Assembly: GCF_020921035.1 (NCBI RefSeq) | Contig: NC_063150.1 | Span: 30,179,826-30,243,825, forward strand | DNA length: 64,000 bases | From: Rhodamnia argentea | Lineage: Eukaryota; Streptophyta; Magnoliopsida; Myrtales; Myrtaceae | Direction of reading: 5' to 3' | In this document: positions 1-64,000 of the stretch, one piece after another | Layout of the letters: each line of letters starts with the position of its first letter | Position numbering within the stretch: position 1 is the first letter of the stretch | Translations under genes and position numbers: made by a program | The notes under the pieces: model-generated | Told to the model about the DNA's origin: nothing | What the model saw: the letters and a program-made list of their open reading frames with translations, nothing else | Database searches by the model: none

Positions 1-795
1 GAAGACGTAAGATCAGAGAGGAAGAGAGAGCATTTTCTGACTTGTGTCTAATCAACTGTGCAGTGTACGGAGCTAGCCAGTGTAAAGCTCTGTTTTTTTC
101 CATTTAATGCAATGTTAGGAATCCGGTTCCGAGAGAGGAAGGCAGATTTTCGGAAATCCGCAGGGCTCGCTCGGCTGAGTGCGGAAGATTTTTTCAAAAA
201 AGTAAAAGAAGGGAGCGCGGGGGGGAGCGTGTTCTGTCTTTGGGGTCCATCAATTGTCTAGAAAACTCTTCGACCAAACTAGACTCCAGTTCAAATTACG
301 GGACCATTAATGGTAGTTTTTTTTTCACTTTTTAAAAAATTGTAAAAATAGTAATTATATATTTAATATATAACGTATTCCTAACATATCAGAAATTTTT
401 ATTTTTTAAAAGTTACTGTTTGAGACCAAAAGAAAGAATCCTTAGTACGAACATCAAAATGGGCTCCAGCTCATCTACTCAGCGAATCCTTCATGTGACT
501 TCTCCACTCTGATTGTACAACTATAATTGCGCTAGCTGAGCCAAGCCAACTGCCAATTAAAGCCAGCTGCAATTTCGCTGGCCCCAGTGGCAATTATTGC
601 ACTGCTGCATCGATAGACTTGGCAATTTGCGACACATGACTCGTCTACTCACTATCCAGTCAACAATGGATGCTGGAATTGTGGAACGGGGCGAGCTAAA
701 GTGAGACTGCGAAAGTAAGGCCCAAAAAAAAAAAAAAGTGAGACTGCGAAAGTGAGCGACCCAAAAAAAAAAAAAAAAAGGACTAGCAGTTGGTA
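1..795. other. CNL 5'-flank type segment, copy at left edge
   Basis: This stretch closely matches 51548-52250, which lies just upstream of the start codon of NLR-D. The match runs through the GAGAGAGCATTTTCTGAC stretch, the segment ending in GTGTACGGAGCTAGCC, and the later block containing GGATGCTGGAATTGTGG. It is therefore inferred to be the 5' flank of another minus-strand CNL gene lying left of the window. Short reading frames here are low-complexity and not supported as genes. Two poly-A tracts (near 723-736 and 761-778) end duplicated copies of a short AGTGAGACTGCGAAAGTGAG-type motif. Confidence 0.7.
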
Positions 796-1070
796 TAGAC
801 ATGACCGGTTTGGCCGAACCGCTGATTCCGGTTCCGATTTCGGGCCGGTTTCGGTTCCGGTTCTGAACCACCAATTCCCGAGACCAACAGCTCTTTCTTC
901 CTAAGCCTTCTTTTTTTTTTTTATAGAAAAAACGGGTCGGAACCGGCCCGGAACCAGCGGTTCCGGGACGATTCCGGTTCTGGTTTGGAACCGTGGGCCC
1001 GGTCAACAAGCGGGTTCCGGGTCGGTCAACGGGCCGATTTCGGGCCCACGGTTCCGGATGGCCATGTCTA
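796..1070. mobile_element. hAT-type MITE with 8-bp target duplication
   Basis: A 275-bp GC-rich element is bounded by imperfect inverted ends, TAGACATGACC at the left and GGCCATGTCTA at the right. It is flanked by a perfect 8-bp direct repeat AGTTGGTA (788-795 and 1071-1078). An 8-bp duplication with TAGRCATG-like ends is typical of hAT superfamily elements. The interior is rich in CCGGTTCCGG-type motifs and has no transposase. The paralogous block near 19018-19030 lacks it (empty site). A related element lies at 24363-24639. Confidence 0.85.
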
Positions 1071-1096
1071 AGTTGGTAATTCTCCTGATCATCCTA

Positions 1097-1548
1097 TGAT
1101 GCCGAATGTATTGGTAATGCGTTTTTGGATCGATTGGACAGACAGTAAATCCAATGGAATACGAAATGGTGATGTGCTAACAACCTACGGATCGGGTCGA
1201 CGACATCGGATTGAGCTCAAATTCGGTCGGCTGAAGCGAAATGACGTCTTGATCAATATTCATTGTCTTCGGCCGTGACTAACGATGGATTTTGACGATT
1301 TGAGATTGTCTCGATGAATTGTCCTATTTTTTTTTAGTATTTTCGAGATTTATTTTACTATTAATGGCAGTTTTGTAATTTTGAATTTTGATGTTTAGAA
1401 TCCTACTAGGGTTAGGATTAGGATTAACGCCATATAAAAGGTGTGTTTATGACGTTTTGGAGGATGATTATTATTTTTATTATCAGATTATTCGATATTT
1501 CTCTCTTAAGCAAGGATTTACTTGTTATCTTCGTTGAACATTGTATCA
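1097..1548 (+). mobile_element. Candidate solo LTR (452 bp)
   Basis: Comparison with 19030-19060 shows an insertion starting TGATGC and ending GTATCA, a TG...CA structure. It is flanked by TCCTA (1092-1096) and TCCAA (1549-1553), a 5-bp target duplication with one mismatch. A TATA-like CATATAAAAGG sits near 1430, consistent with an LTR promoter reading plus. No internal region is present. The family is unassigned; the short length suggests Copia. Confidence 0.65.
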
Positions 1549-1676
1549 TCCAAGCAATTTTCTAAGTTCCAACAAAACAAAATACAGAGAACCGAGAAAA
1601 CGAAGGAATTTATCGACCATGAAAAACTTCAACCTAAAACGCAGCGTGGTTAATGCTGTTGATTCCTGAAGGAAGC

Positions 1677-2026
1677 GTCTTGGGAACCGATTTATGTGCC
1701 AGATCTGCTCTGTTGCGGAGGATTTGGGCAGAGCAGGCCTTGAGTGAGTGCTTCCAACCTTTTTGCCTATCATTTTCTCTATACATTTGATTTCATTTGG
1801 TGTTTAAAACATTCCAGCGCAAACGGTGTTGAAAGGTCTTTGCAGCTTAAAACCTTTAAGTCTCTTTGCTAGACGAAAAGAATGAGTAGTCATCTTAGTC
1901 CAGGGAATGATGCTCCTTTATCTTTTTGTGCCTCTTATGGTAATCCTATTGTTCTGTTTTTCTTGAGCAGGACGTCCTGGGATCTCGAGTGGAGGGGAGA
2001 CTCTGTAATCGCCTGATCTGACCTAA
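1677..2026 (+). pseudogene. PEPC-kinase-like 3' end, copy 1 (pseudogene)
   Basis: Two remnants match the C-terminus of plant PEPC kinase, a small Ser/Thr kinase that phosphorylates phosphoenolpyruvate carboxylase. Exon 1 (ending 1743) reads ...LLRRIWAEQAL and has an intact GTGAGT donor. After a 227-bp intron ending TTGAGCAG, exon 2 (1971 on) reads RPGISSGGETL and then a TAA at 2006-2008, before the usual ...PDLT end at 2024-2026. The catalytic domain is absent. A late intron just before the HPWIL-type motif is the known PPCK gene structure. This is a dead tail carried along with the CNL duplication. Confidence 0.75.
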
Positions 2027-2125
2027 GAAAAGATTCATGCATCTGTCGATTGTGCAAAGAGACTGTTAATGTCAAAATTTGTGTCTAAAGGTTGCCTATT
2101 CATTATGCCATCGATGTGAATAATT

Positions 2126-2127
<2 letters not shown>

Positions 2128-2157
<30 letters not shown>
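2128..2157. repeat. (GA)n microsatellite in PPCK-like 3' flank
   Basis: A run of about 14 GA units. It lies at the same relative place as the runs at 19566-19605 and 52772-52826, so it predates the block duplication and has changed length since. Confidence 0.95.
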
Positions 2158-2161
<4 letters not shown>

Positions 2162-3480
2162 CATGACTCCAAACACCCACCAAACTTTATATTTGGTATG
2201 ACTCTGCAGCTATTGAGTCGCCACATGAGTCTGCCACCAAAAGTGACAGCAGCTTCATCGTTCTTCAGAAATTTAGGATGCACAGGATAACACTTTTAAA
2301 AATAAATTTTTTTTACTTCAAAAACTCTTTTAAAGCAGAAAACTGTTCTGTAACGTGACTTTTAAAATGGAGATTCATTTGGTTAAAAATTTTTACTTCT
2401 GAAAAAAATTCTTGTAGTGACTTTTTACTTTTAAAGTTACTTTTCTCCTAATTTGAAAAGTTAATAAAAATTACCTCTCAACTCAAAAATTACTTCTCGC
2501 ATCACTCTCTTTTCATTACACCCTCTCTCTTTTTTCGACCACGCCCAGAAAAATTATCTGTGCTTGTTGCATAAACTTTGGTTTGTGTGAATCTAAGACA
2601 GTAGATACTAGTGGCTTATGACCTCTGTCGATGCTTTTATTTTCGAATTTTTTGCTGATATCTAGAGAGAATAAAGGATGTGAATACAAGGTAAACGATT
2701 TACTTCTGCTGTTTTTACAAAAAGATTGTTTGCCTTCGATTAATAATGTAAATTAATTTGCAGAAGAGTTGGATTTGGCAACCTTCTTTTTGTGGAGAAT
2801 CGGTGCCTTGGTGCTTAATGATGGATGGTTGTTGAACGAACTAAAGAAATTGCAGTTTCCTTCACTTGCTGATAAAAGACTTGTCCTGCACCTGCTTAAT
2901 GCTTGCCATGTCGTTTAATTCATTTACGGAGTCCAAGGCAAAATAGTCGTCAGACCAGATGTCCTCATGGGGTATCTGACTTGCGATGACAAACCCTAAT
3001 CGACGACATTTCTAGTCTCGCAGAAGTTTACACAGTGCAAAAGGGAAAAATTGCAACCCAATAAAATGATTGAATTGCTAACCGAGCAATTTTTAAGTTC
3101 AAATTATCATGACGTTTTCTTATTTAGCGAGCGACTTTAGTAGTCGATGGGAAGGCATGGACAAGACATGAGATGTTAGATCACAAAGTGACTAACATCT
3201 ATTCAAATGATCGAGAAATTGTTGAGAGGGGGGAAAAAATTAGCTACTAGGGATGAATCTTGAGGTCCGAGTTAATTAAATTCTCGAGATTCATTAGAAT
3301 TATTTGCTATAAACAAAACGTTTTAGAAGTCACCTTTGCTGCTGTATCTCCACAGCTGTCTTTTACTCGTGTCAAAGAAAATAGTACAACCAAAACGGAG
3401 GGCGCATGTAGCATTTGCCTGGCTATGTTTTTCATAAAAGGAAGTTATGATGTCCTCCATTCAATTTTATAAAAGAACAC
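2158..3480. repeat. Duplicated spacer module downstream of PPCK tail, copy 1
   Basis: Nearly collinear with 19606-20940 at high identity, and more distantly related to 4363-5090, 31980-32740 and 40060-40440. Landmarks are CACCCACCAAACTTTATATTTGG, a CAGTAGATACTAGTGGC motif and GAGAATAAAGGATGTGAATA. It represents the 3' flank of the PPCK-like gene up to the next CNL 3' flank. Possible coding traces around 2765-2880 (a frame reading LATFFLW) are broken between copies. No functional gene is supported. Sequence from 3480 to 3731 shows nothing recognisable. Confidence 0.75.
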
Positions 3481-3731
3481 ACATTCATAGTGAAATATGG
3501 CAAAAACTAAAACAAAATAGTTCCAATCTTGCAGCTACAATACATACTATTTGAAAATATGAGCCTGAATATTTATGTATTAAATATTATCGAGGAGTGG
3601 CTCCGCTTGCGACGCCACTCGGTAGATAAAGAACTTGTAAGGGGGGAGAAAACGGGAATATGCATAAAATGTTAGGACGAGATTAAACATTGCTCGAAAG
3701 CTTGAAGACCTGATTAATGAATGAACATTAC

Positions 3732-4362
3732 CCACTGTCTCAGAGACTGATATGGCTCGTCCCTCTTAGGGTCAACTACCTTGCGCCCGGATATGAGTTC
3801 TAAGAGAACCATCCCAAATGCATACACATCTGTTCTTATCGAAACCGTACCATTCTCTGCATATTCTAGTGCCAAGTACCTGCAAATTTCAGCAGAAAAA
3901 AAAAATCTTAGCTTTAAACTAGAAACTAAGTCTAAAGACGCGCAACTCTTCCTCTAATAATCCACTCAAATGACAAATTAATCCTCACCCTAAAGTTCCA
4001 AGAATCCTGGTGTGCTCTGGATCATCACTTGTTTTCCACTTAGCTAGGCGAAAGTCTCCTAGCTGTGTGAAACCAGGAAGTTCGATCAGACCCAGAAACG
4101 TATGATTCACCTAGCACATTGCAAAGGCATGGATTTAATTTGGTGAATAGGAACAAACTCGAATTGGCATATAGTTACCATGGGCACGAACTCGTGCGTG
4201 AGCAATATGTTACTAGGTCGCACGTCGCGATGGATTATCGGGCCTCCGCGGCACTCTTCGTGTAGAAAGCGCAGACCTTTTGCCGTTCCGATGGCTATCG
4301 CGTGTCTCCGGTGCCACTCTAAGACACTTGTTGGATTGTCTACGAAAAAGGCACATCTGAAG
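3732..4362 (-). pseudogene. Receptor-like kinase fragment (three exons, truncated)
   Basis: Three exons on the minus strand match the catalytic region of a plant receptor-like/cytoplasmic kinase. Exon a (4362 to about 4181) reads VLEWHRRHAIAIGTAKGLRF followed by HEECRGGPIIHRDVRPSNIL and ends at a GTAACT donor. Exon b (4062-3989) reads LGDFRLAKWKTSDDPEHT and ends at GTGAGG. Exon c (3879-3732) reads YLALEYAENG followed by RTDVYAFGMVLLELISGR and ends at a GTAATG donor. The N-lobe and C-terminal part are missing. The DFG motif is DFR and APE is ALE, so it would be inactive even if expressed. Conserved exon borders show it came from a genomic copy, not a retrocopy. The closest family I recognise is the inactive-kinase/PERK-like RLK group, tentatively. 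Confidence 0.8.
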
Positions 4363-4861
4363 ATTCCTCGGGTGAACATGACTCCAATGACCCACCGAGC
4401 TTTATTTTTGTTTACGGCTCTGCAGTTGGTGAGTGGGCCCATGAGTCTGCCCCAACCAGTGGCAGCGGCTTCTTCTTCCCCCAGAGAATTTCAGCAACTC
4501 TGCTTATTGTATATACTTTGGTTTCTATGAGAATCTTAGTAGATAGACACTAGTGGCTGAAGAGCTTTTCAAGTCCTTTTCTTTTTGATTTTTTTCCATA
4601 TATTTGGAGAGAATAAAGGATGTGAATAGAAGGTAGAGACTTTACTTCTACTGCGTTCACGAAAGGATGGTTTGCCTTCAATTAAGAATCCAAGTTAAGT
4701 TGCAGAAGAATTGGGTTTGGCTACCCCTTCTTTTGAGGAGAATCAGTGCCTTGTGCTAATGATGAATGGTTATTGGATGAACTAAGGAAATTACGGTCTC
4801 CTTCACTGCAAGTTCAAGCTGATAAAAGAATTGGTCCTGCTTATCACGTGGTTTACTTCAT
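4363..4861. repeat. Duplicated spacer module, copy 2
   Basis: Starts at TGAAGATTCC next to the receptor-kinase fragment. Matches 31980-32500 closely (AACATGACTCCAATGA, then the block ending TTCTTCTTCCCCCAGA) and the copies at 2158, 19606 and 40060 more loosely. It leads straight into the conserved unrecognised exon-like segment at 4862-5074. No gene is supported in it. Confidence 0.75.
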
Positions 4862-5074
4862 TTGCAGAATCTAAGGCAAACCAATAGACACACGAGATGC
4901 TCCCAAAGGGTTTCTGATAGAATCGTTAACCGAACAATTAAAAGATTAAATCATCAGAGAATGTGGGGATGTTTTTCTTATACCTTATCGAGCTACTCGG
5001 TGGAGAAACAATGCGATGACATTTTGACATCGGGCATGGACAAGACACTGGAGGATACCTCGCGGAGCAAATAA
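4862..5074 (+). pseudogene. Unrecognised exon-like remnant, copy in block A
   Basis: An open stretch whose end reads TLSSYSVEKQCDD, then SGMDKTLEDTS, then a stop. The same residues occur in the paralogue at 32508-32708, where the frame is open for 66 codons. Between the copies there is a 1-nt indel near 4945, so the upstream part is out of frame here. A TTTGCAG splice-acceptor-like string precedes both. I do not recognise the family. It may be the last exon of a gene lost from the cluster, or just conserved noncoding sequence. Confidence 0.35.
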
Positions 5075-5954
5075 ACTCCACCTAAATGATGGCAAAATTG
5101 TGAAGAGGGGGAAGAATTTGCAACTAGGGATGCAATCTTGAAGTCCGAGTCCACTAAATTCTCTGAATACATCTGAATTATTTGAAATAAACCAAAGGTT
5201 TTAGAAGTCAATTCTGCCGCTCTATCACATGGACTGTCTTTACTTATATAAAAGGAAATAGGGCAACTGAAACAGGGGGCTTTTGTGGAGAAAGTCAAGT
5301 GAGTCCTCCTCTGGTCGAATTTGCAGAAAGACATATATTCCTACTGAAATATGGCAAAAACGACGACGACGACGACGACGACAATAATAATAATAAATAA
5401 ATAAATCCCCAGCTTTCAGCCGCAATACATGCTGCTATTACAAAATACTGACATTATTGGTATATTTAAATATTAAATTATGTTTTCATCTAATAACTTA
5501 AGCTCGCGGTAGATCAAATCTATCCAGTTCCGTTATTTATACTTTCCTAATTATATATTTTCATGCTCAATTTTAAGTCATCTACTAGTTTACGCTTTTA
5601 AAACAGTTAATTGTAGTCCAACAAAATCTGTCAATCTCGTCTCTTTTATTTATTTATTTATTTTCTTTCGACAAAAACTCCGTGCCAAATAAAGTCGGAT
5701 GCAATGATGCTGGCGAATCAATAGTTCCTTTCCAGTGGGGCCCAACATAGCCATTGATAATTGTTGCGTGGAATAAATCATGAATTGAGAGAGCACGCAA
5801 ATGGATCCATAAGAATAGAAGACCGTTGCAATGCACGAGATTAGGAGAGCATCCTTTTTACTCTTCTCATTACGAAGATATTAGTAATGAATTTTTACAC
5901 TCTTTTAACTTTTGTGGCTAATCTGCATTCCCTTCATTTTGAGTATTCGCAACT
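5075..5954. other. 3' flank of NLR-A, no gene seen
   Basis: Collinear with 32709-33615, the 3' flank of NLR-C, as part of the A/C block duplication. It contains a compound (ACG)n(AAT)n microsatellite at 5358-5403. The reading frames at 5240-5425 and 5654-5836 are repeat-driven or unsupported. Confidence 0.7.
5358..5403. repeat. Compound trinucleotide microsatellite
   Basis: ACG repeats followed by AAT/AAAT repeats. The homologous site in block C (33002-33063) instead has CAA then AAT repeats, so both length and motif have shifted since duplication. Confidence 0.9.
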
Positions 5955-5972
5955 TTTCTAATGACAAACTTT

Positions 5973-6162
5973 TTTTTTTTTTTGATGACCCAGGGAATCC
6001 CCGCACGGCCGGCAGTCGAGAGGTAAACCCTGGGGGTAACACGTGTTAGCCACCACACACGTGCCACCGGTTAAGTCACCCCGCAACGCCCCTGGGATTC
6101 GAACACTCGACCTTTTGCGAGAGGAAGAGTACGTGAACCGGCGGCGCCACCCGTGTGGGTGG
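5973..6162 (-). mobile_element. tRNA-derived SINE (minus strand)
   Basis: An insertion of about 190 bp is absent from the paralogous site near 33611-33630. It is flanked by long direct repeats TTTCTAATGACAAACTT (from 5955 and from 6163). The plus strand starts with a poly-T run, which is the A tail of a minus-strand element preceded by TCATC. On the minus strand there is a box-B-like GTTCGAATCCC (about 6092-6102). Long target duplication, A tail and Pol III box are hallmarks of a tRNA-derived SINE. The tail resembles those at 10831 and 15139, suggesting one family. Confidence 0.85.
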
Positions 6163-6514
6163 TTTCTAATGACAAACTTTTAGTTTTGCCTAATCTAAAG
6201 ATTTTTACTAATGTCTTTTAGATGAATTCCTTCCACATCTGTATTTTCGCAGGTCCTTTTAATATGTTTCGCAGGTACTCGTGTACCCACATGTGATTTT
6301 TCAAATAGGGAAATTGTAATTCTTTGTTATTTATTTAGGTCGATTAATGCAAGAAAGATCAGAAACAATTGCAATGATCTCCAAATAAGGTAACGACAAC
6401 AACGAGAAGATAGCATATTGATAAAAGGAAGAAATCACAAATAAAAGCACCAGAGTATTTCCTCTTCTTTCCCTCAGGGATCAATAGACGGAGCAAGGGG
6501 AGTGGCGGAGGGGC

Positions 6515-9348
6515 TCATCTCGTCACCCTGTCCTGGATGACATTATAGGAATCGAGGCTGAGATCATGTTTCTCCCAGCGATCCCCTTTCTCCCAGAAGA
6601 AGCGAACTTCTGGGTTACGTCCCATCACCTCCTCATAGCACTCTTGCCCAATACCCTCCCTCGTTCTGCTTCTGCTGTTCGGATAGAACGCAAGAGCAAA
6701 TTCTTCTGGCATCTCATAGAATTGGAGCTCCTCGAGGTTCGAGAGGTCGCGGATGACAACCAGTAACGATTGCCAGTCCAAGTGCCTGCATCCGGCAATG
6801 ACGAGACTCTGTAGGCAAGGCATTGCCTGACCATTCATCGACACAAATCTCAGGTTTTCCAGACAGACGAGGGCTAATTCCTTGAGCTTTGGGAACCCTC
6901 CATCTCCAAAAACCAATGTTTCCCCATCAAAGGCATTATTAATTAGCTCAAGCACCAAAAGATTGGGCAAATTCTGGAGAGCAATTAGGGGGCTCGATTT
7001 CGATCTGCTCCATCCCAAACGCAATCTGGTCAGATTGTTCAGCAGAGGAAGCCAATGAGGCACCTTCTTTAGACATCCTTCGATATATAGAGACCGAAGA
7101 AGCAGGGGAGGTGAAGACAGAAGATCCAAATCAATAACTTCAGACTCACTTTCTGCAGTCACTTCTAGCGATCGAAGCTTGGTCATCTTCTCGAGGGAGT
7201 GGCATAGTTCCTTTGCATTGTCTGTCTTCAACTCCGTTACGCCCAGCCTCGTTAGCTGACTTAGCTCTCCCAGCTCTTGCATAATATTCTTGCCCCGACC
7301 ACCTCCAGCTTTCACACAGCACAGTTTTTGCAGTGATTTTAGCGCTCCCATGCCCTCGGGAGCCGAAATTCCCTTTCTAAGACCGAAGGATAGAGGAAAT
7401 GTGGGCTCTGAATCACGGTACACCACTAGATACTGTAATTTCTTGAGCTTGGTTATCTCCACAGGCAGCTCAGAGACCAACGTCTGCTTAAGATCCAGAG
7501 TCTCCAGATTTTGCAGTTTCCCGATTGACCTAGGAATGATGCTCGCGTTGGTCCTTCTCAAACTTATATACTTCAAGTGGAACAGAACTGGTATTTGTCG
7601 GGGGAATGTCAAGGGATGAGCCTCCCAGATCTAACACCTTCAGCAGCTTAGAGTTACTTGGGAAGAATTGCTCATCAGAGCTAGTCGATTTCCCTAACTC
7701 AAAAATGAGCAGAGAGCGTAGGCGGGGGAGGCTTAGCTGGTTCAGTACGATGTTGCCGGTGTATTGGACTGACAGACGCCGCACTGTTTCGTGCAATTCT
7801 TTTCTCTGCTCAGATGCGAACGAAACAAAGTTTTCATCCCTTAACTTAGAAAGGATGCTTTCACGCGTTAGGTCATGTACCCTACAACGCCTTAGCCTTC
7901 CGTCTGAAGCTGTGTTTGCATTTTGCACCAAACTCCTGTTTATAAGCTCCTTCAGGTATCTTTCAGCAACCTCCTCTTGTGTCATCCCTTCTCTTTCCTC
8001 AACAAATCCTTCTGCAATCCACAGACGGATGAGTCTACTACACTCAATCACATGATCCTCTGGAAATACTCCCAAGTACAAAAAGCGGCTTTTCAAGTTA
8101 TCATGCAAATCATTGTAGCTCAAGCTGAGAATTTTCCCGAAAATTTTCATCCTGCCATCGCTTTCTAGTTCTGCAGCAAGGCTGCGAGTAATCATCTCCC
8201 ATTCTTGGACATCATTTGCAAAGAGAAGACCACCAATTGCCACTATGGCAAGAGGTAAACCCTCGCATTCTTTTAAAATCTGCCGAGAAAGGTGTTCTAG
8301 GTAAGGAGGACAGGGTTTCCCACGGAAGACTTTCTTGCAGAATAAGGACCATGATTCATCTGGAGATAAGGGCTTACGAGAATAAACTTTTGATGGTGGG
8401 ATGAGACAGTAGCAATGTCAGCTTTGCGAGTAGTGATTATTATTCGGCTACAGAAGCTGTTATTAGGCAATGCATTTTTTATACCTTCTAGTGCTTCCAA
8501 GTTCCATACATCATCTAGAACAACGACGTACCTTCTTTGCTGCAGAAAGTCTTTCAGTTTCTGCTTGAGCCTCATGCTGTTCATGGATTCTATTCCTTGA
8601 GGGACCAGTTGCTGAATTTCTCCATGTAGTCGTGCAATTATGTCCCTCAAGATATTCTGAATATTATAAGTCTGTGGGACACTGATCCATGCATGGCTTT
8701 GGAAGTAGGCTTTCACTTGGCGATCGTCGTAGACTCATTTTGCCAAAGTGGTCTTCCCTGAACCCCCCATTGACACAACTTCAAGTCCGAATTCTCCATC
8801 AACAAGCCACTTAATAAGCTCCTCTCTTGGCTTGTCAATCCCCACCAGTTCACCTTCCTCGACTTGAAAAGCATACTCCCTGAGATCGTGCCATGAGGTG
8901 CCTCTGGTGGATGCACTTGCACTTTGCTTTGGTAATATGACTTGAAATGGTATCGCCGATGCCCTTCTCGTATGCTGCTGACTCTTGACTTGATATAAGC
9001 TATTTTGGAGGAAATATGATGGCGTGCTTTCAAGTTATGTATGGATGACTTGATCTTGTGAAAGTACCTCATGAACCCATGTCCGTGATCTCTTGCCAAG
9101 TTGAGCATGAATTCATCCAGAGTATCCTCTACATCGTATGCAACATCTCTGACCTGTTTCACCCACACCTTCAACTCAGGGTCATCTTCTTGCGACGACT
9201 GGGCACTTGCTAAGAAGGCCTTCATGCGCTCAAATTCATCTCTGATGAGTTCTATTTATCAACGTACCCCTTTCAATAATAGTTTCACATCTTTCTCAAC
9301 GATCATAGCAAGCTTCTCAACCAAACAGGACACTGCGAATTCTGCCAT
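6515..9348 (-). pseudogene. NLR-A: RPM1-like CC-NB-LRR pseudogene
   Basis: Collinear with intact NLR-B over its whole length: Rx-type coiled coil, NB-ARC and LRRs. CNL proteins are cytoplasmic or plasma-membrane immune receptors that detect pathogen effectors. Lesions in order from ATG 9348: adjacent TGA and TAA codons after KGVR (codons 30-31, about 9255-9260); a 1-nt deletion near 8937; an in-frame 9-bp loss removing ILG before MGGSGKTT, which destroys the first P-loop glycine; a TGA at the K*VYDD position (about 8735); a frameshift in SSHPSK (about 8400); and a frameshift after LGGSSL (about 7600). The C-terminal LRR frame is then open to 6515. The first two lesions are shared with NLR-C; the others are private. 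A VHD motif replaces MHD, as in its paralogues. Confidence 0.93.
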
Positions 9349-10659
9349 TTCTCTTCCTCACTGATCTCACGAGATCAAAACTTAGCGAAGAAGGAAATAG
9401 GTATGGTGGTTTGCAAGTACCTTCTGAACCAAAAGAAAGAATCCTTTAAATGAACAGCCAACTAGGCTTGAGCGCGTCTATTTGGCGAAGTATTCTCATG
9501 ACTTCTGCACTTTGATGTTACAACACTGATTAGGATACTAAGCAAACTGCCAAGTTGCCCGCTGCATTTCATTGGTCCCCAGGGGGGCAAATTTTCACAT
9601 TGCACTGTTGCATTGAGGATTCCAGCCGACAAGTGGGACTTGGCAATTTGCTACTCAGTAACTGGTCTGCTCACAATCCACTCAGCAGTGGAAGTGGGCG
9701 AAGACAAACGCCTCTTGAACTTTGGCCAAAACGCACGGTGGAATTCTTCTTTGTTAACGCCATTGCCTTACTTGCAACTGCAGAAAACGCCTTGCGGATG
9801 AACGATTGATCCTGAACTGAGGCATAGTGACCGATCCCTGAACCCTTGCCGCCCTGCTCTGCCTAGGTACCCCAAAATCCACGTAATCACGGTTTGCGGA
9901 TGGTGGAGGATGACGAACCTGAGATGAGAAATGGATATAGTACATAAGTTCTAATGATCTGACCCAGGTCCATGCTGTTGGTTGTCCAGTTTGAAGAAGT
10001 GTCTGAACAGTTTTATAGTTAGCATGTATCTCCTCCTAAATAATTAAAATCAGCTATTAAATGTTATACTTCGATCCGACATAGCGACCAATTTAAGTCA
10101 CCCCATAACCCTGGGAAATTGGAGAAATTTCACGTATATTGCATTCCGGGGGCACTCTAGTTTACAAGGAGGACAATAATGCTCACCGCGGCATGAGCCC
10201 GGTGCCTGCACTCTTCGGATCCATCTGCACCACTAAACTTGTGCATCGCAATGAATTTCACACGATGCCTGCCAAGTATGATAGTCCGGAAGGTCACAAG
10301 GCATATACACTTGATCCATACAACAATTTCTGCATCTCGCTGCGACATATGCTTGGAAGGGATGTCTGAATTATCTAAAATTGGTAATTAACCTAGAGAT
10401 GATGCATAGTTACTCATTTGCAAGGAGTTACGTAGCTGAAATATTGTCAAAATAACGAGGTTTAATTTTTTTTTTTGCAATGATCATATGTTTAAAAATC
10501 AATTACCTAAATCAGATTATCCTCTTAACAGACATTTTGATGACTTAATCATCACAATGAATAATCTTAATTGATTGAAGCGTGCCCTCATGTAAAAATT
10601 TCAACAATGCATGTGAATAATCTTTCACACACAAATATTCTGTCTAGGCCATCCATTTT
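9349..10659. other. 5' flank of NLR-A and duplicated spacer, no gene seen
   Basis: Collinear with 36839-38159 upstream of NLR-C. The part around 9540-9700 also resembles the flanks at 541-680 and 52120-52250. It contains no recognisable coding sequence: the 76-codon frame at 10139-10369 is disrupted in the paralogue at 37680-37870, which argues against a gene. Confidence 0.65.
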
Positions 10660-11010
10660 TGGGTTAATATCACGAAAAACCTCAAATACCTGTGGCAAAT
10701 TTATTCCAAATTATTTTTATGACCACGAAAAACTCCAAATCGTTACACCTGTAATAAATTTACATTCCGTTAGTTTCCATTAAATTTTACCATCAAATTA
10801 TTGAGTTTGATGGCACGTAACAATTGACGGGGGTGTGTCTCCCGAGGAATAGTCGTGCTCTACCACCGGTTTGAGCCATAGCTCGCCGGCCACGCGGACA
10901 CCTCGGTTATCAAAAAAAAAAAAAAAATTGACGAGGTGTATCGGTTTGAGATTTTTACTATGTGTTTGTCATATGTTTATTAGTTTGGAATTTTTCGTGA
11001 TATTAACCCA
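10660..11010. mobile_element. MITE with GGGTTAATAYCACG ends
   Basis: The ends are inverted: TGGGTTAATATCACGAAAAA at the left, and TTTTTCGTGATATTAACCCA at the right. The paralogue in block C (38160-38410) has the same ends, so the insertion predates the A/C duplication. A SINE (10831-10925) has since inserted in this copy. Noncoding; the superfamily is probably Mutator-like, but no clear target duplication is visible. Confidence 0.65.
10831..10925 (+). mobile_element. Short SINE-like insertion, A-tailed
   Basis: A 95-bp insertion is absent from the paralogous site near 38327. It is flanked by the direct repeat AATTGACG (10823-10830 and 10926-10933) and ends CGGTTATC plus an A tail. The same tail design occurs at 15139-15386. 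Its short length implies 5' truncation of the same family. Confidence 0.75.
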
Positions 11011-11110
11011 ATTTAACGGAAACGAATGGGGGTAAATTCATCACAGATGTATCGGTTTGGAGTTTTTGATGGTAAAAAAATATTTTGGAGTAAATTTATC
11101 ACATGTGTAC

Positions 11111-13592
11111 TGTCACGACCTAAAAAATTAATTTAGGTTAATGGATTATTAGGTTAATTAGATGAATTAACTAACCTAATACGGACTCTCCCAAGCCCAA
11201 CCAATTCGCAACTTAGGTTTGATTTTTTTTCTTTTGTAGGAGCCGCCACTAATCTTTTTTGGTAGGTAGATTAGATACCTAAATAAAGTATGGGAGAATA
11301 CTTTATTTTCTGCTAACCAGAGATTTAGGGTTCGGGGACTTGATTATGTTAATTTTTAATTAACATCCTTTCGGTACCTGATTTCATGAAAATGCCTTTT
11401 CTTGATTGATGATGTGAATTGAATGTTTTTTTTTTGTTTTCCCTTTTATTATTATTTTTTTTCGAATTTCTTTTAAGCTTGAATTTGAACAAAGTTAAAC
11501 AAAAATGCCCATAATATACCTTAATTTCCGAATTTTCCGATAAATCTTCTCATTCCCGAAGATCCGGGCTAGAGCGAGATTTCATCTGCTATATTCTCGA
11601 GGATTCGAGCTAATATGCAAATAATGGTATAAGATGTCATCATCCCTTCTCGCCAAAGGGCAGAATACGAAATCTTATACTAAATTGCCATCCCATCCCA
11701 TAAGATCATGGTTAAGGCTTGCAATTTAATATTCTCAAGGGTCAAAGCGAAGGGAGCATATATTATGGGCTGTTTTTATTTAAAGATGTGCAAATATTTA
11801 TTGAATTTTCGAAAATCCCTACAAGATTTCGAAATTTTCAAGGAGATGAGCTCCTATCCACGTAGGATTGATATCTTTTAAAATGGGAAAGATTATCTCT
11901 TAGGATTTTCAAGATAATCGAGATAACTTCCAAATTTAAAGATTTCTTCAATATTTTCGAAAATTTTGATTAGGCCATGAGATATTGTTCTAATATTTCG
12001 AAATTATGTCGATATCAGATTACCTCAAAATCCATCACCGGAAGATATGTAAAAGATCCAAGAAGATAAGCATCATATCTCAAGATTCACTCAGAAATTT
12101 CGAACATACAAGATTTGGCGACAAAATTGTTCAAGGATATGCTCATAGTGATCTAGAAATATATATGCTCAATATCCCCAAGATATATTTCAAGTTCAGA
12201 AATTAAAATTGAGCAACATAACTTATCCGAAAAAATCAATTTCCATATTCATCAACAATTTGTTCACATCCAAGGAGTGCAAACAATCTCCAGAATATAT
12301 TGAGATAAGGATATTACCTATTACGAAATAAAATTTCCTAATTTAGAATTTTTTATTCTGAAAGCATGTCGAATGAATCCAATTAAAATCCAACTTTTGA
12401 AACTTGTGATAAAATTAGGGTTTTGATATTTCGATCATACAAAATAATTGCTTCTTGAATTCCCGAAAAAACTGCGTTTTAGTCCAAAGACAACAGCAAT
12501 TCAACGTGGAATTCATGCAAAATCTGTGTAGAAATAGTCAAGAAACTTACCTTTATGCTCCCCCAAAAATCTGCATGGTTAGAGATCATAAAACACACCA
12601 AAAAGGACTTGATTCAGACAAAACAGCATGCAAAATAGCGCGAAACAGCGTGCAAACCAGCGTGAAACAGCATTGAAAACAGCACGAAACAGCATTGAAA
12701 CGGTGGCAAAACAACTTACTTTTCAACTCAAAAAGTCATCAAGTGGGACTGCAAAAATATAGGGAGATTACCTTGAATCGAGCCCGTAAATCTGTACTTC
12801 AAAAGCAACAAATTCGCCTGAAAATCGTCTCTAAATGGTGCTGTTTTTCACTCCAAACAGCAGTAGAATAGCCCCCTAAGATTAGCAAAATCGTTTCCTA
12901 GATAGCAACTCGAACCCTCCAGAAATTGTGATTCTTCCGCCGAAGGAGCTTTTGCCGAGAACCTGTTTCTTTTTCCCCTCAACTCTCACGTGAATACTCT
13001 AAATTTTCTGAACGTGTCAATTCTCCTCCTCCCTTAACCCTAGGCATAATTGTGTATTTATAGAACAAAGGGTTGCGCGCAAGTGTAGGGTTTACCGACG
13101 ACCGTTCGATTCATAAACTTTATTAGATATCGATCGTCGGATTAAAAATTCTGACTTTTAAGGAGTCCTATTTATTAAAAATAACTAGAATTTTCGTCCA
13201 AATGAGGACTTCCACAAGTTGGACCAAAATCCTAGGCTTTTGTGGGCTCATTTTGTCATTTCGGACCCAATTGGACCTTAACTAATCAAATGGATAATTA
13301 ATTTAGGCCTTTTTGCAATTTTAAGAGCTCAAACGGGCTGTTTTAAGTCCAAAATTATGATGAAAAATTCGGCATCCCCTCGGGGCCTCATTCGAAATTT
13401 GCAAACTAGTCCGGTCCAGCCGCCTATCAAATTAAGCTCAATTGACCCGACATCCGATCCTCAATGCCATAACATGCTTTTGACTGACGGAAAATAAATG
13501 TGCTATGCATGATAAAATTATTTTTGTGAGAACCATTATTAATTCTCATTTTTATGAAATGATAAATGAAAATTAAAATTTAGGTGTTAACA
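11111..13592 (-). mobile_element. Solo LTR of Tat/Ogre-like Gypsy element
   Basis: A 2482-bp insertion starts TGTCACGACCT and ends AGGTGTTAACA, with the 5-bp duplication TGTAC (11106-11110 and 13593-13597). The homologous site in block C near 38505-38520 is uninterrupted, so insertion followed the A/C duplication. Its ends and the GAGCCGCCACTAATC block match the LTR at 57430-60035, where the adjoining polypurine tract shows minus orientation. A TATA box (minus, about 13053-13062) agrees with that. No internal coding region remains, so it is a solo LTR left by LTR-LTR recombination. Confidence 0.92.
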
Positions 13593-13597
13593 TGTAC

Positions 13598-13959
13598 TAG
13601 TTTGAGATTTTTTGTTGTATTAATCCTATAATTTTTTACATAAAGTAGTATTGCGAAGGCACTGTTTAGTCCCTTAAGATCATTTGTTTTTCCACTTAAT
13701 TTCCTCCATGTTCCTTGTCGACATGCTACAATAAGTACAAATATTAAGAGACAACATAGCATATGAGGAAGATGAAATAAACGTCAAATTAGACATATGA
13801 CATGACATTCATGGATCATGGCCAAAGATGAAGATATCCACAAATGGATGGATTCGACGATCCTGATGCCATGATGATGTATTATTGGGTCTATTTGGTT
13901 TATTGACTCACTAATTCATTGGGAATAGTTCCATGCCACACACACACAAACACACGAGG
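13598..13959. other. Duplicated spacer, no gene seen
   Basis: Resumes the block interrupted by the solo LTR and is collinear with 38516-38904. AT-rich and noncoding in both copies. Confidence 0.6.
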
Positions 13960-14596
13960 GGGAAAGTGTCAAAAAAAGTTCTAAACCTATTATATTGGAG
14001 CCAATTCAACCTTAAATTTTTTTTTTTTTTGCGTTAATTCAGTTCAAAACCTTTTACATTGGTGCCAATTCAATCATAAACCTTTTATTGGTACCAATTG
14101 AGTCATAAACTTATTAGATTTGTGTCAATTTAGTCCTAAACTTTTTGTTTTTATACCAATTTAGTCAATTTTGATCGAAAATTACCGACATGGACGTCTA
14201 TTATCCTATGTTGAGCGGCTAGCGCCAACATAGATTTTTTTAATATTATTCTAATAATTAAATAACTTTTAAAAAAGTATTAAAAATAATTAAAATAATT
14301 AAAATAATATTAAAATTTTTCATGTCGGCGCCGGTCGTGTCATGTAGGACAATCGACGTCCACGTTAGCGATTTCCGATCAAAATTGATTGGATTGATTC
14401 AATTAGTACAAATGCAAAAAGTCTTAGGACTAAATTGGCACCAAGACAAAAGATGTAGGATTAAATTTATACCAATAAAAGGTTTAGGACTGAATTGCTA
14501 CCAATTAAAGGTTTTGAACCGAATTTGCACAAAAAAAAGTTTATGACCGAATTGGCACCAATGCAATAGGTTTAGGACTTTTTTGACACTTTTCCC
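13960..14596. mobile_element. Long-TIR foldback element (Mutator-like MITE), copy 1
   Basis: The first 250-300 bp and the last 250-300 bp are inverted copies of each other, starting GGGAAAGTGTCAAAAAA and ending with its complement. Within each arm a phrase meaning 'CTAAACCTTTT...TTGGTGCCAATTCA' is repeated every 35-50 bp. The loop holds AT-rich sequence flanked by GACGTCC-type strings. There is no transposase. Long repetitive terminal inverted repeats suggest a Mutator-like MITE. Block C has the same element (38905-39569), so it is older than the duplication. Confidence 0.75.
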
Positions 14597-15138
14597 ATCG
14601 AAATGTGAACCTAAATCCCACAAAACAATAAGAACTTACACACACCAAAACCAAAGTTGTATTATTCCTATGTTGGAACTAGGAAAAGGCAAAACAGTCT
14701 GGACGACAAATAAAAGAACTTAAATCAAACGGACGATGATGTTTTTATTAGCAATAAATTAAATGATCTCAAAATTGGAAGTGGTAGAAACAAATTAGCC
14801 AGGAGTAATGCAATGTTGAGGTCCGAGTTTATTTAATTCTCAAGATGCGTCTGAATTATTAGCAATAAAGGAAAGGTTTTAGAAGTCAATTTTACTGCTC
14901 TATCCCCAAGCTGTCTATACTTGGAAAAAATAAAATAAAAATGGGAACAATCGAAACAAAGAAAGGCGGGCGCATGTAACATTTGCCTGGCTCTGTTTTT
15001 CATGACAGAACGTTAATTGTGTCCTCTATTCAATTTATCATATCCGTCGATCCTCCGTCTATTTTCACGGCATGTGATCTTCCAAGACGCAAAATTGTAA
15101 TTCTTCTCGTTTCTTTAGTCAAACCACTCGTTTGACTC
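14597..15138. other. Junction of block A to the 3' flank of NLR-B
   Basis: Up to about 14740 the sequence follows block C (39570-39725). From about 14745 it switches to match 45601-45960, the 3' flank of NLR-D. This marks a duplication or recombination joint. No gene is seen. Confidence 0.65.
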
Positions 15139-15386
15139 ACCCACCACGGGCATGGCGCGTTTGGTGAGCTTTGAGCTCTTTGGCCTTAAGGCGTAAGCTG
15201 GTCGAATGTTCAAAACCCTCCCAACGCGTTTCTCGAACTTAAGTGGGGGGCCCTTGCTGGTGGGCTACGGGGCTAGCCTCCCTCCAGGTATAGTCGCCGT
15301 CGGAAAGGGTCTTCGCTGCCTTTCGGGTGGTGGTGAGTTGACCCGATTACGACCGGCGGATCCTGGATTATCAAAAAAAAAAAAAT
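15139..15386 (+). mobile_element. tRNA-derived SINE (plus strand)
   Basis: A 248-bp insertion in the NLR-B 3' flank is absent from the NLR-D flank near 45965. It is flanked by AACCACTCGTTTGACTC (15122-15138 and 15387-15403). A box-B-like GTTCAAAACCC lies near 15209, with a box-A-like GCGTTTGGTGAGC about 45 bp upstream. It ends GGATTATC plus an A tail. The 60-codon open frame inside is not a gene. Confidence 0.88.
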
Positions 15387-15658
15387 AACCACTCGTTTGA
15401 CTCTATACAGGCTAAAAGTAAAACAACCCATATAATATAATATATGCAGAAAGTAAGGAACAAAAAGCACTGACAACTAAATAAGATAACAACAGCAACA
15501 AGATAGCAGCCCGGGGATATGAAAGTTCTTAGATAAAAAATATCGATAATGGAAGGAGTCATAAAAGCGGCGGAGGATCTTCTTGCTCGTGACGATGGTC
15601 TTCTAGGATCAATGACGGACCAAAGGGACTAGCAGGGGGGCCAGCATATCCCTACGAT

Positions 15659-18523
15659 CTACGAAACTTGAGGCAGAACCTCATCGCGGCTCATCGCCCT
15701 ACCCTTGATGACATTGTAGGATTGGATGCTAAGATCATGCATCTCCCAGTGACCCTCTATCTGCCAGATAAAGGAGACTCTCGGGTTACGTTCCATCACC
15801 TCCTCATAGCACTCTTGCACAACACCCTCCCTCATTCCGCTACTGCTTTGCGGATAGAACGCAAGAGCAAATTCTTCTGGCATCCCAAAGAATTTGAGAT
15901 CCTTGAGGTTCGCGAGGCTGCGGATAACAACCAGTAATGATTGCCAGTCCAAGTGCCGGCATCCGACAATGGAGAGACTCTCAAGGCAAGGCATTGCCTG
16001 ATCATTCATCAACACAAAGCTCAGATTTTCCAGATCTTCAAAGTGCAACTTCTTCAGTTTTGGGAACCCTCCATCTCCAAAAACCAATGTTTCCCCATCA
16101 AAGGCATTATGTAGATAAAGATCCACCAGATTGGGCAAATTCTGGAGGGCAATTAGGGGGCTCGATTTCAGTCTGCTCCATCCCAAACGCAATCCGGTCA
16201 GTTTGTTCAGCAGAGGTACCCAATGAGGCAGCTCCTTTAGACATCCTTCCATATATAGACCCCGCAGGAGCAGGGGAGGTGAAGACAGAATATCCAAATC
16301 GATAACTTCAGACTCACTTTCTGCAGTCACATATAGCGATCGAAGATTGGTCATCTTCTCGAGGGAGTGGCATAGTTCCTTTGCATCGTCTGTCTTCAAC
16401 TCCGTTACGCCCAGACTCGTTAGCTGACTTAGCTCTCCCAGCTCTTGCAAAATATTCTTGCTCCGACCACCTCCAGCTTTCACATAGCACAGTTTTTGCA
16501 GTGATTTTAGCGCTCCCATGCCCTCGGGAGCCGAAATTCCCTTTCTAGGACCGAAGGGTAGAGGAAATGTGAGCTCTGAATCACGGTACACCAACAGATT
16601 CTGTAATTTCTTGAGCTTGGTTATCTCCACAGGCAGCTCCGAGACCAACGTCTGTCTAAGATCCAGAGTCTCCAGACTTTGGAGTTTCCCGATTGAACTA
16701 GGAATGATGCGCACTTTGGTCCCTCTCAAACTTAGATACTTCAAGTGGAACAGGACTGGTATTTGTCTGGGGAAGTTGTGAAGGGACGAGCCTTCCAGAT
16801 CTAACACCCTCAGCAGCTTAGAGCCACTTGGGACGAGTTGCTCATCTGTGGTTGACGATTCTCCAAACTCAAAAACGAGCAGAGAGCGTAGGCGGGGGAG
16901 ATTTAGCTGGTTTAGTGCATTGTTGTTGGTGGACTGGACTGACAGACGCCGCACTCTTTCGTGCAATTCTTTTTTCTGCCCAGATGCGAATGAAACAAAG
17001 TCTTCATCCCTTAACCTAGAAAGGATGCTTTCACGCATTAGGTCATGTACCCTACAACGTTTTAGCCTTCCACCTCTTGTTTCTGCGATTTGCACCAAAC
17101 TCCTGTTTATAAGCTGCTTCAGGTGTCTTTCAGCAACCTCGTCTTGTGTCATCCCTTCTCTTTCCTCAACAAATCCTTCTGCAATCCACAGACGGTAGAG
17201 TCTCCTACACCGAATCACTTGATCCTCTGGAAATACTCCCAAGTACAAAAAGCAGCTTTTCAAGTGAGCAGGCAAATCACTGTAGCTCAAGCTGAGAATT
17301 TTCCCGAAAATTTGCATCCTGTCATCGGTTTCTAGTTCTGCAGCAAGGCTGCGGGCAATCATCTCCCATTCTTGGTCATCTTTTGCAAAGAGAAGGCCAC
17401 CAATTGCCACTATGGCCAGGGGCAAACCCTCACATTTTCTCAAAATCTGTACAGAAAGGTGCTCTAGGTGAGGAGGACACGGCTTCCCACGGAAGGCTTT
17501 CTTGCAGAATAAGGACCATGATTCTTCTGGAGATAAGGGCATACGGGTATAAACTTTTGATGGGTGGGATGAGACAGTAGCAATGTCAGCTTTGCGAGTA
17601 GTGATTATTATTCGGCTACAGAAGCTGCTATTAGGCAATGCATTTTTTATACTATCTAGTGCTTGCAACTTCCATACATCATCGAGATCAATGACGTACC
17701 TCTTTTGCTGCAGAAAGTCTTGCACTATCTGCTTGAGGCTCGTGATATTCATGGATTCTAATCCTTGAGGAACCGGCTGCTGAATTTCTTTATGTAGTTG
17801 TGCAATTATGTCCCTCAAGATACTCTGAATATTATGAGTCTGGGAGACACTGATCCATGCATGGCTTTGGAAGTAGGCTTTCACTTGGCGATCGTCGTAG
17901 ACTCTTTTTGCCAGAGTGGTCTTCCCTGAACCCCCCATCCCTAAGATCGACATAACTTCAAGTCCGGGTTCTCCACCAACAAGCCATCTAATAAGCTTTT
18001 CTCTCGGCTGGTCAATCCCCACCAGTTCACCTTCCTCGACAAGAAAAATGTCCTCCCTGAGATCGTGCCATGAGGTGCCTCTGCTGGATGCGCTCGCACT
18101 TTGCTCTGCGTCATATGGTTTCAAATTGTGTCGCTGATACCCTTCGGCGATGCTGCGGACTCTTGACTTGATATCATCTATCTTGGAGGAGATATGATGG
18201 CGTGCTTTCAAGTTCTGTATGGATGACTTGATCTTGTGAAAGCACTTCCTGAACCCATGTCCATGATCTGTTGCCAAGTTGAGCGTGAATTCATCCAGAA
18301 TATCCTCCACATCGTATGCAACCTCTCTGACTTGTTTCACCCGTACCTTCAACTCAGGATAATCTTCTTGCAACGACTCGGCACGTTCTAAGAAGGCCTT
18401 CATGTGCTCAAATTCATCTCTGATGAGTACGATTTCTCCACGTAGCCCTTTCAATAGTTTCGCCTCTTTCTCGACGAGCGTAGAAAGCTTCCCAAGCAGA
18501 AAAGAAACTGCGGATTCTGCCAT
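15659..18523 (-). CDS. NLR-B: RPM1-like CC-NB-LRR resistance protein, intact
   Basis: An uninterrupted 954-codon, apparently intronless gene; size and layout are normal for RPM1-type CNLs, immune receptors whose NB-ARC switches between ADP and ATP states on effector perception. Residues 1-130 form an Rx-type coiled coil with the EDVID-like VEDILDEF (72-79). The NB-ARC has P-loop GMGGSGKTT (195-203), RNBS-B SRIIITTR (303-310), GLPLA (366-370), RNBS-D CFLYLGVFPED (424-434) and VHD in place of MHD (492-494). LRRs run from about 530 to 930. The start MAESAVSFLLGKL matches the family and the NLR-D paralogue. The Walker-B strand reads YVIDLDDVW where NLR-C and NLR-D have YVIVLDDVW, placing an acidic residue in a hydrophobic strand; this may impair nucleotide binding. 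It is the only CNL here likely to give a full protein. Confidence 0.95.
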   Translation of the reverse strand: MAESAVSFLLGKLSTLVEKEAKLLKGLRGEIVLIRDEFEHMKAFLERAESLQEDYPELKVRVKQVREVAYDVEDILDEFTLNLATDHGHGFRKCFHKIKSSIQNLKARHHISSKIDDIKSRVRSIAEGYQRHNLKPYDAEQSASASSRGTSWHDLREDIFLVEEGELVGIDQPREKLIRWLVGGEPGLEVMSILGMGGSGKTTLAKRVYDDRQVKAYFQSHAWISVSQTHNIQSILRDIIAQLHKEIQQPVPQGLESMNITSLKQIVQDFLQQKRYVIDLDDVWKLQALDSIKNALPNSSFCSRIIITTRKADIATVSSHPSKVYTRMPLSPEESWSLFCKKAFRGKPCPPHLEHLSVQILRKCEGLPLAIVAIGGLLFAKDDQEWEMIARSLAAELETDDRMQIFGKILSLSYSDLPAHLKSCFLYLGVFPEDQVIRCRRLYRLWIAEGFVEEREGMTQDEVAERHLKQLINRSLVQIAETRGGRLKRCRVHDLMRESILSRLRDEDFVSFASGQKKELHERVRRLSVQSTNNNALNQLNLPRLRSLLVFEFGESSTTDEQLVPSGSKLLRVLDLEGSSLHNFPRQIPVLFHLKYLSLRGTKVRIIPSSIGKLQSLETLDLRQTLVSELPVEITKLKKLQNLLVYRDSELTFPLPFGPRKGISAPEGMGALKSLQKLCYVKAGGGRSKNILQELGELSQLTSLGVTELKTDDAKELCHSLEKMTNLRSLYVTAESESEVIDLDILSSPPLLLRGLYMEGCLKELPHWVPLLNKLTGLRLGWSRLKSSPLIALQNLPNLVDLYLHNAFDGETLVFGDGGFPKLKKLHFEDLENLSFVLMNDQAMPCLESLSIVGCRHLDWQSLLVVIRSLANLKDLKFFGMPEEFALAFYPQSSSGMREGVVQECYEEVMERNPRVSFIWQIEGHWEMHDLSIQSYNVIKGRAMSRDEVLPQVS

Positions 18524-19010
18524 TGCTCTTGCTCACTGATCGCACGTGAGCAAAACTCAGGCCAGAAGGAAATAGCTGCAGTGTCGGTGTCGGACACGCT
18601 CCTACACGCGTTCAATGCGAGGTCAACGGCAGCGACAGGCCGGGGACACGCGTGTCGGTGAGGAAGGAGAGCAGGGATGGCACAGATCTGGAGGGTAGAG
18701 ATCGTCGGAGAAGGGGAGGACTGAGGAGTTGTCTGCCTCTTAGGCCATGAAAGCGACGAGGGAGAGAGCCGGCGATCCGCGGCGAGCGCCGGAGGAGAGA
18801 CGAGGCAGCCAAACCAGGGCGGTCGTCGTTCCCTTCGCGAGACAGAGAGGAGAGAGAGGTGAACAATGGATGCTGGAATTGTGAGACTCTGTGAGTGCGC
18901 GACCCATGACTCGTCTACTCACTATCCAGTCAACGATGGATGCTGGAATTGTGGAACGGGGCGAGCTAAAGTGAGACTGTGAGAGTGAGCGACCCAAAAA
19001 AAAAAAAAAA
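18524..19010. promoter_or_regulatory. 5' flank/leader of NLR-B
   Basis: About 350 bp next to the start codon is GC-rich and nearly identical to 51164-51510 upstream of NLR-D, so it is probably shared leader or promoter-proximal sequence. No TATA box or start site can be fixed by eye. Around 18860-18990 there is a local tandem duplication of a block with GGATGCTGGAATTGTG, followed by a poly-A run (18996-19011). Confidence 0.5.
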
Positions 19011-19123
19011 AGAGGACTGGTTGTTGGTAATTCTCGTGATCATCCTAGCAATTTTCTAAGTTCCAACAAAAATACAGAGAACCGAGAAAACAAAGGAATT
19101 TATCGACCACGAAAAACTTCAGC

Positions 19124-19463
19124 CCAAAACGCAGCATGGTTAATGCTGTTGCTTCCTGAGGGAAGCGTCTTGGGAACCGATTTATGTGCTTCCAACCTTT
19201 TAGCCTATCATTTTCTTTATCCATTTGATTTCATTCGGTATTAAAACATTCCAGCGCCAATGGTGTTGAAAGGTCTTTGCAACTTAAAACCTTTAAGTCT
19301 CTTTGCTAGACAAAAGGAATGAGTGGTCATCCTAGCCCAGGGAAGGATGCTCCTTTATCTTTTTGTGCCTCTTATGGTAATCCTATTGCTCTGTTGTTCT
19401 TGAGCAGGACGTCCTGGGATCTTGAGTGGCGGGGAGACTCTGGAATCGCCTGATCTGACCTAA
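19124..19463 (+). pseudogene. PEPC-kinase-like 3' end, copy 2
   Basis: Homologous to 1630-2026. Exon 2 (19408-19463) is fully open: RPGILSGGETLESPDLT then stop, after an intact TTGAGCAG acceptor. The end of exon 1 and the splice donor are gone. A deletion of about 52 bp removed the EQAL segment, joining GTGC of one flank to GTGC of the other, which suggests slippage between short direct repeats. With no kinase domain and no donor it cannot be functional. Confidence 0.75.
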
Positions 19464-19562
19464 GGAAAGCTTCATGCATCTGTCAGATGCGCAAAGAGAC
19501 TGTCAATGTCAAAATTTGCGTCTAAAGGTTGCCTATTCATTATGCCATTGATGTGAATAATT

Positions 19563-19565
<3 letters not shown>

Positions 19566-19605
<40 letters not shown>
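19566..19605. repeat. (GA)n microsatellite
   Basis: About 19 GA units, equivalent in position to 2128-2157 and 52772-52826. Confidence 0.95.
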
Positions 19606-19608
<3 letters not shown>

Positions 19609-20940
19609 ATGACTCCAAACACCCACCAAGCTTTATATTTGGTACGACTCTGCAACTATTGAGTGGCCACATGAGTCTGCCACCAAAAGTGACAGCAGCT
19701 TCATCGTTCCTCAGAAATTTTGGATGCACAGGATAATACTTTTAAAAATAATTTTGTTTTGCTTTAAAAACTCTTTTAAAGCAGAAATCTGTTCCATAAC
19801 GTGACTTTTAAAATGGAGATTCATTTGGTTAAAAAGTTTTACTTCTGAAAAAAATTCTTGTAGTGACTTTTTACTTTTAAAGTTACTTTTCTCCCAATTT
19901 GAAAAGCTAATAAAAATTACCTCTCAACTCAAAAATTACTTCTCGCATCACTCTCTTTTCATTACGCCCTCTCTCTTTTTTCGACCACGCCCAGAAAAAT
20001 TATCTGTGCTTATTGCATAAACTTTGGTTTGTGTGAATCTAAGACAGTAGATACTAGTGGCTTATGACCTCTTTCGATCCTTTTATTTTCGAATTTTTTG
20101 CTGATATCTGGAGAGAATAAAGGATGTGAATACAAGGTAAACGATTTACTTCTGCTTTTTTTACAAAAAGATTGTTTGCCTTCGATTAATAATGTAAATT
20201 AATTTGCAGAAGAGTTGGATTTGGCAACCTTCTTTTTGTGGAGAATCGGTGCCTTGGTGCTTAATGATGGATGGTTGAACGAACTAAAGAAATTGCAGTC
20301 TCCTTCACTTGCTGATAAAAGATTTGTCCTGCTTAATGCTTATCACGTGTTTTATTCATTTGCGGTGACCAAGGCAAAATACTCGTCAGACCAAATGCTC
20401 TGATAGGGTATCTGACTTGTGATGACAAACCCTAATCGACAACATTTCTAGTCTTGCAGAAGTTTACACAATGCAAAAGGGAAAAATTGCAACCCAATAA
20501 AATGATTGAATTGCTAACCGAGCAATTTTTAAGTTCAAATTATCGTGACGTTTTCTTATTTAGCGAGCGACTTTAGTAGTCGATGGGAAGGCATGGACAA
20601 GACATGAGATGTCAGATCACAAAGCGAATAACATCTATTCAAATGATCGAGAAATTGTTGAGAGGGGGGAAAAATTAGCTACTAGGAATGAATCTTGAGG
20701 TCCGAGTTAATTAAATTCTCGAGATTCATCAAAATTATTTGCTATAAACAAAAGGTTTTAGAAGTCACCTTTGCTGCTCTATCTCCACAGCTGTCTTTTA
20801 CTTGTGTAAAAGAAAATAGTACAACCAAAACGGAAGGCGCATGTAGCATTTGCCGGGCTCTGTTTTTGGTAAAAGAAAGTTTTTATGTCCTCTTATTCAA
20901 CTTTGTAAAGAACGCACATTCATACTGAAATATGGCAAAA
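19606..20940. repeat. Duplicated spacer module, copy 3
   Basis: Highly similar to 2158-3480 throughout, with only small indels. The 62-codon frame at 20215-20403 is not conserved as a frame in the other copies, so it is not annotated as a gene. Confidence 0.75.
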
Positions 20941-21244
20941 TCTCAAAGAAGATATAAAAAAAAAAATCCAAATCTTACAACCACAACACATACGATTTGA
21001 AAATATTATCTTGAATATTTATATATTAAAGTACGCATTCATACAGATCTAGTGAGGCCGCCCTTCGTCCAAGCTGCGCGGGTTGGCCCCTTGCCAGATT
21101 CGTTGAGGGCGGCCCTTGCTTGTGGGCGGTCGCCGACCATGGCCGTGTATCAACCATTGGCCAAAGGGAAAGGAAAGGGGAAAAAAAGGAAAAGAAAGAA
21201 ATGAAACAAGGAAAAGAAAAAGGAAAAAGGGAAAAAATCGCTAA

Positions 21245-21495
21245 AATTTTCCATGTCGGCGCCATCCAGCAGGTGTCCACGTTAGTTATTTCCGATAAAA
21301 AATGACCGGAATGACTAAAGTGGCAAATCGTTAAAAGGTTTAGGACTAAATTGGCAACTCATAATTGAAATGTTTAGGATTAAATATGCAAGTATTGAAA
21401 AAGTTTAGAATTAAATTGGCACAACCGAAAGATTTAAGACTGAATCGGCTACCACACAATTGATTTATGATTTTTTTTGTACAATTTTCCCTTTT
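21245..21495. mobile_element. Fragment of long-TIR foldback element
   Basis: Contains the repeated phrase 'GGTTTAGGACTAAATTGGCA' and a loop-border motif TCCACGTTAG shared with the right arm of the element at 13960-14596. The left arm is missing and is replaced by a GC-rich stretch (about 21040-21140) followed by a purine-rich run (21165-21235). Confidence 0.6.
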
Positions 21496-22058
21496 TGTTT
21501 CTAGGCCTGGATTGGACAGAACACAATGCCACCAACTTCCTATGATCCTCCCCAAAACGTGAACCTTTAGGTTAATAAGTTATGTAAAGAGAACTTCTAA
21601 TGAAAATAATCTGGCCTTCATAGAATCATCCGATCCCATCCTTCAATATCTCAAAATCGCATAGATAACTTACCTTGGCCAAAGTAATTTTTGATACAGG
21701 AACAACAACCAAGATTTCGGCCCATCCAAGAATTTCAAGGGGGAGGACACCATCAGCCATCGTTCTCCAACTTGTCCAATCATCCACGAATGTGTTCTTT
21801 GGGATTTGTTGCCCCGCAAGCAAAATCCGTGGTCTCCTGGAATCATCACCAAATGCCATCGATTTCCTTGATTCACTAGCCATTGACCGGAAGTATTTGG
21901 TGGGTTTACCGAAGTTTGTCAGTTCTTCTAAAGAGAGGCTCTTAAAATTCGTTAAAGACGATTCGAAACTAAATATAAGAGCATTACTTTTGAAGCATAG
22001 CTGTAAAACATCAACATTAGAGTCCGTTCTATGTCATACAACATTGGCAAAAAGACAG
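21496..22058. other. Unassigned sequence
   Basis: A minus-strand open frame at 21626-21883 (starting MASESRKSMAFGDD) overlaps a plus-strand frame of 131 codons. Neither shows a domain I recognise, and neither is present in paralogous blocks. No gene is called. Confidence 0.4.
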
Positions 22059-22432
22059 CTCAAGTATTAATATTTATTTACGGCGCTCACTTTGATGCTA
22101 ATATTTTTTTTTATCACATAAGTGTCAATTTTTTTGGAAAACGACTATGTGAGTGCCAACTCTGGTGAGGTCGTCGGAATTTCTTGTCATTGGCATTAGA
22201 GTGATCTTTTTTTCGCTGATTTGGTACTAAAATGATCGCTTTTTGGATCACTTAAGTGCAAATTTTTTTGAAAAAAGATTATTTAAGTGCCAACTCGGGT
22301 GAGGTAGCCGAAATTTCTCGTCGTTGGCATTAAAGTGATCGTTTTTTCTTTGATTTGATACTTAAATAATTCAAAAAAATTAGCATCAAAGTAGCCGCTT
22401 TGCACAAATATTGACACTTGAGGTGTCCTTAT
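22059..22432. mobile_element. MITE with CTCAAGTRTTAATATT ends
   Basis: The left end CTCAAGTATTAATATTT is mirrored at the right by AAATATTGACACTTGAG. Inside, GCATTARAGTGATCGTTTTTT-like phrases are repeated head to tail. Noncoding. The 1-kb AT-rich segment at 27340-28420 uses the same phrases and is probably related. Confidence 0.65.
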
Positions 22433-23972
22433 GCCTCCAATATCTGATTGTATCTATGGCTGTAACATCTGAGTTCACTCACTAATCAAACATAATAGAA
22501 AGCTATGACTACCGTGCACTGTTTGTTCCCACCATGTCAAAAACCGGAACTAGTGGTCGAACCAACACATGTATCGGCTTCAAAGTGTGCTAAGTTTTCC
22601 CTCCTGCCAATTCATTTTGATTAAGTCTCTCTACGTTCCTAATAGAAACAATGAATTCCAATTTTCATGCTCTGTGACATTGACTTGCTCTTTAGACCCC
22701 CAAAAAAAAAAAAAAAAAATTGACTTGCACTGTCGACAGAACACTTCCACATGAAAACATAATAAGAAGAGCACTTCCTTTCCGAGAAAGCAACACGAGC
22801 ACAAACGGGCTCAACTAGCATACATATTACATACCACATATTCTGACATATCCGTTAAAACTTGAAACTCTACAGGGAATCAAACATACCATCACTGAAA
22901 TCGAAACCAAGAACAATGAAATCACTTCGTGTTACATTTGATTTTATACTTATCTTGTTGAGGATTATCCTTAGGATTGTTGGAAGAATTTAGAGAAGAT
23001 GAAAATGAGAATGGTCGGAAATCTATTGGAAAAGATGAGAAAATGGGATCGACGATCCGAGACGTGCAAATATTGTCCTTAATGATAATTTCACCCATCG
23101 AATACGAAACTCGATGTGATATGCTCTAGCTATTATCCGATACAACATGCCTTTGTCTTTATTATGCACGAAATAATGGAAAGAACATGAACAACTAAAT
23201 TGTATGTATGACCTAGCCAAAAAAGAAAAGAGAAATGGAATGAGAGTAAAGATATTCGTACTTTTGTATATCTCTTTTCAATTATGTCTAGAATAACAGT
23301 ACTTTGTGCACTGAGTGTAACAGGACCCACATATATTTAATTATGATATATACTACATATAACAACAATGTGTCTATCTATGCGAACCGTTGTTTCGGGG
23401 ACAATCCACGTTTTGGAAAATAATTTTCAAAAAATGATTGATGCATTGCTTGCAAAGATGTGTGAACAAACTTTTTTCTAATCATCTATGAAAATATTCG
23501 GGCATAAACTGTTGTCGATAATGAAAACATTTCTCATTAACTAATTATTTATAACAATATAATCAATCCAAAATATTTTTCAAATCGTTCATTTCCCACG
23601 AAACAAACGGAACCTAAATAGATAGAAGAATTCTTCATTCTTATATTTAGTAAACCTCTCAATATTATTTTTCAAAAATTTGGGGAAGAAGTATCTACAT
23701 GGAATTCTTGTACTTATTATGGATAAGGTCTTAGAAAATTACGCTAGAAATCCAGGACGACTTGTCCATTATATCAACCAGCATACACTTCAAAAATAAT
23801 ACTTTCGTTCTATAAATAAATTATCTCGTGTTACGTAACCAGAGGGTCTGGGGTGGGCTACATTTCGCTACAACTACGAGCCCAAGACATAGACCCACAT
23901 AGATCCCAACAAGCACGAAGATGTATATTTGTCTTTCTAGTTCCTAATCAAGTTTGGCATCCCTCTTTTGTA
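22433..23972. other. No gene recognised
   Basis: An AT-rich intergenic stretch. The only structure noted is a short A-tailed insertion near 22690-22720 flanked by ATTGACTTGC repeats. Open frames are short and compositionally random. Confidence 0.5.
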
Positions 23973-24295
23973 GGGTTAAGTAAACTATTAGTGCCATGAC
24001 TTTTGTACGACGTTCACTTGAGTGCCATAACTTTCAAAATATTCACTTAAATGTCATAATTTTCAAAAATCGTTCACTTGAATGTCATTGCCGACGTGGA
24101 CCCCAAAAAGCCGACGTGGCACTCCGAAAAGCCGACGTGGCACACCGGAAAAGCTAACGTGGATGCCGAAAAAGTTGACATAGCACTCAAGGGAACGATT
24201 TTTGAAAGTTATGGCACTCAAATAAACGTTTTAAAAATTATGGTACTCAAGTGAACGCCGTACACAAGTTATGGCACTCACGGTATACTTATCCC
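23973..24295. mobile_element. Mutator-like MITE with 9-bp target duplication
   Basis: A 323-bp element has inverted arms of roughly 120 bp, GGGTTAAGTA... at the left and ...TACTTATCCC at the right. It is flanked by the perfect 9-bp repeat TCTTTTGTA (23964-23972 and 24296-24304). Nine-base duplications with long inverted repeats are diagnostic of the Mutator superfamily. The centre holds tandem GCCGACGTGGCAC-type units. It has no coding capacity. Confidence 0.9.
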
Positions 24296-24362
24296 TCTTT
24301 TGTATAACATATGGTAAATGTAGTAGTTAATTCAATTTGAAGGGATTAGTACTGTGGCCTGC

Positions 24363-24639
24363 TAGACATGGTCATGGGCTGGTTTGGACCCGGAATAGGC
24401 CCGTTGACCAGAACCGGCCCGGCCCCTCACAGGCCGGTTCTCGTTTTAAAAAATTAGGAACCGGCAAAAAAAAAAAAAACGAGGGAAAGAGCCATTGCTC
24501 TTTCCCTCCCCCCCTTTGGGCCCCACCTCAGAACCGGAAGTGCCCCTTCAAGGGCTGGTTCCGGTTCCATAGTGGCCACGAACTGGAACCACCGGTTTAT
24601 GAATCGGAACCGGCGGTTCACGGCCCGTGGCCATGCCTA
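24363..24639. mobile_element. hAT-type MITE, second copy
   Basis: Same design as 796-1070: the left end TAGACATGGTCATGGGC is mirrored by GGCCCGTGGCCATGCCTA at the right. The interior is GC-rich with CCGGTTC motifs. The flanking octamers TGGCCTGC and AGATCTGC agree at only 5 of 8 positions, so this copy is older or its borders have eroded. Confidence 0.7.
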
Positions 24640-24654
24640 AGATCTGCATAATAA

Positions 24655-24722
24655 TTGATGCTTTAAGGCATGACTAAGCGGTAAAGCGAGTCGAACTCTG
24701 TGTCCGATTTAAAAAAATATAA
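24655..24722 (+). mobile_element. SINE-like fragment
   Basis: A tRNA-like pair (box-A-like TGACTAAGCGG, then box-B-like GAGTCGAACTC) followed by an A run. Too short to classify firmly. Confidence 0.35.
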
Positions 24723-26600
24723 CATATACAGGCAAGTCCTGAAAAATTGAGATTCATATTAATTGCGACCATGCCTATTCTCTAAAACTAACGTAAGGCA
24801 TGAAGTGGCTTACAAGAATATTAAAAATCGTAGGATGATGTCTCACACAATCTTATTTCCCCAAGGATTGGCTTCACCGGGTTGGATTAATTGCTGAACT
24901 AGAGAGGGACAGCAAGGTCAGCTGGAATGCTCAGTCATATTTGGTTCCTAATGACAGGTGATTTCGCAAGTTATTATCAGCTAATAATCGCAAAGTTCGC
25001 AACCTCGCGTGATTGAAATCGACCGTGCTGAAGATTAGCAATGCTCAAATCACTAACTTAATGCTGTACATGGTAACTTAAACCTAAGAGCGAGCCATGT
25101 GATTATTTAGAACAACCGTTCTTCTTAAAATGTCGCTGATTTCGATTTACGTTGCAAGTGAACGCTCTAATGAAGCGAACCTAACCATCTTGGTGGGATT
25201 ACAAAGATGGGGGCGACCCCATCTCACCCTCTTTCCGCAGCACGCAGCCGCTTTCCCAAAGGGAACAAAAACGATATCAAATTCAGATTTGAATAACAAT
25301 AACAGAGGCATAATGATCGATTACAAATTTGATTGAAGAAGCAATACGCCAGACTTTTTAAAACGTGTTTCATAGGATCCCCATTTAAAATTTTTTGCAA
25401 ATTGATTTTGTGAAATTGGCTTTCACGTACCTTGTATAGGGGGGTTGAAATGTGAACCTAAATCCCACAAGACATATTATAACTCATGCACACCAAGCTG
25501 GGTCGTGAACAAGAGCCGAGAGACGTTCAAGCTCAAAGCTACTAGTTCTATCATACTTTATTCTATTTCTTTCTGCTCTCGAGTGATTGGCTTTCCTTTC
25601 AAGTAGACTAAAAAGAAGAGACGTTTTTATTTGGTGCTGCCAATCCGTTAACTTAACCTTGTCTTAGTTGGGTCATTTCGGATTTAGTTCGATCATGCGA
25701 AAATTGAATCGAGATATCATTTGAATACAACGTGGTTAAAGTTCACGGAGAATGAATGATTTGAAAAATATTTTTGATTGCTTGAAATAATTGGTCAATG
25801 AAACATGTTTCATTATGAAAGATAAGTTACGTCTAAATATTTTTGTAGACCATAATTTTTTTTTTCACTCATGTAATTTTGCGAGCGGTACAAGAGATTA
25901 TATCTAGAAAAACATTTTTCAAATCGTTCATGAAACAAACGCTCTCTAGAACCAGTTTACAAAATTGATTTCCTAGGGGAGTGTTTGAATTTTAAAGGGC
26001 TTTTGACGGTCTAACATACTGCCTGGTAAAACTAATTCTGTAAATCAATCTCAGTGAGTTTGGAATTGCTTACGAGGAGCCATTAGGGGATTCGAACCTG
26101 TCCCCGTGAGGCATTAAACCACTCGAGAGTGAAGTCTTCCGTCCCTTGTCAATTACTTTTACTAAGTTTGTGGGACAACATTTTGGAGTTACAAGCGTTT
26201 TTCAGAGCCAAAAAATGGTGGGCCTCTATCAAGGAGCTCCAAGATTGGAACTTTTGCGCAGTTTCGGTGAAGATTGACTCCGAAAATATCTGGTAAGCTC
26301 AAAATCCATCCAATGCCCTGGAAAACGAAACATGCCCCCGTTTCTCCAGGAATGGTAGATTTGCCACGTTGCCGTCTTCCTCGTAAGATCCATCTGCTTT
26401 TTCCCACACCGTAAAAGACTAAATTTGAAAAAGATTTGAGTGGGGTTGAACCTGGATGCCTGAATTTCAAGAAAACAACGTGTGAAATTGGTGATTAGGC
26501 GTTTTTGCCATCTCTTTTGCAAATTCGTAGTTTCTTCAACGTCAGTTCTAATCTTTTTTTTTAGCATATATGAGCAAATTGGGAAGCAAACAGAGATTCG
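24723..26600. other. Duplicated spacer with a SINE trace, no gene seen
   Basis: The part at about 25440-26050 matches 39570-39920 in block C, with landmarks GTGAACCTAAATCCCACA, TTTTTATTTGGTGC and TTTTTGACGGTCTAACATA. Around 26065-26150 the minus strand has a tRNA-like GTTCGAATCCCC box preceded by AGTGGTTTAATGC, a probable SINE fragment. Minus-strand frames at 26189-26567 overlap in different frames and show no domain. Confidence 0.5.
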
Positions 26601-26789
26601 CCAATTAAAGAGGGAGGAGAAAGGAAACCAGAACGCCGAACGTAAGAATTAGCGGCTCATCGCAGAAAGTTCGCCAGGCTTCTTTTCCCTGGCTCCCGGG
26701 GAAATCTTTCCTTCGGGTTCTCGAGAAAATCACGCAGCCCCGAGAAAACCCAAAGCTTTGTTTTTTCGGAAAGACGAAGAAAAACAGCG

Positions 26790-26913
26790 ATGCAGAGTCG
26801 GAACCAGGGGAATTACCGGAACCCGTGTCTGACGATGCACCAGCCATGGGGTTCTTTGCTTGTGTACGGGATCAAGCGCATCGAGGGCAGGTCTTGGCCT
26901 GCCCCAATTCGAG
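26790..26913 (+). pseudogene. First exon of an ASCH-domain (TRIP4/ASC-1-like) protein, gene truncated
   Basis: The frame from ATG 26790 reads MQSRNQGNYRNPCLTMHQPW, then a second stretch ending RIEGRSWPAPIR. This is the N-terminal signature of plant ASCH-domain proteins related to activating signal cointegrator 1; the ASCH fold is a putative RNA-binding or coactivator module. It ends at a plausible CGAG/GTTTGA donor after 26913. The upstream 180 bp is GC-rich and looks like a genuine leader. No following exon is found: about 430 bp later a MITE begins, and then the PEPC-kinase remnant. The gene is therefore truncated, unless a later exon lies outside the window, which is unlikely given the intervening sequence. 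Confidence 0.75.
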
Positions 26914-27339
26914 GTTTGATTATGGGACCCTTCTTCATACTTCTAATTTCGCGCCGAATTTCCAAACTTTTTTAAATTTTTTTGCTGTTACATGGTCTGA
27001 AACGAGAAAGGAGTGGATTTGTTCATGGAGCCCTTTGAGCTAGTAATTTTGATCTGTTCATGTTGTTCCCCTATCTGGGTTCTTGAAATTTTCAGTGATT
27101 GTTTAGTTTTCTTTTACCAAGTTCTTTAGTGGATTGTGGAGTTCGAAGGATGAAGGTGAGAGAACTTGCAGAGACTGGAAGGGAGAAAAGGTTGAACATT
27201 GTTCACTCATAGAACTTGAGAAAGATAGAAGGGCCTACTGTTCGGCGCAAAATCGGTGTTTGACTTTGGTTGACCAGTTTGTGCGGGCCACTGATGTTGG
27301 CTAATTTTTTAAGGGGGGAAGAACAATTTAAGTGCGAAA
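26914..27339. other. Remnant of first intron of the ASCH gene
   Basis: A T-rich stretch after the exon-1 donor, without a matching second exon. It ends where the AT-rich transposon-like segment begins. Confidence 0.5.
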
Positions 27340-28420
27340 AGTTGAGTACGGCGCTCATTTTGGTACAAAAAGTTTCATCGGATCACTTAAGTATCAATTT
27401 TCTTTTAAAAAAAAACAGACGTTTGAGTGCTAACTCTGATATGCATTGCTGAAAACCCGACGTGGCATTTTTTTATTTATTAATATTTGAAGTCGATGTG
27501 GCTCGACGGAGATCCGGTTAACAATAAAAAAGGCTAAAAGTTAAAATAAATATTAAAAAAATACAAATTAATTAGTTTAAAATATAAAAAGCTAAATATA
27601 AAAAAAAAAAAGAGCTAAATATTGAAAAATATATTAGAAAATAAAAAAACAAAATTTTATTTAAAATAAATAAAAATAAGCTTAAAAATTTAACAAAAAA
27701 AGTTAAACATTTAAAAAAGGAAAAAAAATCCCTTGTCGCCTGGTTCTGTATCTTCTTCTTTTTAAAGCTTTTTTGTTAAATTTTTAAGCTAATTTTTCAA
27801 AGCATTTTAAATAGAATTTGTATTGTCAAATCTAATTTTATTTTTAATTATTTTAAGTTTAGCCAGGGTTTTTTTAATATATTTTTTGTTAAAATTTTAA
27901 GCTAAATTTTCAATTTATTTTAAATAAAATATGTATTTTAGAATATTTTGTTAATTTTACTTTTCTAAAAGCTAATTTTTAGTTTTTCTATTTTTTATTA
28001 ATTTTTTAAGTTTAGCCTTTTTTTAATCTCTTTTTATTAAAATTTTCAGCTAATTTTTTCAATTTATTTTAAATAAAATTTTTATTTTAATAATTTTTCG
28101 TTAGTTTTTATTTTTATTTTTAAATTTAATTTAATTTTTAATGTTTTTAATTTTAACCTTTTTTTAATAGCTTTTTTTGTGGTTAAATTTTTAAGCTAAC
28201 TTTTCAATTTGTTTTTAAATAGAATCTGTACCAAAAAAAAGTTTTTTTAAAATTTTTTTTTTTAAGTTTAGAAGCCCAAATGGACTTAATTTTTTTAAAA
28301 TAATATTATTTAATATATTAAAAATTTAATTCAAAATGCCACATATTAATTTTACCGGATTTTCTTTTCGGTGGCATTAAAGTGATTGTTTTTTCTCCGA
28401 TTTGGCACACGTATTAAGTT
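27340..28420. mobile_element. AT-rich MITE-like segment
   Basis: The left part (TACGGCGCTCATTTTGGTAC, then GATCACTTAAGT) and the right part (GGTGGCATTAAAGTGATTG, then CCGATTTGGCAC) resemble the two arms of the element at 22059-22432. They enclose about 850 bp of very AT-rich, self-similar sequence with repeated TTTTTAAGCTAATTTTTCAA-like phrases. Its right end abuts the truncated PEPC-kinase fragment, so it probably removed or replaced the kinase N-lobe. Confidence 0.55.
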
Positions 28421-28689
28421 GCTCTCCCCGAGCTTGAGGCCACCATGTGCATGGCGCAACTCATCCTCGCCCTTGCACATTGGCACAGTGTTGTGCACCA
28501 GGACGTAAAGCTCGAGAATATATGTTCGATTCGAGGGGAGTCTTGAAGTTGGCAGACTTTGGCTCCAAGCCTGGTTGTGCGAGGGCGGGCCTGTGGAGGG
28601 CATCGTGGGGATGCCATACTACATCGCGCCAGAGGTGCCGATGGGGAGGAGGTGGACATGTGGAGCGCCGGGGTGGTGTTGTACGTGAT

Positions 28690-30973
28690 CACTACAAAAA
28701 AACAAGGATTTAGTCACGGATTTTGCCACGAAAAATTGACCAAAATTCGTCGCTAAACCAATTTGCAACAAAAATTAGCAACGAAAAAATGTTCATCGCC
28801 AATTCGGCGTCGCAAAATTTTGCGACGAAAAAATAAAGTTCGTCGCTAATTAGCGACGAATTTTGCAACGACTATTTATTCGTGGCTAATTAGCGGCGAA
28901 TAAGTTTCGTCGCAAATTAGCCACGAATTTTGCAACTAATTACTCTCCGTGGCAAATTAGCGACGAAACTTATTCGTCGCTAATTAGCCACAAAAAAAAA
29001 TGTTGTCACTAAATTTAGAGACGAATTTTCTGTTCATCGCTAAATTTAGCGACGAAAAAATAATTTTTCGTTGCTAAATTTTGCGACACTAGATTAGCCA
29101 CGAATTTTTTTTCGTGGCAAAATTCATCGTAAAACCCAATTAGCGACGAATTTTACAGAATTTTTCGTGGCAAAATTTGCTACGAATTTTTATTCGTCGC
29201 AAAATTCGTCACAAATTTGCTACAAATTTTTATTCGTTGCAAATGTTTGTCGCAAAAAGCGCATTTCTTTTTTTAGTGTTCCTTTTTATTCAATGGCATA
29301 GGGGTGAGGGAGTCTTGGATGACAGCAGGTCGAGGGAGTCCCCGGGCTGAGGTGGATGGCGACGGGGCTGGCAAGCTGGACGGTGGCGGAGGGGTGGGTC
29401 TCAGCTGGAGCAGGGAGCGTCGCGGGCAAAGGAGGAGCAGAGCAGGAGGGTAGTCGGGGTGCCGGGACAAGGAGAGGGAGAGAGACCGAGAGATGGAGAT
29501 GGAGGTCGGGGGCTCGGGCTCGGGCTCGGGGGCGGACGGCTGGAGGGACGGCTGCAGGCTATGGGCGTCGTGGCCTGAGTTGTGGGGAACAGAGAGGCGA
29601 TAGGGTGGAGGTCGACGACGGCTACGCGGGGCTGGCGGGCGACCGGCGATGGCCGCAACGGCGGGGTGACGACGAAGGCGGGTGGTGGTCAGCTGGAGGC
29701 TGGCATTGGCTAGGGAGGCTGCCGAATGAAGAAGAAGAAGAAGAAGAAGAAGATGATGAACAAGGGGGAAGGGGGGTCTGTTCGCACCAAGAGGTGGAAG
29801 AGAGAGAAGGTGAGTGGGGGGAAGAGAGAGAAGGTGAGGGGGAGGCTGCCGAATGAAGAAGAAGAAGAAGACGACGAAGAAGATGATGAATAGGGGGAAG
29901 GGGGGTCTGTTCACACCAAGAGGACGAAGAGAGAGAAGGTGAGTGGGGGGAAGAGAGAGAAGGACGAAGAGAGAGAAGGTGAGTGGGGTTAGGTGGGGAA
30001 AATTGAATGTTGTGGAGAGCGGAATGATAGAAAGGGGGCGGGAGAGTTTATAGAATGGGATTAGGCGGGAGGAGAGAGTGGGAATCGCAAAATTTCAAAA
30101 GTTTCCTCAAAAATTTAGCGACGAAATAAAGTCATCCGTCGCTAATTAGCGACGAAACACATAATTTCGTCGCTAATTTAAAAAAAAAATTTGCGACGAA
30201 AGATGAAATTCGTCGCAAAATTTGCGACAAATTCTCATTTCGTCGCAAATTGCTGGTATAAATTAAATAAAAAAGAAAAAAAATAATTAGCGACGAAAAA
30301 ATAATTTCGTCACTAATTTCTAGAATAAATTAAAAAAAATTGCTACGAAATGTATTATTTCGTTGCAAATTTAGCGACGAACACTGTTTTTTCGTCGCAA
30401 ATTAAATAAATTGAACATTTTCTTTTTTTTTTATTTCCTTCATATTAGCGACGAATAATACATTTCGTCGCTAAATTAGTGACGAAAATAATGAATCGTC
30501 GCTAATTTTAATATTTTCTTTGTTATTTTTATTCATAGTGCTAATTTTGCGACGAAAACAAAAGTTTGTCACTAATTAGCAACGAACGTTTATTTTCGTC
30601 GCTAATTAGCGACAAACGTCAATTTTCGTCGCTAACTTTTAATAAAAGAATTTGTGACGAAAAAGGACGTTCGTCGCTAATTGGCGACGAAGCCCATTTT
30701 CGTCGCAAAGGAGATAGTGATGAATAATTATTTCATGGCCATTTTCGTCGCTAATTAGCCACGAAAAATTTTTCGTGGGAATTTTCGTCGCAAATTAGCG
30801 ACAAATTATTTTTCATCGCTATAGTCGTCACTAATGGGCGACGAATGTTTTCGTCGCTTATTTCATCGCAAATAGCGACGAATATTTATTTTGTCACTAT
30901 TTTCATCGGAAATTAGCGACAAATTTTTTTCGTGGCAAATTTTTCGTGGCTAAATCCGTGTTTTTTTGTAGTG
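28690..30973. mobile_element. Non-autonomous CACTA (En/Spm) transposon
   Basis: A 2284-bp element starts CACTACAAAAAAACA and ends TGTTTTTTTGTAGTG, the classic CACTA inverted ends. It is flanked by the 3-bp duplication GAT (28687-28689 and 30974-30976). About 580 bp at the left and 880 bp at the right are packed with direct and inverted copies of TTCGTCGCTAATTAGCGACG, as expected for transposase-binding subterminal repeats. No transposase is encoded. The GC-rich core (about 29300-30000) carries overlapping low-complexity open frames on both strands, possibly captured sequence. It inserted within the PEPC-kinase-like exon 1. Confidence 0.95.
29705..29990. repeat. Internal tandem duplication in CACTA core
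   Basis: A unit of about 130 bp beginning GGAGGCTGCCGAATGAAGAAG occurs twice in tandem, each with a GAA/GAC microsatellite and a GGGGGTCTGTTC landmark. It is followed by partial GAGAGAAGGTGAGTGGGG repeats. Confidence 0.85.
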
Positions 30974-31825
30974 GATGATCATGGGGTGGCCGCCGTTCCC
31001 GGGTGAGTCGGCCTCGAAGGTCTTCAAGGCAGTGCTGAGGGGGAACCTCAAGTTCCCGGCCCCCTTTAGGACGGTGCCATCGACGGCAAAAGACTTGTTG
31101 AGGAAGATGATTTGCGGGGATGTTTTGAGGAGAACTTCTGGAGAGCAGGCCTTGAGGGAGTGCTTTCAATTTGTTTGCCCATTGTTGAAGTTGTTGTCCT
31201 ACATCGCTTGCTAACGGGTTCTATGCGCTCTTTATATTCATGTGGTCTACTTCCATCTTCCACCTACTAGCTTAAACTTCGGGCTTGGACATTTTAACAT
31301 GATATCAGAACGGATGTTATCCCATTCGCGAAAGTGCGTCCACTAGCATTCATATGGTCTCGTTCCATCTATCGGCTTAGTTTTTTGTGTTAGACTTTCT
31401 AACACCCATCATTGCATTAAAATGTTCAAAGCCCATTATAGTAGATAAAATGTTCAAAGCCCAATTATAGTAGATTTTGCAGGCCTTGAAAATGGCGTTG
31501 AAAGGTCTTATGTAGCTATAGACTTTTATTCTGCTATTGGTAGACAAAAAGAATTGGAGGAAAGTTCTTTTCTGAATAAAACGGAAGTTTATTTGTTAGC
31601 TTCCTTTTCAGCGTTTCCAGAAATTTAAGGAATGTCATGTTTGATTTAACGTGTTAACCTCTCCAAGATTAAGCAATCATCTTAATTTAGGGAATTGTAC
31701 TTTTTAATTTTTTGTGCCTCTCTTATGGTACTCCTCTTGCTCTGTTTTTGCTCTGTTTTTCTTGAGCAGGACATCGTTGGATCCTGAGTGGAGGGGAGAC
31801 CGTAGACTTGCCTGATCTGACCTAA

Positions 31826-32507
31826 GAAAAGGTACATGTATGTCTCAGAAGCGCAAAGAGACTATCACTGTCAAAAATTGCGTATAGATGTTGCCTATCG
31901 AGTGGGCCAATGTTATGAACAATTTTCTTGAGAAGATGACCAAGTTTGAATTCCATTCGTCTGATGCAACAAACTGAAGATTCCTGGGATGAACATGACT
32001 CCAATGAACCCACCAATCTTTATTTCCAGTACGACTCCGCAGTTGGTGAGCGGCCACATGAGTCCGCCCCCACAAGTGCCAGCAGCTTCTTCTTCCCCCA
32101 GAATTTCAGCAAACACTGTTTTTGGTTCTATCTTCTCTGGTTATTGTATAAACTATAAAGTAAGGTTTATATGAGAATCTGAGACAGTAGATAGATACTA
32201 GTGGCGTAAGAGTTTTTCTGGTCCTTCTCTTTTCGAATTGTTTCCTGATACTCGGAGAGAATAAAGGGTGTGAATAGAAGGTAGAGACTTTACTTCTGCT
32301 TTTACGAAACGATGGCTTGCCTTCAATTAAGAACGTAAATTAAATTTGCAGAAGAATTGGATTTGGGCTGCCCCTTCTTTTGTGGAGAATCAGTGCCTTT
32401 GTGCCAATAATGGATGGTTATTGGATGATGAACTCAGGAATTACAGTCTCCTTCACTTGGAGTTCAAGCTGATAAAGAGCTGTTTTAATATCATTTGCAG
32501 AATCTAA
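31826..32507. repeat. PPCK-like 3' flank and spacer module, copy 4
   Basis: Follows the PEPC-kinase-like stop codon directly, showing that the module repeated across the cluster is the native 3' flank of that gene. Matches 4363-4861 best, including the block ending TTCTTCTTCCCCCAGA and CAGTAGATAGATACTAGTGGC. Confidence 0.75.
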
Positions 32508-32708
32508 GGCATACCAATAGACACACCGGATGCTCCCGGAGGATTTCTGATAGAATCATTAACCGAACAATTTAGAAGATTAAATCTTCAGAGAATGTGG
32601 GGACGTTTCTCTTGTACCTTATCGAGCTACTCGGTGGAGAAACAATGCGATGACATTTCGACATCGGGCATGGACAAGACACTGGAGGATACCTCGTGGA
32701 GAGAATAA
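32508..32708 (+). pseudogene. Unrecognised exon-like remnant, open copy in block C
   Basis: 66 codons are open from the GIPIDTPDAPGGFLIESLTE region through LNLQRMWGRFSCTLSSYS to SGMDKTLEDTSWRE and a TAA at 32706-32708. A TTTGCAG lies just upstream, but a TAA separates it in this frame, so the exon start is unclear. The paralogue at 4862-5074 keeps the last 30 or so residues in frame. I do not recognise the protein. Conservation of frame in the C-terminal part is the only coding evidence. Confidence 0.4.
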
Positions 32709-33031
32709 ATTCTACTGAAAATGACGACAAAATTGTGGAGAGGGGGAAGAATTTGCTACTAAGGATACAATCTTGAAGTCCGAGTTCACTAAATTCTCTA
32801 AGTACATCTGAATGATTTGAAATAAACTAAAGGTTTTAGAAGTCAATTCTGTCGCTCTGTCACATGGTCGTCTTTACTTACATAAAAGAAAATAAGACAA
32901 CTGAAACAGGGGGCTTTTGTGGAGAAAGTCTAGTGAGTCCTCCATTCGAATTTGCAGAAAGACATATATTCCTATTGAAATATGGCAGCTACAGCAGCAG
33001 AAGCACCAACAACAACAACAACAACAACAAC

Positions 33032-33065
<34 letters not shown>

Positions 33066-33964
33066 CCCAATCTTTCAGCCGCAATACATGCTGCTATTAC
33101 AAAACACTGACATTATTAGTACATTTAAATATTAAATGATGCTTTCATCTAATAACTTAAGCTCGCAGTATCGGAGCAGAAGGTTCGAGATCAAATCTAT
33201 CTAGTTCCGTTATTTATACCTCCCTAATTATATATTTTCATGCTCGGTTCTAAGTCATCCGCCGGTTTATGCTTTTAGAATAGCTGATCGTAGTCCAACA
33301 AAATCTGTCAATCTCGTCTCTCTTATTTATTTTTTATTTTCTATTGACAAAAACTCTATGCCAAATAAAGTCGGATGCAATGATGCTCGCGAATCAATAG
33401 TTCCTTTCCAGTGGGGCCCAACATAGCCATTGATAAATGTTGCGTGGAATAAATCATGAATTGAGAGAGTGCGCAAATGGATCCATAAGAATAGAAGACC
33501 TTTGCGATGCACTAGACTAGAAGAGCATCCCGAAGATATTAGTAATGAATATTACACGCTTTACTTTTGTGGCTAACCTGCATTCCCTTCATTTTGAGTA
33601 TTTGCAGCTTTTCTAATGACAAACTTTAAGTTTTGCCTAATCTAAAGATTTTCATTAATGCGTTTTAGATGAATGCCTCCCATATCTGTATTTTTGCAGG
33701 TCCTTTGACATGTTTCACAAGTACTTGTGTACCCACGTGTGATTTTTCCAATAGGAAAATTGTAATTCTTTGTTATTTATTTAGGTCAATGAATGCAAGA
33801 AAAATCAGAAGCAATTGCAATGATCTCCAAATAAGGTAACGACAACAACAAGAAGATAGCATATTGATAAAAGGAAGAAATCATAAATAAAAGCACCAGA
33901 GTGTTTTTCTTTTCTTTCCCTCAGGAATCAATAACGGAGCAAGGGCCCAATGCATCACTCTGAT
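32709..33964. other. 3' flank of NLR-C, no gene seen
   Basis: Collinear with 5075-6514 but without the SINE found there. Contains the (CAA)n(AAT)n microsatellite at 33002-33063; the 91-codon frame spanning it is repeat-driven. Confidence 0.65.
33002..33063. repeat. (CAA)n(AAT)n microsatellite
   Basis: Roughly nine CAA followed by ten AAT units; same site as 5358-5403. Confidence 0.95.
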
Positions 33965-36838
33965 CTACGAAACTTGAGGAAGAACCTCAACGCGGCTCGT
34001 CGCCCTACCCTGGATGACATTATGGGAATCGAGGCTTAGATCAAATCGCTCCCATTGATCCTCTACGCACCAGAGGAAGTAAACTTCTGGGTTACGTTCC
34101 ATCACCTCATCGTAGCACTCTTGCAGAATACCCTCCCTCGTTCTACTACTGCTGTACGGATAGAACGCAAGAGCAAATTCTTCTGGCATCTCAAAGAATT
34201 GGAGCTCCTTGAGGTTCGCGAGGCCGCGGATGACAACCAGTAACGATTGCCAGTCCAAGTGCCTGCATCCGGCAATGTCGAGACTCTGAAGGCAAGGCAT
34301 TGCCTGACCATTCATTGACAAAGATCTCAGGTTTTCCAGATTGACGAGGGTTAATTTCTTGAGCTTTCGGAACCCTCCATCTCCAAAATCCAATGTTTCC
34401 CCATCAAAGGCATTCCATAGCTCAAGCACCAAAAGATTGGGCAAATTCTGGAGAGCAATTAGGGGGCTTGATTTCAATCTGCTCGATGTCAAACACACAC
34501 CGGCCAGATTGTTCAGCAGAGGAAGCCAATGAGGCACCTTCTTTAGACATCCTCTGATAAATAGAGCCCGAAGAAGCAGGGGAGGTGAAGACAGAAGATC
34601 CAAATCAATAACTTCAGACTCACTTTCTGCCATCACATCTAGCGATCGAAGCTTGGTCATCTTCTCGAGGGAGTGGCATAGTTCCTTTGCATCGTCTGTC
34701 TTCAACTCCGTTACGCCCAGCCTCGTTAACTGACTTAGCTCTCCCAGCTCTTGCATAATATTCTTGCTCCGACCACCTCCAGCTTTCACATAGCACAGTT
34801 TTTGCAGTGATTTTAGCGCTCCCATGCCCTGGGGAGCCGAAATTCCCTTTCTAGGACCGAAGGGTTGAGGAAATGTGAACTCCGAATCACGGTACGCCAC
34901 CAGATACTGTAATTTCTTGAGTTTGGTTATCTCCACAGGCAGCTCAGAGACCAACGTCTGTTTAAGATCCAGAGTCTCCAGATTTTGCAGTTTCCCGATT
35001 GACCTAGGAATGATGCTCACGTTGGTCCCTCTCAAACTTAGATACTTCAAGTGGAACAGGACTGGTATTTGTCTGGGGAAGTTGTGAAGGGACGAGCCTC
35101 CCAGATCTAACACCCTCAGCAGCTTAGAGCCGCTTGGGACGAGTTGCTCATCTGTGGTTGACGATTCTCCGAACTCAAAAACGAGCAGAGAGCGTAGGCG
35201 GGGGAGATTTAGCCGGTTCAGTGCGTTGTTGCAGGTGTACTGGACTGACAGACGCCGGACTCTTTCGTCCAATTCTTTTTTCCGCTCAGATGCGAACGAA
35301 ACGAAGTTTTCGTCCCTTAACTTGGAAAGGATACTTTCACGCATCAGGTCATGTACCCTACAACGGCTTAGCCTTCCGTCTTCAGCAGCTTCTGCAATTT
35401 GCAACAAACTCCTGTTTATAAGCTGCTTCAGGTGACTTTCAGCAACCTGCTCGTGTCATCCCTTCTATTTCCTCAACAAATCCTTCTGCAATCCACAGAC
35501 GGTAGAGTCTCCTACACAGAATCACATGATCCTCTGGAAATACTCCCAAGTACAAAAAGCAGCTCTTCAAGTTATAATGCAAATCATTGTAGCTCAAGCT
35601 GAGAATTTTCCCGACAATTTGCATCCGGTCATCGCTTTCTAGTTTTTCAGGAAGGCTATGAGTAATCATCTCCCATTCTTGGTCATCTTTTGCAAAGAGA
35701 AGGCCACCAATTGCCACTATGGCAAGCGGTAAACCCTCACATTTTTTCAAAATCTGCCAAGAAAGGTGTTCTAGGTGAGGAGGACAGGGTTTCCCACGGA
35801 AGGCTTTCTTGCAGAATAAGGACCATGATTCTTCTAGAGATAAGGGCATACGGGTATAAACTTTTGATGGGTTGGATGAGACAGTAGCAATGTCAGCTAT
35901 GCGAGTGGTGATTATCATTCGGCTATGGAAACTGCTATTAGGATTAGGCATTGCATGTTTTAAACCTTCTAGTGCTTCCAAGTTCCATACATCATCTAGA
36001 ACAATGACGTACCTCTTTTGCTGCAGAAAGTCTTTCAGTGTCTGCTTGAGCCTCATGCTATTCGTGGATTCTAATCCTTGGGGGATCGGTTGCTGAACTT
36101 CTCCATGTAGTTGTGCAATTATGTCCCTCAAGATATTCTGAATATTGTAAGACTGTGAGACACTGATCCATGCATGGCTTTGAAAGTAGGCTTTTACACG
36201 GCGATCGTCGTAGACTCTTTTGGCCAGAGTGGTCTTCCCTGAACCCCCCATCCCTAAGATCGATATAACTTCAAGTCTGGGTTCTCCATCAACAAGCCAT
36301 TTAATAAGCTTTTCTCTCGGCTCGTCAATCCCCACCAGTTCACCTTCCTCGACTAGAAAAGCGTCCTCCCTGAGATCGTGCCATGAGGTGCCTCTGGTGG
36401 ATGCACTTGCACTTTGCTTCGGTAATATGACTTGAAATGGTATCGCCGATGCCCTTCTCGTATGCTGCTGACTCTTGACTTGATATAAGCTATTTTGGAG
36501 GAAATATGATGGCGTGCTTTCAAGTTCTTTATGGATGACTTGATCTTGTGAAAGTACCTGATGAACCCATGTCCGTGATCTCTTGCCGAGTTGAGCGTGA
36601 ATTCATGCAGAATATCCTCTACATCGTATGCAACATCTCTGACCTGTTTCACCCACACCTTCAACTCAGGGTCATCTTCTTGCGACGACTGGGCACTTGC
36701 TAAGAAGGCCTTCATGCGCTCAAATTCATCTCTGATGAGTTCTATTTATCAACGTACCCCTTTCAATAATAGTTTCACATCTTTCTCAACGATCATAGCA
36801 AGCTTCTCAACCAAACAGGACACTGCTAATTCTGCCAT
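33965..36838 (-). pseudogene. NLR-C: RPM1-like CC-NB-LRR pseudogene
   Basis: Aligns with NLR-B from MAELAVSCLVEKL (ATG at 36838) to the final VLPQVS. Lesions: the same adjacent TGA and TAA at codons 30-31 as NLR-A (36745-36750); the same 1-nt deletion before SASAS (about 36427) as NLR-A; and a private 2-nt deletion near 35450 that breaks the frame at EGMTQEEVAE. The NB-ARC between 36335 and 35439 is otherwise sound: GMGGSGKTT, YVIVLDDVW, SRMIITTR, GLPLA, CFLYLGVFPED. The 480-codon LRR part (35407-33965) is also open. No single product covers all domains. Two long open parts remain that could be transcribed or exchanged with paralogues. Confidence 0.93.
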
Positions 36839-38159
36839 TTCTCTTCCTCACTGATCTCACGAGATCAAAACTTAGCGAAGAAGGAAATAGGTACAGCGGT
36901 TTGCAAGTACCTTCTGAACCAAAAGAAGGAATCCTTTAAATGAACAGCCAACTAGGCTTGAGCTCGTCTATATGGCGAAGTATTCTCATGACTTCTCCAC
37001 TCTGATGTTACAACACTGATTAGGATGCTAAGCAAACTGCCAAGTAAAGCCAGCTGCATTTCATTGGTCCCCAGGGGCAAATTTTTAAATTGCACTGTTG
37101 CATAGAGGATTCCAGCCGACAAGTGGGACTTGGCAATTTGCTACTCAGTGACTGGTCTGCTCACAATCCACTCAGCAGTGGAAGCGGGCGAAGACAAACG
37201 CCTCTTGAACTTTGGCCAAAACGCACGGTGGAATTCTTCTCTGTTAACGCCATTGCCTTACTTGCAACTGCAGAAAACGCCTTGCGAATGAACGATTGAT
37301 CCTGAACTGAGGCATAGTGACCGATCGCTGAACCCTTGCCGCCCTGCTCTGCCTAGGTACCCCAAAATCCACGTAATCACGGTTTGCGGATGGTGGAGGA
37401 TGACGAACTTGAGATGAGAAATGGATAAAGTATATAAGTTCTAATGATCTAACCCAGGTCCATGTTGTCGGTTGTCCAGTTTGAAGAAGTGTTTGAACAG
37501 TTTTATAGTTAGCACGTATCTCCTCCTAAATAATTAAAATCGGCTATTAAAGGTCATACTTCGATCCGATATAGTGACCAATTTAAGTCGCCCCATAACC
37601 TTGGGAAATTGGAGAAATTTCACGTATATTGCATTCCGGAGGCACTCTAGTTTACAAGGAGGACTATAATGCTCACCGTAGTGTGTATTATCGCATGAGC
37701 CCGGTGCCTGCACTCTCCGGATCCATCTGCACCACTAAAACTTGTGCATCGCAATGAATTTCACAGGAGGCCTACCAAATATGATAGTTCGGAAGGACAC
37801 AAGGCATATATACACTCGATCCATACGACAATTTCTGCATATCGCTGCGACATATGCTTGGAAGGGATGTCTGAAGTATCTAAAATTGGTAATTAACCTA
37901 GAGATGATGCGTAGTTACTCATTCGCAAGGAGTTAAGTAGCTGAAGTTTTGTCAAAATAACGAGGTCTATTTTATTTTTTTTTTGTTGCAATGATCATAT
38001 GTTTAAAAATCAGATTATCCTCTTAACAGACACTTTGATGACTTAATCATCATAATGAATAATCTTTAATTGATTGAAGCGTGCGCTCATGTAAAAATTT
38101 CAACAATGCATGTGAATGATCTTTCACAGACAAATATTCTGTCTAGGCTATACATTTTT
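36839..38159. other. 5' flank of NLR-C and spacer, no gene seen
   Basis: Collinear with 9349-10659, including the segment with GGATTCCAGCCGACAAGTGG. Reading frames differ between the two copies, so no gene is supported. Confidence 0.65.
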
Positions 38160-38410
38160 GGGTTAATACCACGAAAAACCTCAAACTGGTACACATGTGA
38201 CAAATTTACCATAAACTATTTTTATAACCACAAAAAATCCCAAACCGTTATACCTGTGATAAATTTACTCTCTGTTAGTTTCTGTTAAATTTTACCATCA
38301 AATTGTTGAGTTGGATGACACGTGATAATTGACGGATGTACCGGTTTGAGATTTTCACCCTATGTTTGTCATAGGTGTATTAGTTTGGGATTTTTCATGG
38401 TATTAACCCA
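38160..38410. mobile_element. MITE with GGGTTAATACCACG ends (block C copy)
   Basis: Ends TGGGTTAATACCACGAAAAA and ATGGTATTAACCCA. Same element as 10660-11010 but lacking the SINE, giving the empty site for that insertion. Confidence 0.65.
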
Positions 38411-38904
38411 ATTTAAAAGAAACGAATGGAGATAAATTCATTACGGATGTATCAGTTTGGAGTTTTGATGGTAAAAATTTTTTTTGGGATAAATTTATCA
38501 CATGTGTACTAGTTTAAGATTTTTTGTGGTATTAATCCTATAATTTTTTACATAAAGTAGTATTGCAAAGGGACTGTTTAGTCCCTTAATATCATAAGTT
38601 TTTCCACTTAATTCCCTCCATGTTCCTTGTCGACACGCTACAATAAGTACAAATATTAAGTAGGAGACAACAAAGCATATAAGGAAGATGAAATAAACAT
38701 CAAATTAGACATATGACATAACATTCATGGATCATGGCCAAAGGTGAAGATATCCACAAATGGATGGATTCGACGATCTTGACGCCATGATGATGTATTA
38801 TTGGGTCTATTTTGTCAATTGGCTCACTAATTCATTGGGAAGAGTTCCATGCCACACACACACACAAAGCCACAAGGGTCTCGGCATTCACGTAATTCCA
38901 CCGT
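38411..38904. other. Spacer containing the empty site of the 11111-13592 LTR
   Basis: CACATGTGTACTAGTTTAAG near 38508 is the unoccupied equivalent of the TGTAC-flanked LTR insertion in block A. The rest is AT-rich and noncoding. Confidence 0.75.
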
Positions 38905-39569
38905 CCATAGTGTTAAAAAAGTCATAAACCTATTGCATTGGGGTCAATTTAGCCTTAAACCTTTTTTTTAATCAATTCATTCCCAAATCTTTTGCATCGG
39001 TATCAATTCAGTCACAAACCTTTTATTGGTGCTAATTGATTCCTAAAATTTTTAGATTTGTGCCAATTCGATCCTAAACTTTCTATATTTATACCAATTC
39101 AGTCAATTATAATCAAAAATCGCCGACGTGGACGTCGGTTATCTTATGTGGAGCGGCTAGCGCCGACGTAGATATTTTTTTTAATATTATTCTAATATTC
39201 AAATAACTTTTAAAAAGTAATAAAAAATATTTAAAATAATTAAAAATAGTATTAAAAATGTCCACGTTAGCACCAGCCATGCCACGTAGGACGATCGACA
39301 TCCACGTAAGGGATTTCCTATCAAAATTGACTGGATTGACTCAATTAGTACAAATGCAAAAAGTTTAGGACTGAATTGACACCAATGCGAAAAGATTTAT
39401 GACCGAATTGGCACCAATGCAAAAAGGTTTAGGATTGAATTGGCACCAATAAAAGGTTTAGAATCGAATTGTCACCAATTCAATGTTTCGAATTGAATTT
39501 GTATAAAAAGAAGTTTAAAACTGAATTGGTACCAATGCAATAAATTTAGAACTTTTTTGACACTTTTCC
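38905..39569. mobile_element. Long-TIR foldback element, copy in block C
   Basis: The arms carry the repeated 'GGTTTAGGA..GAATTGGCACCAAT' phrase and its complement. The right end TTTTTTGACACTTTTCC matches block A; the left end is degraded. Confidence 0.7.
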
Positions 39570-40059
39570 AATCAAAATGTGAACCTAAATCCCACAAAAC
39601 AATAAGAACTCACACACACCAAAACCAAAGTTATATTATTCCTATGTTGGAAGTAGGAAAAGGCAAAATAGTCTAGACGATAAATAAAAGAACTTAAATC
39701 AAACGGACGATGATGTTTTTATTTGGTGCGGCCGGTCTGTTCACACGAATACAACGTGGTCAAAGGTCATGTCATCTAAATCAGTTTCATTTTCCCTTAG
39801 TTACCATGAACTTAGTTTGAAAATGCTAGACTTATACCGGTTTACAAAATTGATTTAGCGAGGGAGTATTTAAGGTTTTTGACGGTCTAACATACCACTT
39901 AGTAAACTAATTTGGTAAGCATGCACACAACATATAGCGCACGCAGCATGACTTATACAATAAGATAGTATAGAACCGGATCGGACCCAAAAAAAAAAAA
40001 AGTCACAACTAGTCAACAGTGGATGCGTATGGGTAATTCTCCGACTAAGGAACATAAGG
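39570..40059. other. Spacer shared with 25440-26050, no gene seen
   Basis: Matches the region upstream of the ASCH exon, up to TTTTTGACGGTCTAACATA near 39880, then a poly-A run at about 39990. No coding evidence. Confidence 0.6.
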
Positions 40060-40440
40060 AGAACAAATACCCACCAAGATTTATGTTTGGTACGACCGGC
40101 GGCTATTGAGTGGCCACACGAGTCCGCCCCACAAGTGACAAAGACTTCATCTTTCGGCAGAATTTTAGCAACTTTGTTGTTACTTCTGTCATCCGTGCGT
40201 ATAGCATAAGCCGTTGTTTATATGAGAATCTGAGCAGCAGATAGATACTAGTGGCCGCTTAAGAACTTTTCTGGTCCTTCTCTTTTCGATTTTTTTTTCC
40301 TGATACTAAGAGAGATTAACGGATGTGCATTGAAAGTAAAGAATTTACTTCTACTGCTTTCTGGAAAAGATGATTCGCCTTCAATTAAGAATGTAAACTA
40401 ATACCCAGAAGAATTTGACTTGAGAATCTGTCAACCCTCC
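40060..40440. repeat. Duplicated spacer module, copy 5 (diverged)
   Basis: Contains CACCCACCAAGATTTATGTTTGG, CAGATAGATACTAGTGGC and the GATGTGCATTGAAAGTAAAG landmark. It leads into the vestigial CNL flank. Confidence 0.7.
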
Positions 40441-40821
40441 GTATAGTTTTCCGTTTGCATATGCCTAACGTGTGATGTTTCAAGATGAAAATTATAGCAC
40501 TTCTCATTTCTTCAGTCAAATTACTCTTTTGCCTCCATACTGGCAAAAAAAAAAAAAAAAACAATTCAAAATTTCATACAACACATGCAGAAGAATCAGA
40601 AACAAACGTAATGATCACTAAACAAGAAAACAACAAGAACAAGAAGGTAGCACGGGGGGATCTGAGGGTAGTGAATTCAAAGATAAAAGAATTGAAAAGT
40701 TCAGAGAACAATAATGATAATGCAAGAAATCATAAAAGCACCATACGATCTTCTGTCTCGTGATGATGGTCCTCTCCTCCAGGGGTCAACAAGGAGAAAG
40801 GGGACTGGCAGGGGCCAATAT
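40441..40821 (-). pseudogene. Vestige of a fifth CNL locus (3' flank only)
   Basis: Aligns with the 3' flanks of NLR-B (about 15050-15640) and NLR-D (about 45890-46220) up to the segment with GGGGACTGGCAGGGGCCA, about 40 bp short of where the stop codon would lie. The alignment stops where a Copia LTR begins (40822). No CNL coding sequence follows on the far side of the Copia material, so the gene was deleted or displaced when the element inserted or later rearranged. Confidence 0.65.
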
Positions 40822-41361
40822 TGTTGAACCAAAAGAAATATAAGGGTGACTTTCGGATTATATGAAATGAGGCACGAAACGGATGGAGAAAATATTCTTA
40901 TTGGAGAGTACTTGCTTCGGCTTCTGCTATTACAAATCTGAAGTCCCGCACTTTACAGTGAAGTGAATGGGACGTGCCCACAGAAGTCTTGTACCGTTAA
41001 TAAAGGAAGAAGAGAGAGTTCACAACAAAACGAAAGTACCAAACATTCAAAAAGGACATCATGAAGAAACACGTAGCGGGCTGGAGAAATCCTTTGTCTT
41101 CTTGCTGGGAAACAGTATTGCACACTTGACTTCTTCACTCCATAGCATTTAATGGAGGGGAAGCATCCTTGTCTTCGTTCCAATTTTAATTTCATCGGAA
41201 CGTCGCTTTTCTTCACAGTTGCACGTAGAGAGCCATGGAGAGCGCCTGACATTTTCTGCACGCGAAGATTAAATGCAGAACACACGCCGATCTCATTATA
41301 TGTAGCATGGACTCAGCGTATCTTTCTCCTTTTTTGTCGTTTCCAACGATCAATTTTAACA
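40822..41361 (-). mobile_element. 3' LTR of Copia element
   Basis: 540 bp; on the minus strand it starts TGTTAAAATTG directly after the polypurine-like GAGGGGC and ends TTCAACA, a TG...CA structure with short inverted ends. It follows the end of the Copia reading frame at 41367. No partner 5' LTR is found in the window, so the element is 5'-truncated. Confidence 0.8.
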
Positions 41362-44300
41362 GCCCCTCAAAATTGATTTTGAAATTTAGCGACACCAAAC
41401 ATCTTCTTTAACTTTTCGAATGAATCTGCCTTCAGTGCTTTTGTCAAAATATCTGCAATTTGATCTTTTGATATGCATAAATTAAATTTAACTTCACCAT
41501 CTTTGACTCGCTCACGAATATAGTGATACTTAATATCGATGTGCTTGCTCCTGTCATGAAATATAGGATTCTTGGCTAATGCAATACCCGACTTATTGTC
41601 ACATGTTATTTTGGTAGGATTGCTTATTCATGCATTAATTCACGCAGCATCCATCGAAGCCAAATGACTTGACATGTTGTTGAAGCCAACACCATATATT
41701 ACGCCTCAGCTGTGGAGAGTGCGACAACTTGTCGCTTTTTCAAGGACCAAGAAATTACTCCCAATCCAAGAAATAAAGCATATCCATAAGTAATCTTTCG
41801 AGTCTCGATGTCACTTGTACCCCACTAGACTAAAATTGTCAATACAAGAATATAGAATTCCATGATCACGAGTTCCATTGGACAAACTGTAAAATTCTTT
41901 TTGCATCCTACAAATGTGATTGGTACGATTTTTCCATGAACCCGCTAATAATACCCACTCCATATGTGACGCCCTGGAAATTAGGCCCTTGGTACAGAGA
42001 CCGAGTTCAATAAAAAGGATTATTATTGAACTTTAGTTGGTATTAAATTTCGGATCGAAAGGACGTACGTGACGAATTTTGAACAATTTCCGAAATGTCG
42101 TTCGATTTCGATCGGGTCTCGAAATCGTGGTCGCCACGAATTAGGATTTTTGTTCGTCGCGCCTAAACTTTTTCGGACCGAAATTAGCCCGTGAAAATCC
42201 AAATTTTATTCCCAATCGATTGAGCCAAAAATCCGATCAGTCCCGATTTATCAAAAGACCGTTCCGCCCTTGGATATTATACGTATAAGACGAAGAAAAT
42301 AAATTTTGAGGTGATTGCGGACCCCACCTTCAGTCAATCCTCAGCCACCCCAGTCAAAGCCCACGTGATCTTCTCTCTCTCTCCCGTTGCTCTCTCTTCC
42401 TCCTATGTTTTTGCGCGAGAACAGCTCCCACCGTGCACAACTCCTCTTCCTTGGCGAAATTTGCCAAACGAACACCTCCATCCACCACCCTACTCCTCAA
42501 TCCACCACTCCTCGCCGCCACCACCGTCATCCCGGCTGCCGTTCGCCGCCGGAAAGCCCAGAACAGCCCCGGCGAAATCCTGCCCTGTTTCGCGTTCACG
42601 GGCCACCCGAGCTGCTTCGGTCGTCCCGAGCCCCTTCCGACCACCACCCACCACCACACCATCTTCCCCTCGACCTCCAGACGCCATCCCACCGCCGCGC
42701 ATCGCCGTGGAGCCACTGAACAACCCCGAATAGACCCGAAGTCCCGGTTACTCTGTTTTTCGCCGGGCTACTGTTTCACCGCTCTCTGCCGCGATTCAGC
42801 CGTACCCACCACCCACCGACCACCCCAAACGGTCACCCTCGACCTCTAGTTGTTCCACGAAGTCACCGGAAGTCGATCGCAGCCCGTAGAGCCCGATTTG
42901 AGCCCCGATCGGACCTCCTCTGTTCTGCCGTTTTCCTCTGTTTCTGCTCTGCAATTCTGTACAGCTGCTGTTCCGCCGCTTCCGGCCGCCGTCCGCCGCC
43001 CCCAGCTGGTCCCGAAGGTCGTCCTCGACCTGTAGGTGAGTCCCCCAGCCTTCCCCAGCCTCGCCTCAGTCCGTGAGATCGTTTTCCCCTCGATTTAGCC
43101 CCGGTTGCCCCTGTTTTTACCTATGTTGATTCTGTTTTTCCAGCCTCCGCTGTTCGCCGGACCTCCAGTCGCCGAGCTGCTGTCGTTTGCAGCGATTTCA
43201 CTACCGAACTCGTCACTATTTCGGCTGTGAACAGTGTTGCCGGAACAGTGCCGCCGGTGAACAGTGTTTCCGGCGTGAACAGTATTTCTCGCGTGAATAG
43301 TGATTTCGGCCCCGGCCTCGAAAATCGTGCCCGGCCCGACCTCGACCACCATTTTTGGTGAGTTAACCCTAATCCTTGGTTAGGGCGCTAATTGCGCCTA
43401 GAATTAGTTAGCTAGTCGGTATGGAATTTAGGTAGATCCGATTATGGTTGGATTAGTTAGAAACCCGGTTTAGGGTAAATGACCATAATCGATTAAATTA
43501 GAATTGTCTGTGGCTAATTGTTGTTAAATGAATTTGACTGTATGTTGTGATTTGATCGCGAGCGAGCGATAAGTTAAGGACGAGCGATCGATTGGCGACT
43601 ATAAATCAAATTGGCTAATTAATGACTACGGCACAAAATTGAGCCTTTATGTGGCCTAATTGAATTGATGACTTTGTTTGGGTGGATCACCCTGTTGAAA
43701 TGTTGATTTGAGTACCTTAAATGCTCGTTGAGTGAATTAGTGTTTGTTTGGGAATTAATTGTCCCGTGTGTCTTTACAGCGTCTATTTGGTAGTCTGCAT
43801 ATGCATATGACCGTGTGCAAAATCAAAGACATATTTTAGTATGAAAATGACCTTGGGCCGAGTCTTTGAGCACGTTGTGTGAGCATCCGGCCTAAATCAA
43901 AGAGAATAAATTGATTGTTGTATCGGGTGTGCTGTATGGTCATATGAAGGAACGATGATGGGTTTTCCTAGCAAGTTCGAACTGTACACATAGTACACAC
44001 CGTACCATTTTTATGGAGCCACACGACTTGCCAGAAGCACGATAATTCATACTCCGTATGGTACGTACGGTTTTAAGGGATTATCGGATGCCGGTCGCAG
44101 CTTGTGATGGACCGAAGCCCCGTATAGGGATGCCTACTTGCCGTGCCGTGCATGATGCACTGGATACACCGCTTGTAGTAGCCGTTGCCGAGAGGGAAAA
44201 GGAACGTAGCCCGGTCCTGCCGAAAGAATGCGGGATCGCGATAATTGTGAGAGTCGATCACGCCGGTCGTGTGGATCCTCATCACCGTGGCGCCAAGGGC

Positions 44301-45214
44301 GCGATCATCGTTAATAAATGGACTTGTGTGGTGTCAAGTGCATACTTGTGAGTGTGATGCGTGTTCGGTTGGTCGTCCGATGTGACTATTGAGTTGAGTT
44401 AAGCATTGCATTATGTGTGGCTCAAGACCGGTAAGTATGCATGTGGATGATTATTGCCTTGTGGTATAATTGTTGGATATATGTCTATATCGTGATTTTT
44501 ATAATCCTTGTGTTTAGGATGTTTTAGGTGAATCATCGTCCTAACCGAGCTTAGGCTTGATTCACCGAGATATATATCTCACCCCGTTGTGGGAACCACT
44601 TTCGGGTCCCAAGCGATGGAGCTTTGCGGACACCAAGGCCAGGTTATGAGGGTAGTCTTTTGGAGTAGATGAGAAGTTAACCTTATCTGACCTAGTAACC
44701 TTTTGAGGTCTAGTGAGCCGCCCCGAAGTATGGGGTTGTATATCTTTCTGTAGCTCAGGAGGGTTAAGGCTCATCTGCTATTTGGTGATTGTATATGTTA
44801 CCTTTTGATTATCTGCCTTGGTATGTATTTCCCGCTATGCTATCCCTGTTTGTTTATATGTTGTCCGGAAGTAAACCGTTTCCGCATGCGTATATAGTTG
44901 ATAGGTCGATAACGCGCCTGGGACGTTATCCTTCGTGACCTCATGGCAATTTGGTAGGGATGTCGCGGGCTCGAGAGTCGGGGCGTGACACCATAGATAG
45001 TATCCGGCCACGTAGAAGCTAAATATCTCAAACTACCAACAATGCTTTTGAAATAAGTGGGATTTATCAGTTCACCGGTTCCTTCTTTCTTCGGCTCCAA
45101 CCGTTGTACTCGCGGAGTCTGAGTTGGTTTGAGCGATTCTATTTTCAATTGCTTCAAAATATCATTCCTATTTATTCTACCCCGACAAAATGTAGACTTG
45201 CCCGAACATTCCAC
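41362..45214 (-). pseudogene. Copia polyprotein 3' part (RT end and RNase H), interrupted
   Basis: The minus-strand frame begins near 45214 (within the reverse transcriptase) and reads NDILKQLKIESLKP and FKSIVGSLRYLASTWPD, then is cut at 44990 by a 3-kb solo LTR. It resumes at 41964 with the RNase H part: ISWSLKKRQVVALSTAEA followed by an in-frame TAA (41699-41701) in place of the usual Glu, IWLRWML, then HIDIKYHYIRERVKDGEVKF, KDQIADILTKAL, and a stop at 41367. Frameshifts occur around 41820-41880. This is plant LTR-retrotransposon pol, nonfunctional: 5' part absent, stop, frameshifts and an insertion. Confidence 0.88.
41965..44990 (+). mobile_element. Solo LTR, long Gypsy type, nested in Copia RNase H
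   Basis: 3026 bp, beginning TGTGACGCCCTGG and ending CGGGGCGTGACA, with the 5-bp duplication CCATA (41960-41964 and 44991-44995). The GC-rich part (about 42330-43350) contains overlapping proline/serine-rich frames on both strands that look like leader sequence, not genes; a TATA-like ATACGTATAAG lies near 42280 (plus). No gag-pol is present. The size and TGTGACG ends suggest a chromovirus such as Tekay/Del, tentatively. Confidence 0.88.
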
Positions 45215-45600
45215 AATGAAAAAGGGAATATTATTTTAGAATAAATGATTGAATTGGTACCCGAATACGTTCATGTTGTCATATCTTGTTGACCCAGTCG
45301 TTGGAGAAATTATGCAACTAATATCTTGACATTTAGCATAGATAAGATGGTGGGTGCGCGTAGTAAAAATCCGATATCTTCACCTATAGATTTTGTTAAG
45401 AGAGAGGTCGAATATAAGCCCGTCAACATATCTAGTTAGACCCCACCTTGCTCACAAGATTAAGCTAACGAGTTCTAAAATTTCTTTCTTACGAGATTTG
45501 GGTTAACAAACCAATCTACATCCTCCAATCGAGTTGTTTGCTTAAACTTGAGACATAATTTAAAGCGCCCGAGAAGTTACATTGCGAAGCGAATAACTCT
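45215..45600. repeat. Tail of spacer module, diverged copy
   Basis: Resembles 4960-5060 and 32620-32700: an ATATCTTG...GGAGAAA..ATGC..CT...CTTGACAT pattern. The frame seen in block C is not preserved. It forms the right border of the Copia insertion. Confidence 0.5.
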
Positions 45601-46237
45601 ACTCAAATGATCTCAAAATTGGAAGCGGTAGAAACAAATTAGCCAGGAGTAATGCAATGTTGAGGTCCGAGTTTATTTAATTCTCAAGATGCGTCTGAAT
45701 TATTAGCAATAAAGGAAAGGTTTTAGAAGTCAATTTTACTGCTCTATCCCCAAGCTATCTATACTTGGAAAAAATAAAATAAAAATGGGAACAACTGAAA
45801 CAGCAGGCGGCGGGCGCATGTAGCATTTGCCTGGCTCTGCTTTTCATGAAAGAAGGTTAATTGTGCCCTCTATTCAATTTATCATATCTGTCGATCCTCC
45901 ATCTATTTTCATAGCATGTGATCTTCCAAGACGCAAAATTGTAATTCTTCTCGTTTCTTTAGTCAAACCACTCGTTTGACTCCATACAGGCCAAAAGTAA
46001 AACAACCCATATAATATAATATATGCAGAAAGTAAGGAACAAAAAGTACTGACAACTAAATAAGATAACAACAGCAACAAGATAGTAGCCCGGGGATATG
46101 AAAGTTCTTAGATAAAAAATATCGATAATGGAAGGAGTCATAAAAGCGGCGGAGGATCTTCTTGCTCGTGACGATGGTCTTCTAGGATCAATGACGGACC
46201 AAAGGGACTAGCAGGGGGGCCAGCATATCCCTACGAT
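45601..46237. other. 3' flank of NLR-D
   Basis: Nearly identical to 14760-15658 minus the SINE, giving that insertion's empty site at ACCACTCGTTTGACTCC (about 45966). No gene. Confidence 0.75.
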
Positions 46238-49200
46238 CTACGAAACTAGAGGCAGAACCTCATCGCGGCTCATCGCCCTACCCTTGATGACATTGTAGGA
46301 TTGGATGCTAAGATCATGTATCTCCCAGTGATCCTCTATCTGCCAGATAAAGGAGACTTCCGGGTTACGTTCCATCACCTCCTCATAGCACTCTTGCACG
46401 ATACCCTCCCTCATTCCGCTACTGCTTTGCGGATAGAACGCAAGAGCAAATTCTTCTGGCATCCCAAAGAATTCGAGATCCTTGAGGCTCGCGAGGCTGC
46501 GGATAACAACCAGTAATGATTGCCAGTCCAAGTGCCGGCATCCGACAATGGAGAGACTCTCAAGGCAAGGCATTGCCTGACCATTCATCAACACAAAGCT
46601 CAGATTTTCCAGATCTTCAAAGTGCAACTTCTTCAGCTTTGGGAACCCTCCATCTCCAAAAGCCAATGTTTCCCCATCGAAGGCACTAACCAGTCCAAGC
46701 TCCACGAGATTGGGCAAATTCTGGAGAGCAATTAGGGGGCTCGATTTCAATCTGGACTGTGACAAACTCATTTTCACCAGATTGTTCAGCAGAGGTACCC
46801 AATGAGGCAGCTCCTTTAGACATCCTTGGATATTTAGAGTCCGAAGGATCAGGGGAGGAGAAGATAGAAAATCCAAATCAATAACTTCAGACTCACTTGC
46901 TGCGGTTACACTTAGTGTTCGCAGGTTGGTCATCTTCTCGAGGGAGAGGCATAGTTCCTTTGCATCATTTGTCTCAAGGCCCATCACACCCAGCCTCGTT
47001 AGTTGACTTAATTCACCCAGCTCTTGCATTGTATTCTTGCTCCGACCCCGTCCAGCTTTTACACAGGTCAATTTCTGCAGTGATGCCAGCGCTCCAATGC
47101 CCTGGGGAGCAGAAAATCCCGTAACAAAACCTAGGTCATTCACTCCCGTATAACTGTACACCACCAGATGCTGTAATTTCGTGAGCTTGGTTATCTCCAC
47201 AGGCAGCTCAGAGACCAACGTCTGTTTAAGATCCAGAGTCTCCAGATTTTGGAGTTTCCCAATTGACCTAGGAATGATGCTCACGTTGGTCCCTCTCAAA
47301 CTTAGATACTTCAAGTGGAACAGGTCTAGTATTTGTCTGGGGAAGTTGTGAAGGGACGAGCCTCCCAGATCTAACACCCTCAACAGCTTAGAGCCACTTG
47401 GGACGAATTGCCCATCTGAGCTTGACGATTCTCCTACCTCAAAAATGAGCAGAGAACGTAGGCGGGGGAGGATTAGCTGGTTCAGTGCATTGTTGTTGGT
47501 GGATTCGACTGACAGACGCCGCACTCTTTCGTTCAATTCTTTTCTCTGCTCAGATGCGAACGAAACAAAGTTTTCATCCCTTAACTTAGAAAGGATGCTT
47601 TCACGCATTAGGTCATGTACCCTACAACGTCTTAGCCTTCCGCCTGAAACTCTTTCTGCAATTTGCACCAAACTTCGGTTTATAAGCTCCTTCAGGTATC
47701 TTTCAGCAACCTCCTCCTGTGTCATCCCTTCTCTTTTCTCAACAAATCCTTCTGCGATCCACAGACGGATGAGTCTACTACACTCAATCTCATGATCCTC
47801 AGGAAATACTCCCAAGTACAAAAAGCAACTTTTCAAGTTATAATGCAAGTCATTGTAGCTCAAGCTGAGAATTTTCCTGAAAATTTGCATCCTGTCATCG
47901 CTTTCCAGTTCTGCAGCAAGGCTACGATTAATCATCGCCCATTCTTGGCCATCTTTTGCAAAGAGAAGGCCACCAATTGCCACTATGGCCAGTGGCAAAC
48001 CCTCACATTTTCTCAAAATCTGTAGAGAAAGGTGTTCTAGGTGAGGAGGACAGGGCTTCCCACGGAAGGCTTTCTTGCAGAATAAGGACCATGATTCTTC
48101 TGGAGATAAGGGCATACGGGTATAAACTTTTGACGGGTTGGATGAGACAGTAGCAACGTCAGCCATACGAGCAGTGATTATTATTCGGCTACAGAAGCTG
48201 CTATTAGGCATTGCACTTTTTATACCATCTAGTGCTTCCAAGTTCCATACATCATCTAGAACAATGACGTACCTCTTTTGCTGCAGAAAGTCTTTCACTT
48301 TCTGCTTGAGGCTCGCGATACTCATGGATTCTAATCCTTGAGGAACCGGCTGCTGAATTTCTCCTTGTAGTCGAGCAATTATGTCCCTCAAGATACTCTC
48401 AATATTATAAGTCTGGGAGACACTGATCCATGCATGGCTTTGGAAGTAGGCTTTCACTTGGCAATCGTCGTAGACTCTTTTTGCCAGAGTGGTCTTCCCA
48501 GAACCCCCCATCCCTAAGATCGATATAACTTCAAGTCCGGGTTCTCCATCAACAAGCCAATTAATAAGATCTTCTCTCGGCTTGTCAATCCCCACCAGTT
48601 CACCTTCCTGGACAAGAAAAGTGTCCTCCCTGAGATCGTGCCAGGAGGTGCCTCTGCTGGATGCCCTCGCACTTTGCTCCCCGTCATATGGCTTCAAATT
48701 ATATCGCTGATGCCTTTCGCCGATGCTGTGGACTCTTGACTTGATATCATCTATCTTGGAGGAGATATGATGGCGTGCTTTCAAGTTATGTATGGATGAC
48801 TTGATCTTGTGAAAGCACTTCATGAACCCATGTCCATGATCTGTTGCCAAGTTGAGCGTGAATTCATCCAGAATATCCTCCACATCGTATGTGTAACACC
48901 CCAATTCCTAGCAAAAAAAGGGAATGACACAGCCGTCCTCCCTTCCGAAGGACGCAGCCTTAAACCACCCAAAATCGAACTTCCAAAAATCACCATTGAT
49001 AATGCTCTGGCTCTAATGGCAACCTGAAAGATTGGGAAAGAAAGGGATGAGCAACCACAGCTCAGTGAGTAGTGCGTACCTCTTCTAAGCAGATCGAGCA
49101 CCCACTATGCATATTTACAAAATCATAACCGAACTCAATAATCCCAAACTCGCTTGATAATATGAGCACAACTACAAATATAAATTATTTACTTTCATCG

Positions 49201-51163
49201 GTCATAATACACACTAAAGTACGCGGTCACGTGAATAACAAAGTCTTTAAATACATGTTACTTTTAGCTATCACAGTTCATATATATACAAAACCAAAAG
49301 TGAGTTATATCTTTCTACAATAACTTTATAAATATCAAAAATCTTCATTTAAATCAACAAAACTTCAAATCAAATATCAATGGTCTATTCCATTGATTAA
49401 TCTCATACATAATCAATGACGATGGTCCATTCCATCGACTAATCTCAAATCACATGTCAATAGTCCATTCTATTGACCAAACTCATGCTCAAATATCTAA
49501 CTATGGTCACGTATAACGCCTCGTGACAAGGCGACCAAGATTCCCCCCTTGACAAGGTCTCCACCTATAATGCCGGTGGCTCGGCCCACAAGGATATCCT
49601 AACATTAGTATGCGCATACCCACAAGTCCCTCAATGGGCTCATAGCGATATTGAGCATCAACACAACTCATAGTACTATTTTTACAATTCACAAAACAAT
49701 TCAAAATCAATATCACAAGTTGGTTTCTCAACTAAAACCGATAGCCTTTTCGCAAAAACTCACCGCTAGAAATACTTTTGTAAAGCACTTCCCAAATCAT
49801 TTTCGAAACTCATTCCACAAGCTAGTTTGCAACTTAATGCACATGTATATAAACAAGTATATAATGAAAATGACTTTCACCATACCTTTCATAACACATT
49901 TATAAACTTTTCGTAATGGCTGTCATACGGACTTTTTAAACCATTTCAAATAGCAAATGGGGTAGCAAATGCCCGATCCGAAGTTATGCATTAAATATGC
50001 TATAAACATCACTTTTCCCTTTTAGCGAAATCACACTTTTCACATAATACATCTCATACTTTTTATTTTTCAAAATATGCATTTACTAATTCAAAGAAGA
50101 GATAACACCACTCACCTGGAAAAGCCAAAAACTAGCTTAGGATTGTTACTCGAGCCGACACACACGTGTTCCTATCGGATATAATGAAAACCATTATCAA
50201 AAATAACAAGCTACTCTACAGCATGAATTGATTGAAAAATGTCTATTTGTCACTAAGACGACACCTACGCACCAACAAAACGCTCGCTCATGAGGAACAC
50301 GCATGTTGTCCGCTACACGCAGCTTGCGCGTTAAACTTAAACGAACCATAACTCCCTCCTCCGAGCTTCGATTTAAACGAACTTATAGTCCAAAGAAAGC
50401 TCTTTTAATGTACAACAAAACCCCCAACACAGCTCATCCATAATCTATCCAAAAATCGGCAAGAACGGGCGCAACATGTTCTGGTCGCGCACTGTTCACT
50501 GCACGTGTCAAACTTCCAATTTTTGTTTCGGACAAACCACAAGTCCAAATCGAGTTCTGTAAAGTCCCACAGCACCACAACACCCTAAACTATCGTTACC
50601 CTAAAGAATCTCAACTTAACGACTCCAAAATCTGACTTCGCGGCTCAATTTTCCCATAAATCCGAATTTGAGCCCTAAAAACGAAAACCATTCCGATTAT
50701 ATGAACGAGGAGCACAAGCACTTACAGAGCCTTGTGAATCGAAGTTGAATCGTCTTGAAGGGCATCCGATTCTCGTACGCCATCTCTTTCTTCTTCTTCT
50801 TCTTTTTCTTCTTCTTCTCTCCCGAGTGTTTTCTCTCTCCCCGTTGCTGCCCCTCTTTTCTTTTATAATATGAGCCCCTTTTCTTCTTTGACTTTTCAAC
50901 CCTTTCCTTTTCTCTTTTTTTTTTTTTTGACTTCGTCAAAACCATATTTTACAGTATGCAACCTCTCTGACTTGTTTCACCCATATCTTCAACTCAGGAT
51001 CATCTTCTTGCAACGACTCGGCACGTTCTAAGAAGGCCTTCATGTGCTCAAATTCATCTCTGATGAGTACGATTTCTCCACGTACCCCTTTCAATAGTTT
51101 AACCTCTTTCTCGACGAGCATAGAAAGCTTCCCAAGCAGAAAGGAAACTGCGGATTCTGCCAT
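46238..51163 (-). pseudogene. NLR-D: RPM1-like CC-NB-LRR gene disrupted by a solo LTR
   Basis: The N-terminal 70 codons (51163 to about 50954) begin MAESAVSFLLGKL and run to KQVREVAY. The frame resumes at 48891 with YDVEDILDEF and stays open to the stop at 46238, covering the whole NB-ARC (GMGGSGKTT, YVIVLDDVW, GLPLA, CFLYLGVFPED, VHD) and LRRs. The only disabling change seen is the 2062-bp LTR inserted in the EDVID-like motif. RNBS-B reads SRIIITAR, not TTR. Upstream of the second part the frame meets a TAG within the LTR, and the first in-frame ATG is at MKCFHKIKSS. A product initiated there would lack most of the coiled coil. The insertion is probably young, because the remainder has not decayed. 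Confidence 0.93.
48892..50953 (-). mobile_element. Solo LTR inside NLR-D coiled-coil exon
   Basis: A 2062-bp insertion with TGTAACACCCC at the left and ATATTTTACA at the right, flanked by GTATG (48887-48891 and 50954-50958). NLR-B has the unoccupied ATCGTATGCAACC at the same place. On the minus strand a TATA-like ATTATAAAAGAAAAG occurs near 50855-50870, so the LTR lies in the same orientation as NLR-D. There is no internal coding region. The pyrimidine-rich block at 50785-50935 gives spurious Lys/Arg-rich frames on the minus strand. Confidence 0.93.
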
Positions 51164-52275
51164 TGCTCTTGCTCACTGATCGCACGAGAGCAAAACTCAG
51201 GCCAGAAGGAAATAGCTGCAGTGTCGGTGTCGGACACGCTCCTACACGCGTTCGATGCGAGGTCAACGGCAGCGACAGGCCGGGCACACGCGTGTCGGTG
51301 AGGAAGGAGAGCAGGGATGGCACAGATCTGGAGGGTAGAGATCGGAGGAGAAGGGGAGGACTGAGGAGTTGTCTGCCTCTTAGGCCATGAAAGCGACGAG
51401 GGAGAGAGCCGGCGATCCGCGGCGAGCGCTGGAGGAGAGACGAAGCAGCCAAACCAGGGGGGTCGTCATTCCCTTCGCGAGACAGAGAGGAGAGAGAGGT
51501 GAAGCAGAGATTTTTTTTAAAAAGTAAAGAGAAGAAGGGGGTGGTGGTATAAGACGTAAGATCAGAGAGGAGGAGAGAGCATTTTCTGACTTGTGTCTAA
51601 TCTACTGTGCAGTGTACGGAGCTAGCCAGTGTAAAGCTCTGTTTTTTCCATTTAATGGGAAAGAAAAGAAGGCAGATTTTCGGAAATCCGCTGGGCTCAC
51701 TCGGCTGAGCGCAGGATATTTTTTAAAAAAAGTAAACGAAGGGAGCGCGGGGGAGCGTGTTTTGTCTGTGGGGTCTATCAATCGTCTAGAAAACTCTTCG
51801 ACCAAAAAAAGAAACAATTGTCTAGACTCTAGTTCAAATTACGGGACCATTAATGGTAGACTTTTTTTTTTCATTTTTTAAAAAATTATAAAAATGGTAA
51901 TTATATATTTAATATATAACATATTCTCAACATATCAGAAATTTTTATTTTTTAAAAATTACGTGTATCGCGTCCGTATTGTAATCACTGGTACTGTTTA
52001 AGACTAAAAGAAAGAATCCTTTGTGCGAGCATCAAAATGGGCTCCAGCTCATCTACTCGGCGAATCCTTCATGTGACTTCTCCACTCTGATAGTACAACT
52101 ATAATTGCGCTAGCCGAGCCAAGTCAACTGCCAAGTAACTCCAGCTGCAATTTCGCATGGCCCCACTGGCAATTATTGCACTGCTGCATCGGCAGACTCG
52201 TCTACTCACTATCCAGTCAACAATGGATGCTGGAATTGTGGAACGGGGCGAGCTAAAAGTGAGAGTGAGCGACCC
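51164..52275. promoter_or_regulatory. 5' flank of NLR-D
   Basis: 51164-51510 matches the NLR-B leader; 51548-52250 matches window positions 1-680. Relative to block 1 it lacks the hAT MITE and the 452-bp LTR, the deletion joining directly to CCCAAAACGCAGCGTGG. The frames on both strands at 51591-51881 are not conserved. No core promoter can be fixed. Confidence 0.55.
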
Positions 52276-52668
52276 AAAACGCAGCGTGGTTAATACTGTT
52301 GCTTCCTGAAGGAAGCGTCTTGGGAACCGATTTATGTGCTAGATATGCTTTGTTGCGGAGGATTTGGGCAGAGCAGGCCTTGAGTGAGTGCTTCCAACAT
52401 TTTTGCCTATCATTTTCTTTATCCATTTGATTTCATTTGGTGTTAAAACATTCTAGCGCGCAAACGGTGTTGAAAGGTCTTTTCAGCTTAAAACCTTTGA
52501 GTCTCTTTGCTAGACGAAAAGAATGAGTAGTCATCTTAGTCCAGGGAATGATGCTCCTTTATCTTTTTGTGCCTCTTATTGGTAATCCTATTGCTCTGTT
52601 TTTCTTGAGCAGGACGTCTTGGGATCTTGAGTGGAGGGTAGACTCTGGAATCCCCTAATCTGACCTAA
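52276..52668 (+). pseudogene. PEPC-kinase-like 3' end, copy 4
   Basis: Exon-1 end (…LLRRIWAEQAL, to 52383) with an intact GTGAGT donor; intron; exon 2 from 52613 reads RLGILSGG then TAG (52639-52641), before TLESPNLT stop at 52666-52668. Closest to copy 1, but its premature stop is at a different codon, so the two were disabled independently. Confidence 0.75.
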
Positions 52669-52768
52669 GAAAAGATTCATGCATCTGTCGGTTGCGCAAA
52701 GAAACTGTTAATGTCAAAATTTGCATCTAAAGGTTGCCTATTCATTATGCCATCGATGTGAATAATTT

Positions 52769-52771
<3 letters not shown>

Positions 52772-52826
<55 letters not shown>
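52772..52826. repeat. (GA)n microsatellite, longest copy
   Basis: About 27 GA units at the position equivalent to 2128-2157 and 19566-19605. Confidence 0.95.
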
Positions 52827-52832
<6 letters not shown>

Positions 52833-52883
52833 TGACTCCAAACACCCACCAAGCTTTATCTTTGGTACGACTCTGCAGCTATT

Positions 52884-54895
52884 AATGTAAATTCACCAGC
52901 ATTATCTAACTGGATCTTCTGGATCGAGTAATTAGAAAATTGTGTATGTAATTTAATTAGCTGAATGAATAATTTTGCGAAGGCCATATTACGTGTTGAC
53001 AACAAGTCAACGTATGTCCATCGCGTTGAAGCATCAATCAAGACTATGAAGTACCCGAAAAGTCCACATGTAGGGTGGATAGGCCCACATATATCTCCTT
53101 GAATTTTATGCAAAAATATAGGAGATTCCACTCTTACTTTTGTATGAGACGGCCGCATAATTAATTTACCATCAGTGCACGAATCACATACATTATCAGT
53201 AGGTGAATGGAGCCCATGATTTGTTAATGCATGTCCAACTGAATGTGTCAATATTCGACGCATCATATTCGACCCTGGGCGACTCAAACAATCATGCTAT
53301 AATTGAAAACCTTGTGGATTTGTGAACTTCGGGTTCATCGCAACATGTTTATTACTCACATTTATGTAAGTATAATATAACCCGGAGGAGAATGATGGTA
53401 ACTTTCCATAATTTATTTTATATATCCACCTATCCGAGTTAGATATAAGTATTCTTTACTACCTTCGGTCTCGGTTTCAACGTGAAACCCATTGGAATGA
53501 ATATCTTTAAAGCCGAGTAGGTTTCTTTTTTATCGTGGGCAAAATAAAGCATCGTTAATGAAAATTTCTGTGCCCATTGGTAATATTACACGAGATCTTC
53601 CAGAGTCCGTAATTATGTTACTATTGCCTGAAATAGTGGTAATATTCCCTTCGCATTTTTTTAATGTCTCAAAGAACTTCCTCTGTTGGAGGATAGTATG
53701 TGTAGTACCACTGTCCACAAGACAAAGAATACCATTGTTCTCCTCGAGATAATTGCTCATCATCATTGATAACTAACATAAAAGAATAAGTAATGAAATA
53801 ATATTAGACATGAATATTATTCAAAAACTAAGAGAATACATATGAATAAACATAAACTTATATATTGCTTAATCTAAATCCAAAAAATGATCAATATCAA
53901 AAGATGTATTGTAAAGATATGATTCTTTATTCTCCATAAAGGGCTTGGTTGTAACATTAGCTTCCCTTTTTCTCTCATCTTGTTCCCTTTGATAGTGGTC
54001 AACCAAGTGTTTTGGGGTGCGACAAGTGCGAGACCAATGGCCCGTAGAACCACATCTATGAAAAACATTGGCACCGACCTGGTTAGGTGCTTCTAGACCT
54101 TCTTTTCTTTGTGAACCACGTTTAGGTCCTTGTGAATCTCTATCTCGGCTCTTATAAGGCCGATTTTTCAAGTTACGCCTTTTGCCCTTCCAATGCCGGT
54201 GACTCTTGTTTTTATGACGTGCGACGTGTGCTTCGTGCACAAGTGCAGATCCGATAAGATGGGAATTATGATTTTGTATCAACAATTGGTTGTGCTTTTC
54301 GGCTACAAGTAGTGCAGAAATTAATTATGCATGCTTGGAGTAATTTTTTGCCCTATACTGCTGCTGGAGTACAAGGTTATTGGTATGAAAAGTAGATAAT
54401 GTTTTTTCCAACATTTCAGTCTCTGTGATTTGCTGTCCACGTAGTCTTAATTGTGATACAATTCGGTGAATAGCATAATTATATTATGCTACCGACTTAA
54501 AATCCTAAAAGCATAAATTGATCCATTGAAACCTGGCATGAGGAAGGACCACTTCTTGTTGATGATCAAAGCGATCCTTCGGGGATTGCCATAGAATTGC
54601 GGGGTCCTCCTCGGTCAAATACTCGGCCTTTAAATCTTCATGTAAATGGTGGCGAATGAAGATAAGAGCCTTAGCCTTCTGGGCTGGGGTATAATTAGAT
54701 TCTGGGAGAATAGATCGATTGAGATCTAATGATGTTAAGTGTATCTTGACATCAAAAGCCCATGTTAGATAATTACTTCCGGTAATATCTAACGTTGCAA
54801 ACTCTCTCTTGGTATGTTTGACATACTTAAAAAGAAAATGTAGAAATATTAGATAATGAAGAGGTAAATACGTGTTACCTTGAGTGATATCCAAG
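52884..54895 (-). pseudogene. Copia gag-protease-integrase, truncated after integrase
   Basis: On the minus strand: gag UBN2-type region (54894-54505: ITGSNYLTWAFDVKIHL, ILWQSPKDRFDHQQEVVL); a CCHC-like knuckle whose first Cys is Phe (FHRCGSTGHWSRTC, about 54070-54030); protease DSGTTHTI (53766-53530); and GAG-pre-integrase plus the start of the integrase core (53287-52884: CDSCTDGK, GDICGPI, QLDNAGEF). The frames are separated by stops and shifts. Reverse transcriptase, RNase H and the 3' LTR are absent; coding sequence ends abruptly at 52884, where spacer-module sequence begins. Nonfunctional. Confidence 0.9.
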
Positions 54896-54921
54896 ATTCT
54901 AATCGGCTGGTGCCGATGACG

Positions 54922-55236
54922 TGTTGTAAAAGTAAACGGTGATATTTGGAATCAACTCGTAAATACAAAGTGAACTTGAAAATATAATATGAGAGAAAAA
55001 GGTATGAGAGAAGCGGAAGCAAATGTTAACTCACTTTTTATTTCCTCAATAAGTTTACAAAAGCCTCTATTTATAGGCTAGATGGTACATTACATTGAGA
55101 GAGGAAAAACCGCTTATGAAATGTGAAAGGTGAAACATCAATCCGTATCAATATACATCAATATATTTGTAACATACATTGGAAGAGAAAATGGTGAAAA
55201 GTGAAACATCCACATGTGATTAATATATTTATAACA
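54922..55236 (-). mobile_element. 5' LTR of truncated Copia element
   Basis: 315 bp. On the minus strand it starts TGTTATAAATATATTAATC and ends TTTTACAACA, with a TATAAATAGAGGC box near 55066-55078. It lies directly upstream of the gag region at 54895. The flanking target duplication cannot be checked because the other end is lost. Confidence 0.8.
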
Positions 55237-56999
55237 ATAATTAAGTTTATTCGGCCAATTTTAGCTGGAAATTAATGACATGAACGCTGACTGTTCATTG
55301 GCTATCTTACGCGGCATGATCGCCGCTGAAGTGAAAAGTTTTATATTTTTTTTATTTTCTTTTGTACTAGCAGGAGGCTGCTTGTCGCCGCCCGTCGAGG
55401 CTCAATGACCTCCACGAGCCATTAGGCAAGGGGAGTGAGCCAAGGGTAGTGAGAGTCGCGAGCCCTTGTTTTTAAATTAATGATCATTTGAGAGAAACTT
55501 AGACTTACGGTCTTTCAACAGAGCCTCTTGCATCCGATGTGTGACTCTGAGATGTCATACTTTCTTTTCAAATTAATTTAGGAATTCTCAAAGAATGAAA
55601 AAGAGGACAGAAATGATTTGTTGCTCTAAGAAAATAGCAGAGTGGGCAGGTATATAGTCAAATGTACCAAATCTTAGCATCTCTTGTTCAGAGTAATGAA
55701 AAAGAAGTACGAGGAAAAGAAGAAGAAGAAAAGATTTTGGAAACTGACTAGCTGGTCATGACGGAGAGAGAGGCCTGTTTTTCTTTTCTTTAGAACCCAA
55801 CTAATTATATGGTTCCAGTCTCTATTAATGGCACGTCCAATTCTTTCTTTTTAATGAAGCAACTATGCTTAATTCCATCACCAAAGTGGTTGCGCTACTG
55901 GTTAAAAAGTCAACCGCCTTTCACAAAATTATGACGATTCGCGTCGTAAGCCAACCTACTTGAGCTCGTGATCTTCATCTTGATGCAAGTGACTATTAAA
56001 TAAGGGGGTTGATTAATGCTTTGTGGGTGTTGTGGTTGAGTGCTTTTGACCGATATTACTAGGGTAATCGAAAAGGGGATGGGAAGGGTGACATCAACTT
56101 GCTTTCTTATTCTTTTAAAGAAGACTTCTTTTAAGGCAAGGTTATAATTTGAAAACGAACTCAAGTAACATCGAAATCTTAGGTAATTGTTCACCCAATT
56201 CTGACACATTGAGCACTCTTTTTTGGAGTTTGGACATCCTTAATCGGGGGAAGAAGCTAGGCAAACGTTCAGAAGAGACATGATAAAAGGAATTGAATGA
56301 CAAATGGTGTTACAAAAAAATCCGTTCGTTTCACCGAGCTCAGATCCATGTTTGGGTATCTAGAGGACGAGCCCAAGTGCCCCGAGGCAAGGTTCGAGTC
56401 CATTGAGAACTCGGTGCTTGTGCCCCAGTCGGTGGGCATGCCCAAGTGCCCGTTGAGGACCCCAGCAATTGAACCTTCGACCCTATTAAATATGTCTCAA
56501 ATTTTGAATTTGTTTACGAATGTAGGTTGATTTGTTAAATATGCAAGATTTGACCGATCAAGAAGTGAGTTCTTTGAATCTCGTGCAATGGAGGACGTGT
56601 TCAACAGAAAGTGAATATTGGACACTACGTGACAAAATAAGGGGCACATGTGTTATAAATATGTATATTCATTATTTAGGGATAAAGAAGTCTTTTGTCA
56701 GGAAAGAAAAAAGAACAAGGGTTTCTTGGCCTTTACTTCTATCCTGCAGTAGCCGCTAGAGATATAAGGTCAAAAAGGAGACTTTGTGGGCCCTTGTTCT
56801 AGCCTTGTTCTGAATAGCCAAGGTAGAGAGCACGACGAGCCGTACAAAACAGAAAAGACGAGACAGAGAGGACAAGAGCCGCACCGCAGGTTCGTGCCGC
56901 GAGATAAGAGGACGACGCTCTTCTTTGGGTTCTCCCTTTAATTGCGAGGAGTTCTGAACGCGATTCAATTTTATGCTTTGTGAATTTATTATATCCAAT
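55237..56999. other. Mixed transposon debris, no gene seen
   Basis: 55250-55460 resembles one arm and the GC-rich core of the foldback MITE family (CTATCTTACGCGGC, then GTCGCCGCCCGTCGAGGC). 55890-55990 has a tRNA-like GGTTGCGCTACTGGTTAAAA stretch, possibly a SINE. 56330-56480 is a GC-rich block with a duplicated GCCCAAGTGCCC phrase. None of the open frames (up to 99 codons) shows a recognisable domain. Confidence 0.4.
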
Positions 57000-57240
57000 T
57001 AAATTATTTTATTTGTAAACACTTTTGATTTGTATATAATTTAGGTGCGAGAAACACGAGCGTATTGAGTGATTGTAATTCCGATTTTCCGATTATAGTG
57101 GATTATTCTTGCTAGCTCTCCCATGGATGTAAATACCGATATTCGGACCGAATCACGTAATCTCTAATGTCCTTTTTTGTTCATCGTTATTTCTCCGAGC
57201 TTTTCGCATTGATTTAGTTGTAAGATCTGGGTTAGTTGTA
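57000..57240 (+). mobile_element. Copia-like LTR R/U5 fragment
   Basis: TGTAATTCCGATTTTCCGAT, then TAGTGGATTATTCTTGCTAG, then CTCTCCCATGGATG resemble the R-U5 end of plant Copia LTRs. No primer-binding site or internal region follows. Assigned from memory of the motif style only. Confidence 0.4.
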
Positions 57241-57429
57241 CTCGAGATTTTTTCTTGTATACTATAGGTTTCCCCTAACAATTGTCCAAAAAATAATATC
57301 ATGTTACTTGCTCAGATTATTCATAACAAGAAAGTATGACATATCACTTAGCACATTTACCTTCAAATGCCCTCCTGATGATTCATTTACAGTCGATGTA
57401 GCTTTTAGAGGGAATGACTTGATGCTCAT

Positions 57430-60035
57430 TGTCGCGACCTAAAAATTCGGAAAAATTTCCAGGCTAATGGATTATCGGGTTAATTATTTAACCAACCTAA
57501 CTCGGACTCTCCCAAGTCCATACCAAATCGCAACTTAAGGTTCAATTGATTAACATGCAATATATTTTAATTTTGGAGCCGCCACTAATCATTTATGGTA
57601 GGTCGATTAGAAACCTAAATAAAATAGCGGGAGAACTATTTTATTCCTACGAACCGGAGATGAAGAGTTCGGGGACTTGATTACGCCAGATTACTCTAAC
57701 GCCCTTTCGGTACCATTTTATTTCATGAAAAATCATTAGAGAAGGCAACATTGATTTTAACCTAAGTCACTAACAAAGGTTATCATGCGGGTACACAATC
57801 AATTAATGAACATCCGGAAGTCAATATAATCAAGGGAGCATGCGCCACACAAAATTATTTTTTTATTTTCGATTTTTATATGAATGCATGAGAGACTACA
57901 CTATATGCAATGGCATGGATTAAATGCAAGACTAAACTAGATTACATGCAAACTAAATGAATGCACAAGTAGGACCATGATTAAATTAACTACGTGACAC
58001 GTGTATTAATTAAAAAGAAGACATGCAATTCTAATATGCAATTTAAGCTAAAATGCAACCTAGTATGACATGGCAAGAAATAATGACATGGCAAAAATGA
58101 CGTGGCAAGGATGACATGGCATGGATGACATGGCAAGAATGAATGATTTTTTTATATTTTTCGGATGAATTAATTTCCTAAAATAGAACTATGTCAAAAC
58201 AATTTTTATCTTGTATATTTTAGAGTTTACATTGACCTAAACCCTAATATATTGAAGATATATCATTTTAAACATAAGATTCTATTTAAACATGCAATTT
58301 CTATTCTAGTATGCAATCTAACCTAAAAAATTAGATATGCAATATCTACATGATGTTATTTTTTAAAAGATGCAATTTTCAGATATGCAAAGTGAATGAA
58401 TGCAATTTTTTAGAATTTTTGAGATTACATCATGCGACGGGTATATTCTAAAAAATATGACAATCAAGCAATTCAAATCAAATGAGGAAAGTGAATATGC
58501 CAATCAATGTCAAACAAGAAAGTGGATATATCAATCAAGTTTTGGAATATTTCGCGAATATTTGAGTCAATCTTTAATTCGTAATCCTACGATTAACGAT
58601 TGAACCCAAATCCTTGCCTAATCGAGTATTCCATCAATAATCCTAAAGATGGACGTTCTCGATCATATGACAAGTTGCGGATTAGGAAAGGAAATTTTCC
58701 TAATCAACCTGTATTTTAAAAAAATATCCACTTCGATGCAATATTTAGGATATGCAAATAAATCACAAAATAAGCAAGTGAATATATCAAAGCTCAAGAT
58801 AGGAAACTTACCTTGTCTGCAAAATTTGCGCTTTCCTAATTTGGATTTTCGAACGACAAATTGCAGCCCCGGATTTGCCCTCACGGACCTGCTTGATGGG
58901 GGACCTTCCTTGCACAGCTAGGACAACTTGAGGGACCGGCGGCTCAATGGGACTCCACGAGGATTCAAGGTGGGCAACTCGTCGTAGAGGCTATTCAAAA
59001 TATCTGCTGATGTTGCTACGGTTCGTTGATATCTTCGGCGACGTAAACAATGTATTCTCCAAGTACAGTCCAAGCCTAGCGGCTTGTTGTTGGAGGTTCA
59101 ACAACAAAATAGAGACCAATAGCTGCACGTGAACAAGACAAAACACGGAAAAATGTTTTAAAGGCTAACAAAAATCTGTTGATCTCTTTAGCAAGTCTGG
59201 ACAAAATCCAGAGAAAACGAGCCCACACTCCAAGCTCTTCTCCCTTTTGTTGTGATGCTCGTTTTTAGGGGAACTCGTAGGAAGATGGTGCTGATTCGCC
59301 AAGGACCTCCAATCGGTGACAACCGGCTTGTGGTGCAGGAAAGGAACAACCAGTTGTTGTCCTCTTGCTTGCCAACGGAAATAGAAGAGGAGGCTCTACG
59401 GAGGGAAGCTGCAGCGCAAGCTAGGGAAGGATCGCCAAGGACTTCTCTCCCGTTGTTCGCACGTTCTCTCTCTAATTTTTTTTAGTCAGCCCCCATAATC
59501 TCTTGCTAGGACCTTGTATTTATAGAGAGAATTGGCCTAGCTTGATGGGCAAGAATGCAATATTCACATATCCTTTTGGATGTGTATCTTAAAAATCTGA
59601 ATATTTGATAAATATTCCCTCTTGGAGTGCAGTTATCAGCCAAAGAGACATGCAAATGTGCTAGCCGAATTGCACAATTTCTTTCCTATTTTCTAATAAA
59701 ATATTCGGCTATAAGGAATATGCATGTGGGCTTGCCGTATTTTACGTGTGTATAGGCTTTTTGCGCAATCTTGAGCTCGAATAATTAATTAAAAGTGTCC
59801 AACACTTATTCAAATTCGGCACACCCATTTCAAATGCCTTGCCCAAAAATGCCCTATTGCTCCCGCCCGTGAAATTTAAGTTCCAATTTGTGCCGCCGAT
59901 GGTCCAATGCAAGATGCAATGCATGAGTAAAAATTAAATATGCTAAAGATGATGAATTTTTTATGAGAACTAAAATTAGTTCTAGTTTTTTATCCATAAA
60001 TGACTAAGAAAATATTCAAAATTTAGGTGTCAACA
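57430..60035 (-). mobile_element. 3' LTR of Tat/Ogre-like Gypsy element
   Basis: 2606 bp. On the minus strand it begins TGTTGACACCTAAAT right after a polypurine tract AAAGAGGGGCAGC (60036-60048) and ends AGGTCGCGACA. A minus-strand TATA box TATAAATACAAGG sits near 59513-59525. It is the same family as the solo LTR at 11111-13592: shared ends, GGAGCCGCCACTAATC and the CCTTTCGGTACC landmark. Open frames inside are not genes. Confidence 0.9.
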
Positions 60036-63000
60036 GCTGCCCCTCTTTGAGTGGAGGCTCGCAGAGGTTTCGTTCAAAGACTAAAATTGAAACCTAAATT
60101 TTGCAAATGTATGTGAATGAATGATATTTTTTTTTGCGGGAGTTTTAATCCCATTTTTTAATGCAAAGGAAATGATGCATGATGTGCAAGACTATAAATA
60201 ACATGCGCCAGAGCTTCTCTTTTTTCCATATTAGAGAAGCTTGCACATGGATCGCATACGAGAATACCTGTTTTACTAGATACCTCATAAGCTGACAATT
60301 CCCTTAATTTCCAAGCTTATAATGCGAGGATCTTAAGCTACTGGGCCCATCTGTTATCAGAAACTTCTCCCCGATGCGAGACGACGCGAGATCCGTAATG
60401 AAGAAATGTGCTTGAGTTATGGTTCAAGCTGCACTATCTTTTCTCTTGGGGCTGCCATCGTTTTAGTGAGCCACCATGAGTTGGTAAAATGCTTCTCGCG
60501 ACCTCCTCCGTTTTAGCGGGTCACGTATCGCTTGAAAATGTCTCTTGAGACCACCTCCGTTTTAGCGGGTCATCATGAGTCGGTAAAATTGTCTCTCGTG
60601 ACTCCTCCGTTTTAACGAGCCACTACGAGTGATAAAATGTCTCTCGGGACCACCTCCGTTTTAATGGGTCACCGTGAGTCGGTAAAATGTCTCTTGTGAC
60701 CTTCTCCGTTTTAGCGAGTCTCTCCGTATGAATGCAAGAGATGATGTGACGCCTGAAACTTGCCAGTACGATTCACAAAAAGAGTGTGATACAAACCTTG
60801 TTAGTATGCACACAAAATGAATATGTCACGTGTACCTTATCGGCGTAAACATAACAGAGGTATGTCGCACGGACCTTATCAGCACGAACATACATAGGGA
60901 TTAAAATGACAACCAAGGTCAATTTGGAAAAGGTTTCAGAAAACTTACCTGGATTTTCTGAGCAATGGTTAAGGAATGGCTAGGCCGACTGCATCATACC
61001 TATTCATTCACTTAAAATAAAGTTGCAAATAATTGTATTCATAACAAAAATGCAACATCCTAAGTCAAAACTTGTTCGCGTTACCAAGCTTCCACTGGAG
61101 AATTTATTAGTGAGGAAATCTATCTGATCCTTTTGATAAATTTGATTAAGTTGAATGAGGAACCTTCGATCGAGAAAGGACTTTTCACTCACTCTCATGA
61201 AAAGGCTTTTGAAACCCCGACCATCAATGCGGGCATGAGAAACACTCAAAACTGTCATCATCACACTCGACAAGGGTCTAGGTATTCTCGCAATTAGTAT
61301 GACCGGACCAATCCATGCGGTCTTTTGCAAGGACCGTAATTCAGGCTCGGTCAAAGGTTGATCAAAGGGGACTCACAAGAGTCATAAGGCTTAGAAGTGA
61401 AATGAGATCTTCATCACCTGCATCGGGTTTACAAGTCGGGAACCCCGCAAAATGAGATAAAATGATCTTGCTTGCACTTCTTCAAGTGACATTTATAAGT
61501 ATTTGAAATCCTACGTTAGCTCAAGTGCCTTAATCCGAAGAGACTTCGGTAAGGGTTGTAACGTAGGTTCAGGGTAGGCTTGGAAAATGAAAGGCTTATT
61601 TATAACAAAAGAGGTGTATGAAGATGAGATCCGTGATCATTCATCCTTGTCGCTTTTAAGCGTGGATATCGCTCCGAGCGAGCAACTTCTCTCGATCCGC
61701 ATAAAAAATGACTATCCATGAGGAACATATTGTGAGCCAAACCAGTTGAGATCTCCTTCCATCCAAAGATTCCTTTTTTTTTTTTTTTTTTACAGGAGTG
61801 GGCCCTTTTCTTTTTGGGCTACACTTGTTTCTCCTTCCTTTTGGGTGCATAGAATTTTTGGATGCCCCAAATTTTCTGCATGGTGAGCCTTTGCTTTTCT
61901 TACTCCCTACTCCTGTTTTCTTTTTCTTTTTCTTTTTCTTTTTCTTTTTTCAAAAGTTTCTTCTCGGGAGGAAAAGAGGATCTCATTTGAATCTTCTGCA
62001 CATTTCATGATGGAACTTTCAAACTTCATCTTGCTCCAAGGGACCTTGCTCCTCACCCGCTTGATACTTTAAGATTCTCATTTTCCTTTTCATCACAAGA
62101 GTGATCATCGATCGGGTTATGAGAAATGAATCCGCCGCTCAAGTTGGTTTAAGCAAGGGATAAATGTATATGGTGTAGAAAAGAAATGCTCTTCGTCATT
62201 TCTAGGGCACTTGAGATAATGCAAAACTCGTATGTAATAAATAAACTCGAAGATTGATACAAGTGAAAGCAAGAAAATTTTAACCATTCTTTGATTCGAG
62301 AATTGCCCCGGTGTGGGGTTGTTCCTGACAGGGGTATGAAATGAGATTGCGGTTCAAAAGGGGTTTAGCAAAGGGCAACCTGTAGTGTTTGGATAGAGGA
62401 AATAAATGCCTCATATCATCTTGGTTGTCATACTTCTCGCGAGATAACCCTTTACCTTGTGAGCATGGAAATTCTCACTCGGCTCACCGGGGATCCAGAA
62501 CGTGTATGGAAATGGCTTGCCTTTCGTCATCCCGAGATTTTCTCATTCGATATGATCATTTGGACCACAAAGATTGCTTGATTTAAATTATCTCCCAATA
62601 AAGAATTGCAATACAGACAAAAATTTGATGAAATGAAATTCAATTTGATTTAATTATTCACAAAAAAAAATGCAAATCAAGTATATTCAGATGTGAAAGA
62701 AATCTCGAGGAATGGGGAGATAGAAACGCGCATGAGATCAGTCAATCGAGGACTTGAGATGCTCTAGCTATTTGGAGATGACTATATGTTTATCATGTGC
62801 TCCCGCAAGGAGGAAAAAGAGTGTCACATTGAGAATAACATAAGATAGAGAAAGAGGTACTTCCCTTCCCAAGTCGGAGTTTGCTGTCGATTTGCCCCAT
62901 TTTCTATCGGAATGGATCATGTCCAATGATCGTGACATTGCCATGAAGGGGGATTGGAAGTGCCTCCGGATGTGCCTCAAGTTGGGAGTTCATGATAATC

Positions 63001-63616
63001 GCTTCTTCCGTTGATCCTGCGATGAGGAAAATCGGACATTATTTTTTAGGAATGATCAAACTTGGTGAGAGATATGTTCCTCTGAAGATTAGGATGCATG
63101 TCGGGACGTGGCCCAATGATTAAGCTTCATTTGTCTAATGGCCCGATACACGATTTGCTGCCCGCCTCTTAGAAATTCCTGAAACATCTAATAAATGAGT
63201 CAAATAGATAAACAGGGTTAAGCATGCAGCATTATTTCGAACATTTTACAAAACATTTTGATTTTAGAAAACCTCGGGACGAGATATCTTGGAGAAGCCC
63301 AACCCTCGGTGCTTACCATAGATGACATATTTTTTATCGTTGGTTATCGTCATCGGGTTAGTTTGAGATACTTCGACAAGATTCAAAATATAATGAAAAA
63401 CATCTGTAATTTTATTGATAACTCAACAAATTACATCTTATTGAATTCAAAATGCGGAAAACTCCTCGACGGTGAGAAATTTGACTCTGACAATCAACTT
63501 AGGAAATGAAAATGCAACATAAACACCTAAAAAGCAAGAAATATCCCACGCAGGGGATTGCATAAAAATAAATAAGTTACTAATTTAGGTCTTTGCCCGC
63601 CTCCCCAAAAACAAGA
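60036..63616 (-). mobile_element. Internal region of Tat-like element, without pol
   Basis: Lies between the gag fragment (63617 on) and the 3' LTR, where protease, reverse transcriptase, RNase H and integrase should be. I see no pol motif on either strand; only short frames. It is either a large deletion or a non-autonomous derivative with gag plus noncoding filler. Contains the minisatellite at 60446-60725 and a TTTTTC run near 61920. Confidence 0.65.
60446..60725. repeat. Minisatellite in Gypsy internal region
   Basis: Five to six imperfect tandem units of about 45-50 bp, each with CCTCCGTTTTAGCGGGTCA and then AGTCGGTAAAATGTCTC-like sequence. Confidence 0.85.
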
Positions 63617-64000
63617 TTAATTGCCCCCGTGATCGGGTAGCGGATTACTACGAACGTTTGGTCGTGCGGTCGGCTGGAGTACAAATGCCCCCGTGTCTAA
63701 CGGATCTTGGATTCGATTTTTTAGCACCCCGCACTCATCGGTTGAATGACCGGGTTCTCCCCTATGGTAGTCACACTTCTTAGATGGGTCATAGTTGCGG
63801 AAGGATGCGTGATTGGGTCGTTGTGGTTCTGATGTCAACAACCCCTTCTTTTGTAATACAGCAAAAACCCGTGACACTGTTCCAGGAAGAGGAGTATATT
63901 GCCGAGGCTTACGTTGATAAGTCCGCTGATTTTGTTGACTAGAGCCGGCTTGCTGTTGAGCGGCAAACCGCTTTCCAGGATTCTGAGCCACAGCTTTTTG
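63617..64000 (-). CDS. Gag C-terminal fragment of Tat-like Gypsy element
   Basis: The minus-strand frame ends at 63617 and runs off the window edge at its 5' side. It carries the knuckle CDYHRGEPGHSTDEC (C-x2-H/R...-G-H-x4-C type), then VLKNRIQDPLDTGAF, which is the usual 'LK..IQDLIDSG' element after the knuckle in Tat/Ogre gag. The preceding basic Q-rich stretch (QQQAGSSQQNQRTYQRKPRQ) is also typical. Gag packages the element's RNA in virus-like particles. Completeness cannot be judged from this window. Confidence 0.8.
   Translation of the reverse strand, partial: QKAVAQNPGKRFAAQQQAGSSQQNQRTYQRKPRQYTPLPGTVSRVFAVLQKKGLLTSEPQRPNHASFRNYDPSKKCDYHRGEPGHSTDECGVLKNRIQDPLDTGAFVLQPTARPNVRSNPLPDHGGN

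Follow-up and report, generated by a model that had tools for sequence, protein, structure and literature searches.

A 64,000-nt stretch of Rhodamnia argentea DNA, hereafter the window, carries pieces of a PEPC-kinase (PPCK) gene repeated through a cluster of CNL resistance genes, which raises the question of how these pieces came to lie among the CNLs and whether each of them records the separate loss of a working gene. An earlier note had described the tail of the PPCK gene as present four times, and had attributed this to a CNL duplication unit that carried a neighbouring PPCK. The tail repeats are real, as self-BLAST of the window (1632-2214 versus 52272-52883 and 1545-3584 versus 19039-21030, each at 90% identity; 1878-2276 versus 31665-32109 at 69%) and the matches to exon 2 demonstrate. 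Four is the correct number for the window, but the cluster as a whole holds ten relics (Table 1). When exon 2 of an A-type relic (see below) was used as the query, it was found at ten cluster sites (E 2e-10 to 8e-29, self-match included), and among the best 40 of 330 candidates scored, tail matches were confined to one 0.19-Mb stretch of C1. The CNL subfamily is confined to the same stretch (53-100% there, at most 47% elsewhere, among the best 48 of 1661 candidates scored).

The relics belong to two lineages, a point missed by the earlier note. Six are 5'-truncated tails beside CNL 5' ends (A), and four are longer pseudogenes facing CNL 3' ends (B); identity is 59-66% between the lineages and 92-99% within them. 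All ten lie on the plus strand, have kept their intron and long flanks, and adjoin CNLs. They are, very probably, pseudogenes carried along as passengers in an NLR array that evolves by birth and death.

Table 1. Coordinates of PPCK relics, CNL genes and associated features; positions are those of the window except in the first row.
Feature	Position	Strand	Remarks
PPCK-relic array, of which the window is part	C1:30.10-30.29 Mb		ten relics among 15 CNL loci
A-tail 3, 5' junction stretch	1632..1690	+	common to all six A tails; PPCK similarity undetectable (A5 copy tested)
A-tail 3, eroded PPCK exon 1 end	1691..1743	+	G at 1744 opens GTGAGT donor
A-tail 3, PPCK intron	1744..1970	+	
A-tail 3, PPCK exon 2	1971..2008	+	reads (A+)RRPGISSGGETL, then stop
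A-tail 3, 3' flank	2027..3584	+	about 2268-2560 is a dispersed repeat on many contigs
B-type PPCK 3' flank without PPCK exon	4357..5280	+	left of the CNL at 6.5 kb
CNL186	6519..9400	-	reading frame broken
CNL195	15659..18523	-	intact, 954 aa: Rx_N, NB-ARC, WH, LRR
CNL upstream stretch, 340 bp (CNL195)	18524..18863	-	
A-tail 4, 5' junction stretch	19123..19189	+	exon-1 end and donor gone through 52-bp deletion
A-tail 4, PPCK exon 2	19408..19463	+	open to normal stop, RRPGILSGGETLESPDLT, then stop
A-tail 4, 3' flank	19464..21030	+	
B3, PPCK exon 1, mid kinase domain	28416..28689	+	start codon and N-terminal part lost, likewise in B2
CACTA-like element	28690..30973	+	2,284 bp; ends CACTACAAAAAA...TTTTTTGTAGTG; subterminal repeats; splits B3 kinase sequence
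B3, PPCK kinase exon 1 end	30974..31155	+	donor GTGAGT changed to GGGAGT, in B3 alone
B3, PPCK intron	31156..31769	+	
B3, PPCK exon 2	31770..31825	+	open, RHRWILSGGETVDLPDLT, then stop
B3, 3' flank running to CNL 3' end	31826..32914	+	
CNL213	33954..36896	-	broken, convergent with B3
CNL226 body	46238..48904	-	about 2 kb of insertion separates the first 70 codons
CNL226, first 70 codons	50954..51163	-	
CNL upstream stretch, 340 bp, A type (CNL226)	51164..51503	-	
A-tail 5, 5' junction stretch	52273..52331	+	
A-tail 5, eroded PPCK exon 1 end	52332..52383	+	donor kept
A-tail 5, PPCK intron	52384..52612	+	
A-tail 5, PPCK exon 2	52613..52641	+	RRLGILSGG, then private TAG at 52639-52641

PPCK ancestry of the relics

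PPCK genes in general possess a late intron just ahead of an HPW motif, and the protein ends soon past the kinase domain without a calmodulin-like region. Three intact PPCK genes were found outside the cluster, one on C6 and two on C1, and the relics share their intron position and phase (..AEQAL or ADQVL plus A|GTGAG.., then RHPW or SHPW), with the donor TTG A|GTGAG.. and an exon 2 beginning RHPW.. seen in relics and intact genes alike; the relic exon 2 reads RHPWILSGGETVDLPDLT and that of the C6 gene RHPWMLNEGETNSLADLT, each followed by a stop. At the protein level, the C-terminal piece of the kinase is 60% identical to each of the three intact PPCKs, and the N-terminal piece is 64% identical to the C6 gene and 47-49% to the two C1 genes. 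Exons 1 and 2 of B1 match the C6 PPCK even at the DNA level (E 4e-48 and 2e-7, respectively), and chance similarity is thereby excluded. The N-terminal piece of B1 scores 35.2 bits against PF00069 (cut-off 31.7); the C-terminal piece of B3 stays under that cut-off at 15.2 bits and matches CaMK-group kinases in PDB. Excerpts of the superfamily literature place PPCKs as one class of the CDPK-SnRK superfamily and, rather than an early end of the protein, describe for them a C-terminal domain differing from that of the other members (PMC5301275).

All four segments in the window are thus derived from a PPCK gene, and the one at 28.4-31.8 kb (B3) is the only one of them with kinase domain. The exon-1 end ascribed to every copy holds to a limited extent, since the three A segments in the window (A3, A4 and A5) keep at most about 50 nt of it. 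Over the 117-nt segment of A5, similarity to PPCK does not extend to the first 60 nt, whose scores against all four targets fall inside the range of shuffled sequences. The 3' part reaches a score against B1 that none of 200 shuffles attained; against the C6 gene and one of the C1 genes it is weak (9/200 and 10/200 shuffles), and against the second C1 gene there is no signal (155/200). A retrocopy origin of the relics can be ruled out because they keep the intron. No relic retains an intact catalytic frame (the four B copies are all frameshifted and the six A copies all lack the kinase domain), and judged by their reading frames the cluster copies are PPCK pseudogenes, presumably without function, rather than PPCKs; they would not be expected to phosphorylate PEP carboxylase.

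Shared and private lesions

According to the earlier note, the copies had been disabled separately. If functional PPCK copies had been duplicated together with the CNLs and then inactivated one by one, private lesions would be expected, and several were found. The TAA at 2006-2008 and the TAG at 52639-52641 lie where they had been reported, and both are private: most sister copies of A3 continue to a TAA that corresponds to 2024-2026 in A3, and most sisters of A5 to the counterpart of 52666-52668. The TAA at 2006 is not the natural stop, as eight sister copies read through to the later TAA. In the copy at 31.2 kb, both the CACTA-like insertion and the donor loss are present and private, the sister copies having GTGAGT or GTGAGC. 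Alignment also reveals a one-base gap each in B1 and B2, and a TAG plus an internal exon-1 deletion in B4.

The heaviest lesions are shared, however. Two exon-1 frameshifts are common to all four B copies, a TAA at codon 14 is present in both B copies that retain the N-terminus, and B2 and B3 have the same N-terminal deletion. The 5' truncation and the replacement of Trp by Gly in the HPW motif are common to all six A copies. Although 52 bp including the donor are indeed missing from exon 1 at 19.2 kb, this deletion, which sits between GTGC repeats, has identical ends in A4, A1, A2 and A6 (4/6 A copies) and is not a separate event. The late stops in A3 and A5 shorten exon 2 at its end by just 6 and 9 residues, respectively. 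Since the heaviest lesions are shared, they are older than most of the copying, unless gene conversion spread them. Shared lesions thus largely refute independent inactivation; it is quite unlikely to apply, and survives mainly if conversion distributed the lesions after duplication.

Adjacency to CNL genes and mosaic identity

The intact CNL195 (15662-18523) contains Rx_N (1.5e-25), NB-ARC (1.9e-56), WH_DRP (9.8e-20) and LRR_14 (1.2e-52) domains, and the remaining CNL loci were identified through similarity to it; the count of 15 was obtained after joining fragments that belong to a single gene interrupted by insertions. The PPCK 3' flank lies 356-1244 bp from the CNL 3' end at 12 of these loci, which are all 12 whose C-terminus is complete; the three without it stop at residue 718 and are missing the last quarter of the gene. 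The A tail is found beside the CNL 5' end at six of the 15. This arrangement supports the proposal that the repeated CNL unit includes PPCK sequence, either a relic or its 3' flank. The flank at CNL 3' ends could instead be counted as the CNL's own; we assign it to the PPCK side because the same flank also follows the A tails.

From these relationships we infer the following history. A divergent PPCK gene would have adjoined the founder of the CNL subfamily and pointed at its 3' end (PPCK -> 3' flank <- CNL), and the pair would have become the tandem-duplication unit of the cluster, with PPCK as a passenger. Two relic lineages survive, both probably damaged before the visible copies arose, A as a tail only and B with frameshifts. 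Later unequal crossing-over and gene conversion may then have multiplied and shortened the relics and redistributed them across the 15 CNL loci, while single copies would have acquired their private lesions, including the two late stops, the loss of the donor and the insertion of the CACTA-like element.

Not all of the data fit a simple joint duplication of PPCK with CNL in a single block. Tail distances correlate with those of the 3' flank (r 0.92; 2/120 permutations, five units), with those of the 340-bp CNL upstream stretch (r 0.71; 17/720) and, to a varying degree, with those of CNL coding pieces (r 0.25, 115/720, up to 0.91, 3/120, without A1). The trees, in which pieces 116/123 and 256/260 were kept as separate rows and the smallest piece (111.9 kb) was left out, agree in part: relic and CNL trees are congruent for A2, A4 and A6, but the tails of A3 and A5 are sisters while their CNLs are not, and the same holds for B2 and B3. 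Identity is mosaic along the units as well. Between B1 and B4, windows over PPCK, flank and CNL 3' end are 88-96% identical and the remaining CNL 97-99.5%; between B2 and B3, PPCK is 96% and the CNL 81-98% identical.

Long matches to the 340-bp upstream stretch occur at exactly those six CNLs that have an A tail, at a distance of 0.58-2.02 kb. CNL267 is 96.6-96.7% identical to the CNLs of A2, A4 and A6, yet lacks both A tail and 340-bp stretch; the CNLs of A1, A3 and A5 have both on divergent bodies. Tail and upstream stretch might constitute an exchangeable module that conversion shifts from one CNL body to another. If this module was kept for setting CNL expression, the remains of a dead metabolic-regulator gene would now form part of the regulatory sequence of a family of resistance genes, a reading that we consider quite improbable. 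It is very unlikely that the relics have a regulatory role in general, be it as a module on the promoter side of the CNLs or through CNL read-through, which would be antisense to PPCK since the B copies are convergent with CNLs. In favour of such a role, divergence of the 340-bp stretch is low (0.9-3.8%, while CNL Ks spans 0.024-0.175; the ratio is about 0.2-0.4 in the six pairs among A3-A6), but recent conversion explains this equally well. With respect to the intact PPCKs, the longest exact word that five relics (A3, A5, B1, B2 and B4) have in common with the three genes is 23 nt; it is found in B1 and B4 within a conserved kinase motif, and all other shared words are at most 13 nt. Cross-talk through sequence identity is accordingly unlikely.

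The CACTA-like element in the window interrupts B3. CACTA (CMC/EnSpm) transposons have CACTA ends, create a 3-bp target-site duplication and contain subterminal repeats. The element in B3 resembles their non-autonomous members in all three respects, being flanked on either side by a GAT duplication, and the three sister copies of B3 have the empty site. Its three longest ORFs (141-273 codons) gave no Pfam match at E 0.1, and the element, with no transposase recognised in it, is at most non-autonomous. CACTA capture as the agent that spread PPCK is ruled out because the element is private to B3. That the PPCK fragments were the cargo of some mobile element and spread independently of the CNLs is exceedingly improbable, since, despite this element and the dispersed repeat in the A 3' flank, relics are found only in the CNL cluster, in one orientation, with intron and long flanks and beside CNLs, and none was seen within an element elsewhere in the genome among the best candidates scored.

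Other NLR arrays and PPCK genes

Comparable processes appear in the consulted excerpts on three NLR arrays: gene conversion among the CNL copies of coffee SH3 (PMC3113787), illegitimate-recombination signatures and conversion tracts in the rose Rdr1 TNL cluster (PMC3503547), and NLR-pseudogene duplication as one option proposed for a cacao genotype (PMC12405883). According to these excerpts, the arrays share with the present one tandem NLR copies, both intact and broken, and mosaic identity; they differ in that the repeated unit here includes a non-NLR relic, a PPCK passenger being undescribed in those portions of the three reports. Titles and abstract openings of open-licence papers yielded no mention of a PPCK travelling with NLR genes, which is weak evidence of absence. 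Since the lesions of the relics are nested and easy to score, and the CNLs beside them recombine fast, duplication order and recombination breakpoints can be read from them, and they offer a useful tracer, as presumably neutral neighbours that record cluster growth and recombination. They also call for caution, as broken copies need not each represent an independent loss. The relics seem to be ordinary genomic baggage whose damage is mostly older than their copying.

As to whether an intact PPCK adjoins a CNL, none was present in the stretches read around the three intact genes. PEPC regulation is probably left to these genes, and the relics are probably of little consequence for PEPC biology. 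Like plant PPCK genes, the relics have a kinase domain that ends soon after HPW and a late intron in equal phase; unlike them, the ten cluster copies are all broken, and the A copies are mere tails. Exon 2 is still open to its normal stop in eight of the ten relics, after 18 codons, with a similar end in the C6 gene, though 18 codons are a short stretch to keep open.

Extent of the array and arrangement of its units

The tail of a PEPC-kinase (PPCK) gene had been reported to recur four times in the window. Self-BLAST bore out these repeats in three pairings, joining window 1545-3584 to 19039-21030 and 1632-2214 to 52272-52883 (90% identity each) and 1878-2276 to 31665-32109 (69%). When the 346.7-Mb assembly was searched with window 1677-2677 and the best 40 of 330 candidates were scored, tail matches were confined to C1:30.10-30.29 Mb; among these 40, the matches beyond this cluster span query 592-871 only, which is a dispersed repeat of the 3' flank. 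In the 244-kb stretch C1:30069827-30313825, sub-segments used as BLAST queries placed PPCK exon 2 at ten sites: six 5'-truncated tails (A1-A6) and four longer pseudogenes (B1-B4), the two lineages being 59-66% alike. A3, A4, A5 and B3 lie inside the window. The dispersed repeat (window 2268-2560, A 3' flank; ~250-290 bp) has 72-80% identical copies across many contigs; within the cluster, blastn places its part 2300-2560 only at A3, at A4 and twice near 30.094-30.096 Mb.

Positions of the PPCK relics, intact PPCK-like genes and CNL upstream stretch
Feature	Position	Contig	Identity
Six A tails	near 30124737, 30147731, 30181458, 30198949, 30232098, 30284752	C1	92-99%
Four B copies	near 30101.3, 30156.7, 30208.2-30211.7, 30250.1 kb	C1	92-96% over intron, exon 2, flank
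Intact PPCK-like gene	20043929 (-)	C6	60% to B3 piece
Intact PPCK-like gene	20249451 (-)	C1	60% to B3 piece
Intact PPCK-like gene	20258755 (+)	C1	60% to B3 piece
340-bp CNL upstream stretch	window 18524-18863, 51164-51503; 30.124, 30.147, 30.179, 30.284 Mb	C1	

With the intact 954-aa CNL resistance gene (window 15659-18523, minus strand) as tblastn query, all CNL pieces in the 244-kb stretch were found on the minus strand, and chaining the pieces of one gene gave 15 loci. In 12 of them the CNL 3' end has PPCK 3'-flank sequence at a distance of 356-1244 bp, and these 12 comprise every locus with similarity extending to at least residue 941. The three flankless CNLs (C1:30108389-30109915, 30163242-30165365 and 30256976-30261452) all end at residue 718, and each begins ~0.37 kb past the 5' end of another CNL, one that faces a B relic; we read these copies as the common truncated second CNL of the B-type unit. 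An A tail stands beside the CNL 5' end in six of the 15 loci, exactly those whose upstream sequence matches the 340-bp stretch over a long span. A5 is 1.11 kb and A3 2.02 kb away from the CNL; for the other four the distance is 0.58-0.60 kb. Scoring of the best 48 of 1661 candidates showed the CNL subfamily to be limited to the cluster, with matches elsewhere of 47% at most. CNL226, the partner of A5, is split near codon 70 by a ~2-kb insertion (window 48905-50953), and its joined pieces are open over 954 codons. Directly after A5, window 52859-54324 (-) gives weak rve integrase and zinc-knuckle matches, below the Pfam cut-offs, and is perhaps a decayed retroelement remnant.

Kinase identity and intact relatives

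The kinase is encoded in pieces by B3 (window 28.4-31.8 kb) and by three sister copies located beyond the window. B1 has an N-terminal piece that scores above the Pfam Pkinase cut-off; the C-terminal piece of B3 alone falls below it (15.2 versus 31.7 bits) and matches CaMK-group kinases in PDB. Among the best candidates scored genome-wide, three intact PPCK-like genes match most closely outside the cluster, intact meaning that their exons are open in the assembly. With the N-terminal piece, identity is 64% for the C6 gene and 47-49% for the two C1 genes; the latter lie ~9 kb apart, pointing away from each other. Intron position, intron phase and a short exon 2 are common to the relics and all three genes, and exon 2 ends, before its stop, in RHPWMLNEGETNSLADLT in the C6 gene, RHPWILSGGETVDLPDLT in B2 and RRPGILSGGETLESPDLT in A4. 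PEP carboxylase is the target predicted for such kinases from family membership. The earlier note had raised the prospect of an intact PPCK paralogue beside a CNL; a search of the sequence surrounding these genes (C6:20036500-20053000, C1:20247951-20266000) found no CNL match with an E value of 1 or lower.

Passages from five papers (PMC12405883, PMC5301275, PMC10720953, PMC3113787, PMC3503547) collectively treat NLR clusters as evolving by birth and death, with conversion and copying of pseudogenes, and those from PMC5301275 place PPCK in the CDPK-SnRK superfamily as one of its classes; a PPCK passenger is not mentioned in these passages. Among open-licence PMC papers, we found none joining PEPC kinase, NLR and duplication.

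Shared and private lesions

The stop codons, deletion, CACTA-like element and lost donor listed earlier are all present where they had been placed; that the copies were disabled separately is not supported for the heaviest damage. All four B copies have in common a frameshift at GAGAATA(T/C)ATGTTCGATTC and a second one ahead of the GTGGACATGTGG motif (GTGGATGTGTGG in B4). B1 and B4, which retain the N-terminus, both carry TAA at codon 14; B2 and B3 both lack the start codon and N-terminal part, and, against B4, the same one-base gap is seen in B1, B2 and B3. The 5' truncation and a Gly replacing the Trp of HPW are common to all six A tails, one 52-bp deletion between GTGC repeats to A1, A2, A4 and A6, and a further 3'-flank deletion to A1, A2 and A6. 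Private lesions include at least the CACTA-like element and donor loss of B3, TAA in A3, TAG in A5, an internal exon-1 deletion and TAG in B4, and a gap of one base each in B1 and B2. Since the heaviest lesions are common to the copies, this damage would precede copying, unless conversion spread it; the private lesions indicate that decay continued in each copy afterwards. The relics are best read, on sequence grounds, as passenger PPCK pseudogenes, mostly dead before they were copied, inside a recombining CNL array. The earlier note was correct and careful in its observation and over-read the history; relics of this sort are ordinary in kind and of use as a tracer.

Mosaic identity and the CNL upstream stretch

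The relic and CNL trees agree only in part. A2 and A6 pair up, as do their CNLs 138 and 281, with A4 (CNL195) close; the A3/A5 tails and the B2/B3 relics are sisters, but CNL176 and CNL226, and likewise CNL160 and CNL213, are not. A1 is grouped with A2 and A6 by the 3'-flank deletion but stands next to A3/A5 in the tail tree (support 0.949), a further sign of mixed ancestry. Tail distances were compared in exact permutation tests on few units, uncorrected for multiple testing and with the N-terminal CNL piece alone standing for A1; the correlations were computed with the 340-bp upstream stretch (r 0.71; 17/720 permutations), the 3' flank (r 0.92; 2/120, five units) and CNL coding pieces 1 to 6 (r 0.37, 49/720; 0.25, 115/720; 0.89, 1/120; 0.91, 3/120, computed without A1; 0.66, 8/120; 0.48, 4/120). 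B1 and B4 are 88-96% identical over PPCK, its flank and the 3' end of the CNL, and 97-99.5% across the remaining CNL; B2 and B3 are 96% identical in PPCK, 81-98% within the CNL and 66% in the sequence upstream of the CNL. Such mosaic identity would most naturally reflect recombination or conversion between units.

In the comparison of seven CNLs whose frames are open throughout (one after its parts were rejoined across an insertion), whole-gene Ka/Ks was 0.53-0.83 in all 21 pairs; for the LRR part alone two pairs exceeded 1, one at 1.01 and the other at 2.48 with a Ks of just 0.006. Six CNLs share the 340-bp upstream stretch at 96-100% identity (302/340 bp for A1), and their coding regions diverge by as much as ~13%; CNL267 is without it, although 96.6-96.7% identical to three of the six A-tail CNLs. 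In the six pairs among A3-A6, upstream divergence (0.9-3.8%) is low against CNL Ks (0.024-0.175) and the tails (2.8-7.5%), so this stretch may be either constrained or more recently converted; the same low divergence is the starting point of an improbable reading in which A tail plus upstream stretch would form an exchangeable promoter-side module. Elsewhere in the window, positions 60459-60720 form a tandem array of 2.7 copies of a ~99-bp unit.
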